Assembly (NCBI GenBank): GCA_963555705.1
Contig: OY743181.1
Location: forward strand, 29,640,513-29,704,512
From: Ligustrum vulgare
Taxonomy: Eukaryota > Streptophyta > Magnoliopsida > Lamiales > Oleaceae
Direction: 5' to 3'
Length of the DNA: 64,000 bases
The notes beneath the pieces are model-generated. The model had not been told where the DNA came from, did not search any database, and worked only from the letters and a program-made list of their open reading frames with translations. Positions within the stretch are counted from its first letter, which is position 1. Each line of letters begins with the position of its first letter. This document shows positions 1-64,000 of the stretch, one piece after another. The translations under genes and the position numbers were made by a program.

Positions 1-1562
1 ATAAATGGGGCGGGGATGGGTTGGAGACCTAATTTCCATCCCCGTCCCCATCCCCGTAACGGGGATAAAATCATTATCATCCCTTCCCCATAATGTACAT
101 GGAACCAATCCTTGCATTTTACCATGCTAACACGTCCCTCCCTAGTTTGATTAATTCTGTTTTGTAGGTACCAAAATCAAATTACAACATTAAAGTCAAG
201 AAGAAAGTTACTTGCAAGAGAGAACAGTCCAAAAGGTTGACAGGCATAAGTAAGATTCAATAGCAAACAATTGTAGAAGTTACAAGAGGATTGGACAAGT
301 TGCAAATTCAAGGTCGAATCATTTTCAAGAGGGGGGATGATGTGATTGAAGGTAGGAAGTCAAAGGAGAAATCAAAATACAGGCAATGCAATAACAATCT
401 ACATGGAAAAACGAGCAAGTGTTGTGTTGGGCCCAAATTGAGATTCAATTTGATCAAGTCACTTCAAAGAATGGAAAAGTGATGCATTCGGACAAACCAT
501 GGGATTGCATGAAGAAAAAGGGAAGTGATTGCACGTATGCAACCAAAATCAGGAAGAACGTAAGGGCATAACCACATGATCGCGCGGTTGAATCTAATAA
601 GAGTTTTTCGCTAATTTTAATTATTTTCTGTTTTGATTATTATATTTCGTATTTTTGAGCTCTTTAGCGACTTGGGTTAGTGTTATATCGTTTTTTTTTA
701 TATTATGTTCTATTTTCATTATTGTGAAAAAAAAACTTTAATATTTTGGATAATTAATTGAGTGTTTTCTCTCTAAGAAAGGATGATTCATTTTCTTGTT
801 CTTCAAGAACAATCCAACAAACTTATTAAAGATTCTTGATTTTTTGTGGCGTTCCAACCTAAACTTCTCAAGAAATTGGACAATCCTTGTGGCGTTCAAC
901 AACCTTGGTTCTTGTTCCGCATCATCAATTCATTGCTTCGTGAATATCGGGTCAAGATCCTAATGTCTACTTTTTCATTGTTTTCATTTTTATTATTTTA
1001 ATTATTCTGAATTTAGATCTTTTCTTCTTTATTAGATTGTTATTCCACATTTCTCATCGCATTTCCCAAAAAAAATTGCATCAGCCCAGAAGGGCCCTTC
1101 CACTTAGACATTGTCCTTGGATAGGAAGAGACCCAGAGTACATGGAATACACATACTACTATGATCATGACATGTTCCTGAGCAGGCGCATGACTAGGTC
1201 CATGTCACACATGATGGTCCAGCCTCGGGAGTACCTATGAGCTCTTTTTGCTTTAAGTTACTTTTAATATTTCTATTGTCATACTTTATATTTATTGGAG
1301 GTCAGATATATGTCCCCTCCTTTTATATTTTCTTTCCTTTTATGCTATAAAATAAGCCATAGTGAAGGTATATGTTTAAAAGTAAAAATAAAAATCTTAG
1401 TAAGTTTCAAATTTTGAATAATTTTTGGGGATAGATGGAATCAGCTCAAAATAAGTTGGCCCATGGGAAATATAAAGTCAGCAGCTTACAAAATATCCTT
1501 AGAGTTGGGGTTTTTTTTTAAAAAAAAAATAGTATGAAAATTGTTTAGGCAGAAAAAATATT
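1..1562. other. Unassigned AT-rich sequence
   Basis: No recognisable gene. The first 60 bases are a G-run/C-run block of the sort found at transposon edges. The stretch around 760-960 has the look of the end of a long LTR (repeated phrase 'ttgtggcgtt'). A 67-codon reading frame at 1037-1240 has no family signature that I recognise and may be transposon debris. Confidence 0.4.
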
Positions 1563-1567
1563 GTGTA

Positions 1568-1801
1568 TGTTGTGAAACTATCAAAATTCTAACAACTAAA
1601 TAAGAGAGAGAGAAAGATTGAGAGCTAGAGAGGAGGAGAATTCTCTTGTTTCAAGAATTGGTGCAAGAAATACAACAATGAATGTCTCTATTTATAGGAA
1701 ATTCTATAGGGGCAAAAATAGTTATTAATACAATAAAATATATTATAAATTAGGTAAGAAATTTATAACAATATAAATTAGGTAATGAGAATTTTATAAC
1801 A
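1568..1801 (-). repeat. LTR, left copy (3' LTR in element orientation)
   Basis: 234 bp. Near-identical to 7899-8134. It has short imperfect inverted ends (TGTTGTGAAA and TTTTATAACA). Contains a GAGAGAGA-rich stretch and, on the plus strand, 'tctatttatag', which resembles a TATA box in either orientation. Confidence 0.9.
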
Positions 1802-1816
1802 CTCCCCCTTTAATGA
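1802..1816 (-). other. Polypurine tract of element copy 1
   Basis: On the minus strand the sequence reads AAAGGGGGAG directly before the LTR start TGTTATAAAA. This is the expected place and composition for plus-strand DNA priming, and it fixes the element's orientation as minus. Confidence 0.8.
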
Positions 1817-1830
1817 CTTTTTGCTCAATT

Positions 1831-2660
1831 GTCTGCCTCGTTAAAACCTTGCTAAGAAAACCTAGTGGGATAAAACTTGAGCGAAGGAAAAAGAGTACAG
1901 TTGCTCCCCCTGATGTTGGTCATCATTAATCATTGAGTCTAATATCCGAAATGACATCAATGATAAGTAGTACAAATCATGTACTGGAAACTTCGAATTA
2001 TGAAGTGTTGAAGTGCTTCATTGCTTCATTGCTTTATTGCTTTAGTGTTGTAGTGCTGTAGTGCTTCAGTGCTTTAGTACTGCCTCGTTAAAACCTTGTC
2101 AGTAAAATTCAATGGGACAAAATCTAAACGAAGGAAAAAGAGTACAGCCGCTGCCTCGTTAAAACCTTGTCAGGAAAACCCTGTAGGACAAAACCTGGTT
2201 GAAGGAAAAAGAATACAGGATGACAGCATGATTCTCCCCCTGAAGTGTGCAATCGAGTATTCATGAACCTTTTGAATAATGATATCATCTTTCGTCTGGA
2301 ATATGTATATATGAAAATCTTCTTGTGTGTAGCCGATATCATAACATTCTTCATAATCTGTCTACGATTTTCTCCATTTGTTGATACCATTCTAGATGTT
2401 TATGATTTTCTTTATTTGTTGATATCATTTCAGCACAATTTAAAGAGAGAGCTTGTTGTTGAATTATTGCTTGCAGATAGTTGTGACAATGTCTCAAAAA
2501 CCTTGCTAGGAAAACCCTGTGGGACAAAACCTTAGCTAAGGGAAAAAGAGTACATTATTCTCATTGATATGCCATAATTGCTCCATAATTGCTGCCTCAT
2601 TAAATACCTTGCTAGGAAAACCCTGTGGGACAAAACCTCAGCTAAGGGAAAAAGAGTGTA
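1831..2660 (-). repeat. Five dispersed copies of a ~68-bp module
   Basis: Modules opening with 'ctgcctcgttaaaacctt' or close variants, running through 'aggaaaaccctgtgggacaaaacct', and closing with 'aaggaaaaagagtacag' occur near 1831, 2081, 2151, 2490 and 2590. The same array lies at 36811-37580 in copy 2. Modules of this kind are familiar from the 3' non-coding interior of plant Copia elements. Their role is unknown. Confidence 0.75.
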
Positions 2661-4737
2661 GAGAGTATTTGTTTCCTTCATAGGAATATCACAAGTATAT
2701 TAATGCAATCTCAAATCATTTCATCAAACATATAGTTTTTGATGAGCTTTTATAAATAGTTTATAACTCATTTATAATATCATGGCTCATTTATGATGTA
2801 CTGAACATGCTATACCAAGCAATGTTTAGTTAGTTAACTGATTGCATTACTCAAATCTAGAATTGATTCACTTCTATCAAAATCTAGAATTCACTTCTGA
2901 TGAATAATTAAATATTCATTTTCAAATTCATTTTCCAAATTCATTTTCCGGTGGATAATATAATTTTGCATATTGAAAATCAATTGCATGCCCAAATATT
3001 CAAATATAATAATAGTACACTCCAATTTCATTTTCAACATATTATATTATGCGGTCATATGTATCATTCTTCATGTGATTTTATTTTAAGAATCACACTT
3101 CATTCTATAATGATACTATTCTGGGCAAATTGAATCTTTCAATGATTTATACATATAGGTTCTTGCACTTTATAAACTGCAATTTCTAATTTGTAGGAGT
3201 ATAATCAATCATTGAAATAGATATCAATTTCGACATATAATCTATAATCATTTTGCTTGAAATCCCAACGTACCGCGATCAACTGGTACATCAAAGAAAA
3301 CTCCCAAAGTACCGAGATGAGAATCACACTTTTTGATCTCACTCATTGGTATATCAAAGAGCTCAAACTAGTGATTTAGACTATAGTCTATCCACCATAT
3401 TTCATGCCAGTTCTTTGAAAAATTTCACGCCCAACGAGTTGTCTTTTACGACTGTGAAATATTTTTCATTTGTACATATAATTACTGGCTTTACACATTT
3501 GAGTGTTTTGGACTTCAGGTCCCATAACAATAATCCATATATTGGGATTTTATACTTGGCCAAAGTATTATAATTTCATCAACCTCATTTTCATAAGAGG
3601 GTTGTTTGTGTATGCAGTCGACTTATTTATCGATTCCATTTTATGTCAATATAAACATAACATAGAGAGATCTCTTTATATATTCTATCATCAGGTACCT
3701 GAGTCTCTTACATTTAATTATATCCCTTTTACTTACCATGAGTATTTAGCCTCAAATGGATCATTTCCATTATTCAAGAGATATTTGTTTTTGGAATCGA
3801 TTGTCATTATGCTTCAGGCATAATTACGCTTTAAGCTTGATCACGCTTCATGCGTGTTATTGTTTAATTTCCCCATAATATTCAAGAATCTTGTATTATA
3901 TCAATCGGCTAACAATGCCGCAACACATGTCATTCATAATTATGGATATAATCACAATATTATATCTAAGTAAGTTTTGTTGGAGTGTATATAGATATCG
4001 CACTTCTTAGAAATCATAAAGCTTTATAAGCAAATCTTTATTTCATCGTATTGACATGTTTGTATGTAAAATATTGCTGCATAAGAAATATTTATATTCA
4101 AGTTGTTCTCATAGCAAATAACTTGGGGCTATTAATCTGCTAAATCATTAGCAATATAATATTCTATTATCTCAACTAATTGGTAAAATCATTAATGACT
4201 TTAAGATATATTCATGCTAGCATTTATCACTTTGCTTGTAATATCATTACTTGAGCAAATAATCAGTCATTCATTTTCTTAGTGAGATAATTAATTTACT
4301 TTTCAGAACAAGCAGCAATGATAACTTGTTAACCTGAACAATCTTCTGGTTCTTTAATGAATGCCATTTTGCATTCTCAATAAATCTCATTATTGAATTG
4401 GAATATAACCAATCATTATAGAACTTCTGGTTCAGCAAGATATTTCACTTGTACATATGTATGAACTTCTGGTTCAATACAGTATTCATTTCATCAGTAC
4501 GTATTTCTGTATAATTCAAATAAGTATACCTTTATTACTTTTAGTATACCGAAAAAATTAGGTACAATATCCAAGGAAATATCTCATGATCTCAATCTTG
4601 TCGCCAAATCTTCCCTTATTTCGAAAAAGGTAATGACGCATTATCTCATTGTTCCCACCTTTTCAATAATTTATTCCATTATTTCTTGATGGAATCGATA
4701 TCACGCGGAGCGCTCCTTTACGCGTTTAAATAATGCA

Positions 4738-4746
4738 TTTAAATAG
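4738..4746 (+). promoter_or_regulatory. TTTAAATAG motif upstream of gene 1
   Basis: TTTAAATAG ends 32 bases before the gene 1 start. The same nonamer is at 39655-39663 (copy 2) and 49104-49112 (copy 3, minus). It recurs before LOG in copy 3 (48296-48304, minus), with a partial TAAATAG at 5498-5504 in copy 1. It could be a TATA box, although the spacing would leave almost no leader for gene 1. It could also be a viral subgenomic-RNA promoter core. Inference only. Confidence 0.4.
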
Positions 4747-4778
4747 ATCGTTTGGGAAGATATTAGTTCCATAAAAAA

Positions 4779-5324
4779 ATGGATGTTATATTATCAAATA
4801 TTCGCAAATATTATTCTAATCTTCCGGTAAATGTTTTGAAAAAGATTTACCGAGTTCGACTTGAAAGATTGAGGCTACTGATGGATCAAGGCATTCCAGA
4901 AGATGTTCGTTGGTTGATCGAAGCAAAAGTTCGATTAGCTGGTGAATTACCAGATTCATTTTCTAAACACATGCCTGGTTTAGGTAAGAGTACTTTTGCA
5001 AAGAAACAAAGAGCAAAAAGGTTGAACGGTTGTTACAAATGTGCTCGTTGGACATGTGATTCTCGTTGCAAATCAGTAGGATATTCTTCCCGAAATCGGG
5101 ATGATAAAATCGATTTCATTAAGGGTGGACTGAGTAAGGAGTCATTGGATGATATCCGATTGACTCTTGAGACGCACCCAAATGGGTATGTGCAACGTGA
5201 ACTCCTTTCCTTATATGCTCAATTTAACGAGGATAAAAACCGTTATAGTCTCGAAAATATAGTAGCAAAAGATCCTGTTTGCCAGGCTGTTATAAACAAT
5301 GATGTTTTGGTTATGCAGCATTAA
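4779..5324 (+). CDS. Cys-cluster basic protein resembling RNA-virus nucleic-acid-binding proteins (cassette gene 1)
   Basis: 181 residues, intact. Residues 1-60 are predicted helical and rich in Arg, Lys and Leu. Residues 68-82 form a basic stretch (K70, K75, K76, R78, K80, R81). It leads straight into a C-x2-C-x4-C-x3-C cluster (C85, C88, C93, C97), then a hydrophobic-glycine stretch near 111-117. A basic run directly before a CxxC cluster and a following 'FIxxG' element matches the layout of the cysteine-rich nucleic-acid-binding proteins of carlaviruses and relatives (Betaflexiviridae), which bind RNA and affect silencing or symptoms. Those are usually about 100-130 residues. Here a 65-residue C-terminal part is extra and the second Cys pair is closer. 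The start is the ATG conserved in all three copies, because an in-frame stop lies just upstream here. LOG follows 280 bp downstream. A plant zinc-finger origin is not excluded. Family assignment moderate, coding status high. Confidence 0.65.
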   Translation: MDVILSNIRKYYSNLPVNVLKKIYRVRLERLRLLMDQGIPEDVRWLIEAKVRLAGELPDSFSKHMPGLGKSTFAKKQRAKRLNGCYKCARWTCDSRCKSVGYSSRNRDDKIDFIKGGLSKESLDDIRLTLETHPNGYVQRELLSLYAQFNEDKNRYSLENIVAKDPVCQAVINNDVLVMQH

Positions 5325-5603
5325 TACAAGGTAAATCATTTGATATATTGTGTGTATATATTTGCACATAAAATATTTTCATATTTCATTTCTTGAGTAT
5401 TGATAAAGTGTATTGAAAAATCACCGAAAGGTAAGCTTTATCAAAAGTAGTGTAATTTAGTCAGAATTAGGTTTTCACTTTTTCAAAAGATGAGCAGTAA
5501 ATAGTGAAGTTTTTCAAGTTTAAAAAGCCAATGATTTTCACAGTTTCATGCATCCCAAAATATCATTTTTCTCATAAGTTTTTCCTTCCTTATACTCTCA
5601 AAG
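5325..5603 (+). other. Intergenic region of cassette copy 1 / LOG leader
   Basis: Non-coding and conserved in all three cassettes. It contains the hairpin at 5400-5444, a TAAATAG motif at 5498-5504 and a leader of about 60 bases before the LOG ATG (containing 'gcatcccaaaat') that is also preserved in copy 3. Confidence 0.6.
5400..5444 (+). other. Conserved hairpin with GAAA tetraloop between the two cassette genes
   Basis: TTGATAAAG (5400-5408) pairs perfectly with CTTTATCAA (5436-5444). Inside it, ACC-GAAA-GGT forms a tetraloop stem. Copy 2 has the same sequence at 40320-40364. Copy 3 (48384-48433, minus) keeps a weaker outer stem and lengthens the inner one to six pairs around the same GAAA loop. 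Retention as structure suggests an RNA or cis-regulatory role, unproven. Confidence 0.6.
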
Positions 5604-6191
5604 ATGGAAGGATCAAAACTTCGACAGATCAAAACTATCTGTGTATTTTGTGGATCAAAAGTAGGAAAAGGTTTTGGATATCTAGAAGCAGCAGTGGATT
5701 TAGGAAAGAAGTTGGGAGAGAAAGGTATCAATCTAGTATATGGAGGAGGTAGCAGTGGATTGATGGGTTGTGTTTCCCAATCCGCTCAAGCAGAAAAATC
5801 AAGAGTGATAGGTGTTATACCCGTTCCTTTAGTTGATATCGCAGGAAAAATACGAGGGCATGAAGTACAGACTTTATCTATTCATGAACGCATAACTTTC
5901 ATGTTATATGGTTCTGATGCCTTCATAGCCCTTCCTGGAGGTTTTGGTACTTTAGAAGAAATCTTTAATATTACCTCATGGGCTCATTTAGATCTCCATA
6001 CCAAGCCTATTGGGCTTTTAAATGTTAACAATTTCTTTGATGGTTTGCTAACATTTCTTGATTATGATGTGGAACAGGGATTCATCTCTCCATTTTCTAG
6101 GAGAATCCTTATTTCTGCTCCTACTATCGAGGAACTGCTGGATAAGTTGCAATCATATGTCCCCATACAAGATCCAGCAGGAGTTAGATAG
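5604..6191 (+). CDS. LOG-like: LOG-type cytokinin riboside 5'-monophosphate phosphoribohydrolase, intronless (cassette gene 2, copy 1)
   Basis: 195 residues. LOG enzymes release active cytokinin bases from their nucleotide forms in one step. Visible signatures are VFCGS (14-18), VYGGGSSGLMG (45-55), IHER (93-96) and the signature PGGFGTLEE (111-119), here intact. In typical plant LOGs the IHER region ends in Arg-Lys; here the Arg is kept but the next residue is Ile. Plant LOG genes usually contain several introns; this one has none, so it passed through RNA or came from a virus. A one-base deletion near 6186, relative to the longer copies, ends the protein about 22 residues early and removes a basic C-terminal tail seen in copy 3. 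The conserved catalytic body is complete, so activity is possible but unproven. The gene is antisense to the retrotransposon around it. Confidence 0.85.
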   Translation: MEGSKLRQIKTICVFCGSKVGKGFGYLEAAVDLGKKLGEKGINLVYGGGSSGLMGCVSQSAQAEKSRVIGVIPVPLVDIAGKIRGHEVQTLSIHERITFMLYGSDAFIALPGGFGTLEEIFNITSWAHLDLHTKPIGLLNVNNFFDGLLTFLDYDVEQGFISPFSRRILISAPTIEELLDKLQSYVPIQDPAGVR

Positions 6192-6272
6192 ATTGGTCGC
6201 AAGGAAGGGGAATCAAGCGAAAATGGAGTCCGGTTAATGTAAACTTAACTTTGTGAATCTCAAAATATTGTG

Positions 6273-6375
6273 GGTGGTAAAGTATGGGGTATTCTTATTC
6301 TTGAGACACACCTTTTATTTATTTCCTCAAAAGATCAGAGGTGGTAGGATACGGCTACTCCCGAAACACATCTCT
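6273..6375 (+). repeat. Two copies of a structured 3' repeat after LOG
   Basis: Units at 6273-6312 and 6337-6375 share the frame GGTGGTA...(A/G)TA(C/T)GG...CACAYC. Outer GGTG/CACC and AGAG/CTCT arms can pair around an inner hairpin (GTAG/CTAC in the second unit). Copies 2 and 3 have three units each. The unit is not a known terminator to me. Confidence 0.55.
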
Positions 6376-6439
6376 TATTTTGAGGATCATAAATGTTTCC
6401 CTTTTTTGTATTTTGCATGTATGACTCGTTTATGATTCT

Positions 6440-7880
6440 TCAGGAGCAATAATAATAATATCATTTCAGCATGTTTAGATGATAATTTTTACTTCTTCTG
6501 GAGTAAATATGTACTTCTTTTGGAATACATAAGTGCTTGTGCAAGAACTTTTCCAGATACTTATCATCTAATATTCATCTCATAATATTGATGAGTTTAT
6601 TTTCACATTATCCATATCCGTGCTATCATGTGATATTATCTTATCATACATCAACATTCTCTTGTTGAATAATTCATTTTTCATCTATCTTTTCAATACA
6701 GATAATGGTAACTTCTGGTACCGTTTGATAAAATATTTTTATTTACATTTATCAACTTTTGGTAATGATAACTTCTGGTATCAGTTGATAAAATATTTTC
6801 TAACTTGAGTATTGATAACTTCTGGTATCATTAAATGAAATAAATAACAATAATATTGTATATATATATTAACAATAATAATACTGGGGTTTTACCATCA
6901 CGTATATATGTTGACAACAACCTCTAATATGTTAGAATTAACCAACAACTGAGGTGTTTCTGAAATAATATAAAATTTGAATATATGTAAAGTATTCCAT
7001 ATATTCAATTGATAAACCGACCATATAGGCGGTATCAACATAAAGAAATAATTACCTTTCATGAGTGAGCGAGTCATATCTTCCAGTCAAGGTATTCATA
7101 ATAATGATCGAGTCATATAGTCAAATCCAGTCAAGGTATTCATAATAGTCCAATCCGTTACGATAATGAGTCATATCCAGTTAAGGTATAAATCCAGTCC
7201 ATAATAACTCAATCCATCACGGTATGCCAATGACTATATTAATTATACCTTGTTTAAAATCTTTAATTTATCTTGTTGATCACATATTAATCGTTAATTT
7301 TTGATTAATTTACTTTTATGTATTACCAAGGGTAAAATGGTCCATATTTTAATATGTTGCTCATATGGATAAATCGAAACCGTCAATAGGTTTGAAATTT
7401 AATTTAGAACAAACTTACTTTTGGTCCGAAGTTCAAAATCTCGTCGGAAGTGCTTCAAAAACGGTTTTTAAGAAAATCGCCACGTTCGATCGCCGGAAAA
7501 TTTCAGAAGCGTCGTTACGCGCCGGTGAGACGTCTGCGCGTGGGCTTCACGTGACGCGTCGGTGCCGGTGCCGTTGACACGAGCCGGTTCGGAAGAATCT
7601 TTCGGTCGCCGTGGTCATGGATCCGATCTCTGATTATCATTTGGATATACGGTTTGGCGTGAATTTGGTTTGGAAGTTTCGGATTACACAATTTCTTCAA
7701 TTTTTCTATGGACTTGAAATTGATCTACAAATCTATGATGTATAAATGATTTTCTAACAACAAAAACACTGGATTTGGAATATGAAATGTTGATTAGTAA
7801 TAATTTGGTTTCTAATACAGAGGTTCATCATTTATATGCAACTGTAGAGCATACTCCCGTCATATTACTCAATAGGCTTG
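6440..7880 (-). other. Element copy 1 interior, 5' part in element orientation
   Basis: No supportable gene. It holds short repeated phrases: 'aacttctggta' near 6710-6830, and 'ccagtcaaggtattcataat' with variants three to four times at 7080-7200. A GC-richer leader follows (7480-7640) and is shared with 41880-42000 in copy 2. This would be the untranslated leader plus a lost gag region. Confidence 0.5.
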
Positions 7881-7898
7881 AGGCTCGTGCTGATAACG
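7880..7898 (-). other. Primer-binding site of element copy 1
   Basis: On the minus strand CGTTATCAGCACGAGCC lies immediately inside the LTR. Its complement, CTCGTGCTGATAACG, resembles the anticodon arm of an isoleucine tRNA rather than a tRNA 3' end. That would imply priming from a cleaved (half) tRNA, as known for Drosophila copia and Ty5 with initiator Met tRNA. The position is seen; the tRNA identity is from memory. Confidence 0.5.
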
Positions 7899-8134
7899 TG
7901 TTGTGAAACTATCAAATTCTAACAACTAAATAAGAGAGAGAGAAAGATTGAGAGCTAGAGAGAAGGAGGAGAATTCTCTTGTTTCAAGAATTGGTGCAAG
8001 AAATACAACAATGAATGCCTCTATTTATAGGAAATTCTATAGGGGCAAAAATAGTTATTAATACAATAAAATATATTATAAATTAGGTAAGGAATTTATA
8101 ACAATATAAATTAGGTAATGAGAATTTTATAACA
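7899..8134 (-). repeat. LTR, right copy (5' LTR in element orientation)
   Basis: 236 bp, near-identical to 1568-1801. It is followed by the target duplication GTGTA at 8135-8139. Confidence 0.9.
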
Positions 8135-8386
8135 GTGTAAATTTGATTGCCACTTTTTAAATATTTTTTTTTAACCTTTTTAACAAGTGCTACTTTTTTA
8201 AATTAAGGCGACACAATTGAAGATCACAAATTTGATATGTACGTAACTTTCTATCAAACACAAATCTAAAACATTAAAATAGATTCATGACATTCTTAAT
8301 TTTATTTATACGCAGTCACTTTGTGATTATGTTTCACTTCTATTATCTAAGTATAGAAAATAATTTTATTTTATTAATATAACTGT

Positions 8387-9160
8387 TAAGTGCATTTTTA
8401 TACACTTTTTATGCCTTTAAATTTTAATTAGCATCTTTTGGAATATCTTGAGCAAATATCTACTAATTTATACATATTTTGTGTTTTAAAAGGTTGATAT
8501 CCAAGTTTGAGGCCAAAAATCACAAAAGGAGTGCAAATTATGTTGAAATTGGAAGTTTGGGGACCATTTTGTTACTTCTGGAAAGTTCTGGACGAGCTGC
8601 GCAATTAACCTAGGGATGAGATTGCAAAATTTTAAAAGTTGAAGGACTTCAAGTGCAATTTTTGAATCACCAATTTAAAAGAAATCTGAAAATTTGAGGA
8701 CTAAATTGTTTGGCATTGAAAGATGGAGGACTTGATGGCAATTATACCAAAGGACCAAGCTGCAAGACAATTCTCTAGCCAACCACGCGTTCGCGTGGCT
8801 AGAACCAAGTGGAGCGTGCGAACCATGGCTCGAAACCAGGCAGAACCCAAGTCTGGCCCAAAACGCGTCGTCGTGCGGCTTTAAAAGTCAAAAAAATTTC
8901 TGGGCCGGACCGGGTCAACTCGGTTCAGCCCATATCACTATGTACGCGGGTTTTTTGCTATTTTTAGGGTTTTGAATGATTTTTGGGAAATTATAATTAG
9001 AAAAACATGAATTTCAACTAGGGTTATGTAAGTTCATGTCTCTTTTCAATTTTTCTTGTATTTTTCTCTCAATCTTTACACTCTTTAATGCAATTTTCAA
9101 GTAATATTTTAATGTTTTAGTAATCTTCTTCCACATTTAATCCTCTTGTTGTTGTTGTTT
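8387..9160 (+). repeat. Fragment of an Athila-like LTR
   Basis: Starts TGTTAAGTGCA and has the same style as the Athila LTR at 21687: a terminal 'tgataagtgtg'-like opening and repeated phrases of the type 'ggggaccattttg' and 'gaggactaaattg'. No downstream end or target duplication was found, so it is a truncated LTR. 8140-8386 holds nothing recognisable. Confidence 0.4.
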
Positions 9161-9697
9161 CAAGTAAGTAACCTAAATTGCATAAATTGAAGTTGGAAAA
9201 GGTTTGGTGGCACTATGAAATTTATTTATGAGTTGTGGACTTAAATTGCCAAATTGAGGAGCCTAGGGACTAAACTTGCAATTTACAAAAGAAATCAAAT
9301 TTATAACCCTAAACCCCTCCCACACCCGACACGATCTCTCGCTCTCCTCCTCCCCGTCAGCTCTCACACCCCTCTTCGACCGTTACCACCCTCTCACTCC
9401 CACAGCCAGCATCGATGCCACCATGCCACAATCACGACGGTAAGACCACACTCCTTCCCCACTGCACACACAACGCACGCACCCGCGCACACTGATACAC
9501 ACACACACGAACACACACTCGTATAAATATGGAATTTTATGTATGTGTGATGTTTATTTGTATAAATTTTTATATTTTCAGATTCGAGTTTGTCTAGATT
9601 CCGAATTTTAATTATTAGTTGGAACTTTGGTTATGATTATATGTATATGTATGTCTCTGTGTATGTATATATTGATGTATATGTATATTATTCTCAC

Positions 9698-9777
<80 letters not shown>

Positions 9778-10485
9778 CAGATTTTTAAAGTTATATGAGT
9801 AGATTTCAGATTTCAAAATTCGTGAATTTGTTAGTTTAATTGAAATGTTTAGTTGTATTTCAAGTTAGAAATGGTAAATTTCGAAATTTGGGAAATAGCA
9901 TATAAATGATCACATTGATTCTCATACCTGGTAGTGATTTTTCAGAATTATGAAATTTTGGATTTAATTGGTTTAATTGACAACTATTTTGAGAGTTTTG
10001 TTTTCAGATTTAAAAATGTTGGAAAAATACCTGGTTTAAATTTGAGTTAGTTTAATTGAGTTTGTGTTATTCTGGGTAAATTCGAGGATTTCGAATTTAT
10101 GAAATTATCTAACTGTTTAAATTTTAACTTTTGGATTGAAATTTATATTTTGTAGATTTAAGAATTTATTTGGAACTTTAAGTTGGAATTTCAGATTTTG
10201 GAAACTATTAAAATGAGTTGTTTTGATTAATTTTAGTTAAATTGAGACCTTGATTATAATATTACATTCTTATGCATTTTAGGGATTTAGAATGTAATGT
10301 TTTGGGAATTGGAAGCATGAAACTCTTTCTTGTTTTATGTGCTTTAATCTAAACGTAAGGTCACATTGTGAATTAAAAGTTATACTTATTAATGAATGTG
10401 AACAATTAGGATATTTGGTACATTGACGTCACGGGCATCCGAGACTTTTCCACTTGCAAATTCAGAAACGGTAAATTACTAAGGA
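9160..10485 (+). repeat. Part of an old Gypsy-type LTR, interrupted by a solo LTR
   Basis: This stretch and 12614-13797 appear to be one old sequence, split by the solo LTR at 10491-12608. It includes 'gagggactaaa'-type phrases and a C-rich block (9320-9500) resembling the exon-like block of Tekay LTRs. No gene is supported. The left boundary is not identified. Confidence 0.35.
9701..9775. repeat. (TA)n microsatellite
   Basis: About 75 bp of uninterrupted TA dinucleotides. Confidence 0.98.
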
Positions 10486-11022
10486 CTGCATGTGACGACC
10501 CGAATTCTCGACCATTCGAGTGCCACTAAAAGTGACTCATATCATATTATCGAGACTTAAATAGAAATGTAAAATTATTCAAAAGAATAATTAGAATCCC
10601 ATAATTTTATTTGTGAATAAAAATAGAACATAATTTTCTTACATAAAGTTCAACATAATTATCTCATCAATCTTAACCACTTTTGCCACTTCCATGTTGA
10701 CCGCCTCGAACCTTCAATTATCTGAAAATGGTAAATATCGTGGAGTGAGATTTATAAAATCTCAGTAAGTATACCAAGCATAAATTTTCTTTTGAAAGCA
10801 TATGGATCATTTTCATCATAACATAGGATAGGATCGAAATACTCATAAACATAGGGAGACACAAGAATTTTACCGAACTTAAATGGCAAGAATTCTTATG
10901 TGTAGCGCTACTAAACTCCGGTCCCCTTAGCATAATCATAAACATATCATATGGAACCCATAACAATCTTGTGAGATTGATTTCATAGCAATGATCCAAA
11001 CATTTTCATAAAAACATAAGAT

Positions 11023-11600
11023 ATACTTACTTTTCATAAAAACATAAGGTGTATTTACCTTTCATAAAAACATACTTACTTTTCATAAAAACATAAGATA
11101 TACTTACTTGTCATAAAAACATACTTACTTTTCATAAAAACATAAGGTGTATTTACCTTTCATAAAAACATACTTACTTTTCATAAAAACATAAGATATA
11201 CTTACTTGTCATAAAAACATACTTACTTTTCATAAAAACATAAGGTGTATTTACCTTTCATAAAAACATACTTACTTTTCATAAAAACATAAGATATACT
11301 TACTTGTCATAAAAACATACTTACTTTTCATAAAAACATAAGGTGTATTTACCTTTCATAAAAACATACTTACTTTTCATAAAAACATAAGATATACTTA
11401 CTTGTCATAAAAACATACTTACTTTTCATAAAAACATAAGGTGTATTTACCTTTCATAAAAACATACTTACTTTTCATAAAAACATAAGATATACTTACT
11501 TGTCATAAAAACATACTTACTTTTCATAAAAACATAAGGTGTATTTACCTTTCATAAAAACATACTTACTTTTCATAAAAACATAAGATATACTTACCTT
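11023..11600 (-). repeat. Tandem array (~98-bp higher-order unit) inside solo LTR
   Basis: Repeats of 'ttttcataaaaacataag' with alternating short spacers ('atatacttacttg', 'gtgtatttacct'), organised as a unit of roughly 98 bp repeated about six times. The same array is in the LTRs at 44140-44880 and 50860-51600. Confidence 0.9.
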
Positions 11601-11817
11601 TTAAAAGATTAAAATGAAGTGTAGTAGTAAATGGACCAAAACTTTCTTGACCACCTTGAATTTCTCTTACTTGTGGATTTTGTCAAGAGATTGGAAATAA
11701 GTGTATATGTGTAGAGTTGTGTGTAAAAGAGATGGGTTTAAATAGATGTATAAAGTTGGCATATTGTAAACATAATCATTCAATTCTATTAATTTTAACA
11801 CATCCTTTTCTTAAAGT

Positions 11818-12280
11818 AAAGCACCATTCATATACTTTTCCATATTTATACAAATATTATGCTCTTCATGATTACATATAATGGAGTCTTATCAACCATT
11901 CATATACTTTTCCATATTTATACAAATATTATGCTCTTCATGATTACATATAATGGAGTCTTATCAACCATTCATATACTTTTCCATATTTATACAAATA
12001 TTATGCTCTTCATGATTACATATAATGGAATCTTATCAACCATTCATATACTTTTCCATATTTATACAAATATTATGCTCTTCATGATTACATATAATGG
12101 AGTCTATAATTCATTCATATACTTTTCCATATTTATACAAATATTATGCTCTTCATGATTACATATAATGGAGTATATAATTCATTCATATACTTTTCCA
12201 TATTTATACAAATATTATGCTCTTCATGATTACATATAATGGAGTATATAATTCATTCATATACTTTTCCATATTTATTA
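11818..12280 (-). repeat. Tandem array (~70-80-bp unit) inside solo LTR
   Basis: Six or so copies of a unit containing 'cattcatatacttttccata' and 'attatgctcttcatgattac'. The full-length LTRs at 43600-43910 and 50325-50630 have fewer copies, so the array has changed copy number between insertions. Confidence 0.9.
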
Positions 12281-12613
12281 AATTAAGATTCTCATAATTA
12301 TTATATATAATGGAACCTCTCATGCTTGCATATATTTTCTTAATTTCAATAATAAAAATAATTTTTGTATAAATAAATATTGGGATAACATTGAATTAAG
12401 TACTTGGACTTAATATACTTTAAATCAAGAGAATGGAGATATTTTTAGAAATTCGGAATTTAATTTAAAATCGAACGATCTCGATTATTTCTTGACTTGG
12501 CTATACGAATACGTCGTGGCGTTAACTTAATAAAAATGGGTGAAATAGTAGCGACACGATTTTCTATTAAAATAATTATTAATCGCGTAAAAATTCTTGG
12601 TCGCTACACTGCA

Positions 12614-13797
12614 AGTAAGTAAACTTCCCCTACCCTTCATAGAAGTTAAATGTAAATGTAAAATGTGAAAATGACTATTTGCAACTTACTTGCTTTGATG
12701 AATTTCATTTACTTTATGAAAGTATATGTCATTGAGAAGAATGTTCAAGCATGCATGTTATCATGTCATTGCATCATCAAGCATGCATTGACATCGAAAT
12801 TGGGAAGTCAAACATTTTTAAATGAAAGAAATGTGTCAAGGTGCAAGTTTGTTCAAAAGTTATGTATCCCAAGTTTTTAAGAAAGAATGAGTGTACTTTT
12901 AGTTCATGAAAGATGCGAGTGGGAAATGGGGAGCGGGGGACCGGCGTACCCGAATTAAGTCGCTTTGCGACGGAATGTTCGACCGTTTTATGGTGGACTG
13001 TTAAACTGCTTTGTGGTGGGAAAGTGAATGTTAAACCGCTTTGCGGTGAAAATGTGAATGTTAATCTGGTTTCAAATAAGAATTGCCCACTGTTATCTGA
13101 TTGACTAGAAGATACACTAAGAGAGCTCACGATGGAAATGTTAAATAAAAGTTTTGAAATGTTAAGTGAAAGTCTGAAAAGTTTTGAAAGTTCTGGAAAG
13201 TAAAGTAAATGGGGATACATATTTCGAATTTTAAAGCACTTCATGTCATAAGTATGCATTACATGCATAGAATTTACTTACGGAGCTTTAGCTCACCCCA
13301 ATCCCTCCCCAATATTTCAGGTGATGAAAGTTAGGTGATCCGAGGAGAGCACTTGGCGACTGACTCAGACAGTACTCCAAATTTTATTTCTTCTAAGAAT
13401 GAATGAAGGGTTTTTCCACAGATTAATTCATTGGTTATAAATTTTATTTGATAAATTCTTTTGATTGGTTTATATCATGTTTCATGAGTTTATAAATGTT
13501 CACTTGAAGGTATTATTGTTGAGGAGTTTGGGTAGTAATGTTGAAGTTAAATTTTGGAATTATGGTTGGATGTTGAATGTTGAATTTGAATGAGTTGAGA
13601 ATTGTATATGTATTGTAGGTATGATGTCCCTCTATAGGTTGGTTATGTCCAATTTATAGAGGAAACTCTGCCTAAATTTCTGTGAAATTTTATAATAGAT
13701 AAATAAAAATTTTAATGTTTAAATGATTTATTTTCGCATATAACGTGAATGAAAGTTAAAACGCCTAGGTTTAAGATTTTAAACTTGGGGTGTTACA
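12614..13797 (+). repeat. 3' part of an old Gypsy-type LTR ending TGTTACA
   Basis: Ends 'ttggggtgttaca', the usual end of Gypsy LTRs. It contains the 'ggtgatgaaa...gatccgagg' region typical of Tekay/Del LTRs near 13320. No gene is supported. Confidence 0.4.
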
Positions 13798-13960
13798 GTA
13801 TTAGTCCCGTGTATACTGCAATCCTACATGCAACCGAAAGGAATAAGGGAAGGTTGGTGATCCATGGTGAAAAAATTGTATATATCTCACCAACTTAATT
13901 TTAAGTGATGGCATATTAGTAGTTTTCTAGTTGTTAAAGATTTCGTTTTAACTACTTTAA

Positions 13961-13978
13961 AACTTGTTTGGTAATGGG

Positions 13979-14011
<33 letters not shown>

Positions 14012-14141
14012 TAGTTTTTTTTTATGGATGTGTGATTTCAAAATGTGTGAAAAGTCAAAAATTGTGAGCTTGACTAAGAATAAATGGTTGAGATTGAATT
14101 TGAAAATTTGTGGTAAAAATTTTACCTTTACCAAACAAGCT
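13961..14141. mobile_element. Small inverted-repeat element (MITE)
   Basis: ACTTGTTTGGTAA at the left and TTTACCAAACAAGC at the right are inverted ends about 180 bp apart, enclosing a 30-base T run (13981-14010). No reading frame of its own. The ends resemble those of widespread plant MITEs; the superfamily is not assigned. Confidence 0.5.
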
Positions 14142-15000
14142 CTTAGGTTTTTGGTTACAAAACGGATTTGAGGGTCTAGCTTCTTTAAAACGAATATAGT
14201 CAATTTCCTTCAAACATAGACTTGACAAAAACTGGTTTTCTACCATTTTTTCTTTATTCCCTTCCCAACATTAGCATGAAATAGGGCTGTGTGGGTGGTT
14301 GAAGTCTTGCCTGCTTAAGCATTCACTCCTCTTTTGTATTTATAGTATTTTTGCCCTGTGAATTTCTCTCCCATTTACGAAAAGTACTTGGATTACTAAT
14401 TGGTGGAATACTGGGAACTCTGATTTTTTTTGAGTCTCCGGTGACGCTTATACGAAACTAGGTGAAGCCTTTCCTCTCCTGAGAACATTGAAGCTGTTGC
14501 CGTAGAGTGGCTCACAGGCGAGACACAGGAGGAAGAACGGCCGGAAATAGAAACTGATTTCTTGAATCAGTGATTTATTTTTCTGCTGCAAATCTTATCA
14601 AACCTTAACAATACAGAAGTGTTCAATAGTTGCTTCGGTGCTTAAAATTTTATACGTAATGGGGACACCAACGCCAATAAAGTTTTGAGGCGTGCTGTTC
14701 AAGGCTCTCATAATAAGCAAGGACGTCACATTTATGCTCAATTTAATGAATTGATAAAGCGGACCCATCATTAGCAAACATCACGCCATACAAGTGATTA
14801 TTAGCAAAATCTCTTAAGATCCATCATCTTTTGGTGCCTCAAATTTTTTTTTTTTTTTGATCGAAAAAAAGGTGTAGCCCACACCCTGAGGGCCCGAACC
14901 GCCAATGCCGTGTGAAACTCTTTATTGCTACTTATACATTAAAAGTTAAAACCAACTCAAATATGACCCCCAGGTAACATCTCTCTCTGACTAGTTCTAC
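14142..15000. other. Unassigned region with a possible short coding remnant
   Basis: Plus-strand 14471-14567 can be read as an acidic C-terminal stretch ending '...ETDFLNQ' and a stop, with coding-like composition and a possible splice acceptor before it. I cannot assign a family. 14825-14930 (T-run followed by 'gatcgaaaaaaaggtgtagccc') looks like a retroposon tail. The rest has no recognisable content. Confidence 0.25.
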
Positions 15001-15008
15001 GTAGTAAT

Positions 15009-15911
15009 TAGAGGTATTAAGACGGACGGGCCGATCAGACTCGTGAAAATTGGTCCCGGATCGACCCGGGACCACAGGCCGACCCGTGAGGACGGTTTAT
15101 GGGTCAAGAAGTTGTGAACCGCGGGTTTGCGGGTCAAACCTTCGTGGGCAGAGGTTAACCCACTGGCCCGTTAAAAAAAAAAAAAAACTGTTTTTATTAA
15201 ATATGTTAACATTGAAAATCTCCCTTCTTATACAAGCTCTAATACAATTTAGCATTTCATTGTTATTTGTTTATGTTTTATTTAAATTTGCAGACGGACG
15301 GGCCGATCAGACTCGTGAAAATCGGTCCCGGATCGACCCGGGACCACAGGCCGACCCGTGAGGACGGTTTACGGGTCAAGAAGTTGTGAACCGCGGGTTT
15401 GCGGGTCAAACCTTCGTGGGCAGAGGTTAACCCACTGGCCCGTTAAAAAAAAAAAAAAAACTGTTTTTATTAAATATGTTAACATTGAAAATCTCCCTTC
15501 TTATACAAGCTCTAATACAATTTAGCATTTCATTGTTATTTGTTTATGTTTTATTTAAATTTGCAAATTTAGAAATAATTCATATAACATAAAATAAATT
15601 TTAAATTCTATGTAAATATTTTATGATATAAATATGAATTTATCATTTTAATTATTTTCTATTTAGAAACTTGACAAAAAATTGCTATAAATATGAAAAA
15701 AAATCTATATTTTTATTCATACGGGTCAAATCAGAACGAACTGCGACCCGTATGGGCAAGCGGGTAGGCCTGGGTTATAGTTCGAAATTTGTGGGTTGAC
15801 CCGGAATCGACCTGTAGCCCGCAACGGACGGGCTCTGTTTCAAGCGGGTTGTCACCGAGAATTTATATTGGCGGGTCGACCCGATCCGGACAACCTGGAT
15901 TGACACCTCTA
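15009..15911. mobile_element. hAT-type non-autonomous DNA transposon
   Basis: Inverted ends TAGAGGTATTAA and TTGACACCTCTA are flanked by 8-bp duplications that match at six of eight positions (GTAGTAAT, ATAGTACT), the length made by hAT transposases. The GC-rich subterminal repeats ('gggtcgacccg' type) are also typical. No transposase reading frame. It contains an internal tandem duplication. Confidence 0.75.
15021..15565. repeat. 272-bp tandem duplication inside the hAT element
   Basis: 15021-15292 and 15293-15565 are almost identical, differing at a few positions and in the length of one A run. Each starts with the subterminal 'gacggacgggccgatcagac'. Confidence 0.95.
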
Positions 15912-15968
15912 ATAGTACTTGATGATGATAATTTCAAGTTAAGTCTTCTTACTTGAATCAGTAACGTC

Positions 15969-16040
<72 letters not shown>
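15969..16040. repeat. (TTA)n microsatellite
   Basis: About 72 bp of TTA trinucleotide repeats without visible interruption. Confidence 0.98.
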
Positions 16041-16041
<1 letters not shown>

Positions 16042-16049
16042 CAGTTTAT

Positions 16050-16235
16050 ATTATACTATACATCAAAAGCTTCGATATAAGTATAATCTTGTTATATAAC
16101 TTTTATTATTTTAAAAGTTACTTATTTTTAGTGTTAAATTTCTTAATTATTTGTAAAATAAGTAATTTTTAAAATAACAAAAATTATATATCAAGATTAT
16201 ACTCATATCGAAGCTCTTGATGAACAAAATAATAT
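16050..16235. mobile_element. Fold-back element with a ~75-bp stem
   Basis: The left arm ('catcaaaagcttcgatataa') is matched by the right arm ('atatcgaagctcttgatg') read on the other strand. Pairing continues through 'agtataatcttg' and 'aaaagttacttattt' to a short loop near 16140. A transcript would form a long imperfect hairpin. Confidence 0.75.
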
Positions 16236-16598
16236 AGACAAAAAAATTTCACATTTATATCAATATTATAAATGTATATTTTTACCCTCACAAAAAGAGG
16301 GTCACCGCAACCCTCTTTTACGAAGGTGAACAAATTCACTCTTGAGATATGTGTGAACAAATTCACTCTTGAGATATGTTTAGAGATTCAGTGCAGGTCA
16401 CTAGTGATTATATCTCAGCTGTAGTTTGGTTGTCAAGAGAACATAGTGAGCATAAAAAAATAGAAAGAAACTTTTGGGTAAAATTCACATTAAGAACTCT
16501 AATACATGTTAATGGAAGATCTTAGAATTAAATTACTTGTACAAACTAGTGTATTAATAGTTAATACTCATATTGAGGTGGGGTCCATACACAATATT

Positions 16599-16835
16599 TT
16601 ATTCTTGGTCTGGTCTCTCTTGTATGAGGGTTAGTACACTAGTTTGTACTTTGTTTGTACAAGTAGCAAAGTTGTCTATCTTATGATCATGACCAAACTC
16701 CTGAAATATTTCATGTCTTAAGTTCATTACCAGATCTTTTTTTCTTGAACCTGCTCTTCTTGTTTCCTTCACTAATGGAGCAAAAATATTCTCTCTACTT
16801 AATAGCATGTCCTAACCTACTAATTTCATCAGCAA
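16599..16835 (-). pseudogene. Unrecognised coding-like fragment, split by the Tekay element
   Basis: A minus-strand frame here (containing 'RKKDLVMNLRHEIFQEFG') and a second frame upstream of it read well. The upstream frame continues across the insertion to 36393-36440 on the far side ('KKLCDSQLLIADEISRLGH' spans the target site). The composition suggests an old host exon disrupted by the insertion at TAAGT. There is a stop just upstream of 16808 and a long T run at 36450. I do not recognise the family. 16236-16598 is unassigned. Confidence 0.25.
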
Positions 16836-17961
16836 TAAGTTGTAACGCCCCGAGTTTCGTGAAACCCGAAACGCTACTTCGTCTCTCTTTAAAATATATA
16901 TTTAACAAATATTGCGAAAATAAATGAATTTTAAGAAAATCCAAACATCACATTCATTTGAAAATTTCAACGGAACTCACATTTAAATAAATTCACTTGA
17001 GAAACATTCCATAAAATTCCAAAACTCAGATAAATAAACAAGTTCTAAAAATCTCAACTTTCAAAATAATTTAAAAATAAATGTTTGCCATCATTGCCCA
17101 TCATTCGCCACCGCTTCCGATCTCTGCAATTGTTGTTAAAAACGGAGTGAGCATTTCAAAAGAAATATTCAGTAGACTCGCGCACAATAATCATTTAACA
17201 TTATAAATTAAAACACATAATCATGATATTCAAGTCTCAGGTGTCTAACGATCACCAGTATTCTCATGAACATACAAGTTCAAGTCTCGGGTGTCTAACG
17301 ATCACCAGTATTCTCATGAACATACAAGTTCAAGTCTCATGCATTTAAGCAAGTAAATTCTCGTAACATAGTTTCATGCTCAGAAAGCAAGGAATTCTCA
17401 TGAACACAATCATACATGCTAAACTTATAATTCAAATAATTATTGATGCGCACTTTTTGAAAAACGTAAATTTGTAGATAAGAGTCTACCTTAAATTTAA
17501 CGAGTGTGGTTGAGCGGGAATGACTTCAATCTTTCAAATCCCCGTACGCTTCGTCTAGCATAACTTAAAATAATAAGTCCAATTTAATACTTTAAAAACT
17601 GATTTGAAAGTTCGGAGACTAAAATGAATACTTTGAAAGTGGAGGGACTAAAATGAATGCTTTTGAAAGTTGAGGGACTAAAATGAATACTTTTGAAATT
17701 TGAGGGACTAAAATGTAAACTTTGAAAGTTGAGGGACTTAAATGTAAAATTTTCAAAACTTTGGGTTGAAGCTTAAAAATGGATATTAAATTGTGGGGAT
17801 TGAAATAATTGATTTTTAAAATGAAGGGACTGATTAAAACTATTTTAAAAACTAAAGGGACTGAAATGGTTAATTTTAAAACAAAAAGGACTGAATTATA
17901 TAACTTTAAAACTTAGGGACTAAAGTGTAAATTCTCAAAAATCAAAATATTAAAACTGAAA

Positions 17962-18099
<138 letters not shown>

Positions 18100-18120
18100 A
18101 ACACAGAGAAGAGAGGTGCG

Positions 18121-18315
18121 GCGATGGAAAATCGCCCCTCGTTCCGGCGATTTGCCGGTGAAACGCCTCGGTCGAGCGGCGGCGGTCAGGGTAGCAGTGG
18201 GGTGGTGGCTGGAGGAAGATATTTGGGTGGTTTCCGAGACCAAATCGAGGCATGGAGGTCACGGTTTCCGGCGATAATCTCCGGTGAAATGGCTCGACAG
18301 TGGAGGTAAGTATAT
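18121..18315 (+). other. GC-rich exon-like block inside the Tekay LTR
   Basis: An open 61-codon frame (18124-18309) begins 'MENRPSFR' and ends at a good splice-donor sequence, GGAG/GTAAGTAT. It is antisense to the element. The same block is at 34941-35150, with a few changes including a short insertion. It could be captured gene sequence or simply the LTR's own GC-rich part. No family is recognised. Confidence 0.35.
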
Positions 18316-19476
18316 GGGTTTATTTGATTCTTGGGTTTTTTGGTTTGATTTGGGGTTGATTTTGATGTGGATTCGAGATTGGCAGTGGAGGTGGCGGTGG
18401 ATTTAGGCGAGAGTTGGAAGGTAGAGATGGGGTAGGGAATGCTTCTTGGGGGCGGTGTGATTTTTGGTAGAGGCGACCGTGGTTGCAGGCGGCGGTGTAG
18501 TGGTGATGACGGTGGTGTGGTTGGGTTCTACTCGAGGAGGTGGTTGCTTGATTCTGGTGTCTGGCTTGCAGTGAACTTGGGGTTGGCCGACTATGGATAC
18601 TGTTTTGGTGATGCAGATGATTGGCATGGTTTTGATGGTGATAATGATTCGATTTTTAGTAGTGAAGATGGTGCTTGATTCTTGGTTGGTTGAAATTGGT
18701 AGTGAGGATGGTCGTGACATGGCTGAAGGTCGGCAAACTGGTGGTGAAAGTGGCTGATGTTGACTTCTGGTTTGGTGGATTGATGATAATGGTTATGGTG
18801 GAAGGCAGTAGGCAGTAGGCAGTAGTGGTGATGCTCGGTTGAGCGGAGGTTGTAGGTGGAGGCTCGGGTTTTGGCGAGTTACAGTCGAATATGGCTTTGC
18901 CTTGTGTTTCCACGTTTGGGAATGGTTATGGATGAATTTGTGTTTGAAATAGAGATGTTATAATGATGGAATGATGGAGGAAAAAGGGAAAGGGAAATTG
19001 ATTAGTGGAAGACATCATAATTTGTTTGATATGGAAATGATGATGGGAAATTAGGTAGAATTAGTTAGGTATAATTTTGATTAGGATAAATAACTAAAAT
19101 TGGACTAACTTCGATTTGGCAATGGAATTAAAATTGATATATATATTGGACTGAAAATAAATTTGAGAATAAATAAATTTTGAGATAAAATTGGATTTCA
19201 TATTTGGATTTAAAATAATTTAATAAGAAAATTGAGATATTTTTAATAAATTTGGAATTTAAAATGATTTTGAAAATAATACTTTGAATAAATAATTAAA
19301 ATAATATAATTTTAGAAATTTGGAATTTAAATTTAAAATCGAACGAACTCTATATTTCTCGACTTGGCTAGACGAACGCGTCGTGAAGTTAACGAAAAAA
19401 TGGGTGAGATAGCAGCGGCACGATTTTCTAAATTTTAAAATAATTATTAAATGCATAAAAATTATTGGTCGCTACA

Positions 19477-19500
19477 ACCTTACTCCCTTAAAATAATTTC
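19477..19500 (-). other. Polypurine tract of Tekay element
   Basis: Minus strand reads 'gacgaaattattttaaggg' followed by 'agtaaggt' and the LTR start TGTAGCGACC. This is the usual end of Tekay-type Gypsy interiors. Confidence 0.8.
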
Positions 19501-19925
19501 GTCCCTGAAATTAAATTTACTCGATCTATGATTTCTGGATACTTGGCTAGGATCTCCTCTTTTTTTTTTTTTTTTTTTTTTTTCCAAGTAGCCTCATCAC
19601 TATTGTGTCTACCCCACTGGACTTTGATTAAAGAAATCTCTTTGTTTCTTAAGACATTGACTTTTCTCTCTACTATGCACATAGGTGCCTCTTCATAAGT
19701 CAAATCTTTCTGGACTGCCAGAGACTGATAATTCACCACGTGATATGGATCATGAACATACTTTCTCAATAGGAAAACATGAAAGACATTGTGAACAACT
19801 GCAAGTTCTGGTGGCGAAGTCAAACAATAAGCCACATTACCTACTTCTCTAGCATTTCAAATGGTCCGATGAAATGAGGCCTTAAATTCCCTCTCTTGCC
19901 AACACGAAAAATACCTTTCATAGGA
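19488..19925 (-). pseudogene. C-terminal integrase/chromodomain remnant of Tekay pol
   Basis: The minus-strand frame includes 'VFHVFLLRKYVHDPYHV' and 'DLTYEEAP', then a chromodomain-like 'ISLIKVQWGRHNSDEATW' interrupted by a Lys run that comes from a T-tract expansion. A further piece in another frame at 19855-19925 reads 'GIFRVGKRGNLRPHFIGPF'. These are the conserved end of integrase and the chromodomain of chromoviruses. RT, RNase H and the integrase core are missing. Confidence 0.8.
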
Positions 19926-21681
19926 TCTATACTAATATCGAAACCACAAAATATTCATTGACCCAAATGCTTAAACTAAAATCAAGAAGATTGATGAAGA
20001 ATAAATACTTATGATCCAAAATATAAAAGCGCGATATCAATTCCAAAATATTGAGTACAAAATCCAAACTTGGCAGAATCTTTCTGAAAAGATTTACAAA
20101 CGAAATCATTTCTAAACTCGATTGAAACTTCCTTTAAATATTGGAGAATTTAAACTTAAATCCTTTAATCCATACTTTTAAATCATGCATCAAGTACTTG
20201 GTGTCACACACTCATTCTAGCTGAGGGCTAAGATACTAACTTAAAGTAGCATCATAAGGATCAGATATGATATTCTCAAACCTAAGAAACTTCATTAATT
20301 TCCCAATCTGAAGTTCAAGATTCAATTTTTCATGTTCTCCCAAAACTTCAATTCATGTCACACTATGAACAATACTCTGATTAAGTCTATAACCATTGAA
20401 TAAGACTTCTGTGAATCATATAGGATTCCTCATCAAGTTTGCTTAACCCAAAGATACAATCCCATTATAAGTAAAAGTCACACAAATGATCTTCTTAGGT
20501 TTTCCATTATTGTAGCAAAATACTTTACTCACATCAAAAGTACAACCGATAATAAGTAATCGAAACTGCATCACCAAAACTTTAAATAAACCCATATATT
20601 ATGACTCAAAATGAAAATTCTCAATCATATGTAATATTTCACCATAATGCAATAAACCATCAAAATAAGATCAATTAACTCAATATTCACACGATTCTTC
20701 ACGGGACAACCATAACATCTATTAACCGTCTAGTCACCATATTCTGTAGTAATCGTATCTCATGCCGCTTATCATTGCATCATATGACCTCAATATAATC
20801 CTCTCAATCTCTCTAAGATTACAATATAATAACCATCATATCTATCACATGAACCTTATACGTCAATATGCTCACTAAGATTATATATCAATCTCTCAAC
20901 TTCAATAAATCTTGGATTCTGCCATATGTCACTCTTTCTACACACTACTCCGTAATAAGTCATCACTGTGAAGTCTGATCCCATTTTCCATCAATTCTAT
21001 CCACAAGAACAATTACATAAAATTTTATTTCTTATTTTCGAACCACGATACCATTAGTAACAATTTCCAAAATTTCAAGGTATGATCTTATCATAAACTT
21101 TCCTCCGATCAGAAGCATTACTTCTGCAATACTTGTACAAATCTAGGACCTGATAAAGTTTCTTTCATCAATGAAAACTTAATGTACATCAGTGAATCAT
21201 TCACATTACGAGGAAACCCTGATTCATTTCCATGACTGTGACTCATCTTTCTTCGAATTCTACTTAGAACCAAATATAGCATAACTTATTCATGAAAAAT
21301 CAACTTATTTCATAATCTCAACACATCATCACCTTCAGTTCTTGCCATAAGAAAAATCACATTATTTCTTATAATTATCTCTTGTACCTTTTGTATTCAA
21401 ATGACCATATGACCATCATCATTTTCTCACAAAATCCCAAACATTCAATCACATGTCCCCAATTTCTCATTATAATAAATCTCTACTCCTTTAAGGGCAT
21501 CTCACTATAAAATACTTCCAATATATCTCATTCATGATAACTAACTTTTCCAAATAATCATATTACTTGTAAATAACCAAATCTTTAATACATCATCTAC
21601 CAGATCAACTTCTAAAATAAATCAACAGTATTATCACCTACCATCATAATTTATAATATTCTCCAATATCAATGATCATTC
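19926..21681 (-). other. Decayed Tekay interior
   Basis: AT-rich, with stops in all frames and no recognisable domain. It probably represents eroded pol. Athila inserted at CATAC (21682-21686). Confidence 0.5.
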
Positions 21682-21686
21682 CATAC

Positions 21687-23275
21687 TGATAAGTGTGTTT
21701 TACACACTTATTTAGTTCCTAAATTATGACAAATTGAGTAAATATCTACTTATAAATTGCGTTTATCTTGTACAATTAGGTACAAACTCAATTGGAAAGA
21801 AAATGGACAAGATTGGAGAGAAATTGAGCTTAAAGAGGAGCACATTTGACGTTCACGGACCAAATTGAAAGAAATCAAAATGTTGAGGACTCAATTGCAA
21901 CATCCCAAAAAGTTGAGGACCAAGGTCTACTACTCAAATTCAAGGATAAAACCACAAGAGAAAGCAAAATGATTGCTTAATTTATGAATTTGAGTGAAAA
22001 TGGATCAATCGCATACAAAACATGAAGTTTGGGACCAAAGTGCACAAGTGCCAAATGTTGAGGACTTGGGCTGCAAAATAAAAGTTGAGGGACTTGGAAA
22101 CATTTTAAAATCTGTTTTATCACTTTTCCACAGATTTTTGTGCTTGGACACATCAATTAAGAGAAAAATAGAGTTTGGGGACTATTTTGCTCAACTTCCA
22201 AACCTCAAGGACCAAGGATGCAATTTTCGGAACTTCCACTTGATGAAACCTGAATTGGACAGCAGCTGGGTCATTCTGTCTTCTTCTTCTTCTTCTTTTC
22301 CCAGCAGCTGCCGTTTTCTTCTTGTTCTTCCTTTTTCTTTTCTTTTTTCTTTTCTTTTCTTTGTCTTTTCTTTTTCTTTTCTTTTACCTACTCGATAAAT
22401 CTTAGGGAACAAATCAAGAGCAAGGAGAATATATCTAAAGTGATGAAATAATTAGGGAAATCATAGTCAAGCTTCAAAAAGGGTTTTATCTTTAACTTTG
22501 TATTTTCTCCATTATTTTGTCAAACTTGCAATGTATTGTTATAAATATTCTCATTTGTATCATTTATATAACATGGGCTAATTAATTGTGTTGGGATTTA
22601 TGGTAGTAATTTAACCTAGTTTGGATTAGTTTTAATATTTTCTATTTGATGATTAAATGCTTATTTCATGTGTATTTGTTATTGAGATTATTCCATGTGT
22701 TTGATTGATCACCAAATATATGTTTTGTGGAGTGTATGATAATCGAGAGATATTGTGCATTTTAGACCAAATAATAAATGCTCTAGGTTCTTGTTAAGGA
22801 TAGAGATATACCTTAAACACTAGATGATCCATTGACCTATTTTCACAAAGAGTTAATGCAATCGATTGGGCTTTAATCGACATAGAGATATAGTAGGTTA
22901 AACCAATTGATTAGGGTTAATCTCACTCGAGAGAGGTAATTGACTAAACTTGGAAAATCGGGTCTAACATGGTAAATGAGTAATTTGTTAATTTGCATGT
23001 TGAGAAATTAATTAGGCGACGGTTAAATGAAACCATGAATCCCAACCACATTTTCCCCCAAGACTTTCAAGTATTTTCATATTTCCATCTTTAGTAGACT
23101 CTTAGTTATTTTCCAAAATCCATCTTTAATTGTGTGTTTTATTTGTTAAGATTAAATTAACTAAAGTGTAATTGAGTATACATTCCTCGTGAGATCGACA
23201 ACCCGGACTCTAAAAAGTCCACTTTATTACATGTACGCGACACGTGCACTTGCGGTACACTATTTTGAGCGAACA
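21687..23275 (+). repeat. Athila 5' LTR
   Basis: 1589 bp, starts TGATAAGTGTG and ends GAGCGAACA. Confidence 0.93.
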
Positions 23276-23277
23276 AG

Positions 23278-23300
23278 TTTTTGGCGCCGTTGCCGGGGAA
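23278..23300 (+). other. Athila primer-binding site (tRNA-Asp type)
   Basis: TTTTTGGCGCCGTTGCCGGG lies two bases inside the LTR and is complementary to the 3' end of plant tRNA-Asp. Confidence 0.88.
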
Positions 23301-23440
23301 TGTTTCTATTTAAATTAGATTTTAGTTGATATTAGTTTTGACTTTTAGTTACTTTTTTTTTCTTGTACGAATTTTCTTTTGTTTGGTTTTGTATAAGAAA
23401 TCTTCTAATTTCTTGTATTGTTCTAGGTTGTTAATTGCAC

Positions 23441-24965
23441 ATGCGTCGAAGTAGAAGTCTTGATCTAGTTGAAATAGATCCGGATATCGAGGGGACTTTT
23501 CGACGTAGGTTAAGGGAGCAACGGGAAGCTAGGAGACAACTTCTTGCTGGGATGGAAGGAGAAAGAGTTAACATCGAGCTTAATGCTCCAGCTACAATTC
23601 CAAGGGGTGGAATCCCACCCGGTTTTGTTCCTTAAGCAGCTAGAGCTCAAGAGCCCATTGTTAATGAAGAAGACATGCTTTTTGGAGATTTCATGAATCC
23701 TCCTATTGTCGAGAATCAATCAAGCATCGTCTATCCCTCCTACAATCATCCAAATTTTCAACTTCGGCCGGATGTAATCAATTTATTCTCCAACACCATC
23801 TCATTCTATGGGAGGACAGATGAAAATCCACATGCCCATGTGGTACGGTTCCTAGAGATATGTAGCAACTTCAACTATGAGGGTGTGAATGTGGAGGCAA
23901 TCCGGATGAGGTTATTTGTACATACATTGAAAGATAAAGCAATAGAATGGCTTGACACTTTGCCTCCGGGGAGTATCACGACTTGGGTGGAGTTTGTCCA
24001 AATGTTCACTACAAAATTTTTCCACCATCTAGAGTTGCTAAACTCAAGCATGATATTACTACATTTCAACAATTCGATATGGAGAGCTTTCATGAAGCTT
24101 GGGAGATATTCAAGGATATGCTTAGGAAGTGCCCAAATCATGGGATTACATTGGGGCAACAAGTCAACCACTTCTATGCCGGGATAATTCCTCCTTGCCG
24201 TTCAAATGTGGATTCATCATCTAATGGGTCTATCAAAACAAAGAGCATTCGAGAGGCTTATGATTTTTTTGAGATCATGAGTGAACAAAGTGCAATGTGG
24301 CCGGATAGAAGTGCACCAAGGAATTCTAGTGGTGCACGTGGGGGTGATGATTATGCACTTGTCTTGTCAAAGATTGATTCCTTAGCCAAGAAAGTGGAAG
24401 GGTTATCTACTTCAACCTCTCGGCCTGTCAACATGGTTCAAGCCCCTCCGTTATGTGATATATGTGGGGCTAATCACCAAAGCTCTATATGTCCATTGGT
24501 GGCAAGTGGTTCTTCATCTACCGAGCAAGTTGCTTATGCTCAAAATTTCCAACGTCAAGGATTCAATCCATATGCTCCTACATACAACCCCGGTTGGAAA
24601 AATCATCCTAATCTATCTTATAGCAACAATCATAATGTGTTGAATCCAAAGCCACAAGAGAAGAAAGAGGGATGGGAAGAGGCTATCACCAAGCTAGCAA
24701 ATCATCAATTGCAATATCAAGAACGCAATGATGCCTCTTTGAAAGATTTGGAGAAGCAAGTGGGTCAAATAGCTAAACTTCTCTCGGAAAGTCAACAAAG
24801 AGCTTTGCCTAGCAACACCGAGACAAATCCTAGGGATAATGTTCAAGCTATTACAACAAGGAGCGGGGTGCAATTTCCCGAGATCACGGCCCCACAACCA
24901 ACAACTCAATCAAACAAGGCTCCCATTGAAGAAAATGAGCCTATTCAAGCATCCAGAAAATTGTT
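23441..24965 (+). pseudogene. gag: Athila gag (capsid and zinc knuckle), broken
   Basis: Encodes the structural protein that forms the element's virus-like particle. From ATG 23441 the frame meets an in-frame TAA at 23633, continues in the same frame through the capsid region ('FYGRTDENPHAHVVRFLEIC', 'DTLPPGSITTW'), shifts frame near 24020, then continues ('SFHEAWEIFKDMLRKCPNHG') to a zinc knuckle CDICGANHQSSIC (about 24450-24490). A further shift near 24957 separates it from pol. No intact Gag can be made from this copy. Confidence 0.9.
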
Positions 24966-27900
24966 GAAGTGCCAAAGGAAAGTGAGCCGGACGCATCCAT
25001 ATCAAAGGCCCCAACACCGATCAAGGCTTATGTGCCTCCTATTCCCTTTCCTCAAAGGTTGCAAAAGCAAAAGCTCGACAGTCAATTTGGAAAATTTTTG
25101 GAAGTGTTCAAGAAGCTACACATCAACATTCCTTTCGCCGATGCATTAGCTCAAATGCCAAGCTATGCCAAGTTCATGAAGGATATTCTATCCAACAAAA
25201 GAAGGCTTGAAGAGCATGAGACTGTGATGGTAACTGAGGAATGTAGTGCCATCATTCAAAACAAGCTTCCTCCAAAAATTAAAGATCCAAGGACTTTTAT
25301 TATTCCATGCACTATTGGTGATGTTAATTTTAGTAAAGATTTATGTGATCTAGGTGCTAGCATTAACTTGATGCCTTTGTCCATTTTTAGGAAATTGGAA
25401 TTGGTGGAAGCGAAAGCAACCACCGTGTCTCTACAATTGGCGGATAGGTCCATCAAATATCCTCGGGGGATCATTGAGGATGTTCTTGTGAAGGTGGATA
25501 AATTTATCTTCCCGGCGGATTTCATTATTCTAGACATGGAGGAAGATCATGACATTCCAATCATATTGGGAAGGCCATTTCTAGCAACCGGGAGAGCACT
25601 TATTGATGTGCAAGAAGGGCAATTGATTTTGAGGGTGCAGGATGAACAAGTCACCTTCAATGTGTTGAAGGCCATTAAATATCCTTCGGAGTCAAATTCA
25701 TGCTTTCGGGTGGATGTAATTGATCATCTAGTGGTAAACTCCTTCAACCGTGGGATTTCTAAGGATCCATTGGAGTCGTGCATCGCCCACTCTTTGACTA
25801 TTGAGGATGATGATCATGAAGTCGAAAAAATGACTCATTACTTGGAGGCATCACCACAATATCAACACAAGAGGGCCCCCTACTTTGAGGAGTTGAAAAA
25901 GAGTTCTTCACCACCCCTACCATCTCTCGAGAAGGCACCTACCATCGAGCAAAAGCCTCTTCCTTCTCATTTGAGGTATGCTTACTTGGGGGAATCTTCT
26001 ACCCTTCCGGTCATTATTTCTAATTTATTGAATGAGGTGGAGGAAGACAAATTGCTTCGGGTATTGAGGGAGCACAAGGAGGCTATTGGATGGACCATCT
26101 CGGATATTCGAGGTATTTTCCCTTCGTTATGCATGCATAAAATCCTTATGGAGGATGATGTCAAACCTTCGGTGGAGCATCAACGTCGGTTAAATCCCAA
26201 CATGAAAGAAGTAGTAAGAGCCGAAGTGGTGAAGTGGCTTGATGCGGGTATTATCTATCCAATCTCGGATAGTGCATGGGTGAGCCCGGTACAGGTAGTG
26301 CCAAAGAAAGGAGGTGTTACCGTGGTGGAAAATGAAAATAATGAGCTTATTCCAACAAGGCCAGTGACGGGGTGGAGAGTTTGCATTGATTATCGCAAGC
26401 TCAACAATGCTACTAGGAAGGATCATTTTCCCCTTCCATTCATCGATCAAATGCTTGAATGATTGGCGGGTCACTCTCATTATTGCTTCCTAGATGGGTA
26501 TTCAGGCTATAATCAAATTCCTATAGCCCCAGAGGATCAAGAGAATACAACATTCACATGCCCATTCCAACCTTTGCATATAGGAGGATGCCCTTCGGTC
26601 TCTGCAATGCTCCTGCTCTTTCCAACGGTGCGTGATGACTATTTTCTCCGACATGGTGGAGAAATTTATTGAGGTATTTGTGGATGACTTCTCAGTTTTT
26701 GGTACTTCATTTGATGATTGTTTGAATAATTTGAGGATGGTGCTAAAAAGATGTGAGGACACCAACTTGGTTTTAAATTGGGAAAAATGCCATTTCATGG
26801 TTCGTGAGGGGATAGTTCTTGGACATCGGATTTCAAGTGAGGGATTGAGGTTGATAAGGAAAAAATTCAAGTTATCGAAAAATTACCTCCCTCAACCTCG
26901 GTAAAAGGTATAAGAAGCTTCTTGGAGCATGCGGGATTTTATAGGAAGTTTATCAAAGACTTCTCAAAAATCACGAAGCCACTGTGTTCATTACTTGAGA
27001 AGAGTACCACATATGATTTCTCTAAAGAGTGTCTTCAAGCTTTTAACACTCTTAAAGAGAAACTCATCACGGCACCTATTATTGTGGCTCCGGATTGGAG
27101 TTTACCCTTTGAGCTTATGTGTGATGCAAGTGATTATGCCGTGGGGGCGGTTTTGGGGCAAAGAAAGGACAAACTCTTGCATGTCATCTACTACGCTAGT
27201 AGAACCTTGACCGATGCTCAATTGAATTATACTACTACCGAGAAGGAAATGCTAGCGGTGGTTTTCGTCTTTGATAAGTTTCGGTCATATCTTATTGGCT
27301 CCAAGGTGATTGTGTATACCGACCACTCGGCCCTCAAGTATTTGTTGGCAAAGAAGGATGCCAAGCCGCGATTAATTAGATGGGTTCTTCTCCTCCAAGA
27401 GTTTGATTTGGAGATTCGTGACAAGAAGGGGATGGAGAATCTTGTAGTCGATCACTTATCTAGACTTGAGCAAACCAAGGAAATTTTGGATGAAGAGATA
27501 AGTGCGGTATTCCCGGATGAGCAAATTTTCCAAATCATGGATCTTCTACAAGCTACCAGTGTGCCATGGTATGCGGACCATGTGAATTTTCTTGCAAGTG
27601 GCATCACTCCCCCGAACCGCTCTTATCAACAAAGGCAGAAATTCTTTGCGGATATCAAGCACTATTCTTGGGATGACCCGTTGTTGTTCAAAAGGGGTCC
27701 GGATCAAATCATGAGAAGGTGTGTGCCTGAGGAGGAGATCGAGAAGATTCTTGAGAAATGTCACTCATCGCCTTATGGAGGCCATTTTGGTGCCGTGAAA
27801 ACTGCATCAAAGGTTCTTCAGTCGGGATTTTATTAGCCCACTTTGTTCAAGGATGCTCACACACTGGTGTCCAAATGTGATCGATGCCAACGCTTGGGTA

Positions 27901-28850
27901 ATATCTCTAACCGAAATGAAATGCCCTTAAATTCTATTTTAGAAGTGGAGATATTCGATGTTTGGGGTATTGATTTCATGGGACATTTTCCATCGTCCTT
28001 CTCTAATCAATACATTTTAGTTGCGGTAGACTATGTGTCAAAGTGGGTAGAAGCGGTGACACTCCTCACAAATGATGCTCGAGTGGTGGTGAATTTTTTA
28101 AAGAAAAATATTTTTACTCGTTATGGCACCGCTCGAGCTATCATTAGTGATGGAGGAAAACACTTTTGTAACCGCCTCTTCGACTCACTTTTGACCAAGT
28201 ATGGAGTCAAACATCGAATATCCACTCCTTATCATCCAAAAACAAGTGGGCAGGTTGAAATTTCAAATAGAGAATTGAAAAAGATCCTTGAAGTGACGGT
28301 GAATGCCTCGAGGAAAGATTGGTCCAAGAAATTGGATGATGCATTATGGGCATACCGCACCGCTTTCAAGACCCCCATTGGTATGTCTCCATTTCGACTC
28401 CTATTTGGTAAAGCATGTCATCTCCCGGTTGAGCTTGAGCACCGAGCATATTGGGCAACAAAAGTCTTGAATTTTGATATGGGGTTGGCCGGTGAGAAAA
28501 GACTACTCCAACTCAATGAGCTTGATGAATTCCGCCTTGAATCAAATGAAAATGCTCAGATTTACAAAGAGAAAACAAAGAGGTGGCATGACAAGAACAT
28601 TGTGAAGCGGGGCTTCCAAGTTGGGCAACAAGTACTTCTCTACAACTCAAGACTTCGATTGTTTCCCGGTAAACTCCGCTCTAGATGGTCGAGACCTTTC
28701 ACTATTGCTCAAATCTTCCCACATGGAGCGATCGAACTTTATCATGGAAGTAAAGGGAACTTCAAAGTAAATGGGCAACGCTTGAAGCCATACTTGGGGG
28801 GCAATTATGAAAATGAGAAGTCATCCATCCCTCTTGCGAACCCGGAGTAA
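24966..28850 (+). pseudogene. pol: Athila pol (protease, RT, RNase H, integrase), broken
   Basis: Domain order is as in Gypsy elements. Protease has 'DLGASINLMPLS' near 25350. RT has 'WRVCIDYRKLN' near 26375 and the catalytic 'FVDDFSVFG' near 26680. RNase H has '[13 protein letters not shown]' near 27120 and '[11 protein letters not shown]' near 27320. Integrase has a His/Cys finger near 27760-27890, 'GIDFMGHFP' near 27970, 'SDGGKHF' near 28150 and '[12 protein letters not shown]' near 28245 (D, D and E kept). Breaks are TGA at 26460-26462, frameshifts between about 26570 and 26640 and near 26860, and TAG at 27834-27836. Decay is moderate and the active-site residues survive. Confidence 0.93.
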
Positions 28851-30664
28851 TTGTATCAAAAAGTCGAGCTTACGACTTTAACCAAGCGCTTTTTGGGAGG
28901 CAACCCAAATTTCTACTCTTTTAATTACTTGCTGATATTTACTTATTGCATTTTTATTATGTCTAACTTGGTTAATCACCAACTTTTGTAGGGTCGAAAT
29001 TTTTGTTTTGAAATCCTAAGCAACCTTGTCCTCAACAAGTTTGGGGGAGATTTACGTATCAAGAGAATCAAAGCTTAGGTCAATTTGGAACATCATACAC
29101 GCATCAATCCGGGGAAGTTCCATCACCCATTTCTTCTCTTGTTATTATGCTATTGTCAACATTGAGGATAATGTTTGATTCAAGTTTGGGGGTGTTGAGA
29201 TCATGTTGCTTTATGAACATTTTACATTGCCTTGACGGGCCTTGATGTCTTGATGTTTGAAATTGTTTATTTTGTTGAGAATATTGACATGCTAGATAGC
29301 CTTTCCGGCTTTTAAGACTTTGATGTTTGAAATTGTTGTTAATTCATGAGTTATGACCAAATGCTACTTGTGTCTACTTTTACAAAATGCTTATCCATGC
29401 AAGATCATATTTATCTTGAGCACAATAGTCATGATTGATTGTTGGTGAAGTTTGGGAATTGTTGAAGGGTGAAGAGGTTAAAAGAGTAGATGAACTAGGT
29501 TGTGAGATTGTATATTTTATTTTTATCAACCTATCTAATGTTTCCCAAATCTCTAAATCTCTTGATCCGAATGTAAGATAAGTTTGGGGGTGGTCGACCC
29601 GGTAAAGGAGACGGCCTAGACGTGTGGTGATTCCATGCACGTGGAAGTAAATTTTTGTGTGGAGTGTCTTTCGCTAAGTATAAGCCAAGTAATGACCATA
29701 TGCTAGAGTTCTAAGCCCATTTTAAATTTTTGCATTGCATTACCCTATCTCGAAGCCTTTTTTGACTCGAGTAATTAAGCCCGTAGGAGTATCTTGAAAC
29801 TTGGTGCCTTAAGTTTGAAACTTGGGAGTCACCGGCCGAAAGCTCGCTACATGGGTCAATTAGAAAGCTTAATGAGTAGGGTACTCACACACACACTTGA
29901 AAAAAAAAACATTATCATTGCATTCGCTTAATAAGTCTACCCCACTTCGTAGCCTTTTTGACTTGAGTTAATAAGTCCGTAGGGGTATTTTGAAATCTGG
30001 TACCCTTTGATCTAAAAAACCGAGGAGCTGCCCACCTAAAGCTCGCTACATGGGTCAATTAGAAAGCTTAAGGGAGTGGGGAAGTCACGAGCAAACATCA
30101 TGTTAGTTTTTAGAAATCATGCATTTGTACTTGCATAAGGGCTTAGATTAATAGTGGGTTTGAATTGCTTAGTATAAACTTGAATGTCGAAGCACTCATT
30201 TAGTGGAGAGTCAGTGCATTTCTAGATTGTCGAAATCACCGGTAAAACGCACCCAAACTAGAGTGGAAAAAGAAAATAGTGATTTGAGAGTACCCTCTAG
30301 AATTCCATCCCGGGAGAGGAAAGAAAAATATTTATTGGGGGGTGAATGTCACGAGTGGGAAAGAAAAAGAATTGACCACTAATAGTGGGTAGTTTTGACT
30401 TGAAACCACTTTACTCATCAACATTCTCGAAACTAAATTGACAATTGAAAGTGACTTTGCACACACACACCGATCGAATATCGGATAAGTTAAACTTCTT
30501 TTTTGGTAACATTATTTGGAATTACACTTTTGAATTGATTATACAATTTTGCATTCATGAGTAATTTGCAAGTTATCTAACATTGTTGATCTATATTCCA
30601 TGTTACTTGATTGCACTAGTAGATAATTTTGCTCCAGACGAGCAAAAGCTCAAGTTTGGGGGTG
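28851..30664 (+). other. Athila 3' non-coding region
   Basis: No env-like frame. It contains a diverged tandem duplication sharing 'aaagctcgctacatgggtca' (29845 and 30040), and ends in the purine tract 'caagtttgggggtg' (30651-30664). Confidence 0.75.
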
Positions 30665-32253
30665 TGATAAGTGTGCTTTACACACTTATTTAGTTCCTAA
30701 ATTATGACAAATTGAGTAAATATCTACTTATAAATTGCGTTTATCTTGTACAATTAGGTACAAACTCAATTGGAAAGAAAATGGACAAGATTGGAGAGCA
30801 ATTGAGCTTAAAGAGGAGCACATTTGACGTTCACGGACCAAATTGAAAGAATCAAAAGGTTGAGGACTCAATTGCAACATCCCAAAAAGTTGAGGACCAA
30901 GGTCTACTACTCAAATTCAAGGATAAAACCACAAGAGAAAGCAAAATGATTGCTTAATTTATGAATTTGAGTGAAAATGGATCAATCGCATACAAAACAT
31001 GAAGTTTGGGACCAAAGTGCACAAGTGCCAAATGTTGAGGACTTGGGCTGCAAAATAAAAGTTGAGGGACTTGGAAACATTTTAAAATCTGTTTTATCAC
31101 TTTTCCACATATTTTTGTGCTTGGACACATCAATTAAGAGAAAAATAGAGTTTGGGGACTATTTTGCTCAACTTCCAAACCTCAAGGACCAAGGATGCAA
31201 TTTTCGGAACTTCCACTTGATAAAACCTGAATTGGACAGCAGCTGGGTCATTCTGTCTTCTTTTTCTTTCTTTTTTTCCCAGCAGCTGCCGTTTTCTTCT
31301 TGTTCTTCCTTTTTCTTTTGTTTTTTCTTTTCTTTTCTTTGTCTTTTCTTTTTCTTTTCTTTTACCTACTTGATAAATCTTAGGGAACAAATCAAGAGCA
31401 AGGAGAATATATCTAAAGTGATGAGATATTTGGGGAAATCATAGCCAAGCTTCAAAAGGGGTTTTATCTTTAACTTTGTATTTTTTCCATTATTTTGTCA
31501 AACTTGCAATGTATTGTTATAAATATTCTCATTTGTATCATTTATATAACATGGGTTAATTAATTGTGTTGAAATTTATGGTAGTAATTTAACCTAGTTT
31601 GGATTAGTTTTAATATTTTCTATTTGATGATTAAATGCTTATTTCATGTGTATTTGTTATTGAGATTATTCCATGTGTTTGATTGATCACCAAATATATG
31701 TTTTGTGGAGTGTACGATAATCGAGAGATATTGTGCATTTTAGACCAAATAATAAATGTTCTAGATTCTTGTTAAGGATAGAGATATACCTTAAACCCTA
31801 GATGATCCATTGAGCTATTTTCACAAAGAGTTAATGCAATCGATTGGGCTTTAATCGACATAGAGATATAGTAGGTTAAACTAATTGATTAGGGTTAATT
31901 TCACTCGAGAGAGGTAATTGGCTAAACTTGGAAAATCGGGTCTAACATTGTAAATGAGTAATTTGTTAATTTGCATGTTGAGAAATTAATTAGGCAACGG
32001 TTAAATGAAACCATGAATCCCAACTACATTTTCCCCCAAGACTTTCAAGTATTTTCATATTTCCATTTTTAGTAGACTCTTAGTTATTTTCCAAAATCCA
32101 TCTTTAATTGTGTGTTTTATTTGTTAAGATTAAATTAACTAAAGTGTAATTGAGTATACATTCCTCGTGGGATTAACAACCCGGACTCAAAAAAGTCCAC
32201 TTTATTACTTGTACGCGACCCGTGCGCTTGCAGTACACTATTTTGAGCGAATA
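30665..32253 (+). repeat. Athila 3' LTR
   Basis: 1589 bp, the same length as the 5' LTR. The final CA is mutated to TA. It is followed by CATAC. Confidence 0.93.
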
Positions 32254-32258
32254 CATAC

Positions 32259-33613
32259 TAATAATCAATTTGTTCCCAAGAATAATTAAGATTCTTCCCA
32301 ATAATACCATAATATTTATCTTCACTCATCGTTCAAAATATAACTTAACATTTCCCAATGTATGCATCAAATCATCACATAACTTCACGTATACCTTGAC
32401 ATCCAAGTAGTTGTGTACATCATCTTGTTCTTGAAATTGTGAAATAAGGAGAGTATTTCAGTAGAACTATATCCATTACAAAATAATTTTGCTTCGAATA
32501 AGCCAAAAAATGTCTCAATAGTCATTATCCCCTTTTATCATTTACTAAATCTCGCTTGTGGTGTAAATGAACTTGCAAGTCTAACATCAATTCCCTTAGT
32601 GGGTTGCTTACCATACCATGCTCTTAACTCAAAATGGTGAAATTCTCGGCAGAGTCTCCCTTGTAATTTGGACTTATCCAATCCGTAAGTATACTTCATA
32701 ACCAACAATAACAAATAACTCCACATTTGTCCCCAACAATTTAAATATTGACAACAATTCCAACACTTCAATACCATCAAAAATATCCCAGAAAATCAAT
32801 TCATAATTCCTCAACATAACAATTTCAAATAATTGTTTCCAATATCAATATCTCAAATCCTTCAATACATTAATTGGCTCAAATGACCACCCATTAGTCA
32901 TACTTATAAATATATGCCACAAATCATATTTCCAAAATTTAATCACAAGACCAAACTACATAATAAATTTCTCTCAAAATAGAGGAATAATTCACTTACT
33001 CAACACAATATCCATTACTTAATTCCCAATAACTAAGAACCAAATCTTTAAACCTCTAATTTCATAATTCTTCTCATAAAAGTCTCAATAAAATCATATT
33101 ACTTATAATCTCAACATCTCATCACAACTTCATAAAACTGGCTTGCTATTTCTCGTTTAGTCTAAACGATAGATATTTCGAAAATATTGTTTAATCATTT
33201 CTGTTGACTTCTCGTAAATGGTGTCATGTCTAAAATCAATTATGCAAAGTCCAGTTAGGGTTCATCATTTCTAAACTTGAGGACAAAAATTATTATAAAA
33301 TCATTCTTAAATCATATTATTCCCATTATGCTCAACACTCGTTCTCTTTCTTTTCTTTCTTTCTTTGTTTCTTATTATTTCGGATACAAATTTTCTAACT
33401 CTTTCTCATCTTCTCATTCTTTCTCATCTAAATCTCAAAACATTTTATTTCTCAAGTATCCGAAATAAATAAGATAAATATGCTGAACTTCTTTACCTTC
33501 AGAGTCAGCAGAAAGAATGATGGCAGTGACAAAAGTCGTCAAAACATTATTTATTATTACTTTTTTTAAAAAAAAAAATATCTTAGAAAATTTTGCAAGT
33601 CTACAGAAACGTA
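32259..33613 (-). other. Decayed 5' interior of the Tekay element
   Basis: No intact frame. The part at 32520-33420 aligns by eye, inverted, with 46200-47230 of the young Gypsy element. Homology stops near 32530, which corresponds to the edge of the LOG cassette in that element. This copy therefore represents the cassette-free arrangement. Confidence 0.6.
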
Positions 33614-33634
33614 GACCTTGCTCTGATACCAAGC
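33614..33634 (-). other. Primer-binding site of the Tekay element
   Basis: Minus strand reads TTGGTATCAGAGCAAGG next to the LTR, matching the 3' end of initiator tRNA-Met. Confidence 0.88.
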
Positions 33635-36387
<2,753 letters not shown>

Positions 36388-36538
36388 TAAGTAGTTGAGA
36401 ATCACATAATTTCTTCAAACCCAACAGTAAAAGATGCAAAATTAGACCCTTTTTTTTTTTTTTTACTTCAATGCTTAAAGCAGAGTCTTCAAAAGGCAAG
36501 TTCCTGATTCAAATTCAATAAAAGAGAAACTTTCAAAG

Positions 36539-36771
36539 TGTTGTAAAACTATCAAAATCTAACAAGAAATAGAGAGAAAGAGATGGAGATGGAGAGAATG
36601 AGAGAGAACTTCTCATTTGGTGTAATTTTACAAATGAAATGGCTCCTATTTATAGGAGTGAACAATGACGCAATCGTAATATGTAAATTTTACAGACCCA
36701 TAATAGTAATTGTCATTCATACCTAATTTTTACCTAATTTCTTACCTAATTTATAATAATATTTTATAACA
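36539..36771 (-). repeat. LTR, left copy, element copy 2
   Basis: 233 bp, starts TGTTGTAAAAC and ends TTTTATAACA. Diverged from the copy 1 LTR but sharing both ends and the 'ctatttatag' motif. Confidence 0.85.
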
Positions 36772-36810
36772 CTCCCCCTTGAATGACATATTACTCGTTT
36801 GCTCAATTGT

Positions 36811-37580
36811 CTGCCTCGTTAAAACCTTGCTAAGAAAACCCGATGGGATAAAACTTGAGCGAAGGAAAAAGATACAGCTGCTCCTCCTGATGTTGGCCAT
36901 CATTAATAATTGAGTCTAATATCCAAAATGACATCAATGATAAGTAGTACAAATCATGTACTGAAATTTGAAGTTCTGAAGTACTGAAGTGCTTCAGTGC
37001 TTTAGTTCTACCTTGTTAAAACCTTGTTAGTACAACCCAATGGACAAATTCTGAACGAAGGAAAAAAAGTACAGCCTCTGCCTCGTTAAAACCTTGTCAG
37101 GAAAACCTAGTAGGACAAAACCTGGACGAAGGAAAAAGAGTACAGCATGATTCTCCCCCTGAAGTGTGCAATCAAGTATTCTTGAACCTTTTGAATAATG
37201 ATATCATCTTTCGTCTGAAATATATATATATGAAAATCTTCTTGTGTGTAGCCGATATCATAACATTCTTCATAAGATGTCTATGATTTTCTTCATTTAT
37301 TGATATCATAACATTCTTCATAAGATGTCTATGATTTTCTTCATTTGTTGATATCATTCCAGCACAATTTAAAGAGAGAGCTTGTTGTTGAATTATTACT
37401 TGCAGATAGCTGTGACAATGTCTCAAAAACCTTGTTAGGAAAACCCTGTGGGACAAAACCTTAGCGAAGGGAAAAAGAATACATTATTCTCATTAATACG
37501 CCATAATTGCTGCCTCATTAAAAACCTTACTAGGAAAACCCTGTCGGACAAAACCTCAGCTAAGGGAAAAAGAGTGCAGC
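36811..37580 (-). repeat. Five-module array of element copy 2
   Basis: Modules of the kind listed at 1831-2660 occur near 36811, 37010, 37077, 37421 and 37508. An extra 57-bp tandem duplication ('cataagatgtctatgatttt') lies at 37256-37355 and is absent from copy 1. Confidence 0.7.
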
Positions 37581-39694
37581 GCGTATTTGTTCCCTTCATA
37601 GGAATATCACAACTATATTAATGCAATCTCAAATTATTTCATCAAACATATAGTTTGTGATAAGATTTTATAAATAGTTTATAACTCATTTATGAAGTCA
37701 TAGCTCATTTATGATGTATTGAACATGCTATACCAAACAATGTTTAGTTAGTTGACTGATTGCATTACTCAAATCTAGAATTGATTCACTTCTGGTGAAA
37801 CTATCAAAATCTAGAATTCACTTCTGATGAATAATTAAATATTCATTTTTAAATTCACTTCTGCTGAATATTCATTTTCGGTGGATAATACAATTTTGCA
37901 TATTGAAAATCAATTGCATGCCCAAATATTCAAATATAATAATAGTACACTCTAATTTCATTTTCAACATATTATATTATGGGGTCATATGTATCATTCT
38001 TCATATGATTTTATTTTAAGAATCACATTTCATTCTATAATGATACTATTCTGGGCAAATTGAATCTTTCAATGATTTATACATGTATGTTTTGCACTTT
38101 ATAAACTGCAATTTCTAATTTTCAGGAGTATAATCAATCATTGAAATTGATATCAATTTCGACATATAATCTATAATCATTTCCCTTGAAATCCCAACGT
38201 ACCGCGATCAACTGGTACATCAAAGAAAACTCCCAAAGTACCGAGATGAGAATCACACTTTTTGATCTCACTCATTGGTATATCAAAGAGTCCAAACTAG
38301 TGATCTAGATTATAGTCACATCCACCATATGTCATGCCAGTTCTTTGAAAAATTTCGCGCGACACGTCTTCTTTTACGACTGTGTAATATTTTTCATTTG
38401 TACAAATAACTACTGGCATTACACATTTAAGTGTTTTGGACTTCAGGTCCCATAACAATAATTCCTACATTGGGATTTTATACTTGGCCAAAGTATTATA
38501 ATTTCATCAACCTCATTTTAATAAGAGAGTTGTTTATGTACGCAATCGACTTATTTATCGATTCCATTTCATCTCAATATAACATAGAGAGATCTCTGTA
38601 TATGTTCTATTATCAGGTACCTGAGTCTCTTACATTTAATTATATCCCTTTTACTCACCATGAGTATTTAGCCTCAAATGGATCATTTCAATTATTCAAG
38701 AGATATTTGTTTTTGGAATCGATTGTCATTATGCTTCAGACATAATTACGCTTTAAGCTTGATCACGATTCATGCGTATTATTGTTTAATTTCCCCATAA
38801 TATTCAATAATCTTGTATTATATTAGTCGGCTAAAATGTCGCAACACATGTCATACGTAATTATGGATATAATCACAATCATATATCAAGTGCGTATTGT
38901 TGGAGTGTATATAGATATCCTACTTCTTAGAAATTATAAAGTTTCACAAGCAAATCTTTATTTCATCGTATTGACATGTTTGTATGTAGAATAGTGCTGC
39001 ATAAGAAATATTTATATTCAAGTTGTTCTCATAACAAATAACTTGAGGCTTTTAATCTGCTAAATCATTAGAAATATAATATTCTATTATCTCAACTAAT
39101 TCGTAAAATCGTTAATGACTTTAAGATATATTTATGCTAGCATTTATCACTTTGCTCGTAATATCATTACTTGAGCAAATAATCAGTCATTCATTTTCTT
39201 AGTGAGATAATTAATTTTCCTTTGAGAACAAGCAGCAATGATAACTTCTTAACCTGAACAATCTTCTGGTTCTTTAATGAATGACATTTTGCATTCTCAA
39301 TAAATCTCATTATTGAATTCGAATCTAACCAATCATTATAGAATTTCAGGTTCATCAAGATATTTCACTTGTACATATGTATGAACTTCTGGTTCAATAC
39401 AGTATTCATTTCATCAGTACGTATTTCTGTATAGTACAAATCAGTATACCTTTATTAGTGTACCGAAAAAATCAGGTACAATATCTAAGAAAATATCTCA
39501 TGTTCTCAATATTGTCACCAAATCTTCCCTTATATCGAAAAAGATAATGACGCATTATCTCATTGTTCCCACATTTTCAATAATTTATTCCATTATTTCT
39601 TGATGGAATCACTGACACATTGAGCCACCGCTCTTTTACGCGTTAAATAATGCATTTAAATAGATCGTTTGGGAAGAGATTAGATCCAAAAAAA

Positions 39695-40240
39695 ATGGAT
39701 GTTATATTATCAAATATCTACAAATACTACTCAAATCTTTCGATAAATGTTTTGAAAAAGATTTACCAAGTTCGACTCGAAAGATTGAGGCTGCTGATGG
39801 ATCAAGGTATCCCAGAAGATGTTCGTTGGTTGATCGAAGCAAAAGTTCGATTAGCTGGTGAATTACCAGATTCATTTTCTAAGCACAAGTCTGGCTTAAG
39901 TAAGAGTACTTTTGCAAAGAAGCGAAGAGCAAAAAGATTAAATAGTTGCTCCAAATGTGCTTGATGTACATGTAATACCCGTTGTAAGTCAGTAGGATAT
40001 TCATTCATAAATCGAGATGATAAGATAGACTTCATTAAGGGTGGACTGAGTAAGGAGTCATTGGATGATAACCGATTGACTCTTGAGACGCACCCTAGTG
40101 GGTATGTGCAGCGTGAGCTACTATCTTTATGGGCTAAATTCATCAGCGATAAAGACCGTTATAGTCTCAAAAATATAATAGCAAAAGATCATATTTGCTA
40201 GGCTGTTATAAATAATGATGTTTTGGGTACTCAACATTGA
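39695..40240 (+). pseudogene. Cassette gene 1, copy 2 (nonsense-inactivated)
   Basis: Same gene as 4779-5324, with high similarity and no frameshift. A TGA at 39962 falls just after the first two cysteines of the cluster, replacing a Trp codon. A second stop (TAG at about 40199) replaces a Gln codon near the C-terminus. The first cysteine of the CxxC pair is preceded by changed residues (NSCSKC instead of NGCYKC). An upstream in-frame ATG at 39650 exists, but the start conserved in all copies is 39695, 32 bases after TTTAAATAG (39655-39663). Confidence 0.85.
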
Positions 40241-40319
40241 TGCAAGGTAAATCAGTATATTGTGTGTATATATTTGCACATATATTTATAAAATATTTTC
40301 ATGTTTCATTTCTCGAGCA

Positions 40320-40364
40320 TTGATAAAGTGTATTGAAAAATCACCGAAAGGTAAGCTTTATCAA
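40320..40364 (+). other. Conserved intergenic GAAA hairpin, copy 2
   Basis: TTGATAAAG and CTTTATCAA arms around ACCGAAAGGT, identical in both arms and loop to 5400-5444. Confidence 0.6.
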
Positions 40365-40523
40365 AAGTAGTATAATTTAGTCAGAAGTAGGTTTTCACTT
40401 TTTCAAAAGAACGAGCAGTAAATAGTGAAGTTTTTCAAGTTTAAAAAGCCAATGATTTTCACAGTTTCATGCATCCCAAAATATCATTTTCTCATAATTT
40501 TCTCCTTCCTTATACTCTCAAAG

Positions 40524-41177
40524 ATGGAAGGACCAAAACTTCGACAGATCAAAACTATCTGTGTATTTTGTGGATCAAAAGTAGGGAAAGATTTTGGGTA
40601 TCTAGAAGCAGCAGTGGATTTAGGAAAGAAGTTGGGAGAGAAATGTATCAATCTAGTATATGGAGGGGGCAGCAGTGGATTGATGGGTTGTGTTTCACAA
40701 TCCCCTCAAGTAGAGAAAGCAAGAGTGATAGGTGTTATACCCGTTCCTTTAGTTGATATCGCAGGCAAAACACGATGGCATGAAGTACAGACGTTATCTA
40801 TCCATGAACGCATAACTTGCTTGTTATATGGTTCTGATGCCTTCATAGCCCTGCTTGGAGGTTTTGGTACTTTAGAGGAAATTTTTAATATTACCTCATG
40901 GGCTCAATTAGATCTCCATACCAAGCCTATTGGGCTTTTAAATGTTAACAATTTCTTTGATGGTTTGCTAACATTTCTTGATTATGCTGTGGAACAGGGA
41001 TTCATCTCTCCAGTTTCTAGGAGAATCCTTATTTTTGCTCCTACTATCGAGGAACTGCTGGATAAGTTGTAATCATATATTCCAATACAAGATTCAGCAG
41101 GATTAAAGATAGATTGGTCGCAAGGAAGGGGAATCAAACGAAAATGGAGTCCGGTTAATGTAAATTTATCCTTGTGA
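40524..41177 (+). pseudogene. LOG-like: LOG-type phosphoribohydrolase, copy 2 (damaged)
   Basis: Begins MEGPKLRQIK and keeps the fold motifs, including VYGGGSSGLMG and IHER. The signature reads LLGGFGTLEE in place of LPGGFGTLEE, so the conserved Pro is lost. A TAA at 41070 (from a CAA codon) truncates the product before the C-terminal tail, which is still legible in frame to 41177. Intronless like the other copies. Enzyme activity is unlikely. Confidence 0.85.
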
Positions 41178-41192
41178 ATCTCAAAATATTGT

Positions 41193-41381
41193 GGGTGGTA
41201 GAGTATGGAGTATTCTTACTCTTGCGACACACCTTTAATATTGATGAGTATTTGAACTTAATCTTATGAACTTCAAAAGGATTTGAAGTGGTGGAGTACA
41301 GAGTATTCTTACTCTTGAGATACACAAAAAAGATTAGGGGTGGTAGAGTATGGAGTATTATTACACCCGATACACACCTCT
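41193..41381 (+). repeat. Three structured 3' repeats after LOG, copy 2
   Basis: Units at about 41193-41233, 41287-41325 and 41336-41381. Each has 'GGTGG(T/G)(A/G)GAGTA', 'GGAGTATT' or a variant, and a closing 'ACAC'. The arms GAGTA/TACTC can form an inner hairpin in the first two units. Confidence 0.55.
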
Positions 41382-42255
41382 ACTTTTGAGGGTCATAAAT
41401 GTTTCTCCCTTTTGTATTTTGCATGTATGACTCGTTTATGCTTCTTCAGGAGCAATAATAATAAATCCAGTTAAGGTATAAATCCAGTCCATAATAACTC
41501 AATCCATCACGGTATGACAATGATTAAATTACTTATACCTTGTTTAAAAATTTTAATTTATCTTGTTGATCACATATTAATCGTTAATTTACGATTAATA
41601 TACTTTTATGTATTAACAAGGGAAAAATTGTCCATATTTTAATGTATTGCTCATAATAGGTTTGAAATTTAATTTAGAACAAACTTACTTTTGGTCCGAA
41701 GTTCAAAATCTCGTCGGAATTGCTTCAAAAATAGTTTTTAAGAAAATCACCACGTTCGACCGCCAGAAAATTTCAAAACTGCACAAAACAGAAAAGTAAG
41801 ATCATATAAAAATCCAAAACATCAAGACAAACAAACTTCCTGTTGACATCATCGCGGGAAAATCTTCCACGCTCCCTCACGCGCCGCGTGGACGTCTGCG
41901 CGTGGATGTCACGCGCCACCATGCCGGTGACTCTGCCATCGACACGCGCCGTTGTCGGAGGACCGTCCCGTCGCCATGGTCATGGATCTGGTGTCCGATC
42001 ATCGTTTGGATATACAGTTTGACGTGAATTTGCTTTGAAAGTTTCGGGTTACACAATTTCTCCAATTTTTTTTTTATAGACTTGGAATTGATTTTCTAAT
42101 CTATGATTTTCTAACACCAAAAACACTAGATTTGGAAAATGAAATGTTGATTAATAATAATCTGGTTTCTGATACAGATGTTCATCATTTAGATGCAACT
42201 GTAGAGCATACTCCCGTCATATTACTCAATAAGTTAGAGACTCGTGCTGATAATG

Positions 42256-42471
42256 TGTTGTAAAACTATCAAAATCTAACAAGAAATAGAGAGAAAGAGA
42301 TGGAGAGAATGAGAGAGAACTTCTCATTAGGTGTAATTTTATAAATGAAATTACTCCTATTTATAGGAGTGAATAATGGCACAATCGTAATATGTACATT
42401 TTACAGGGGCATAATAGTAATTGTCATTCATACATAATTTCTTACCTAATTTTTAATAATATTTTATAACA
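42256..42471 (-). repeat. LTR, right copy, element copy 2
   Basis: 216 bp. It aligns with 36539-36771 apart from small deletions and about a dozen substitutions. Confidence 0.85.
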
Positions 42472-42476
42472 CTTAG

Positions 42477-43263
42477 ATTCTTTTTCCAACATACATATCA
42501 CGATTAGGTATAGGAAGTCGAGTAAAAATTCATTTAGGAGAGTTGGGTTGTGCAGCTAGGGCACACACTTCCTAGGCATTGCTCAATTGTAAACCCAATT
42601 ATTCACAATCCAATTAGGCCTTGTGCAAGATGGTCATCAAGAGAATTTTATATAATATAAAAAAATAACAAAAAACTCATATCTCGCAACACAAACACAA
42701 CTTTACACAGCCTCAAATTTTAACCCAATCAACAGCAGTTCTAAAAAGTGTGAAGCGTGAAGCCCAAGAATTAAGTTTTTCAATTAAAAAGCGTTTTTCA
42801 ATCCCTACGAACTAGATTTAAATTTTACACATAATTTAAGAGGTAAAAAAAAAAAAAAAAATCAGGCGCATAAGCGCGCTCCAGACACGCTTAAGATTTG
42901 CCAAAAAAGGACTTTTTCATGCTTTTGGCCAAAGAGACACGTGGGAAGCGTGTTGTGAGCGCAAAATGCACGCGTTTTAAACCACTGATAAACAGAAGTC
43001 AGGAACCACAAATCAAAATAAACAACATTGCATAGAATACGACTTTTATATGAAAACAATACATTTAAATAACCAAAATGATTCAAGATGACACGACAAA
43101 CAATTCCTCCAAAAGCTAGCAAGTAGAATAGGTGCAACCAAACAGTTTATCACCTAAGACCAAACCTGGTTTAGTGTTGCAAGAATCCCTTAGGCATCAG
43201 GGGCAGACACAGGGGGTGGGTCCTAGGGGGTCACGCCAGGTACGGATCTCACGAAGGACCAGT
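42477..43263. other. Unassigned, with possible DNA-transposon end
   Basis: No gene. From 43198 the sequence CAGGGGCAGACACAGG resembles the inverted end of a plant hAT-type element, whose other end may be CCTAGTTCCGTCCCTG at 52605-52620, with the P450 fragment between. Flanking octamers do not match, so this is tentative. Confidence 0.3.
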
Positions 43264-43268
43264 GGGGG

Positions 43269-45407
43269 TGTAGCGACCAAGAATTTTTACGCGATTAATA
43301 ATTATTTTAATAGAAAATCGTGTCGCTACTATTTCACCCATTTTTATTAAGTAACGCCGTGACGTATTCGTATAGCCAAGTCAAGAAATAATCGAGATCG
43401 TTCGATTTTAAATTAAATTCCGAATTTCTAAAAATATCTCCATTCTCTTGATTTAAAGTATATTAAGTCCAAGTACTTAATTCAATGTTATCCCAATATT
43501 TATTTATACAAAAATTATTTTTATTATTGAAATTAAGAAAATATATGCAAGCATGAGAGGTTCCATTATATATAATAATTATGAGAATCTTAATTTAATA
43601 AATATGGAAAAGTATATGAATGAATTATATACTCCATTATATATAATCATGAAGAGCATAATATTTGTATAAATATGGAAAAGTATATGAATGAATTATA
43701 TACTCCATTATATATAATCATGAAGAGCATAATATTTGTATAAATATGGAAAAGTATATGAATGATTGATAAGACTCCATTATATGTAATCATGAAGAGC
43801 ATAATATTTGTATAAATATGGAAAAGTATATGAATGAATTATATACTCCATTATATATAATCATGAAGAGCATATTATTTGTATAAATATGGAAAAGTAT
43901 ATGAATGGTGCTTTACTTTAAGAAAATGATGTGTTAAAATTAATAGAATTGAATGATTATGTTTACAATATGCCAACTTTATACATCTATTTAAACCCAT
44001 CTCTTTTACACACAACTCTACACATATACACTTATTTCCAATCTCTTGACAAAATCCACAAGTAAGAGAAATTCAAGGTGGTCAAGAAAGTTTTGGTCCA
44101 TTTACTACTACACTTCATTTTAATCTTTTAAAAAGTAAGTATATTTTATGTTTTTATGAAAGGTAAGTATGTTTTTATGAAAGGTAAATACACCTTATGT
44201 TTTTATGAAAAGTAAGTATGTTTTTATGACAAGTAAGTATATTTTATGTTTTTATGAAAAGTAAGTATGTTTTTATGAAAGGTAAATACACCTTATGTTT
44301 TTATGAAAAGTAAGTATGTTTTTATGACAAGTAAGTATATCTTATGTTTTTATGAAAAGTAAGTATGTTTTTATGAAAGGTAAATACACCTTATGTTTTT
44401 ATGAAAAGTAAGTATGTTTTTATGACAAGTAAGTATATCTTATGTTTTTATGAAAAGTAAGTATGTTTTTATGAAAGGTAAATACACCTTATGTTTTTAT
44501 GAAAAGTAAGTATGTTTTTATGACAAGTAAGTATATCTTATGTTTTTATGAAAAGTAAGTATGTTTTTATGAAAGGTAAATACACCTTATGTTTTTATGA
44601 AAAGTAAGTATGTTTTTATGACAAGTAAGTATATCTTATGTTTTTATGAAAAGTAAGTATGTTTTTAAGAAAGGTAAATACACCTTATGTTTTTATGAAA
44701 AGTAAGTATGTTTTTATGAAAGGTAAATACACCTTATGTTTTTATGAAAAGTAAGTATGTTTTTATGACAAGTAAGTATATCTTATGTTTTTATGAAAAG
44801 TAAGTATGTTTTTATGAAAGGTAAATATCTTATGTTTTTATGAAAAGTAAGTATGTTTTTATGAAAATTAGATATACCTTATGTTTTTATGAAAATGTTT
44901 GGATCATTTCTATGAAATCAATCTCACAAGATTGTTATGGGTTCCATATGATATGTTTATGATTATGCTAAGGGGACCGGAGTTTAGTAGCGCTACACAT
45001 AAGAATTCTTGCCATTTAAGTTCGGTAAAATTCTTGTGTCTCCCTATATTTATGAGTATTTCGATCCTATCCTATGTTATGATGAAAATGATCCATATGC
45101 TTTCAAAAGAAAATTTATGCTTGGTATACTTATTGGGATTTTATAAATCTCACTCTACGATATTTACCATTTTCAGATAATTGAAGGTTCGAGGCGGTCA
45201 ACATGGAAGTGGCAAAAGTGGTTAAGATTGATGAGATAATTATGTTGAACTTTATGTAAGAAAATTATGTTCTATTTATATTCACAAATAAAATTATGGG
45301 ATTCTAATTATTCTTTTGAATAATTTTACATTACTATTTAAGTCTCGATAATATGATATGAGTCACTTTTAGTGGCACTCGAATGGTCAAGATTTCGGGT
45401 CGTCACA
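43269..45407 (+). repeat. Young Gypsy 5' LTR
   Basis: 2139 bp, starts TGTAGCGACCAAG and ends GGGTCGTCACA. Two internal tandem arrays: a ~70-bp unit at 43600-43910 and a 98-bp unit at 44140-44880. Confidence 0.93.
44140..44880 (+). repeat. 98-bp tandem array in LTR
   Basis: The landmark 'aaatacacc' recurs at 44186, 44284, 44382, 44480 and 44578, a strict 98-bp period. Each period contains four sub-repeats of 'atgtttttatga'. It is duplicated in the 3' LTR (50860-51600). Confidence 0.93.
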
Positions 45408-45408
45408 G

Positions 45409-45420
45409 TTGGTATCAGAG
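45409..45420 (+). other. Primer-binding site of young Gypsy element
   Basis: TTGGTATCAGAG, one base inside the LTR, fits the 3' end of initiator tRNA-Met. Confidence 0.88.
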
Positions 45421-45429
45421 ATAAGAGTT

Positions 45430-47230
45430 TTAAAAACGATTCTGTAGATTTTTGAAATTTTATTTCTTTAAAAAAAAAAAAAAAAATCACTATTCACGTG
45501 AACAGTAAAACGACGTGCTATTCATGATGAACAGTGAACGAAATCACTATTCATTAAAAAAAAAAAAAAGTTGAATTTTCACATGTCAAGTATGATTATG
45601 ATTTTGAAAAGCATGATGAAATTTGATGTGCGAATTTCAAGGACAAAATTCATTTTAAGCAAGGGAGTTTGTAATGTCCTGAAAATTTTATGGAATATAA
45701 TTAGTTAGTGATATGATGTTTATATTGATGTCTTTGATAAATTTCTAGAAGTTCGGGGACTAAAGGAAAATAAGATTTGACGATAAATTTTTATTTGGGT
45801 TAATTAGGCCCAATCTTATGTAAAGATGCGAAATGATTAATAATTATTTTTTTTTTGAAATATTTTAACTCATCACTCTACTATGTCACTCTCCACGTAT
45901 TGACTCCTCGAACCAGGTATGTTATATGCTTTGCAAGTCATTTACGATTTTATTAAGACATGTTAAGTATGAAATATTCATATGTTATGAATCTTTAAGT
46001 GAAATATACATGTTGAGTAGTGATATAAATTGATAGAAGACTCAATTTTTTTTATTCTTTTCAATGTAGAATCATGAGACAGAGAGGATATTTATATGAA
46101 TTTTGGTGCATATTAAGCTTAGTAAGATTGACTCAATTAGAAATTAAGTTGGGTTGTAACTTTTGCCCAAAATATATGGAATAATATATTAAACAAACAA
46201 AATTAATAATGAATTCGTACAATAATTTATCCCTTTATCACTACCTTTGTGTAAAAACAAGGGAAAAACTGTGGATGGTTATTAGTACTTCCTCTTCAAG
46301 TTTCAATTTTCGGTTCAATAATTTATCCCTTTATCACTACCTTTGCTTAAAAGCAAGGAAAAACTGTGGATGATTATTGGTACCACTCTTCAAGTTTCAA
46401 TTCTGAAAAAAAAAAATTCGGAAAGAAAAGAAAGAAAGAGAACGGGTGTTGAGCCTAATGGGAATAATATGACTTAAGAATGATTTTCAAAATAATTGTT
46501 GTCCTTGAGTTTAGAAATGATGAACCTTAAATGGACTTTGCATAATTGATTTTAGACATGGCACTAAGTATGAGAAGTCAACAGAAATGATTAGAAATAT
46601 GTTCAGATTATCTATCATTTAGATTTAATGAGAAATAGCGAGCCAATTTTATGAAGTTTTATGAGATGTTAAGATTATAAGTGGTTTTAATGAGACTTTT
46701 ATGAGAAGCATTATGAAGTTAGAGATTTAAAGATTTGGTTATTGGGAATTAAGTAATGGATATTATGTTGAGTAAGTGAATTATGCCTCTATATTGAAGA
46801 GAAATTTATTATGAACTTTGGCCTTGTGATTAAATTTTGGGAATATGATTTATGACTTATAAATATAAGTATGAGTAATCTTTTGAGCCAATTAAGGTAT
46901 GGAAGGAAGTGATATTGTGATATTGAAAAATATGATTTGAAATTGTTATGTTGAGGAATTATGAATTGAATTATGGGATATTTTTTGATGATATTGAAGT
47001 GTTGGAATCGTTTTCAATATTTTTAGATCGTTGTGATCAAATGTGGAGTTATTTATTATTGTGAGTTATGAAGTATGCTTATGGTTTGGGATAAGTCCAA
47101 ATTACAAGGGAGACTTTGTCCAGAATTTTATCATTTGGAATTAAGAGCATGATATGATAAGCATCCACTAAAGGAATTAAGGTTAGACATGCAAGTTCAT
47201 TTACATCACAAACGAGATTTAGTAGATGAT
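45430..47230 (+). other. Eroded 5' interior of the young Gypsy element
   Basis: No open frame of meaningful length. It includes two A-runs with 'cactattcacgtgaacagt' (45485-45560) and a short tandem repeat of 'ttatccctttatcactacct' (46225 and 46325). 46200-47230 is homologous to 32520-33420. Similarity ends at the cassette border near 47230. Confidence 0.6.
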
Positions 47231-47342
47231 AGCAGAGATTTTATTATTTTCTCATAAGGAGAACATACAAAGAGTCACACTGGAAAAGAAATACATGAAA
47301 CACGCAAAAGCAAAAGAAAGCAACATGGGAAATTCCTCAAAT

Positions 47343-47558
47343 TGAGAGATGTGTTTCCGAAGTAGCCGTATCCTACCACCTCTGACCTTTTGAGGAAATA
47401 AAGAAACCTTCAAAGAGGTGTGTTTCGAGAGTAAGAATACTCCGTAATCTACCACCTGGAACCTTTGAGGTACACACAAGATTTAAACATTAAGGAAATC
47501 CTAGGAAATTAGAGGGGTGTCTCGAGAGTAAGAATACTCCGTACTCTACCCCCACCTA
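47343..47558 (-). repeat. Three structured 3' repeats after LOG, copy 3
   Basis: Units at about 47344-47382, 47414-47457 and 47514-47558 (minus strand). The two units nearest LOG contain GGAGTATTCTTACTC, a perfect GAGTA/TACTC hairpin with a TTCT loop, inside outer arms ending in ACACC/GGTG. The distal unit replaces the inner stem with GTAG/CTAC. Confidence 0.6.
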
Positions 47559-47567
47559 TTCTAAGAT

Positions 47568-48221
47568 TCATAAAGTTAAGTTTACATTAACCGGACTCCA
47601 TTTTCGCTTGATTCCCCTTCCTTGCGACCAATCTATCTTAACCCCTGCTGGATCTTGTATTGAGATATATGACTGCAGCTTATCCAGTAGTTCATCAATA
47701 GTAGGAGCAGAAATAAGGAGCCTTCTGGAAAATGGAGAGATGAATCCCTGTTCCACAGCATAATCAAGAAAGGTTAACAAACCATCAAAGAAATTGTTAA
47801 CATTCAGAAGCCCAATAGGCTTAGTATGGAGATCTAGTTGAGCCCACGAGGTAATGTTAAAGATTTCTTCTAAGGTACAAAAACCTCCGGGCAGGGCTAT
47901 AAAGGCATCAGAACCATATAGCATACAAGTTATGCGTTCATGGATGGATAATGTTTGAACTTCATGCCCTCGTGTTTTGCCTGCAACATCTACCAAAGGG
48001 ACAGGTATGACACCGATTACTTTTGATTTCTCTGCAAGAGCAGATTGGGAAACACAACCCATTAGACCACTGCTACCACCCCCATACACAAGAGTGATAC
48101 CTTTTTCCCCCAGTTTCTTTCCAAGATCTACGGCCGCTTCTAGATAACTGAAGCCTTTCCCCACTTTTGATCCACAAAATACACAAATAGTTTTGATCTG
48201 TCGAAGTTTTGGTGCTTCCAT
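47568..48221 (-). CDS. LOG-like: LOG-type phosphoribohydrolase, full-length, with altered signature (cassette gene 2, copy 3)
   Basis: 217 residues, the longest of the three copies and without stops. VFCGS, VYGGGSSGLMG and IHER are present. The active-site signature reads PGGFCTLEE: the second-block Gly is Cys at residue 115, a position rarely changed in LOG enzymes, so activity may be reduced or lost. It ends in a basic tail ('GRGIKRKWSP') not found in the plant LOGs I know. Intronless. The gene is antisense to a very young retrotransposon. The start ATG lies in a leader that matches copies 1 and 2, with a TTTAAATAG motif 75 bases upstream. The reading frame is open, but function is uncertain because of the Gly-to-Cys change. 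Confidence 0.85.
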   Translation of the reverse strand: MEAPKLRQIKTICVFCGSKVGKGFSYLEAAVDLGKKLGEKGITLVYGGGSSGLMGCVSQSALAEKSKVIGVIPVPLVDVAGKTRGHEVQTLSIHERITCMLYGSDAFIALPGGFCTLEEIFNITSWAQLDLHTKPIGLLNVNNFFDGLLTFLDYAVEQGFISPFSRRLLISAPTIDELLDKLQSYISIQDPAGVKIDWSQGRGIKRKWSPVNVNLTL

Positions 48222-48295
48222 CTTTGATAGTATAGAAGAGAAAACTTACGAAGAAGATGTGATTTTGGGATGCCTGAACTATGAAATATGTTTGA

Positions 48296-48304
48296 CTATT
48301 TAAA
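48296..48304 (-). promoter_or_regulatory. TTTAAATAG motif upstream of LOG, copy 3
   Basis: The same nonamer as before gene 1, here 75 bases before the LOG start. See the entry at 4738. Confidence 0.4.
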
Positions 48305-48383
48305 GCCGGAAAAATTTATTGTTTTTGATTGATTATGAAAAAGTAAAGATTTACTTTTGACAAAATCGGCCAACTTTTGACTG

Positions 48384-48433
48384 TTTTACCAAAGATATCA
48401 CCTTTCGGTGATTTATTTCCAGCTTTATCAAAA
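48384..48433 (-). other. Conserved intergenic GAAA hairpin, copy 3
   Basis: Inner stem ATCACC/GGTGAT with a GAAA loop (six pairs, against three in copy 1). The outer arms TTTTGATAAAG and CTTTGGTAAAA pair with two G-T wobbles and one mismatch. Confidence 0.6.
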
Positions 48434-48517
48434 CTCGAGAAAGGAAAATATATTTTATTTCCAAAACGCGTGAAAGAAAACAGCAAAATATCTTAAATGT
48501 GTATCAAGAGATTTACC

Positions 48518-49069
48518 TTATATCATTGTTGAACTGCCAGAAGCCTTATTTTGTAAAACAGACTGGCAAACAGGATCTTTTGCTATTATATTTTGGAGAC
48601 TATAACGATTTTTGTCCTCGTTAAACTGAGCGTATAAGGAGAGAAGTTCACGTTGCACATAACCACTTGGGTGCGTCTCAAGAGTCAGTCGAATATCATC
48701 CAAAGACTCCTTACTCAGTCCACCCTTTATGAATTTGATTTTACCATCCCGATTAGTAGAAGAATATCCTACTGTTTTGCAACGAGTATCACAGTTCCAA
48801 CGAGCACATTTGTAGCAACCATTCAGCCTTTTTGCTCTTCGTTTCTTTGCGAAGGTGCTTTTGCCTAAACCAGGCATGTGCTTTGGAAATGTCATAGGTA
48901 ATTCACCAGATAGTCGAACCTTTGCTTCGATCAACCAGCGAACATCTTCTGAAACACCATGAGCCATCAGCAACCTCAATCTTTCGAGTCTTATTCGATA
49001 AATTTTCCTCAGATCATTCATTGGAAGACTGGAATAATACTTGCGAATGTTTGTAAGAATGATATCCAT
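48518..49069 (-). CDS. Cys-cluster basic protein (cassette gene 1, copy 3), intact
   Basis: 183 residues from the conserved ATG at 49069. An in-frame ATG at 49117 would add 16 residues, but the copy 1 counterpart is closed by a stop. Very similar to 4779-5324. It has the same helical N-terminus, basic stretch, C-x2-C-x4-C-x3-C cluster (C85, C88, C93, C97) and long C-terminal part, with mostly conservative changes and a different last dozen residues. Two independent open copies in different element families suggest either recent spread or constraint. The family reading (virus-type nucleic-acid-binding protein) is as for copy 1. It lies upstream of LOG on the same strand with about 300 bp between them. 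Confidence 0.65.
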   Translation of the reverse strand: MDIILTNIRKYYSSLPMNDLRKIYRIRLERLRLLMAHGVSEDVRWLIEAKVRLSGELPMTFPKHMPGLGKSTFAKKRRAKRLNGCYKCARWNCDTRCKTVGYSSTNRDGKIKFIKGGLSKESLDDIRLTLETHPSGYVQRELLSLYAQFNEDKNRYSLQNIIAKDPVCQSVLQNKASGSSTMI

Positions 49070-49103
49070 GTTTTTGATGGATCTAACCTCTTCCCAGCAT
49101 GAA

Positions 49104-49112
49104 CTATTTAAA
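49104..49112 (-). promoter_or_regulatory. TTTAAATAG motif upstream of gene 1, copy 3
   Basis: Minus-strand TTTAAATAG ends 34 bases before the conserved ATG at 49069, as in copies 1 and 2. Confidence 0.4.
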
Positions 49113-49399
49113 AGCATTAAGGATCGGAGGGAATCCGCGTGATATTGATTCCAGCAAGAAAGCGCGGAATAGAATAATGGAAAAGAGGGAACAAGAGTTT
49201 ATGCGCCGTTTACTTTCTTGATAAAAGGAAGATTTGATGATGACGGGATTTGAGATATGGAATATTTTCTTTGATTTTTGGGTACTGATATTTTGATATA
49301 ATAATCAAGGTATAGAAATAATACGGGGATACGTGAAAGTGAAATAAGGACTGTATTGAATCAGGATTAATAAGTTTGTACAAGTGAAAGGAATACCTT

Positions 49400-49780
49400 A
49401 CGGGAAATGTTATGATATTTGAGTTAAGAATTTTAATTATTTGGGAGATATTTGTTTATTGAATTTTGCAGAAATTTTGGGTTACAAATATTGGAAAGAT
49501 AAACTGATGATTATGTTGATATGTGAATAACATGTTTGGATATATTACATAGAGAATATTCAGGTAATCGTTTTAATTATTTTGGGATATTTGGTGATAA
49601 GAAGAAATGACAAATTATTATGGTATGATATGTTAGTAAAGATTTATTGAAATTTTAGAGATATTAATACGAATATTTGAGGTTACATGATACTATGATA
49701 AGTGACAGGTTACATGAGTACTACAAGATATGATGAAATATCACATACGATTGGAAATTTTCATTTTGAGTTAGAATTTA
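49400..49780 (+). other. Eroded interior of the young Gypsy element, beyond the cassette
   Basis: AT-rich, no reading frame, nothing recognised. Confidence 0.5.
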
Positions 49781-49789
49781 TGAGTAGAC

Positions 49790-49920
49790 ACATATGTCTA
49801 TTATTGATAAGAAAAATACATGTTCTTAAGAAAACAAAGAGATGCATTTAGTAAAAGTCCAGTGGGTTAGATATTATAATGATGAGATTACTAAGAGAAA
49901 GAAAAGAAGAGATTCTGATT
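49790..49920 (+). pseudogene. Chromodomain remnant of Gypsy pol
   Basis: A short plus-strand stretch reads 'VKVQWVRYYNDEITK', matching in place and sequence the chromodomain remnant of the Tekay element at 19488. Upstream pol domains are gone. This supports Tekay/chromovirus ancestry. Confidence 0.65.
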
Positions 49921-49970
49921 AAGTGTTCAGAAATCATAAAATCAAGTAAGTTTAATTTCGAGGACGAAAT

Positions 49971-49989
49971 TATTTTAAGGGGGTAAGTT
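49971..49989 (+). other. Polypurine tract of young Gypsy element
   Basis: 'ttttaagggggtaagtt' directly precedes the LTR start TGTAGCG at 49990. Confidence 0.85.
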
Positions 49990-52128
49990 TGTAGCGACCA
50001 AGAATTTTTACGCGATTAATAATTATTTTAATAGAAAATCGTGTCGCTACTATTTCACCCATTTTTATTAAGTAACGCCGTGACGTATTCGTATAGCCAA
50101 GTCAAGAAATAATCGAGATCGTTCGATTTTAAATTAAATTCCGAATTTCTAAAAATATCTCCATTCTCTTGATTTAAAGTATATTAAGTCCAAGTACTTA
50201 ATTCAATGTTATCCCAATATTTATTTATACAAAAATTATTTTTATTATTGAAATTAAGAAAATATATGCAAGCATGATAGGTTCCATTATATATAATAAT
50301 TATGAGAATCTTAATTTAATAAATATGGAAAAGTATATGAATGAATTATATACTCCATTATATATAATCATGAAGAGCATAATATTTGTATAAATATGGA
50401 AAAGTATATGAATGAATTATATACTCCATTATATATAATCATGAAGAGCATAATATTTGTATAAATATGGAAAAGTATATGAATGATTGATAAGACTCCA
50501 TTATATGTAATCATGAAGAGCATAATATTTGTATAAATATGGAAAAGTATATGAATGAATTATATACTCCATTATATATAATCATGAAGAGCATATTATT
50601 TGTATAAATATGGAAAAGTATATGAATGGTGCTTTACTTTAAGAAAATGATGTGTTAAAATTAATAGAATTGAATGATTATGTTTACAATATGCCAACTT
50701 TATACATCTATTTAAACCCATCTCTTTTACACACAACTCTACACATATACACTTATTTCCAATCTCTTGACAAAATCCACAAGTAAGAGAAATTCAAGGT
50801 GGTCAAGAAAGTTTTGGTCCATTTACTACTACACTTCATTTTAATCTTTTAAAAAGTAAGTATATTTTATGTTTTTATGAAAGGTAAGTATGTTTTTATG
50901 AAAGGTAAATACACCTTATGTTTTTATGAAAAGTAAGTATGTTTTTATGACAAGTAAGTATATTTTATGTTTTTATGAAAAGTAAGTATGTTTTTATGAA
51001 AGGTAAATACACCTTATGTTTTTATGAAAAGTAAGTATGTTTTTATGACAAGTAAGTATATCTTATGTTTTTATGAAAAGTAAGTATGTTTTTATGAAAG
51101 GTAAATACACCTTATGTTTTTATGAAAAGTAAGTATGTTTTTATGACAAGTAAGTATATCTTATGTTTTTATGAAAAGTAAGTATGTTTTTATGAAAGGT
51201 AAATACACCTTATGTTTTTATGAAAAGTAAGTATGTTTTTATGACAAGTAAGTATATCTTATGTTTTTATGAAAAGTAAGTATGTTTTTATGAAAGGTAA
51301 ATACACCTTATGTTTTTATGAAAAGTAAGTATGTTTTTATGACAAGTAAGTATATCTTATATTTTTATGAAAAGTAAGTATGTTTTTAAGAAAGGTAAAT
51401 ACACCTTATGTTTTTATGAAAAGTAAGTATGTTTTTATGAAAGGTAAATACACCTTATGTTTTTATGAAAAGTAAGTATGTTTTTATGACAAGTAAGTAT
51501 ATCTTATGTTTTTATGAAAAGTAAGTATGTTTTTATGAAAGGTAAATATCTTATGTTTTTATGAAAAGTAAGTATGTTTTTATGAAAATTAGATATACCT
51601 TATGTTTTTATGAAAATGTTTGGATCATTGCTATGAAATCAATCTCACAAGATTGTTATGGGTTCCATATGATATGTTTATGATTATGCTAAGGGGACCG
51701 GAGTTTAGTAGCGCTACACATAAGAATTCTTGCCATTTAAGTTCGGTAAAATTCTTGTGTCTCCCTATATTTATGAGTATTTCGATCCTATCCTATGTTA
51801 TGATGAAAATGATCCATATGCTTTCAAAAGAAAATTTATGCTTGGTATACTTATTGGGATTTTATAAATCTCACTCTACGATATTTACCATTTTCAGATA
51901 ATTGAAGGTTCGAGGCGGTCAACATGGAAGTGGCAAAAGTGGTTAAGATTGATGAGATAATTATGTTGAACTTTATGTAAGAAAATTATGTTCTATTTAT
52001 ATTCACAAATAAAATTATGGGATTCTAATTATTCTTTTGAATAATTTTACATTACTATTTAAGTCTCGATAATATGATATGAGTCACTTTTAGTGGCACT
52101 CGAATGGTCAAGATTTCGGGTCGTCACA
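49990..52128 (+). repeat. Young Gypsy 3' LTR
   Basis: 2139 bp. Differences from the 5' LTR that I can see are at 50279 (T for G), about 51361 (A for G) and about 51636 (G for T). Confidence 0.93.
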
Positions 52129-52194
52129 GGGGGCCTTGACCCCCACCGAAGAAAAAAAAAATTAAAAATTTGAGTTCAAACTTTATTCTTCTTC

Positions 52195-52500
52195 CGTATT
52201 CAAGGCTCACAGGTTCAAGCTCACTGGGGAAAGAAATGCTGACCATGGCTATTGCCATTTTTGCCTCTATCATTGTGAAAGTTTGTCCAATACATATCCG
52301 AGGTCTCCACCCAAATGGGAAATATAATCCTTGTTTCTTCTATCCTTTTGACACTCCTTCACTAAATTTCTTTGGTTTGAACTCCATTGCATCCTCTCCC
52401 CAAATTTTGCGGTCATGATGTAATAAGACCGTTTGCAGTGAAATGTGAGTCTTGGCTAGGAGCAATAGTTTCCCCAGTCTCGTTCCTTCAGTGATCATAT
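52195..52500 (-). pseudogene. CYP72-type cytochrome P450 fragment (heme-binding end)
   Basis: The minus strand reads '[18 protein letters not shown]' and 'FSEGVSKG', then a stop, then 'FPFGWRPRICIGQTF' and 'EAKMAIAM'. These are the conserved region before the heme loop and the loop itself of CYP72 enzymes. The loop normally reads FGWGPRICIG; here the Gly is Arg. Only about 100 residues near the C-terminus remain, so it cannot encode an enzyme. It is probably a host fragment carried in or near a DNA transposon whose ends may be 43198 and 52620. Confidence 0.8.
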
Positions 52501-52620
52501 GGCCGAAAACAGAAGAGGAAAAATCTTTTGGAGCAATTGGGCCGAGTTTGTTGCCTTCTTCACTTGCATGGTTTTCGAAATTTTTGGCCCCTCTCACTCA
52601 AAATCCTAGTTCCGTCCCTG

Positions 52621-53047
52621 GGTCACGTGACCCCCCAATCTCAACCATAGATTTTATGACACCCACAACTTTTCAACCACACATCATCAGCTTTTATCAA
52701 AATCTACTAAAAATCTAATTTTGATTTACACTAAAAGGAACATAATTGATTAGTATTTGAATACGTTAATTGATTATTTACTGCGATATAATCTGTCAAT
52801 TTCTTTTGAATTATAACGTAGATCTTACTGAAAATAACTAATTAGTATATTTATGAGATTGCATATTATTTAGTACATTGTCTTTTGTGAATTTGAATTT
52901 TATCGTTATTTAACTTATTTTCGATCTTTTCCTAATTTTTTTTTTCCTGGGGCAGTCCGTATGGTCTACTGCAAATTGTGTCCCCTACTACAAAATGTCT
53001 GCGTCTACCACTGTTAGGCATCATTCAAATTTTAATGAATTGTATAC
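52621..53047. other. Unassigned AT-rich spacer
   Basis: No gene or repeat recognised. Confidence 0.5.
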
Positions 53048-53055
53048 ACATCGAT

Positions 53056-53772
53056 CTAGTGGTGACAAACGAGTCTAGCCGCTCGTCGGCTCGTCGATTT
53101 GGCTCTCGAAAACACGAGCCTAGGGTGGCTCGGCTCGTCATTATGGTTAGACGAGCGGCTTGTAGGCAGCTCTTTCCTGTGAGCCTAACGAGTCGGTGAG
53201 CCCGTAAAAAATAAAATAAAAAAAGGCCAACGATTGCTAAGCCCAAACAATCGGACCGTTGGCTTTGGCAGCCAACTGTCCAATTTATTTTATTTTTTAA
53301 TTTTTTTTCCTCATTTTTCATGATTCATCCTATAAATACCCCTTACATAATTACATACTTCAATCTCCCCAATTTTCATTTCAATCTCTCAATTTTTCAT
53401 CACATCTCTCAATTCTATCCATTTATTATGTATACAATTACACACACAATTTTCAATATTCATATCACCTATTACGCTACAATTACACACATTTCATTTT
53501 CTATTTCAAATCTTCCACATACAAAAGAATGGAACCTAGTTGTCGAAAATTTGTTAATGAATTGTTCGAAAAATATGCTAATCAAATGGTCAATTATTAT
53601 GAAAAGAGATGACTTGTGAAATGGAGATGGGGAAGAAAAAAAATTTAACGAGTCGGGAGCTCGTGGGCCAAATCGAGCTCGGCCTGGTCAAATGAGCCGA
53701 CTCGTCATTTTGACGAGCCGAGCACACCCAGCCAAGGGTCAAGCTGGCTCAGCTCGACCTATAGCCACCTTT
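53056..53772. mobile_element. hAT-type deletion derivative
   Basis: 8-bp flanks ACATCGAT (53048-53055) and ACATCGAC (53773-53780) match at seven of eight positions. The ends CTAGTGGTGAC and TAGCCACCTTT are imperfect inverted repeats. Subterminal GGCTCG/CGAGCC clusters at both sides are typical of plant hAT elements. Inside are a TATA-like 'cctataaatacccc' (53328) and a short start-like frame at 53529 ('MEPSCRKFVNELFEKYANQM') that may be the beginning of a lost transposase. Confidence 0.7.
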
Positions 53773-53992
53773 ACATCGACCAGATCCGGAAATCAAAATG
53801 CCCAACTATCAGATAATGATTTTTGTATTCACAAAATTATATAAGTTGTACATAAAAAACAATACAAATATAAATAACCATATTAATTCACCAAATACAC
53901 AATCTCAAGTGAAGGGGTGGGGGCGGGGGGGGGGTGGGGGAGTGATAAAATTTTCAAAGTGATAGAGGAATAGTAGTAATACTGTATAAATC

Positions 53993-54370
53993 TCAGCCCC
54001 TGCAACGAGTGATGGCGCTGCAACCACGGGTGTAGGGATTGGCCTGAGCACCGGGACGGCAGTTGTAGTAGGAGGCGCCGCGTCGAGAGCAGGGGACTCT
54101 GTTCTTCTGGAGCGCACCATAGCTGATGTAGCGGCGAGTGGCTAAGATACGCCTATTCGACTCCGAATCGAGCTGGAACTCGTCGTCGTCGGTGTTTGCA
54201 ATGCACTCGGCTATGGTCCCTTTGCAGCCGGATCTCATCATCGGCATCAACCACCCCACATCCGCCGCCGCGACTTCGCCACCAGCCGAAGCTTGGGAAA
54301 TCAGCAGAGATTCAATTATGCAGAGAGTAAAAATCATTGAAGTCAAACGTCTTCTTTCCATCATTTTCAT
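53993..54370 (-). CDS. RALF-like: RALF (rapid alkalinization factor) peptide precursor
   Basis: 125 residues, single exon, intact. RALFs are secreted Cys-rich peptides that bind FERONIA-type receptor kinases with LLG co-receptors. They raise apoplastic pH and control growth and immunity. Visible parts are a hydrophobic signal peptide (about 10-29), an acidic propeptide, the S1P protease site RRIL (73-76), and a mature peptide of about 49 residues beginning ATRRYISYGAL with the receptor-binding YISY (81-84). Four cysteines (94, 104, 117, 123) form two disulfides, and the RCRG end is as expected. All hallmark residues of the long-propeptide RALF class are present, so it is probably functional. 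It is the only intact ordinary host gene I see in the window, sitting between a hAT derivative and a solo LTR. Confidence 0.95.
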   Translation of the reverse strand: MKMMERRRLTSMIFTLCIIESLLISQASAGGEVAAADVGWLMPMMRSGCKGTIAECIANTDDDEFQLDSESNRRILATRRYISYGALQKNRVPCSRRGASYYNCRPGAQANPYTRGCSAITRCRG

Positions 54371-54548
54371 CAGTGTTGAAATGCAATCTTTGCTTGGTTT
54401 TTCGTCCAGTTTTTCACCTGGGTTTTTCTCAGACTTGTGATTGTGAGGTGTGGCTTTGTTTGATCCTCTCGCTGTCTGTATATCTGTACGTATAAATGTC
54501 TGAAGGGGACAAAGAGCAAATGCAAGTAGAGAGAATGGAGTTGAATTG

Positions 54549-54558
54549 TTAATATATA
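54549..54558 (-). promoter_or_regulatory. Likely TATA box of the RALF gene
   Basis: The minus strand reads TATATATTAA about 180 bases before the RALF start, leaving a plausible leader of roughly 150 bases. Confidence 0.5.
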
Positions 54559-54668
54559 GAATAGAATATAGATGAAATTTGATTGGGTACCGACGAATAT
54601 TTTTTTATTCATTTATTTAAATTGATCACTTTAGATTAGAAAATTGAAAAGGACCGTTGAAGTTGAGA

Positions 54669-54732
54669 TAGAACATTGATGATACTTTATGCACAACAAA
54701 TAGAACATTGATGATACTTTATGCACAACAAA
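54669..54732. repeat. 32-bp tandem duplication upstream of RALF
   Basis: 'agaacattgatgatacttta' and its continuation occur twice in direct succession, without visible differences. This lies about 300 bases upstream of the RALF start. Confidence 0.9.
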
Positions 54733-54972
54733 TTCTCTATTTTAATTATTTTAAAGTATTTTTCTTAAATTTAACTTACGTGATTATGATCTGTAGAGTC
54801 GTAGAGATCAAATCTTATGGCAGCAACACACTAATTTTGCTTCATGCTTGGGCTACAATCAACTGTGTATATATATATATAGCATATAATATTTGGTTAT
54901 AACAAAAGTAAAAAGTCTGACGCCAAAAAAGGATTCCAAAAAATATCAAGCAAAAGAATTTGTAAAATTTAT

Positions 54973-56489
54973 TGATAAATGTATTTTATAAACTTATTTA
55001 TATGTCAATATTAGGATATTTTATTATTTTTAGAATTAACTTCTACTTAAGTTGTGTTTATTCATTATTATTTCAGATTTTATTCCAAAAGCAAGAGTAT
55101 GAAGCAATAAAGAAAAATAAAGGGAAATTGGACGACATAGAAAACTAAATTCCATAAATTGGGAGTTGATGAAGTCAACCGGAAAGTAAAGTGAAGCTAA
55201 AGTGGAAGAATGCCGAGTTTGAGGTTTGAATTGAAGAAATCAATGGAAGAAATGAGTTAAATGAGAAGATTCTAAATTATGAGGACCTGAGTGCTCAAAT
55301 CAAAAGATGAAGGGCTTGAATAGCAAATAAAGAGTGGGGACCAACTTAAATTGGCCAGAAAGTAGAAAATTGCATGGAATGGATTGAGCCATGCGGCCGC
55401 ACAACTTTTCACTTTGCAGTCGTGCTATAATGGAAAAAGGTGAACTGTGTGGCATGTATCCGTTTGGGTCGACTGTGAGCTTTTTATGCGGGGTTTTGAC
55501 AAATTTCTTGTCCTATTCTACCATGTTTCTTCTTAACATATATATACAACATATGAGGTACAAATTGAGGACCTTTGCTCAGCCTCCTAAGTGAGATTAT
55601 TAGCACTTTTAAATTCAATTCTTGGGAGATCATTCAAGGCAAAAGGTGTGAGATTAGAATATTGACAACGTGGAATCAACTCTTGGTGCAAGATTTCTTT
55701 TCTTCTTGTTAATTCTATAAACTCAATCATCTTTTCTCATTTTTACTGCATTTATTATATCTTCGTGATGTGTAACTAAATTTATAAGTTGGGATGAACG
55801 ATATAGTCTAGTTTGATTTTATTAATTCCAAATTTCAAGTTTTGCGTATATGTTATATGTGTTGATTTATTATTGTATTTAATACTTGAATTAATTGATC
55901 ACTAATTCATGGAAGTTGTGGTTTGCTTTCATAATTCGAGGGGTGAGTTAGCAAATTACACCTTGGTAATAAATATGGCAATTTCAACAAAATAATGGAC
56001 ATATGAATTTGTAGTTGTATGCCATAAATTGTGAATTCCTATGAGATTTTATGCATCTAGCTAAGGGATAATTCTTACCTTCTATAGAGATATATGGTTA
56101 ACTTAGTTAAATATAATTGATTTAAATTCGATACATGAATTTCAATATACATTCATGAATTCGATCGAAAACATATATAGGAATAAAACTTGAGGAATAG
56201 AATTAACATTATTGGCTATGGTGAAATCATGAATCACAACGCTTTTCAATCACTTTAGAACAAATCAACTTTCCTCTTTTCTTCTTTCTTACATTAATTT
56301 AGATTTAGTTCGCATTAGTTTAGAATACCAATCAACATTCGTTTTTTCAAATAAAGTTAGATTTAATATATTTCGGTACTTAACTACAATCCTTGTGGGA
56401 AAGATAATCTGGACTCTCTTGTCCATTATATTACTTGTCACGGTCCGTACACTTGCGGTGTATTTTACATCTGCAAAAATAAGTGAACA
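54973..56489 (+). mobile_element. Solo LTR, Athila-like
   Basis: 1517 bp, starts TGATAAATGTATTTTATAAA and ends AAGTGAACA, flanked by TTTAT on both sides (54968-54972, 56490-56494). The style matches the Athila LTRs, including the '...acttgcggtgtattttac' end region (compare 23250). No interior. Confidence 0.88.
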
Positions 56490-56525
56490 TTTATCCAACT
56501 AGCTAGAGATAGAAGACCACAAAAG

Positions 56526-57267
56526 ATGTCTAACTATACCATAATCTATGCTAGTAACCAGGAACTAGTTAAAAAGGAATCCAATACTTATGAGGTGTCT
56601 ATGAAAAGTAAAAATTGTAAGGAATGGATGAGTGTCATGAGAAACGAGATGAATTTTCTCAATAAGAATCAAACTTGGGAATTAGTGCCTAAATCTAAGG
56701 ATAAATCAATTGTGGGATATAAGTGGGTTTACAAGGTGAAAAAGAGAACTACGGAGAGAGAACATGTGAGATACTAAGCTAGGTTGGTAGTCAAGGGTTA
56801 CACTCAGAAGGAAGGAGTGGATTATAATAAGATTTTCGGCCTTGTTTTTAAGTATACCACTATTAGATTATCCTTGCTTTTATTGCTCACTTTGACTGGG
56901 AACTTGCATAACTTGATGTGATTTTATTTTATTTTATTTATTTATTTTGCATGATGATCTTGACTGGAAAATCTTTAGGTATGAACCTAGAAGTTTTGAA
57001 TAGAAAGAAAATATGATCATGTGTATTTTCTTTAAAAAAAATTATATGGTTTAAAGCAGTCTCCTAGGGGTATAAGAAATCTGATTCTTATGTTCTCTCA
57101 ACTGGTTTCTAATGAGTGAGTTTTATCATTGTTTGTACCATCATCACCAGTACAAATGAATATTGTCTGTATTTATTACTGTATGTGGATGGCATGCTAC
57201 TGATTGTTTCTAACATAAAATGTAAAACAAAGTTAAGTGCTTAAGTAAGAATTTGACATGAAAGACC
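56526..57267 (+). pseudogene. Copia pol remnant: first part of reverse transcriptase
   Basis: 'CKEWMSVMRNEMNFLNKNQT' and 'WELVPKSKDKSIVGYKWVYK' are the start of a Copia RT. A stop follows at 56775, with legible pieces in shifted frames after it. The catalytic YVDD motif appears as YVDG near 57180, and 'EFDMKDLG' lies at the insertion point of the solo LTR. It continues at 61501. Non-functional. Confidence 0.9.
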
Positions 57268-59860
57268 TTGGGTATAACAACCCGAAAATTTTGTACCTTA
57301 GTTCATTTATTGAGGGAGTCAGAATCAAGTATTTTCTTAGAAAAGAGCCAATTTCACGTTTCATATGATAAGAAAGTATAGAAATTATAAGAAAATGGGA
57401 TAAATTGACCTTTATTGTAATTATTGGAGACTAAGTTGGAATAAAAAAAACTTATATATGAGGTTTGAGCTTAATCGAATTGAATGTCATGGTTGAGGAC
57501 TAGGCTAGAAATTTTAGAAATTCCTATTAATTACACTTTTGTCATTATGATGAACACGACTTTGGGATCTTTTGTGGATTATGTAGTTATCTTTAGCCAT
57601 TGTAAGTTATACCATTTTATAGCTCATAATGAGATCTAAGTATTGATATCAAGTTTGATCACATTTGAGTTCGGGAAGTGCCTAAAAAGTCAAGGTAAAG
57701 TAGTATGTGAAAAGTAGTTAGGATGCTGAAAATCCTCAAAATTTTTCAAAGTAAAATTGGTGGTCAAGCAGCCATTTTTGGACGTGTAAAACGGGCGGTA
57801 TAATGATTCGTTTTCTTTGCATGTGTAATCGTATGAAGCTTGAAGTGTGAACTTTACAACGATATAATGATTGGGCAAAACAGAGCTCGTCTTGACCTTC
57901 AAAAATTGACTTGAAGGTGGCAATTTAAGATGGAAAAACCTAGAAATTTTATTAATAAAATAATGGGAAAATGGACACTTGGCATTCTCATATTATTACT
58001 TTAAGGGCATGTTTGGCACATCAATTTATTTTGGTCAGAAGTAATTATTTACCAAAAGTTTTAGTGTTTGTATGATAGAAAAGAAACCTTTGAGGACTTA
58101 GTTTCAATTTATAAGGTCCAAATTACATATGATAAGAAGTATGGGGGTTTATTTGATATATCCACTATATATATACACCTAATTAGATTAACTTTAGCCC
58201 CAATTCTTCTTTTTTCTCGATGGAGACAAGAGAGAACCTGAGAGAGAAGCTACTGGACAAAAAATGGGGAAGAAGATGGAAGAAGGGAAAATTTTATGCT
58301 GGACGAGACTACCAGAAGCCTGGACAGAGGCTTAATGAGAAGCTTCTAGTAACCTTTCACAGTTATGGATAGATTGTTCTAAACTGCAAAATCCTCATTT
58401 TTGGATGGATTTTCTAGGTAAAACTTGGACTAAGAAGTAAGATTTTAGTATATTAAAGTTACTCTAACACTTGGTTAAATGATTGTAGGTGTATTGACTC
58501 AAAATCATTTTATCTAAGTTAGATGTGAGTGAAACTTGATTTGTGTAATATTGTGTTAAGTTTTTCATATAGTGTTGGAGTATTATTCTTAAATTACAGA
58601 ATTTAATATGTTCTTTATTGATTATGTTGATTTTCTAAACTATGTTTCAAGATTTAATGTTAAGAATATAAATATCTTCTAAGTGTTTGATAAAATGTGT
58701 GAGTAAAGCATTAATGTGTTTATTTGCAATTTTCTTTATGTCAAGGTTAATTCCTCCAGTAAGGTAACACTCTTGACTTATTAGAGTTATATGTTTGTGA
58801 TAATTTAATATCAAATGTTGATTTTCATGTTGTTCCTTTTCACTTGATCCTTATCTAAAGAAATTTTTTAGTTCAACAGCTTATGTTACTTTTGGAATCT
58901 AAAGAACTATTGCAATGTTTTTGTATTTTATCTAATTGCATGTTGAATTTTTTATTTCTATAATGGTTATCTTCATCAATACAACATTGCATGTGTATAA
59001 AATGAAGTAAAACAAGCTCTAAACTTCAAAAGTTACTTAAATTGCCTTAATCTAGCATTTTTCAGATTCTTGAATAATGTTACTTGCATATTTTAAAGTT
59101 TTTTTCAGATTCTTGAACTCTTGAATATTGTTACTCGCATATTTTAAAGTTATTTTCAGATTCTCGAAATAATTTATATAGAGTATTTTAAAGTAATTTT
59201 TCAGATTCTTAAATAATGTTGATTTGACACTTTAAAGAAATTTTTTAGATTTTTGAATGATGATATTTGGTTAATTTAAATTTAAATTTAGATTCTTAAA
59301 TGAAGATAATTGAGTATTTTAAAGTTATTTTTAGACTTTGGATGAATTCATAAGCATTTTGTTACAATTACATCTTTAAGTAGATGTGTCAAAGTTTAAC
59401 TTCAGATTTTTTATATTAATTCCAGCAACTTGTAAGTTCATTGATCTTTGTAACATGTCTAAACTTAAGTTTGCTTTTATTCACTTTGAATTTAGCAAGC
59501 TTTCCCCCATTGAATGTAGTTGCTCTTTAATTATGTGTAGCACGTGTGAGTTTAACTGATATACTTAGTAGTTAAAGCTCCTATTAATTTAAGATCAAAG
59601 AATTCTATCTTGCATGCAAAGACTTGAGCAAGATTAACGTGCTTTCATGTTAAACAAGCAATGTAAATGAAAGTTTTAACTTCATAAGCATAAGATGTTG
59701 ATATATAACTCTCATGCAAAATGTATTCATGCTTCACTCTCTAAGCATGCAGTTAGGTTCAAAAGTATACCTAAGAATGTGCATGAACAAGAATAGAACT
59801 CCAAGATGTTAAGTATTCACCAGTTTGGGATTTTAGATGTCCAATGGGATAATTCCCGTA

Positions 59861-60055
59861 TTGTGTCGGAAGGGTACCAGAATTGTACCGGAAGGGTACT
59901 ATATTTGTGCCAGAAGGGTATAGGATCTTATATTTATCAGAATTGTACCAGAAGGGTACTAGATTTGTGCTGAAGGGTATCAGATCTTATATTTATCAGA
60001 ATTGTACCGGAAGGGTACTAGATTTGTGCCGGAAGGGTATCAAATCTTATATTGA
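59861..60055 (+). repeat. Tandem repeat, 'GTACCGGAAGGGTAC' family
   Basis: Short units alternating 'gtaccggaagggtact' and 'gtgccggaagggtat' are joined by 'cttatatttatcagaatt'. About three higher-order copies of roughly 60 bp. Confidence 0.9.
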
Positions 60056-60208
60056 GCGCTTTGTGAATACTTACTCTTAGGGTAGATGCCCAAAGAAATT
60101 AATAAATGAAGTTATAGAGTCCATGCATTACATCATGACATGCATATCCTTTTAATTACATTGTGTAAAAGAATGTTAGGTAACATGTGAATTTAAGTAT
60201 TCTTATGT

Positions 60209-60620
60209 TGAGATTTCGTGAGACAAGATGTTTTATATGGTAAAAGGTACTTGAGATGATTCCGAACAGATTTATGTGAATTACTTATTCTCCTCAAAGT
60301 TAAGAGGTATAGTGTAATTTGAGAATGATATGTAATATGCGAATTCAAATATTCTTATATTGAGATTTCATGAGACAAGATGTTTTATATGGTAAAAGAT
60401 ACTTGAGATGATTTTCTATCAGATTTATGTGAATTACTTATTCTCCTCAGAGTTAAGAGGTAGAGTGTAATTTGAGAATGATATGTAATATGCGAATTCA
60501 AGTATTCTTATTTTGAGATTTCATGAGACAAGATGTTTTATATGATAAAAGATACTTAAGATGATTCTGGACAAATTTATGTGAATTACTTATTCTCCTC
60601 AAAGTTAAGAGGTAAAATGT
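60209..60620 (+). repeat. ~153-bp tandem repeat, nearly three copies
   Basis: 'tgagatttcatgagacaaga' and its continuation start at 60209, 60361 and 60514. Each copy is followed by 'ttattctcctcaaagttaag'. Confidence 0.92.
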
Positions 60621-61500
60621 ATGATATATATTCATTCTGAAGTAAGTGAAAGTTTGACAAGAAAATATTGAGAATGATGTAAACTTATATGACTTTATAC
60701 ACTTTATGTTAAAATTAACCTCTTATTATGTATATCAAATTTTATTCACTGGACCATGTGGTTCATAGTTGTTTCATATCCCTTTTTACAGGCAATGGAG
60801 CATTAGTTTTTGTATATTGGATTCCCTATGGAGGATGCCGACCGAGAATGAAGAGTACTTATTGGTAACCAAAAGAGAGGAAATATTAAGCCTTTTGTAT
60901 TTAAAACTATTTTAGAATGAAATTTTATTCTTTTAGTATTTAAGAATTAAATATTATTTGTGGCTCGAATTTGAGATGTATAAATAGATTCTTATAAAAA
61001 GAAATGGGCATTGTATTTTAAAATTTCACTTGATGTTTAAATATTATTTTTATGAAGTATTGAAATTGTTTTAATATTGTTGTTGTGAAAATGATAAAAT
61101 TAAAGTAGGAATGATGATCCTAAATATTTAACGGGGTAAACTCATTGTTTAGAAAATTTTTAAATGGTTCTAAACAAGTTTAGAAAGAGTTTTTAGCAAA
61201 TATATTAATTATGTCCCGTTTCTGAAAGTACGCTATTAGTAGCCTCTTGCAGCTATGTTTTCAGTACAGTGTTAGACTATTAGGAGCCTCCTCCAGCTAT
61301 ATTTTCTATACAGTGTTAGACTATTAGAAGCCTCCTGCAGCTTGGTTTCTAATCTAGTGCAAGGCTATTAGAAACGTTCTGAAATCTGTTTTCTCTTTTG
61401 AAAGGCAACTGAATAAGTAAAGAGTTTATGTGTAAATTTCAATGTATAAATAGTGTCTATGTAAAAAAAAAAAAATCATGAAAATTTTGGGGTCGTGACA

Positions 61501-62462
61501 TTGGGCATGCTAGAAGAATTCTAGGCGTGGAAATAGATAGAAATATGTTTGATTCTTGCTTGTTTGTGCATCAAACTCCTTATGTGCACAAAGTATTGAA
61601 GAAGTTTGGTGTGATTAATTATAAGCCTACTTCTGTGCATTTTGATAATCACTTTATTTATCTAAATAACAATCATTGACTAGTGAATAAGCCCTTTTGG
61701 AATAAATATTTAGCCGATCGTGAACCTTCTAGTACTGTTTTATCGACGTAATTTCATAGTCATTCAGTCTCAATGCTACATGAAGAACATAAGCAAGATG
61801 ATGGAACGAGAAGAAAAGAAGTTGATTACATGTGTGGTATTTCATATTCTAATATGATTGGTTCTGTAATGTACTTGATGGTATGCAGTAGGCATGATTT
61901 GACATTTGCTGTTAGTACCTTGAGTAGATACATGTCTAATATTGGTCCTACCCATTGAAAAACTTCAAAATGGTTTCTTAGGTATTTAAAGGGTACTTGT
62001 GATGTAAGTTTAGCTTATAAGGGTGTTTTCAGTGATGTGAAACTTAAGGGTTTTATAGATACATATTACAGTGAAGATATAGATAATAGAAAATGTACTA
62101 CTTCTTATGTGTTTACTTTATGTGATTAATGTGTCAGTTGGGAATCTCAACTGCAACAGATCATTGTTCTTTCCACCAGTGAAGTTGAATACATAACAAC
62201 CACTAAAACCTTTGAAGAATCTTTGTGGATTAAATTTTTACATAGTGAAATAGGTGCTTTAAATGATAACGTGACTATATGTTCTTATCGCCAATCTTCT
62301 ATTCATTTATGTAAGAGTTATGTATACATTGTTTTTCAAGATGAGATTAAACTTGAGAAAGTGCATTTTGACTATAACTCTGCAGATATGAGCACGAAAG
62401 TGCTTACCTTGGTAAAGTTTAGAAGTTTTCTTACATTTCTAATAATCCGTGCAGGTATGTAA
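61501..62462 (+). pseudogene. Copia pol remnant: end of RT and RNase H
   Basis: 'RRILGVEIDRNMFDSCLFV' continues the RT of 56526-57267. Then comes 'GSVMYLMVCSRHDLTFAVS', the start of the Copia RNase H region, and 'VLSTSEVEYI' near 62175. Stops at 61956 and 62127 break it. The end, 'LTLVKFRSFLTFL', matches the usual Copia C-terminus. Confidence 0.88.
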
Positions 62463-62558
62463 AGTTCAAATTCTTTTGGAACTTCAGCTTGGAAATTACT
62501 ATTACTAAGCATGTTTGTTTTGGTCTTTATTGACTTTTTTTATACCAATGTGGAGTTT

Positions 62559-62990
62559 TGTTAGGATTTTTGGTCCCAAACTAGCCATAGGGGTTACTAT
62601 GATTAAACATATTAAATGATTAATTGAAGGTTTAATGAGCTTGACCCGCTACCCATTGGTCATTCTAAGTGGGCCACTAATCCTTATGTTAAATTAGTTT
62701 GGGTAATTAGGTCCATTCATATATTTTAATCTTTAAATTTTTAAAATCAGTTAATTCTAAATTATTTTACAAAATCAGGTGAATATAAACTAAACTCTAA
62801 CCATTCTTCCCTCTCTCTCCCCTCTAAAACTCCTGATCCGGCATGGTGCTCTCCTTCAAATTTGTGCGAAAATATCTCAAATACAATCCCATCTATCCAA
62901 CAATTCAATTATTTTCTTGTGTGTCCTAATCGTAACTACAATTATATATGAATCAATAAAAACAAAAGAATTGAATTTGGGTTATTATGT
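62559..62990 (+). repeat. Copia 3' LTR, right end undefined
   Basis: 'ccaatgtggagttt' followed by TGTTAGGATTTTTGG is the familiar purine tract/LTR junction of Copia elements. I cannot find a clear CA end, so the right limit is arbitrary. Confidence 0.5.
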
Positions 62991-63520
62991 TGCTCTGCTG
63001 CATCAATGCAACGCCATGGCGGTGGAGGTGGCTCACTATCCACCAATCGAAACAAAAAGAAGTCCAATATTAAAAGTAGTGGCTGAAGTATAATAAAGGA
63101 TGATTTTGAAATTGAAGAAAGTGGGTTTGAGTTCTACAGTCACCATCTTCGTTGGAATAGTTACCGTATGAGATGCTTCCCCTTCATAGACCTTCGACAA
63201 GGGACCAAGGCAGAGTACTCATGTCGTCGAGAAAGACGTTTTCCTGGAAATGGATCTTACGGTCATGATGGGAGAGGATGGTGGATGGGTGCTGGATAGG
63301 AAGTGGAACCAGGTAGGCAGAGCTTTACTTTAACTTCCATTCCACGGTGGCAATTGGCGGAGGTGAGGTTTGTGAGATATGGTTAGATGGTGTTGATTTT
63401 TGATTTTTTGGATGTGTGGTATTTTTTTGGTGATTGTGGTAGTGGCGGTTTTTGGAGTTGGTGGTGTAGGCAATGACGAGGTGGTGGTTTGTGGTGTTGA
63501 TGATTTTAGGTGGTTATTGG
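62991..63520. other. Unassigned, GC-richer stretch
   Basis: 63000-63310 has higher GC and some codon-like composition in places, but I cannot assign a frame or family. 63360-63560 is a G/T-rich 'ggtggt' stretch. Confidence 0.3.
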
Positions 63521-63539
63521 TGGTGGTGGTTTTATGTGG

Positions 63540-63910
63540 TGATCGGCGGTGGTGGTAATTAGTTACAAAAATTATAATTGTAACTAATTACAAATTGAAA
63601 TAAAGTTGCAATTGTATTTTCGACGGTGGTCCGACGACGGCGGTTGTGGCGGTGACTGATTAAAAATTACACTAATGTAATTAATTACAAATTACACTAA
63701 TTCTTTACTAATTTATAAGTTATAATTGTAATTAAATACAAAATTGAAATAAGTTACAACTGTATTTTCGACGGTAGTTGTGGCGATGACTAATTACAAA
63801 TTAGGTGATGATTGGTGGTGTTGTTAATTAATTGCAATTGTAGTTAAATTTACAATTGTAACTAATTACAAATTAAAATAACGTTACAATTGTAATTAAT
63901 TACCGAACAT
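63540..63910. repeat. Diverged repeats of 'gtaattaattacaaatt'
   Basis: Several imperfect, partly inverted copies of TAATTAGTTACAA / TTGTAACTAATTA alternate with 'tattttcgacggtggt'. Possibly nested small inverted-repeat elements. Nothing else is seen to the end of the window. Confidence 0.5.
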
Positions 63911-64000
63911 AATTCTGATTTTTAAAAAAATAACTGATTTTGAAAATTATTTTGATACTTGTGTAATTGGTTACAAAATGCCTGATTACAAAATTTTCAA

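Follow-up and report, generated by a model that had tools for sequence, protein, structure and literature searches.

The window, a 64-kb stretch of Ligustrum vulgare DNA, contains three copies of a block of about 2 kb in which a gene for a nucleic-acid-binding-like protein (NABP, gene 1) is followed by a LOG gene (gene 2), with copy 3 inverted, as the original prediction had stated from the sequence. In window self-BLAST, 49389-47506 of copy 3 matched 4443-6320 of copy 1 with 79% identity and 49389-47418 matched 39363-41325 of copy 2 with 77% identity, both as inverted matches. Copies 1 and 2 are members of the same element family (1791-6318 against 36761-41239, 90% over 4.6 kb in the same self-BLAST, with additional similar pieces reaching 7963), whereas the sequence of copy 3 outside the block is unlike that of copies 1 and 2. 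Since both flanks and LTRs differ between copy 3 and copies 1 and 2, one local segmental duplication including the flanks, named beforehand as the outcome that would speak against a mobile two-gene system, was ruled out as the origin of the copies. Both genes are full length in copy 3, NABP is open and LOG shortened (195 codons) in copy 1, and both genes are broken in copy 2.

Table 1. Features of the NABP-LOG block copies, their carriers and a block-free relative in the 64-kb window.
Feature	Position	Strand	Details
Copy 1 carrier, family A	1568..8134	-	LTRs 1568-1801 and 7899-8134, 97.5% identical; TSD GTGTA
Copy 1 carrier, PPT-like AAAGGGGGAG	adjoins 1802	-	read on minus strand
Copy 1 NABP-like gene	4779..5324	+	181 aa, open, antisense to carrier
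Copy 1 LOG gene	5604..6191	+	195 aa, C-terminus shortened, PGGFGTLEE present
Copy 1 carrier, PBS-like TTATCAGCACGAG	adjoins 7898	-	read on minus strand
Gypsy-like fragment without block at matching place	32259..33613	-	
Copy 2 carrier, family A	36535..42473	-	LTRs 87% identical; exact TSD not found
Copy 2 block	39363..41464	+	NABP broken (match 39695-40222), LOG broken (40524-41072, LGGFGTLEE)
Copy 3 carrier, family C	43269..52129	+	2,140-bp LTRs 43269-45408 and 49990-52129, 99.86% identical; 5-bp TSD
Copy 3 carrier, PBS-like GTTGGTATCAGAG	at 45409	+	
Copy 3 shared block	47233..49389	-	limits set by alignment to families A and B
Three hairpin units AGGTGG..TAG..ACACACC(T)	47340..47560	-	downstream of LOG
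Copy 3 LOG gene	47568..48221	-	217 aa, full length, PGGFCTLEE
Putative TATA-like TTTAAATAG	48296..48304	-	copy 3, upstream of LOG
GAAA-loop hairpin ATCACCGAAAGGTGAT	48397..48412	-	intergenic; core CCGAAAGGT in 10/10 aligned loci
Copy 3 NABP-like gene	48518..49069	-	183 aa, antisense to carrier
Putative TATA-like TTTTAAATAG	49104..49113	-	copy 3, upstream of NABP
Copy 3 carrier, PPT-like AAGGGGGTAAGTT	directly before 49990	+	

Pfam scans of both genes took in window copies 1 and 3. Gene 1 scored 33.2 and 30.1 bits, respectively, against Viral_NABP (cut-off 23), and 21.3 and 25.3 bits against Carla_C4 (cut-off 20.9); 45 of the 46 aligned NABP relatives matched each of the two families at E 0.01, and the NABP of locus L033 passed for Viral_NABP (34.2) with a Carla_C4 score of 19.8, below the cut-off. 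The earlier "nucleic-acid-binding-like" assignment can be sharpened: by these profile matches, gene 1 is specifically a homologue of the carlavirus/betaflexivirus-type NABP. The protein is about 180 aa long, its conservation among plant relatives extends well past the zinc finger, and it is coded in LTR elements, not in a positive-strand RNA virus genome; two scans of IMG/VR viral contigs returned no relatives. The AlphaFold (AF2) model was poor (pLDDT 58.5), and with it nothing significant was obtained in a PDB fold search or by Foldseek against BFVD, where the best matches had E-values of 0.23 (unnamed) and 0.43 (Fig latent virus 1 silencing suppressor, 27% identity, non-significant). The best E-value in a PDB sequence search with the NABP alignment was 1.1.

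Gene 2 scored 112.2 and 110.7 bits against PF03641 (cut-off 27), and matched the plant LOG At2g37210 (PDB 2a33) with an E-value of 2e-56. PGGFGTLEE, an instance of PGGxGTxxE, which we take to be the catalytic motif, was kept in 22 of the 23 near-full-length LOGs of this genome, the exception being window copy 3, and the HER motif in all 23; the shorter LOG of window copy 2, outside this set, has LGG in place of PGG. Retention of the two motifs points to retained LOG chemistry in this genome.

The upstream, intergenic and 3′ sequences of the block were also conserved among the 10 aligned loci, and the block takes its promoter-like boxes and 3′ hairpins along with it. Upstream of NABP the TATA-like TTTAAATAG was present in 8/10 loci and TTTAAAAAG in the other two, and the same counts were obtained upstream of LOG. 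The 3′ hairpins contained one compensatory pair (U-A/G-C), and Rfam gave zero matches at E 1 for 47000-49600 of the window.

Carriers were tested at 27 loci for a TG..CA LTR pair, PBS, PPT and a 5-bp target duplication, the 20 short loci sampled by sequence tag (below) lying outside this set. An LTR pair with PBS- and/or PPT-like sequence was found in 24 of them, the other three being unreadable, and an exact 5-bp duplication at most 2 nt from the repeat ends in 11/27; for the copy 1 carrier, TTATCAGCACGAG is presumed to be the PBS and AAAGGGGGAG the PPT, as judged by the pattern usual in plant elements. The predicted LTR elements were thereby borne out, as was the occurrence of the cassette in different families: the block is present in no fewer than three LTR families whose LTRs are unrelated, i.e. 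the short-LTR family A, family B and the long-LTR, Gypsy-like family C. Overlooked in the original prediction was the orientation of the gene pair, which was antisense to the carrier in 24/24 loci with readable orientation (unreadable in 3/27; L011, L015 and L032). The carriers had further been said to be devoid of their own gag-pol, which held for one A and one C element (zero Pfam matches across three sense frames), but not for one examined element of family B, which has a Copia-type gag in an internal region of only 4.2 kb, where the pol scan was not full-length. No pol was found in these three elements, and the carriers are therefore probably mobilised in trans.

The Gypsy-like fragment at 32.26-33.6 kb, described earlier as a relative without the block, matched both flanks of the block in the copy 3 carrier, one at 85% over 828 bp and the other at 74% over a mere 58 bp (E 1e-4). 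The distance between the two matched sides is about 0.22 kb in the fragment versus 2.17 kb in the carrier; a gain of the block in the Gypsy lineage, as opposed to a loss, is presumed.

Many paired copies with conserved spacing had been expected elsewhere in the genome, and were found. A 16-base NABP tag had 6,021 exact copies in the 1.38-Gb genome (reversed control 0), and both genes were present in the same order and on the same strand in 24/24 further loci chosen by LOG and in 20/20 loci sampled by the NABP tag alone, NABP preceding LOG with a gap of about 250-300 nt where NABP was full length. In the tag-chosen sample (n=20), LOG was intact in 11 and NABP in 15 loci; decay of this kind would be seen in old copies, and in passengers as well. 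All 150 scored genomic matches to PF03641, from 7,995 candidates of which the others were unscored, passed the cut-off. For annotation this is a warning that intronless "LOG" sequences may number in the thousands in a plant genome and be transposon genes.

The genes are not usually apart in this genome, and the claim that they are always paired held for all the L. vulgare loci so sampled. It fails as a general rule, as a contig from another plant has NABP in sense orientation after a Gypsy-type integrase ORF, and the 1 kb left of that contig yielded no LOG. Among the 120 listed proteins, 20 were Orobanche gene models joining NABP and LOG, and one Orobanche model (P0257) joined NABP to a Copia-type gag. 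The search of prokaryote contigs gave a single match, which also encodes a Gypsy-type integrase and was for that reason taken as plant DNA within a bacterial MAG. NABP P0014 and LOG P0189 come from the same source and from contigs of equal size (4,511), both fall beside Populus sequences in the comparisons, and they are a candidate rosid pairing; the contigs of P0015 and P0140 are likewise equal in size (8,723), while smaller coincident contig sizes in the lists may be due to chance.

Mean between-family omega was 0.091 (A-B), 0.084 (A-C) and 0.154 (B-C) for LOG, and 0.171, 0.170 and 0.169, respectively, for NABP, at dS of 0.34-0.73. Within families A and B omega was 0.16-0.23, and the single within-C pair gave 0.63 and 1.12 on very few changes. 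These values show that selection has kept both proteins. The proposed comparison of gene trees gave a divided answer. Each family formed one clade in both codon trees, and LOG and NABP distances were correlated (Mantel r 0.96, 0/5,000; 20 loci), but the order A,(B,C) is no test of agreement between the trees when there are only three groups and the roots are set at midpoints. With outside sequences included, B joined C in the NABP tree (98/99) and A joined C in the LOG tree (90/99; 98/98 in another run), neither alternative order being rejected (AU 0.061 and 0.194); as the two trees prefer different family orders, they do not prove joint descent. Taken as a whole, the original interpretation is partly supported: the pairing of the two genes at conserved spacing, in LTR families whose LTRs are unrelated, is borne out.

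Our main reading, with a probability of roughly 0.6, is that the block constitutes an antisense two-gene accessory module serving LTR retrotransposons, the functions of which would be silencing suppression or transcription control together with cytokinin activation. The argument rests on adjacency, selection and orientation. The module would probably be transcribed from its own putative promoters, antisense to a carrier mobilised in trans, and would be one unit common to families with unrelated LTRs (Copia-type gag, Gypsy-like, short-LTR). NABP would probably act like its nearest characterised relatives, the betaflexivirus cysteine-rich proteins, which are RNA silencing suppressors and nuclear transcription factors, and LOG would probably release active cytokinin from its ribotide, or alternatively act in the nucleus via its basic, LxLxL-like tail. 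The net effect would be weaker silencing and more division in element-active cells, and hence more copies reaching the germ line. Tentatively, the pair might even be a "grow and do not silence" module that is portable and has passed between Copia and Gypsy elements, in which an antisense betaflexivirus-type silencing suppressor/transcription factor blunts RNA silencing and a cytokinin-activating enzyme makes the host cell divide, much as viral accessory genes do; if so, the elements would be manipulating host hormone signalling to selfish ends.

The LxLxL motif binds co-repressors, and LOG, with its basic stretch and EAR-like LxLxL tail, could instead be kept mainly as a nuclear regulator, repressing or activating host or element genes together with the zinc-finger NABP, its hormone chemistry being secondary or lost. 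LxLxL was found within the last 14 residues in 100/120 listed LOG homologues and a basic pair just upstream of it in 108/120, the HER arginine was lost in 23 of 25 parsed Orobanche LOGs, and CVB p12, the relative from a carlavirus, activates transcription in the nucleus and suppresses silencing (PMC7588395). The tail in this genome is, however, mostly the weakened VNLTL/VNLSL, and the conserved HER and PGGFGTLEE speak for retained chemistry. This reading is considered unlikely.

Less probable still is that a host chromosomal NABP-LOG pair was captured several times by different LTR families, so that the constraint is that of the host gene. The strongest constraint was indeed seen between families, the trees with outside sequences differ in family order, and several homologues are annotated as plant genes, mostly as "hypothetical protein"; against this, an LTR pair flanks the block in 24 of the 27 loci, NABP adjoins an integrase ORF in another plant and a gag in P0257, and omega is below 1 within A and B. 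Passenger DNA, i.e. transduced genes amplified without benefit by efficient carriers, is disfavoured and quite improbable: many copies are decayed and plant LTR elements are known to transduce genes, but such genes are usually in sense (PMC7264820), whereas this pair is antisense in every readable case, has the same order and flanking motifs in three families, and shows between-family omega of 0.08-0.17. That the block itself is a mobile unit inserting into LTR elements is very doubtful, for although three families or more have one and the same block, a Gypsy-like relative is without it and a fourth LTR pair (TSD GTTTA) surrounds a B fragment at locus L018, no Pfam transposase is among its two genes, no terminal repeat or target duplication was noticed at its edges in the alignments that delimited them, and at L018 a B LTR accompanies the block, as would sooner be expected from recombination or nested insertion.

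The accessory-module reading has partial precedents. The LOG resembles plant LOG enzymes in motif and sequence, but is open in one exon, multicopy and ends in VNLTL (LDLSL-type in many relatives); gene 1 of copies 1 and 3 passes both Pfam cut-offs like the cysteine-rich NABPs of carlaviruses and betaflexiviruses (CVB p12), but differs in its DNA element, LOG partner and long conserved region. Citrus and Populus have Gypsy LTR elements for which a YgdH/LOG domain has been published (PMC9289625, section 12, citing Steinbauerova et al. 2011). One half of the NABP-LOG system, which the original prediction did not recognise as a known one, had thus been described before, and so had antisense accessory ORFs. 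The screen described there used reverse transcriptase as marker, which leaves elements without it outside, all 15 filtered extra domains were in Gypsy elements, and neither "nucleic acid binding" nor "carlavirus" occurs in its main text. In the literature searched, neither the NABP identity nor its pairing with LOG nor the occurrence of the pair in several LTR families was reported, although Steinbauerova et al. 2011 or Lukhovitskaya et al. 2013 may hold a report. Orchid Gypsy elements, which gained an m6A demethylase domain (PMC9289625), are likewise LTR retrotransposons with an acquired cellular enzyme domain, but are reported for Gypsy only, with another enzyme and no virus-like partner described there.

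The nearest relatives in arrangement are the antisense accessory ORFs (aORF-3R) of plant LTR retrotransposons, i.e. Grande gene23, which has its own promoter, RIRE2, Retand TRP28 and PvRetro13 (PMC7264820, PMC11963269). Like these, the NABP-LOG pair consists of extra genes antisense to the carrier and situated towards its 3′ LTR. Unlike them, it comprises two genes, one virus-like and one of a hormone-activating enzyme family, and is common to families with unrelated LTRs; with no pol found, the carriers examined also lack the aORF-3R-type position between pol and 3′ LTR of a gag-pol element. One coding module is thus documented across such families, including elements without a sense-strand gag/pol domain. 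Antisense accessory genes have been known for years with their function still missing, partly because most of their proteins resembled nothing informative, clear database similarities being described only for SMC and TRP28 domains and none for viruses (PMC7264820). As one member of the NABP-LOG pair is similar to enzymes whose reaction is established, and the other to a viral protein whose activities have been characterised, the role of such genes becomes directly testable.

Self-comparison of the window (G000:C14:29640513-29704512 in a genome of 1.385 Gb and 51 contigs) recovered the three cassette copies of the original prediction, the third being inverted as claimed. In Pfam searches of copies 1 and 3, gene 1 was identified as a Viral_NABP/Carla_C4 protein (NABP) and gene 2 as a LOG-family protein (PF03641), with At2g37210 (2a33, E 2e-56) as the nearest solved structure to the latter. 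By self-comparison, copies 1 and 2 belong to the same short-LTR element family, matching at 90% across about 4.6 kb, and the 2,140 bp LTRs of copy 3 are 99.86% identical. A RALF peptide gene of ordinary type (100.6 bits) lies ca. 1.9 kb away from the copy 3 element, which is very young; tandem repeat arrays of 49 bp and 71 bp are found within the family C LTR, and a further LTR-like copy is present in inverted orientation.

Cassette copies, carrier elements and other features. Positions refer to the window unless a contig or locus is named; W1-W3 are window copies 1-3, and L009-L032 are 24 further genomic loci fetched via LOG.
Feature	Position	Strand	Remarks
Cassette, copy 1 (W1)	4443-6320	plus	
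PBS-like TTATCAGCACGAG, copy 1	7898 downwards	minus	adjoins LTR
PPT-like AAAGGGGGAG, copy 1	near 1802	minus	adjoins LTR
Cassette, copy 2 (W2)	39363-41325		
Cassette, copy 3 (W3)	49389-47506	minus	inverted
GTTGGTATCAGAG, copy 3	45409	plus	directly after LTR
AAGGGGGTAAGTT, copy 3	just before 49990	plus	adjoins LTR
Family A			detected LTRs 175-261 bp; W1, W2, L010, L012, L016, L019, L022, L026, L027, L029
Family B			detected LTR repeats about 1.2-2.4 kb, TGTTGACC..GGTCAACA; L009, L013, L014, L020, L021, L023-L025, L028, L030, L031
Family C			LTRs TGTGACGACC../TGTAGCGACC..; W3, L017
Segment resembling family C LTR	19306-19698		
Tandem repeat arrays in family C LTR	43538-45013, 50259-51734		49 bp and 71 bp
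LTR-like copy	10491-12609		inverted
RALF peptide gene	53996-54604		
860-bp LTR element	L018:201-7310		cassette forward
Integrase ORF and NABP	L033:104-2344		in sense
Run of LOG matches	G000:C2:24821734-24846566		~6-7 kb spacing

The LOG family search of the genome returned 7,995 candidates, and all of the best 150, which were scored, exceeded the cut-off. From 8,742 NABP candidates, the best 150 were scored, and these had no internal stops and 99-100% identity to copy 3; as the best matches, they are uninformative on the state of a typical copy. Exact matches to a NABP 16-mer numbered 6,021 in the genome (2,940 + 3,081), against 0 for its reversed control. The whole-genome search for paired copies, proposed in the original prediction, found both genes at every locus of two samples. 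NABP similarity was situated upstream of LOG on the same strand at 24/24 loci fetched around LOG matches, with NABP broken at some of these (e.g. L013, L029). Conversely, 20 loci spread over ~100 listed 16-mer places on contig C1, and picked without regard to LOG, all contained LOG similarity downstream of NABP on the same strand, which was only partial at two loci (L040, L044). In this sample, 15 of the 20 loci had an open NABP frame of 181 codons or more, and 11 had an open LOG frame of 217 codons or more that included the CVFCGS and GGFxTLEE motifs. Runs of regularly spaced LOG matches on contigs C2, C9, C11, C17 and C22 are possibly tandem chains of LTR-sharing elements, as suggested by L031.

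Grouping of the 27 loci (W1-W3 and L009-L032) by LTR and internal sequence resulted in the carrier families A, B and C, in agreement with the claim that the cassette resides in different LTR retrotransposon families; L032 was placed in family A from internal sequence only, and L011, L015 and L018 in family B from shared sequence. At 11 of the 27 loci, the repeats were flanked by a perfect 5-bp duplication lying no more than 2 nt from their ends. The window carriers had been described as devoid of their own gag-pol; the family B element L009 holds in its 4.2 kb internal region a sense Copia-type gag in two frame-open pieces (Retrotran_gag_2 48.3 bits, zf-CCHC 25.2). All sense frames of one family A (L026) and one family C (L017) element produced no Pfam match at E 0.01. 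The family C LTR resembles a window segment (77%, self-comparison) overlapped by an ORF with a sub-threshold Tf2-1-type SH3 domain match (29.3 bits, cut-off 30), so that family C is probably Gypsy-like. At L018, an 860-bp LTR pair (97.8% identical, TSD GTTTA) encloses a B fragment of one B LTR and the cassette; this single case possibly represents a fourth carrier family and a recent cassette transfer.

NABP-LOG is on the strand opposite to the PBS- and PPT-like sequences in copy 1, and opposite to the carrier sequences beside the LTRs in copy 3. With the cassette set forward, reverse-complement PPT and/or PBS were found at the expected inner LTR sides in 24 of the 27 loci, and thus NABP-LOG is antisense in every readable case; a usable LTR pair was not obtained at three of the 27 loci (L011, L015, L032).

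Alignment of ten loci from the three families revealed the same box 5' of both NABP and LOG (TTTAAATAG in 8/10, TTTAAAAAG in 2/10), a hairpin core CCGAAAGGT between the two genes in 10/10 loci, and repeated hairpin units 3' of LOG. In 15 distinct hairpin units, standard pairs comprised 95.7% of pair cells, against 93.0% in shuffles (0/500 as high) and 36-69% in slid versions, and one pair switched from U-A to G-C in 4 of the units. Double-change pairs and further pair types, two of the five hairpin measures on these 15 units, showed no excess over shuffles. The boxes and hairpins are consistent with a putative transcript in the cassette's own direction.

For Nei-Gojobori estimates, 23 LOG and 23 NABP frames from the 27 loci were included, shorter frames being dropped. 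Mean between-family omega was 0.091 (A-B), 0.084 (A-C) and 0.154 (B-C) for LOG at dS 0.34-0.50, and 0.171, 0.170 and 0.169, respectively, for NABP at dS 0.47-0.73. Within families A and B omega was 0.16-0.23, and the values of the sole family C pair (0.63 and 1.12) rest on very few changes. Agreement of the LOG and gene 1 trees, suggested beforehand as a check, was partial. In the 20 loci with both frames, distances of the two genes correlated (Mantel r 0.959, 0/5,000; within A 31/5,000, within B 4/5,000), and each family formed a single clade in both codon trees, which are unrooted and therefore do not indicate family order. When outside proteins were added, B and C joined in the NABP tree (100/99 and 98/99 in two runs) and A and C in the LOG tree (98/98 and 90/99), yet the order of the other gene survived the AU test in both cases (NABP with A+C 0.061; LOG with B+C 0.194). 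Exchange between the two genes is possible. Their co-inheritance is supported by their adjacency, by the flanking motifs they have in common and by the correlation of their distances.

NABP homologues were found in Orobanche, Populus, Xanthoceras, Acer, Rhamnella and other sources, and the Ligustrum genome and Orobanche sequences were set apart from 25 other chosen sequences in the NABP tree (99/97). Of 177 proteins found in a homologue search, 120 were listed, and 20 of those listed are gene models from Orobanche gracilis, O. hederae and O. minor in which NABP is joined to LOG; in one Orobanche protein (P0257) NABP was joined to Copia-type gag with a zinc knuckle. L033 is a piece of plant DNA within a Nomurabacteria MAG. 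Its Gypsy-type integrase ORF (rve 60 bits) precedes an open NABP frame in sense orientation, at the position otherwise taken by env-like ORFs, indicating that NABP has also been encoded behind the integrase of a Gypsy element; the last 1 kb after NABP contained no LOG match. Judged from this contig, NABP is possibly an accessory gene of more Gypsy elements.

Among 120 listed LOG homologues (P0121-P0240), 100 had an LxLxL end, and most combined this EAR-like tail with a basic patch. An EAR-like motif is unexpected in a cytosolic enzyme. Ahead of the PGG motif, HER was replaced by HDN or HDS in 23 of 25 parsed Orobanche LOGs (P0241-P0268, P0277), the arginine being retained in P0259 and P0260; by this replacement, enzyme activity may have been lost or changed in these parasites.

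The analysis shows NABP and LOG to be neighbouring genes under selection, antisense to the LTR elements that carry them and bordered by conserved motifs. They would be transcribed from their own promoters, with the carriers mobilised in trans. By homology to the carlavirus cysteine-rich protein CVB p12 (PMC7588395), NABP could suppress silencing, act as a transcription factor, or both. The former activity would be of use to elements producing antisense RNA, since this possibly leads to double-stranded RNA. LOG could be a cytokinin activator, cytokinin presumably favouring dividing cells, or a nuclear partner. A 2013 paper among the references of PMC7588395 reportedly concerns cell size and proliferation.

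Antisense extra ORFs of plant LTR elements are already known, with function unassigned and no virus similarity according to the accessible part of PMC7264820, and TRP28 is described in Retand in the excerpt of PMC11963269. NABP in such elements and its pairing with LOG are apparently unreported, being unmentioned in the available portions of the literature searched on LTR-element extra ORFs, in which Steinbauerova et al. 2011 is represented by citation only. The LOG (YgdH/LOG) domain has its precedent in Gypsy elements of Citrus and Populus (excerpt of PMC9289625, citing that study), where it is likewise carried inside an LTR retrotransposon.
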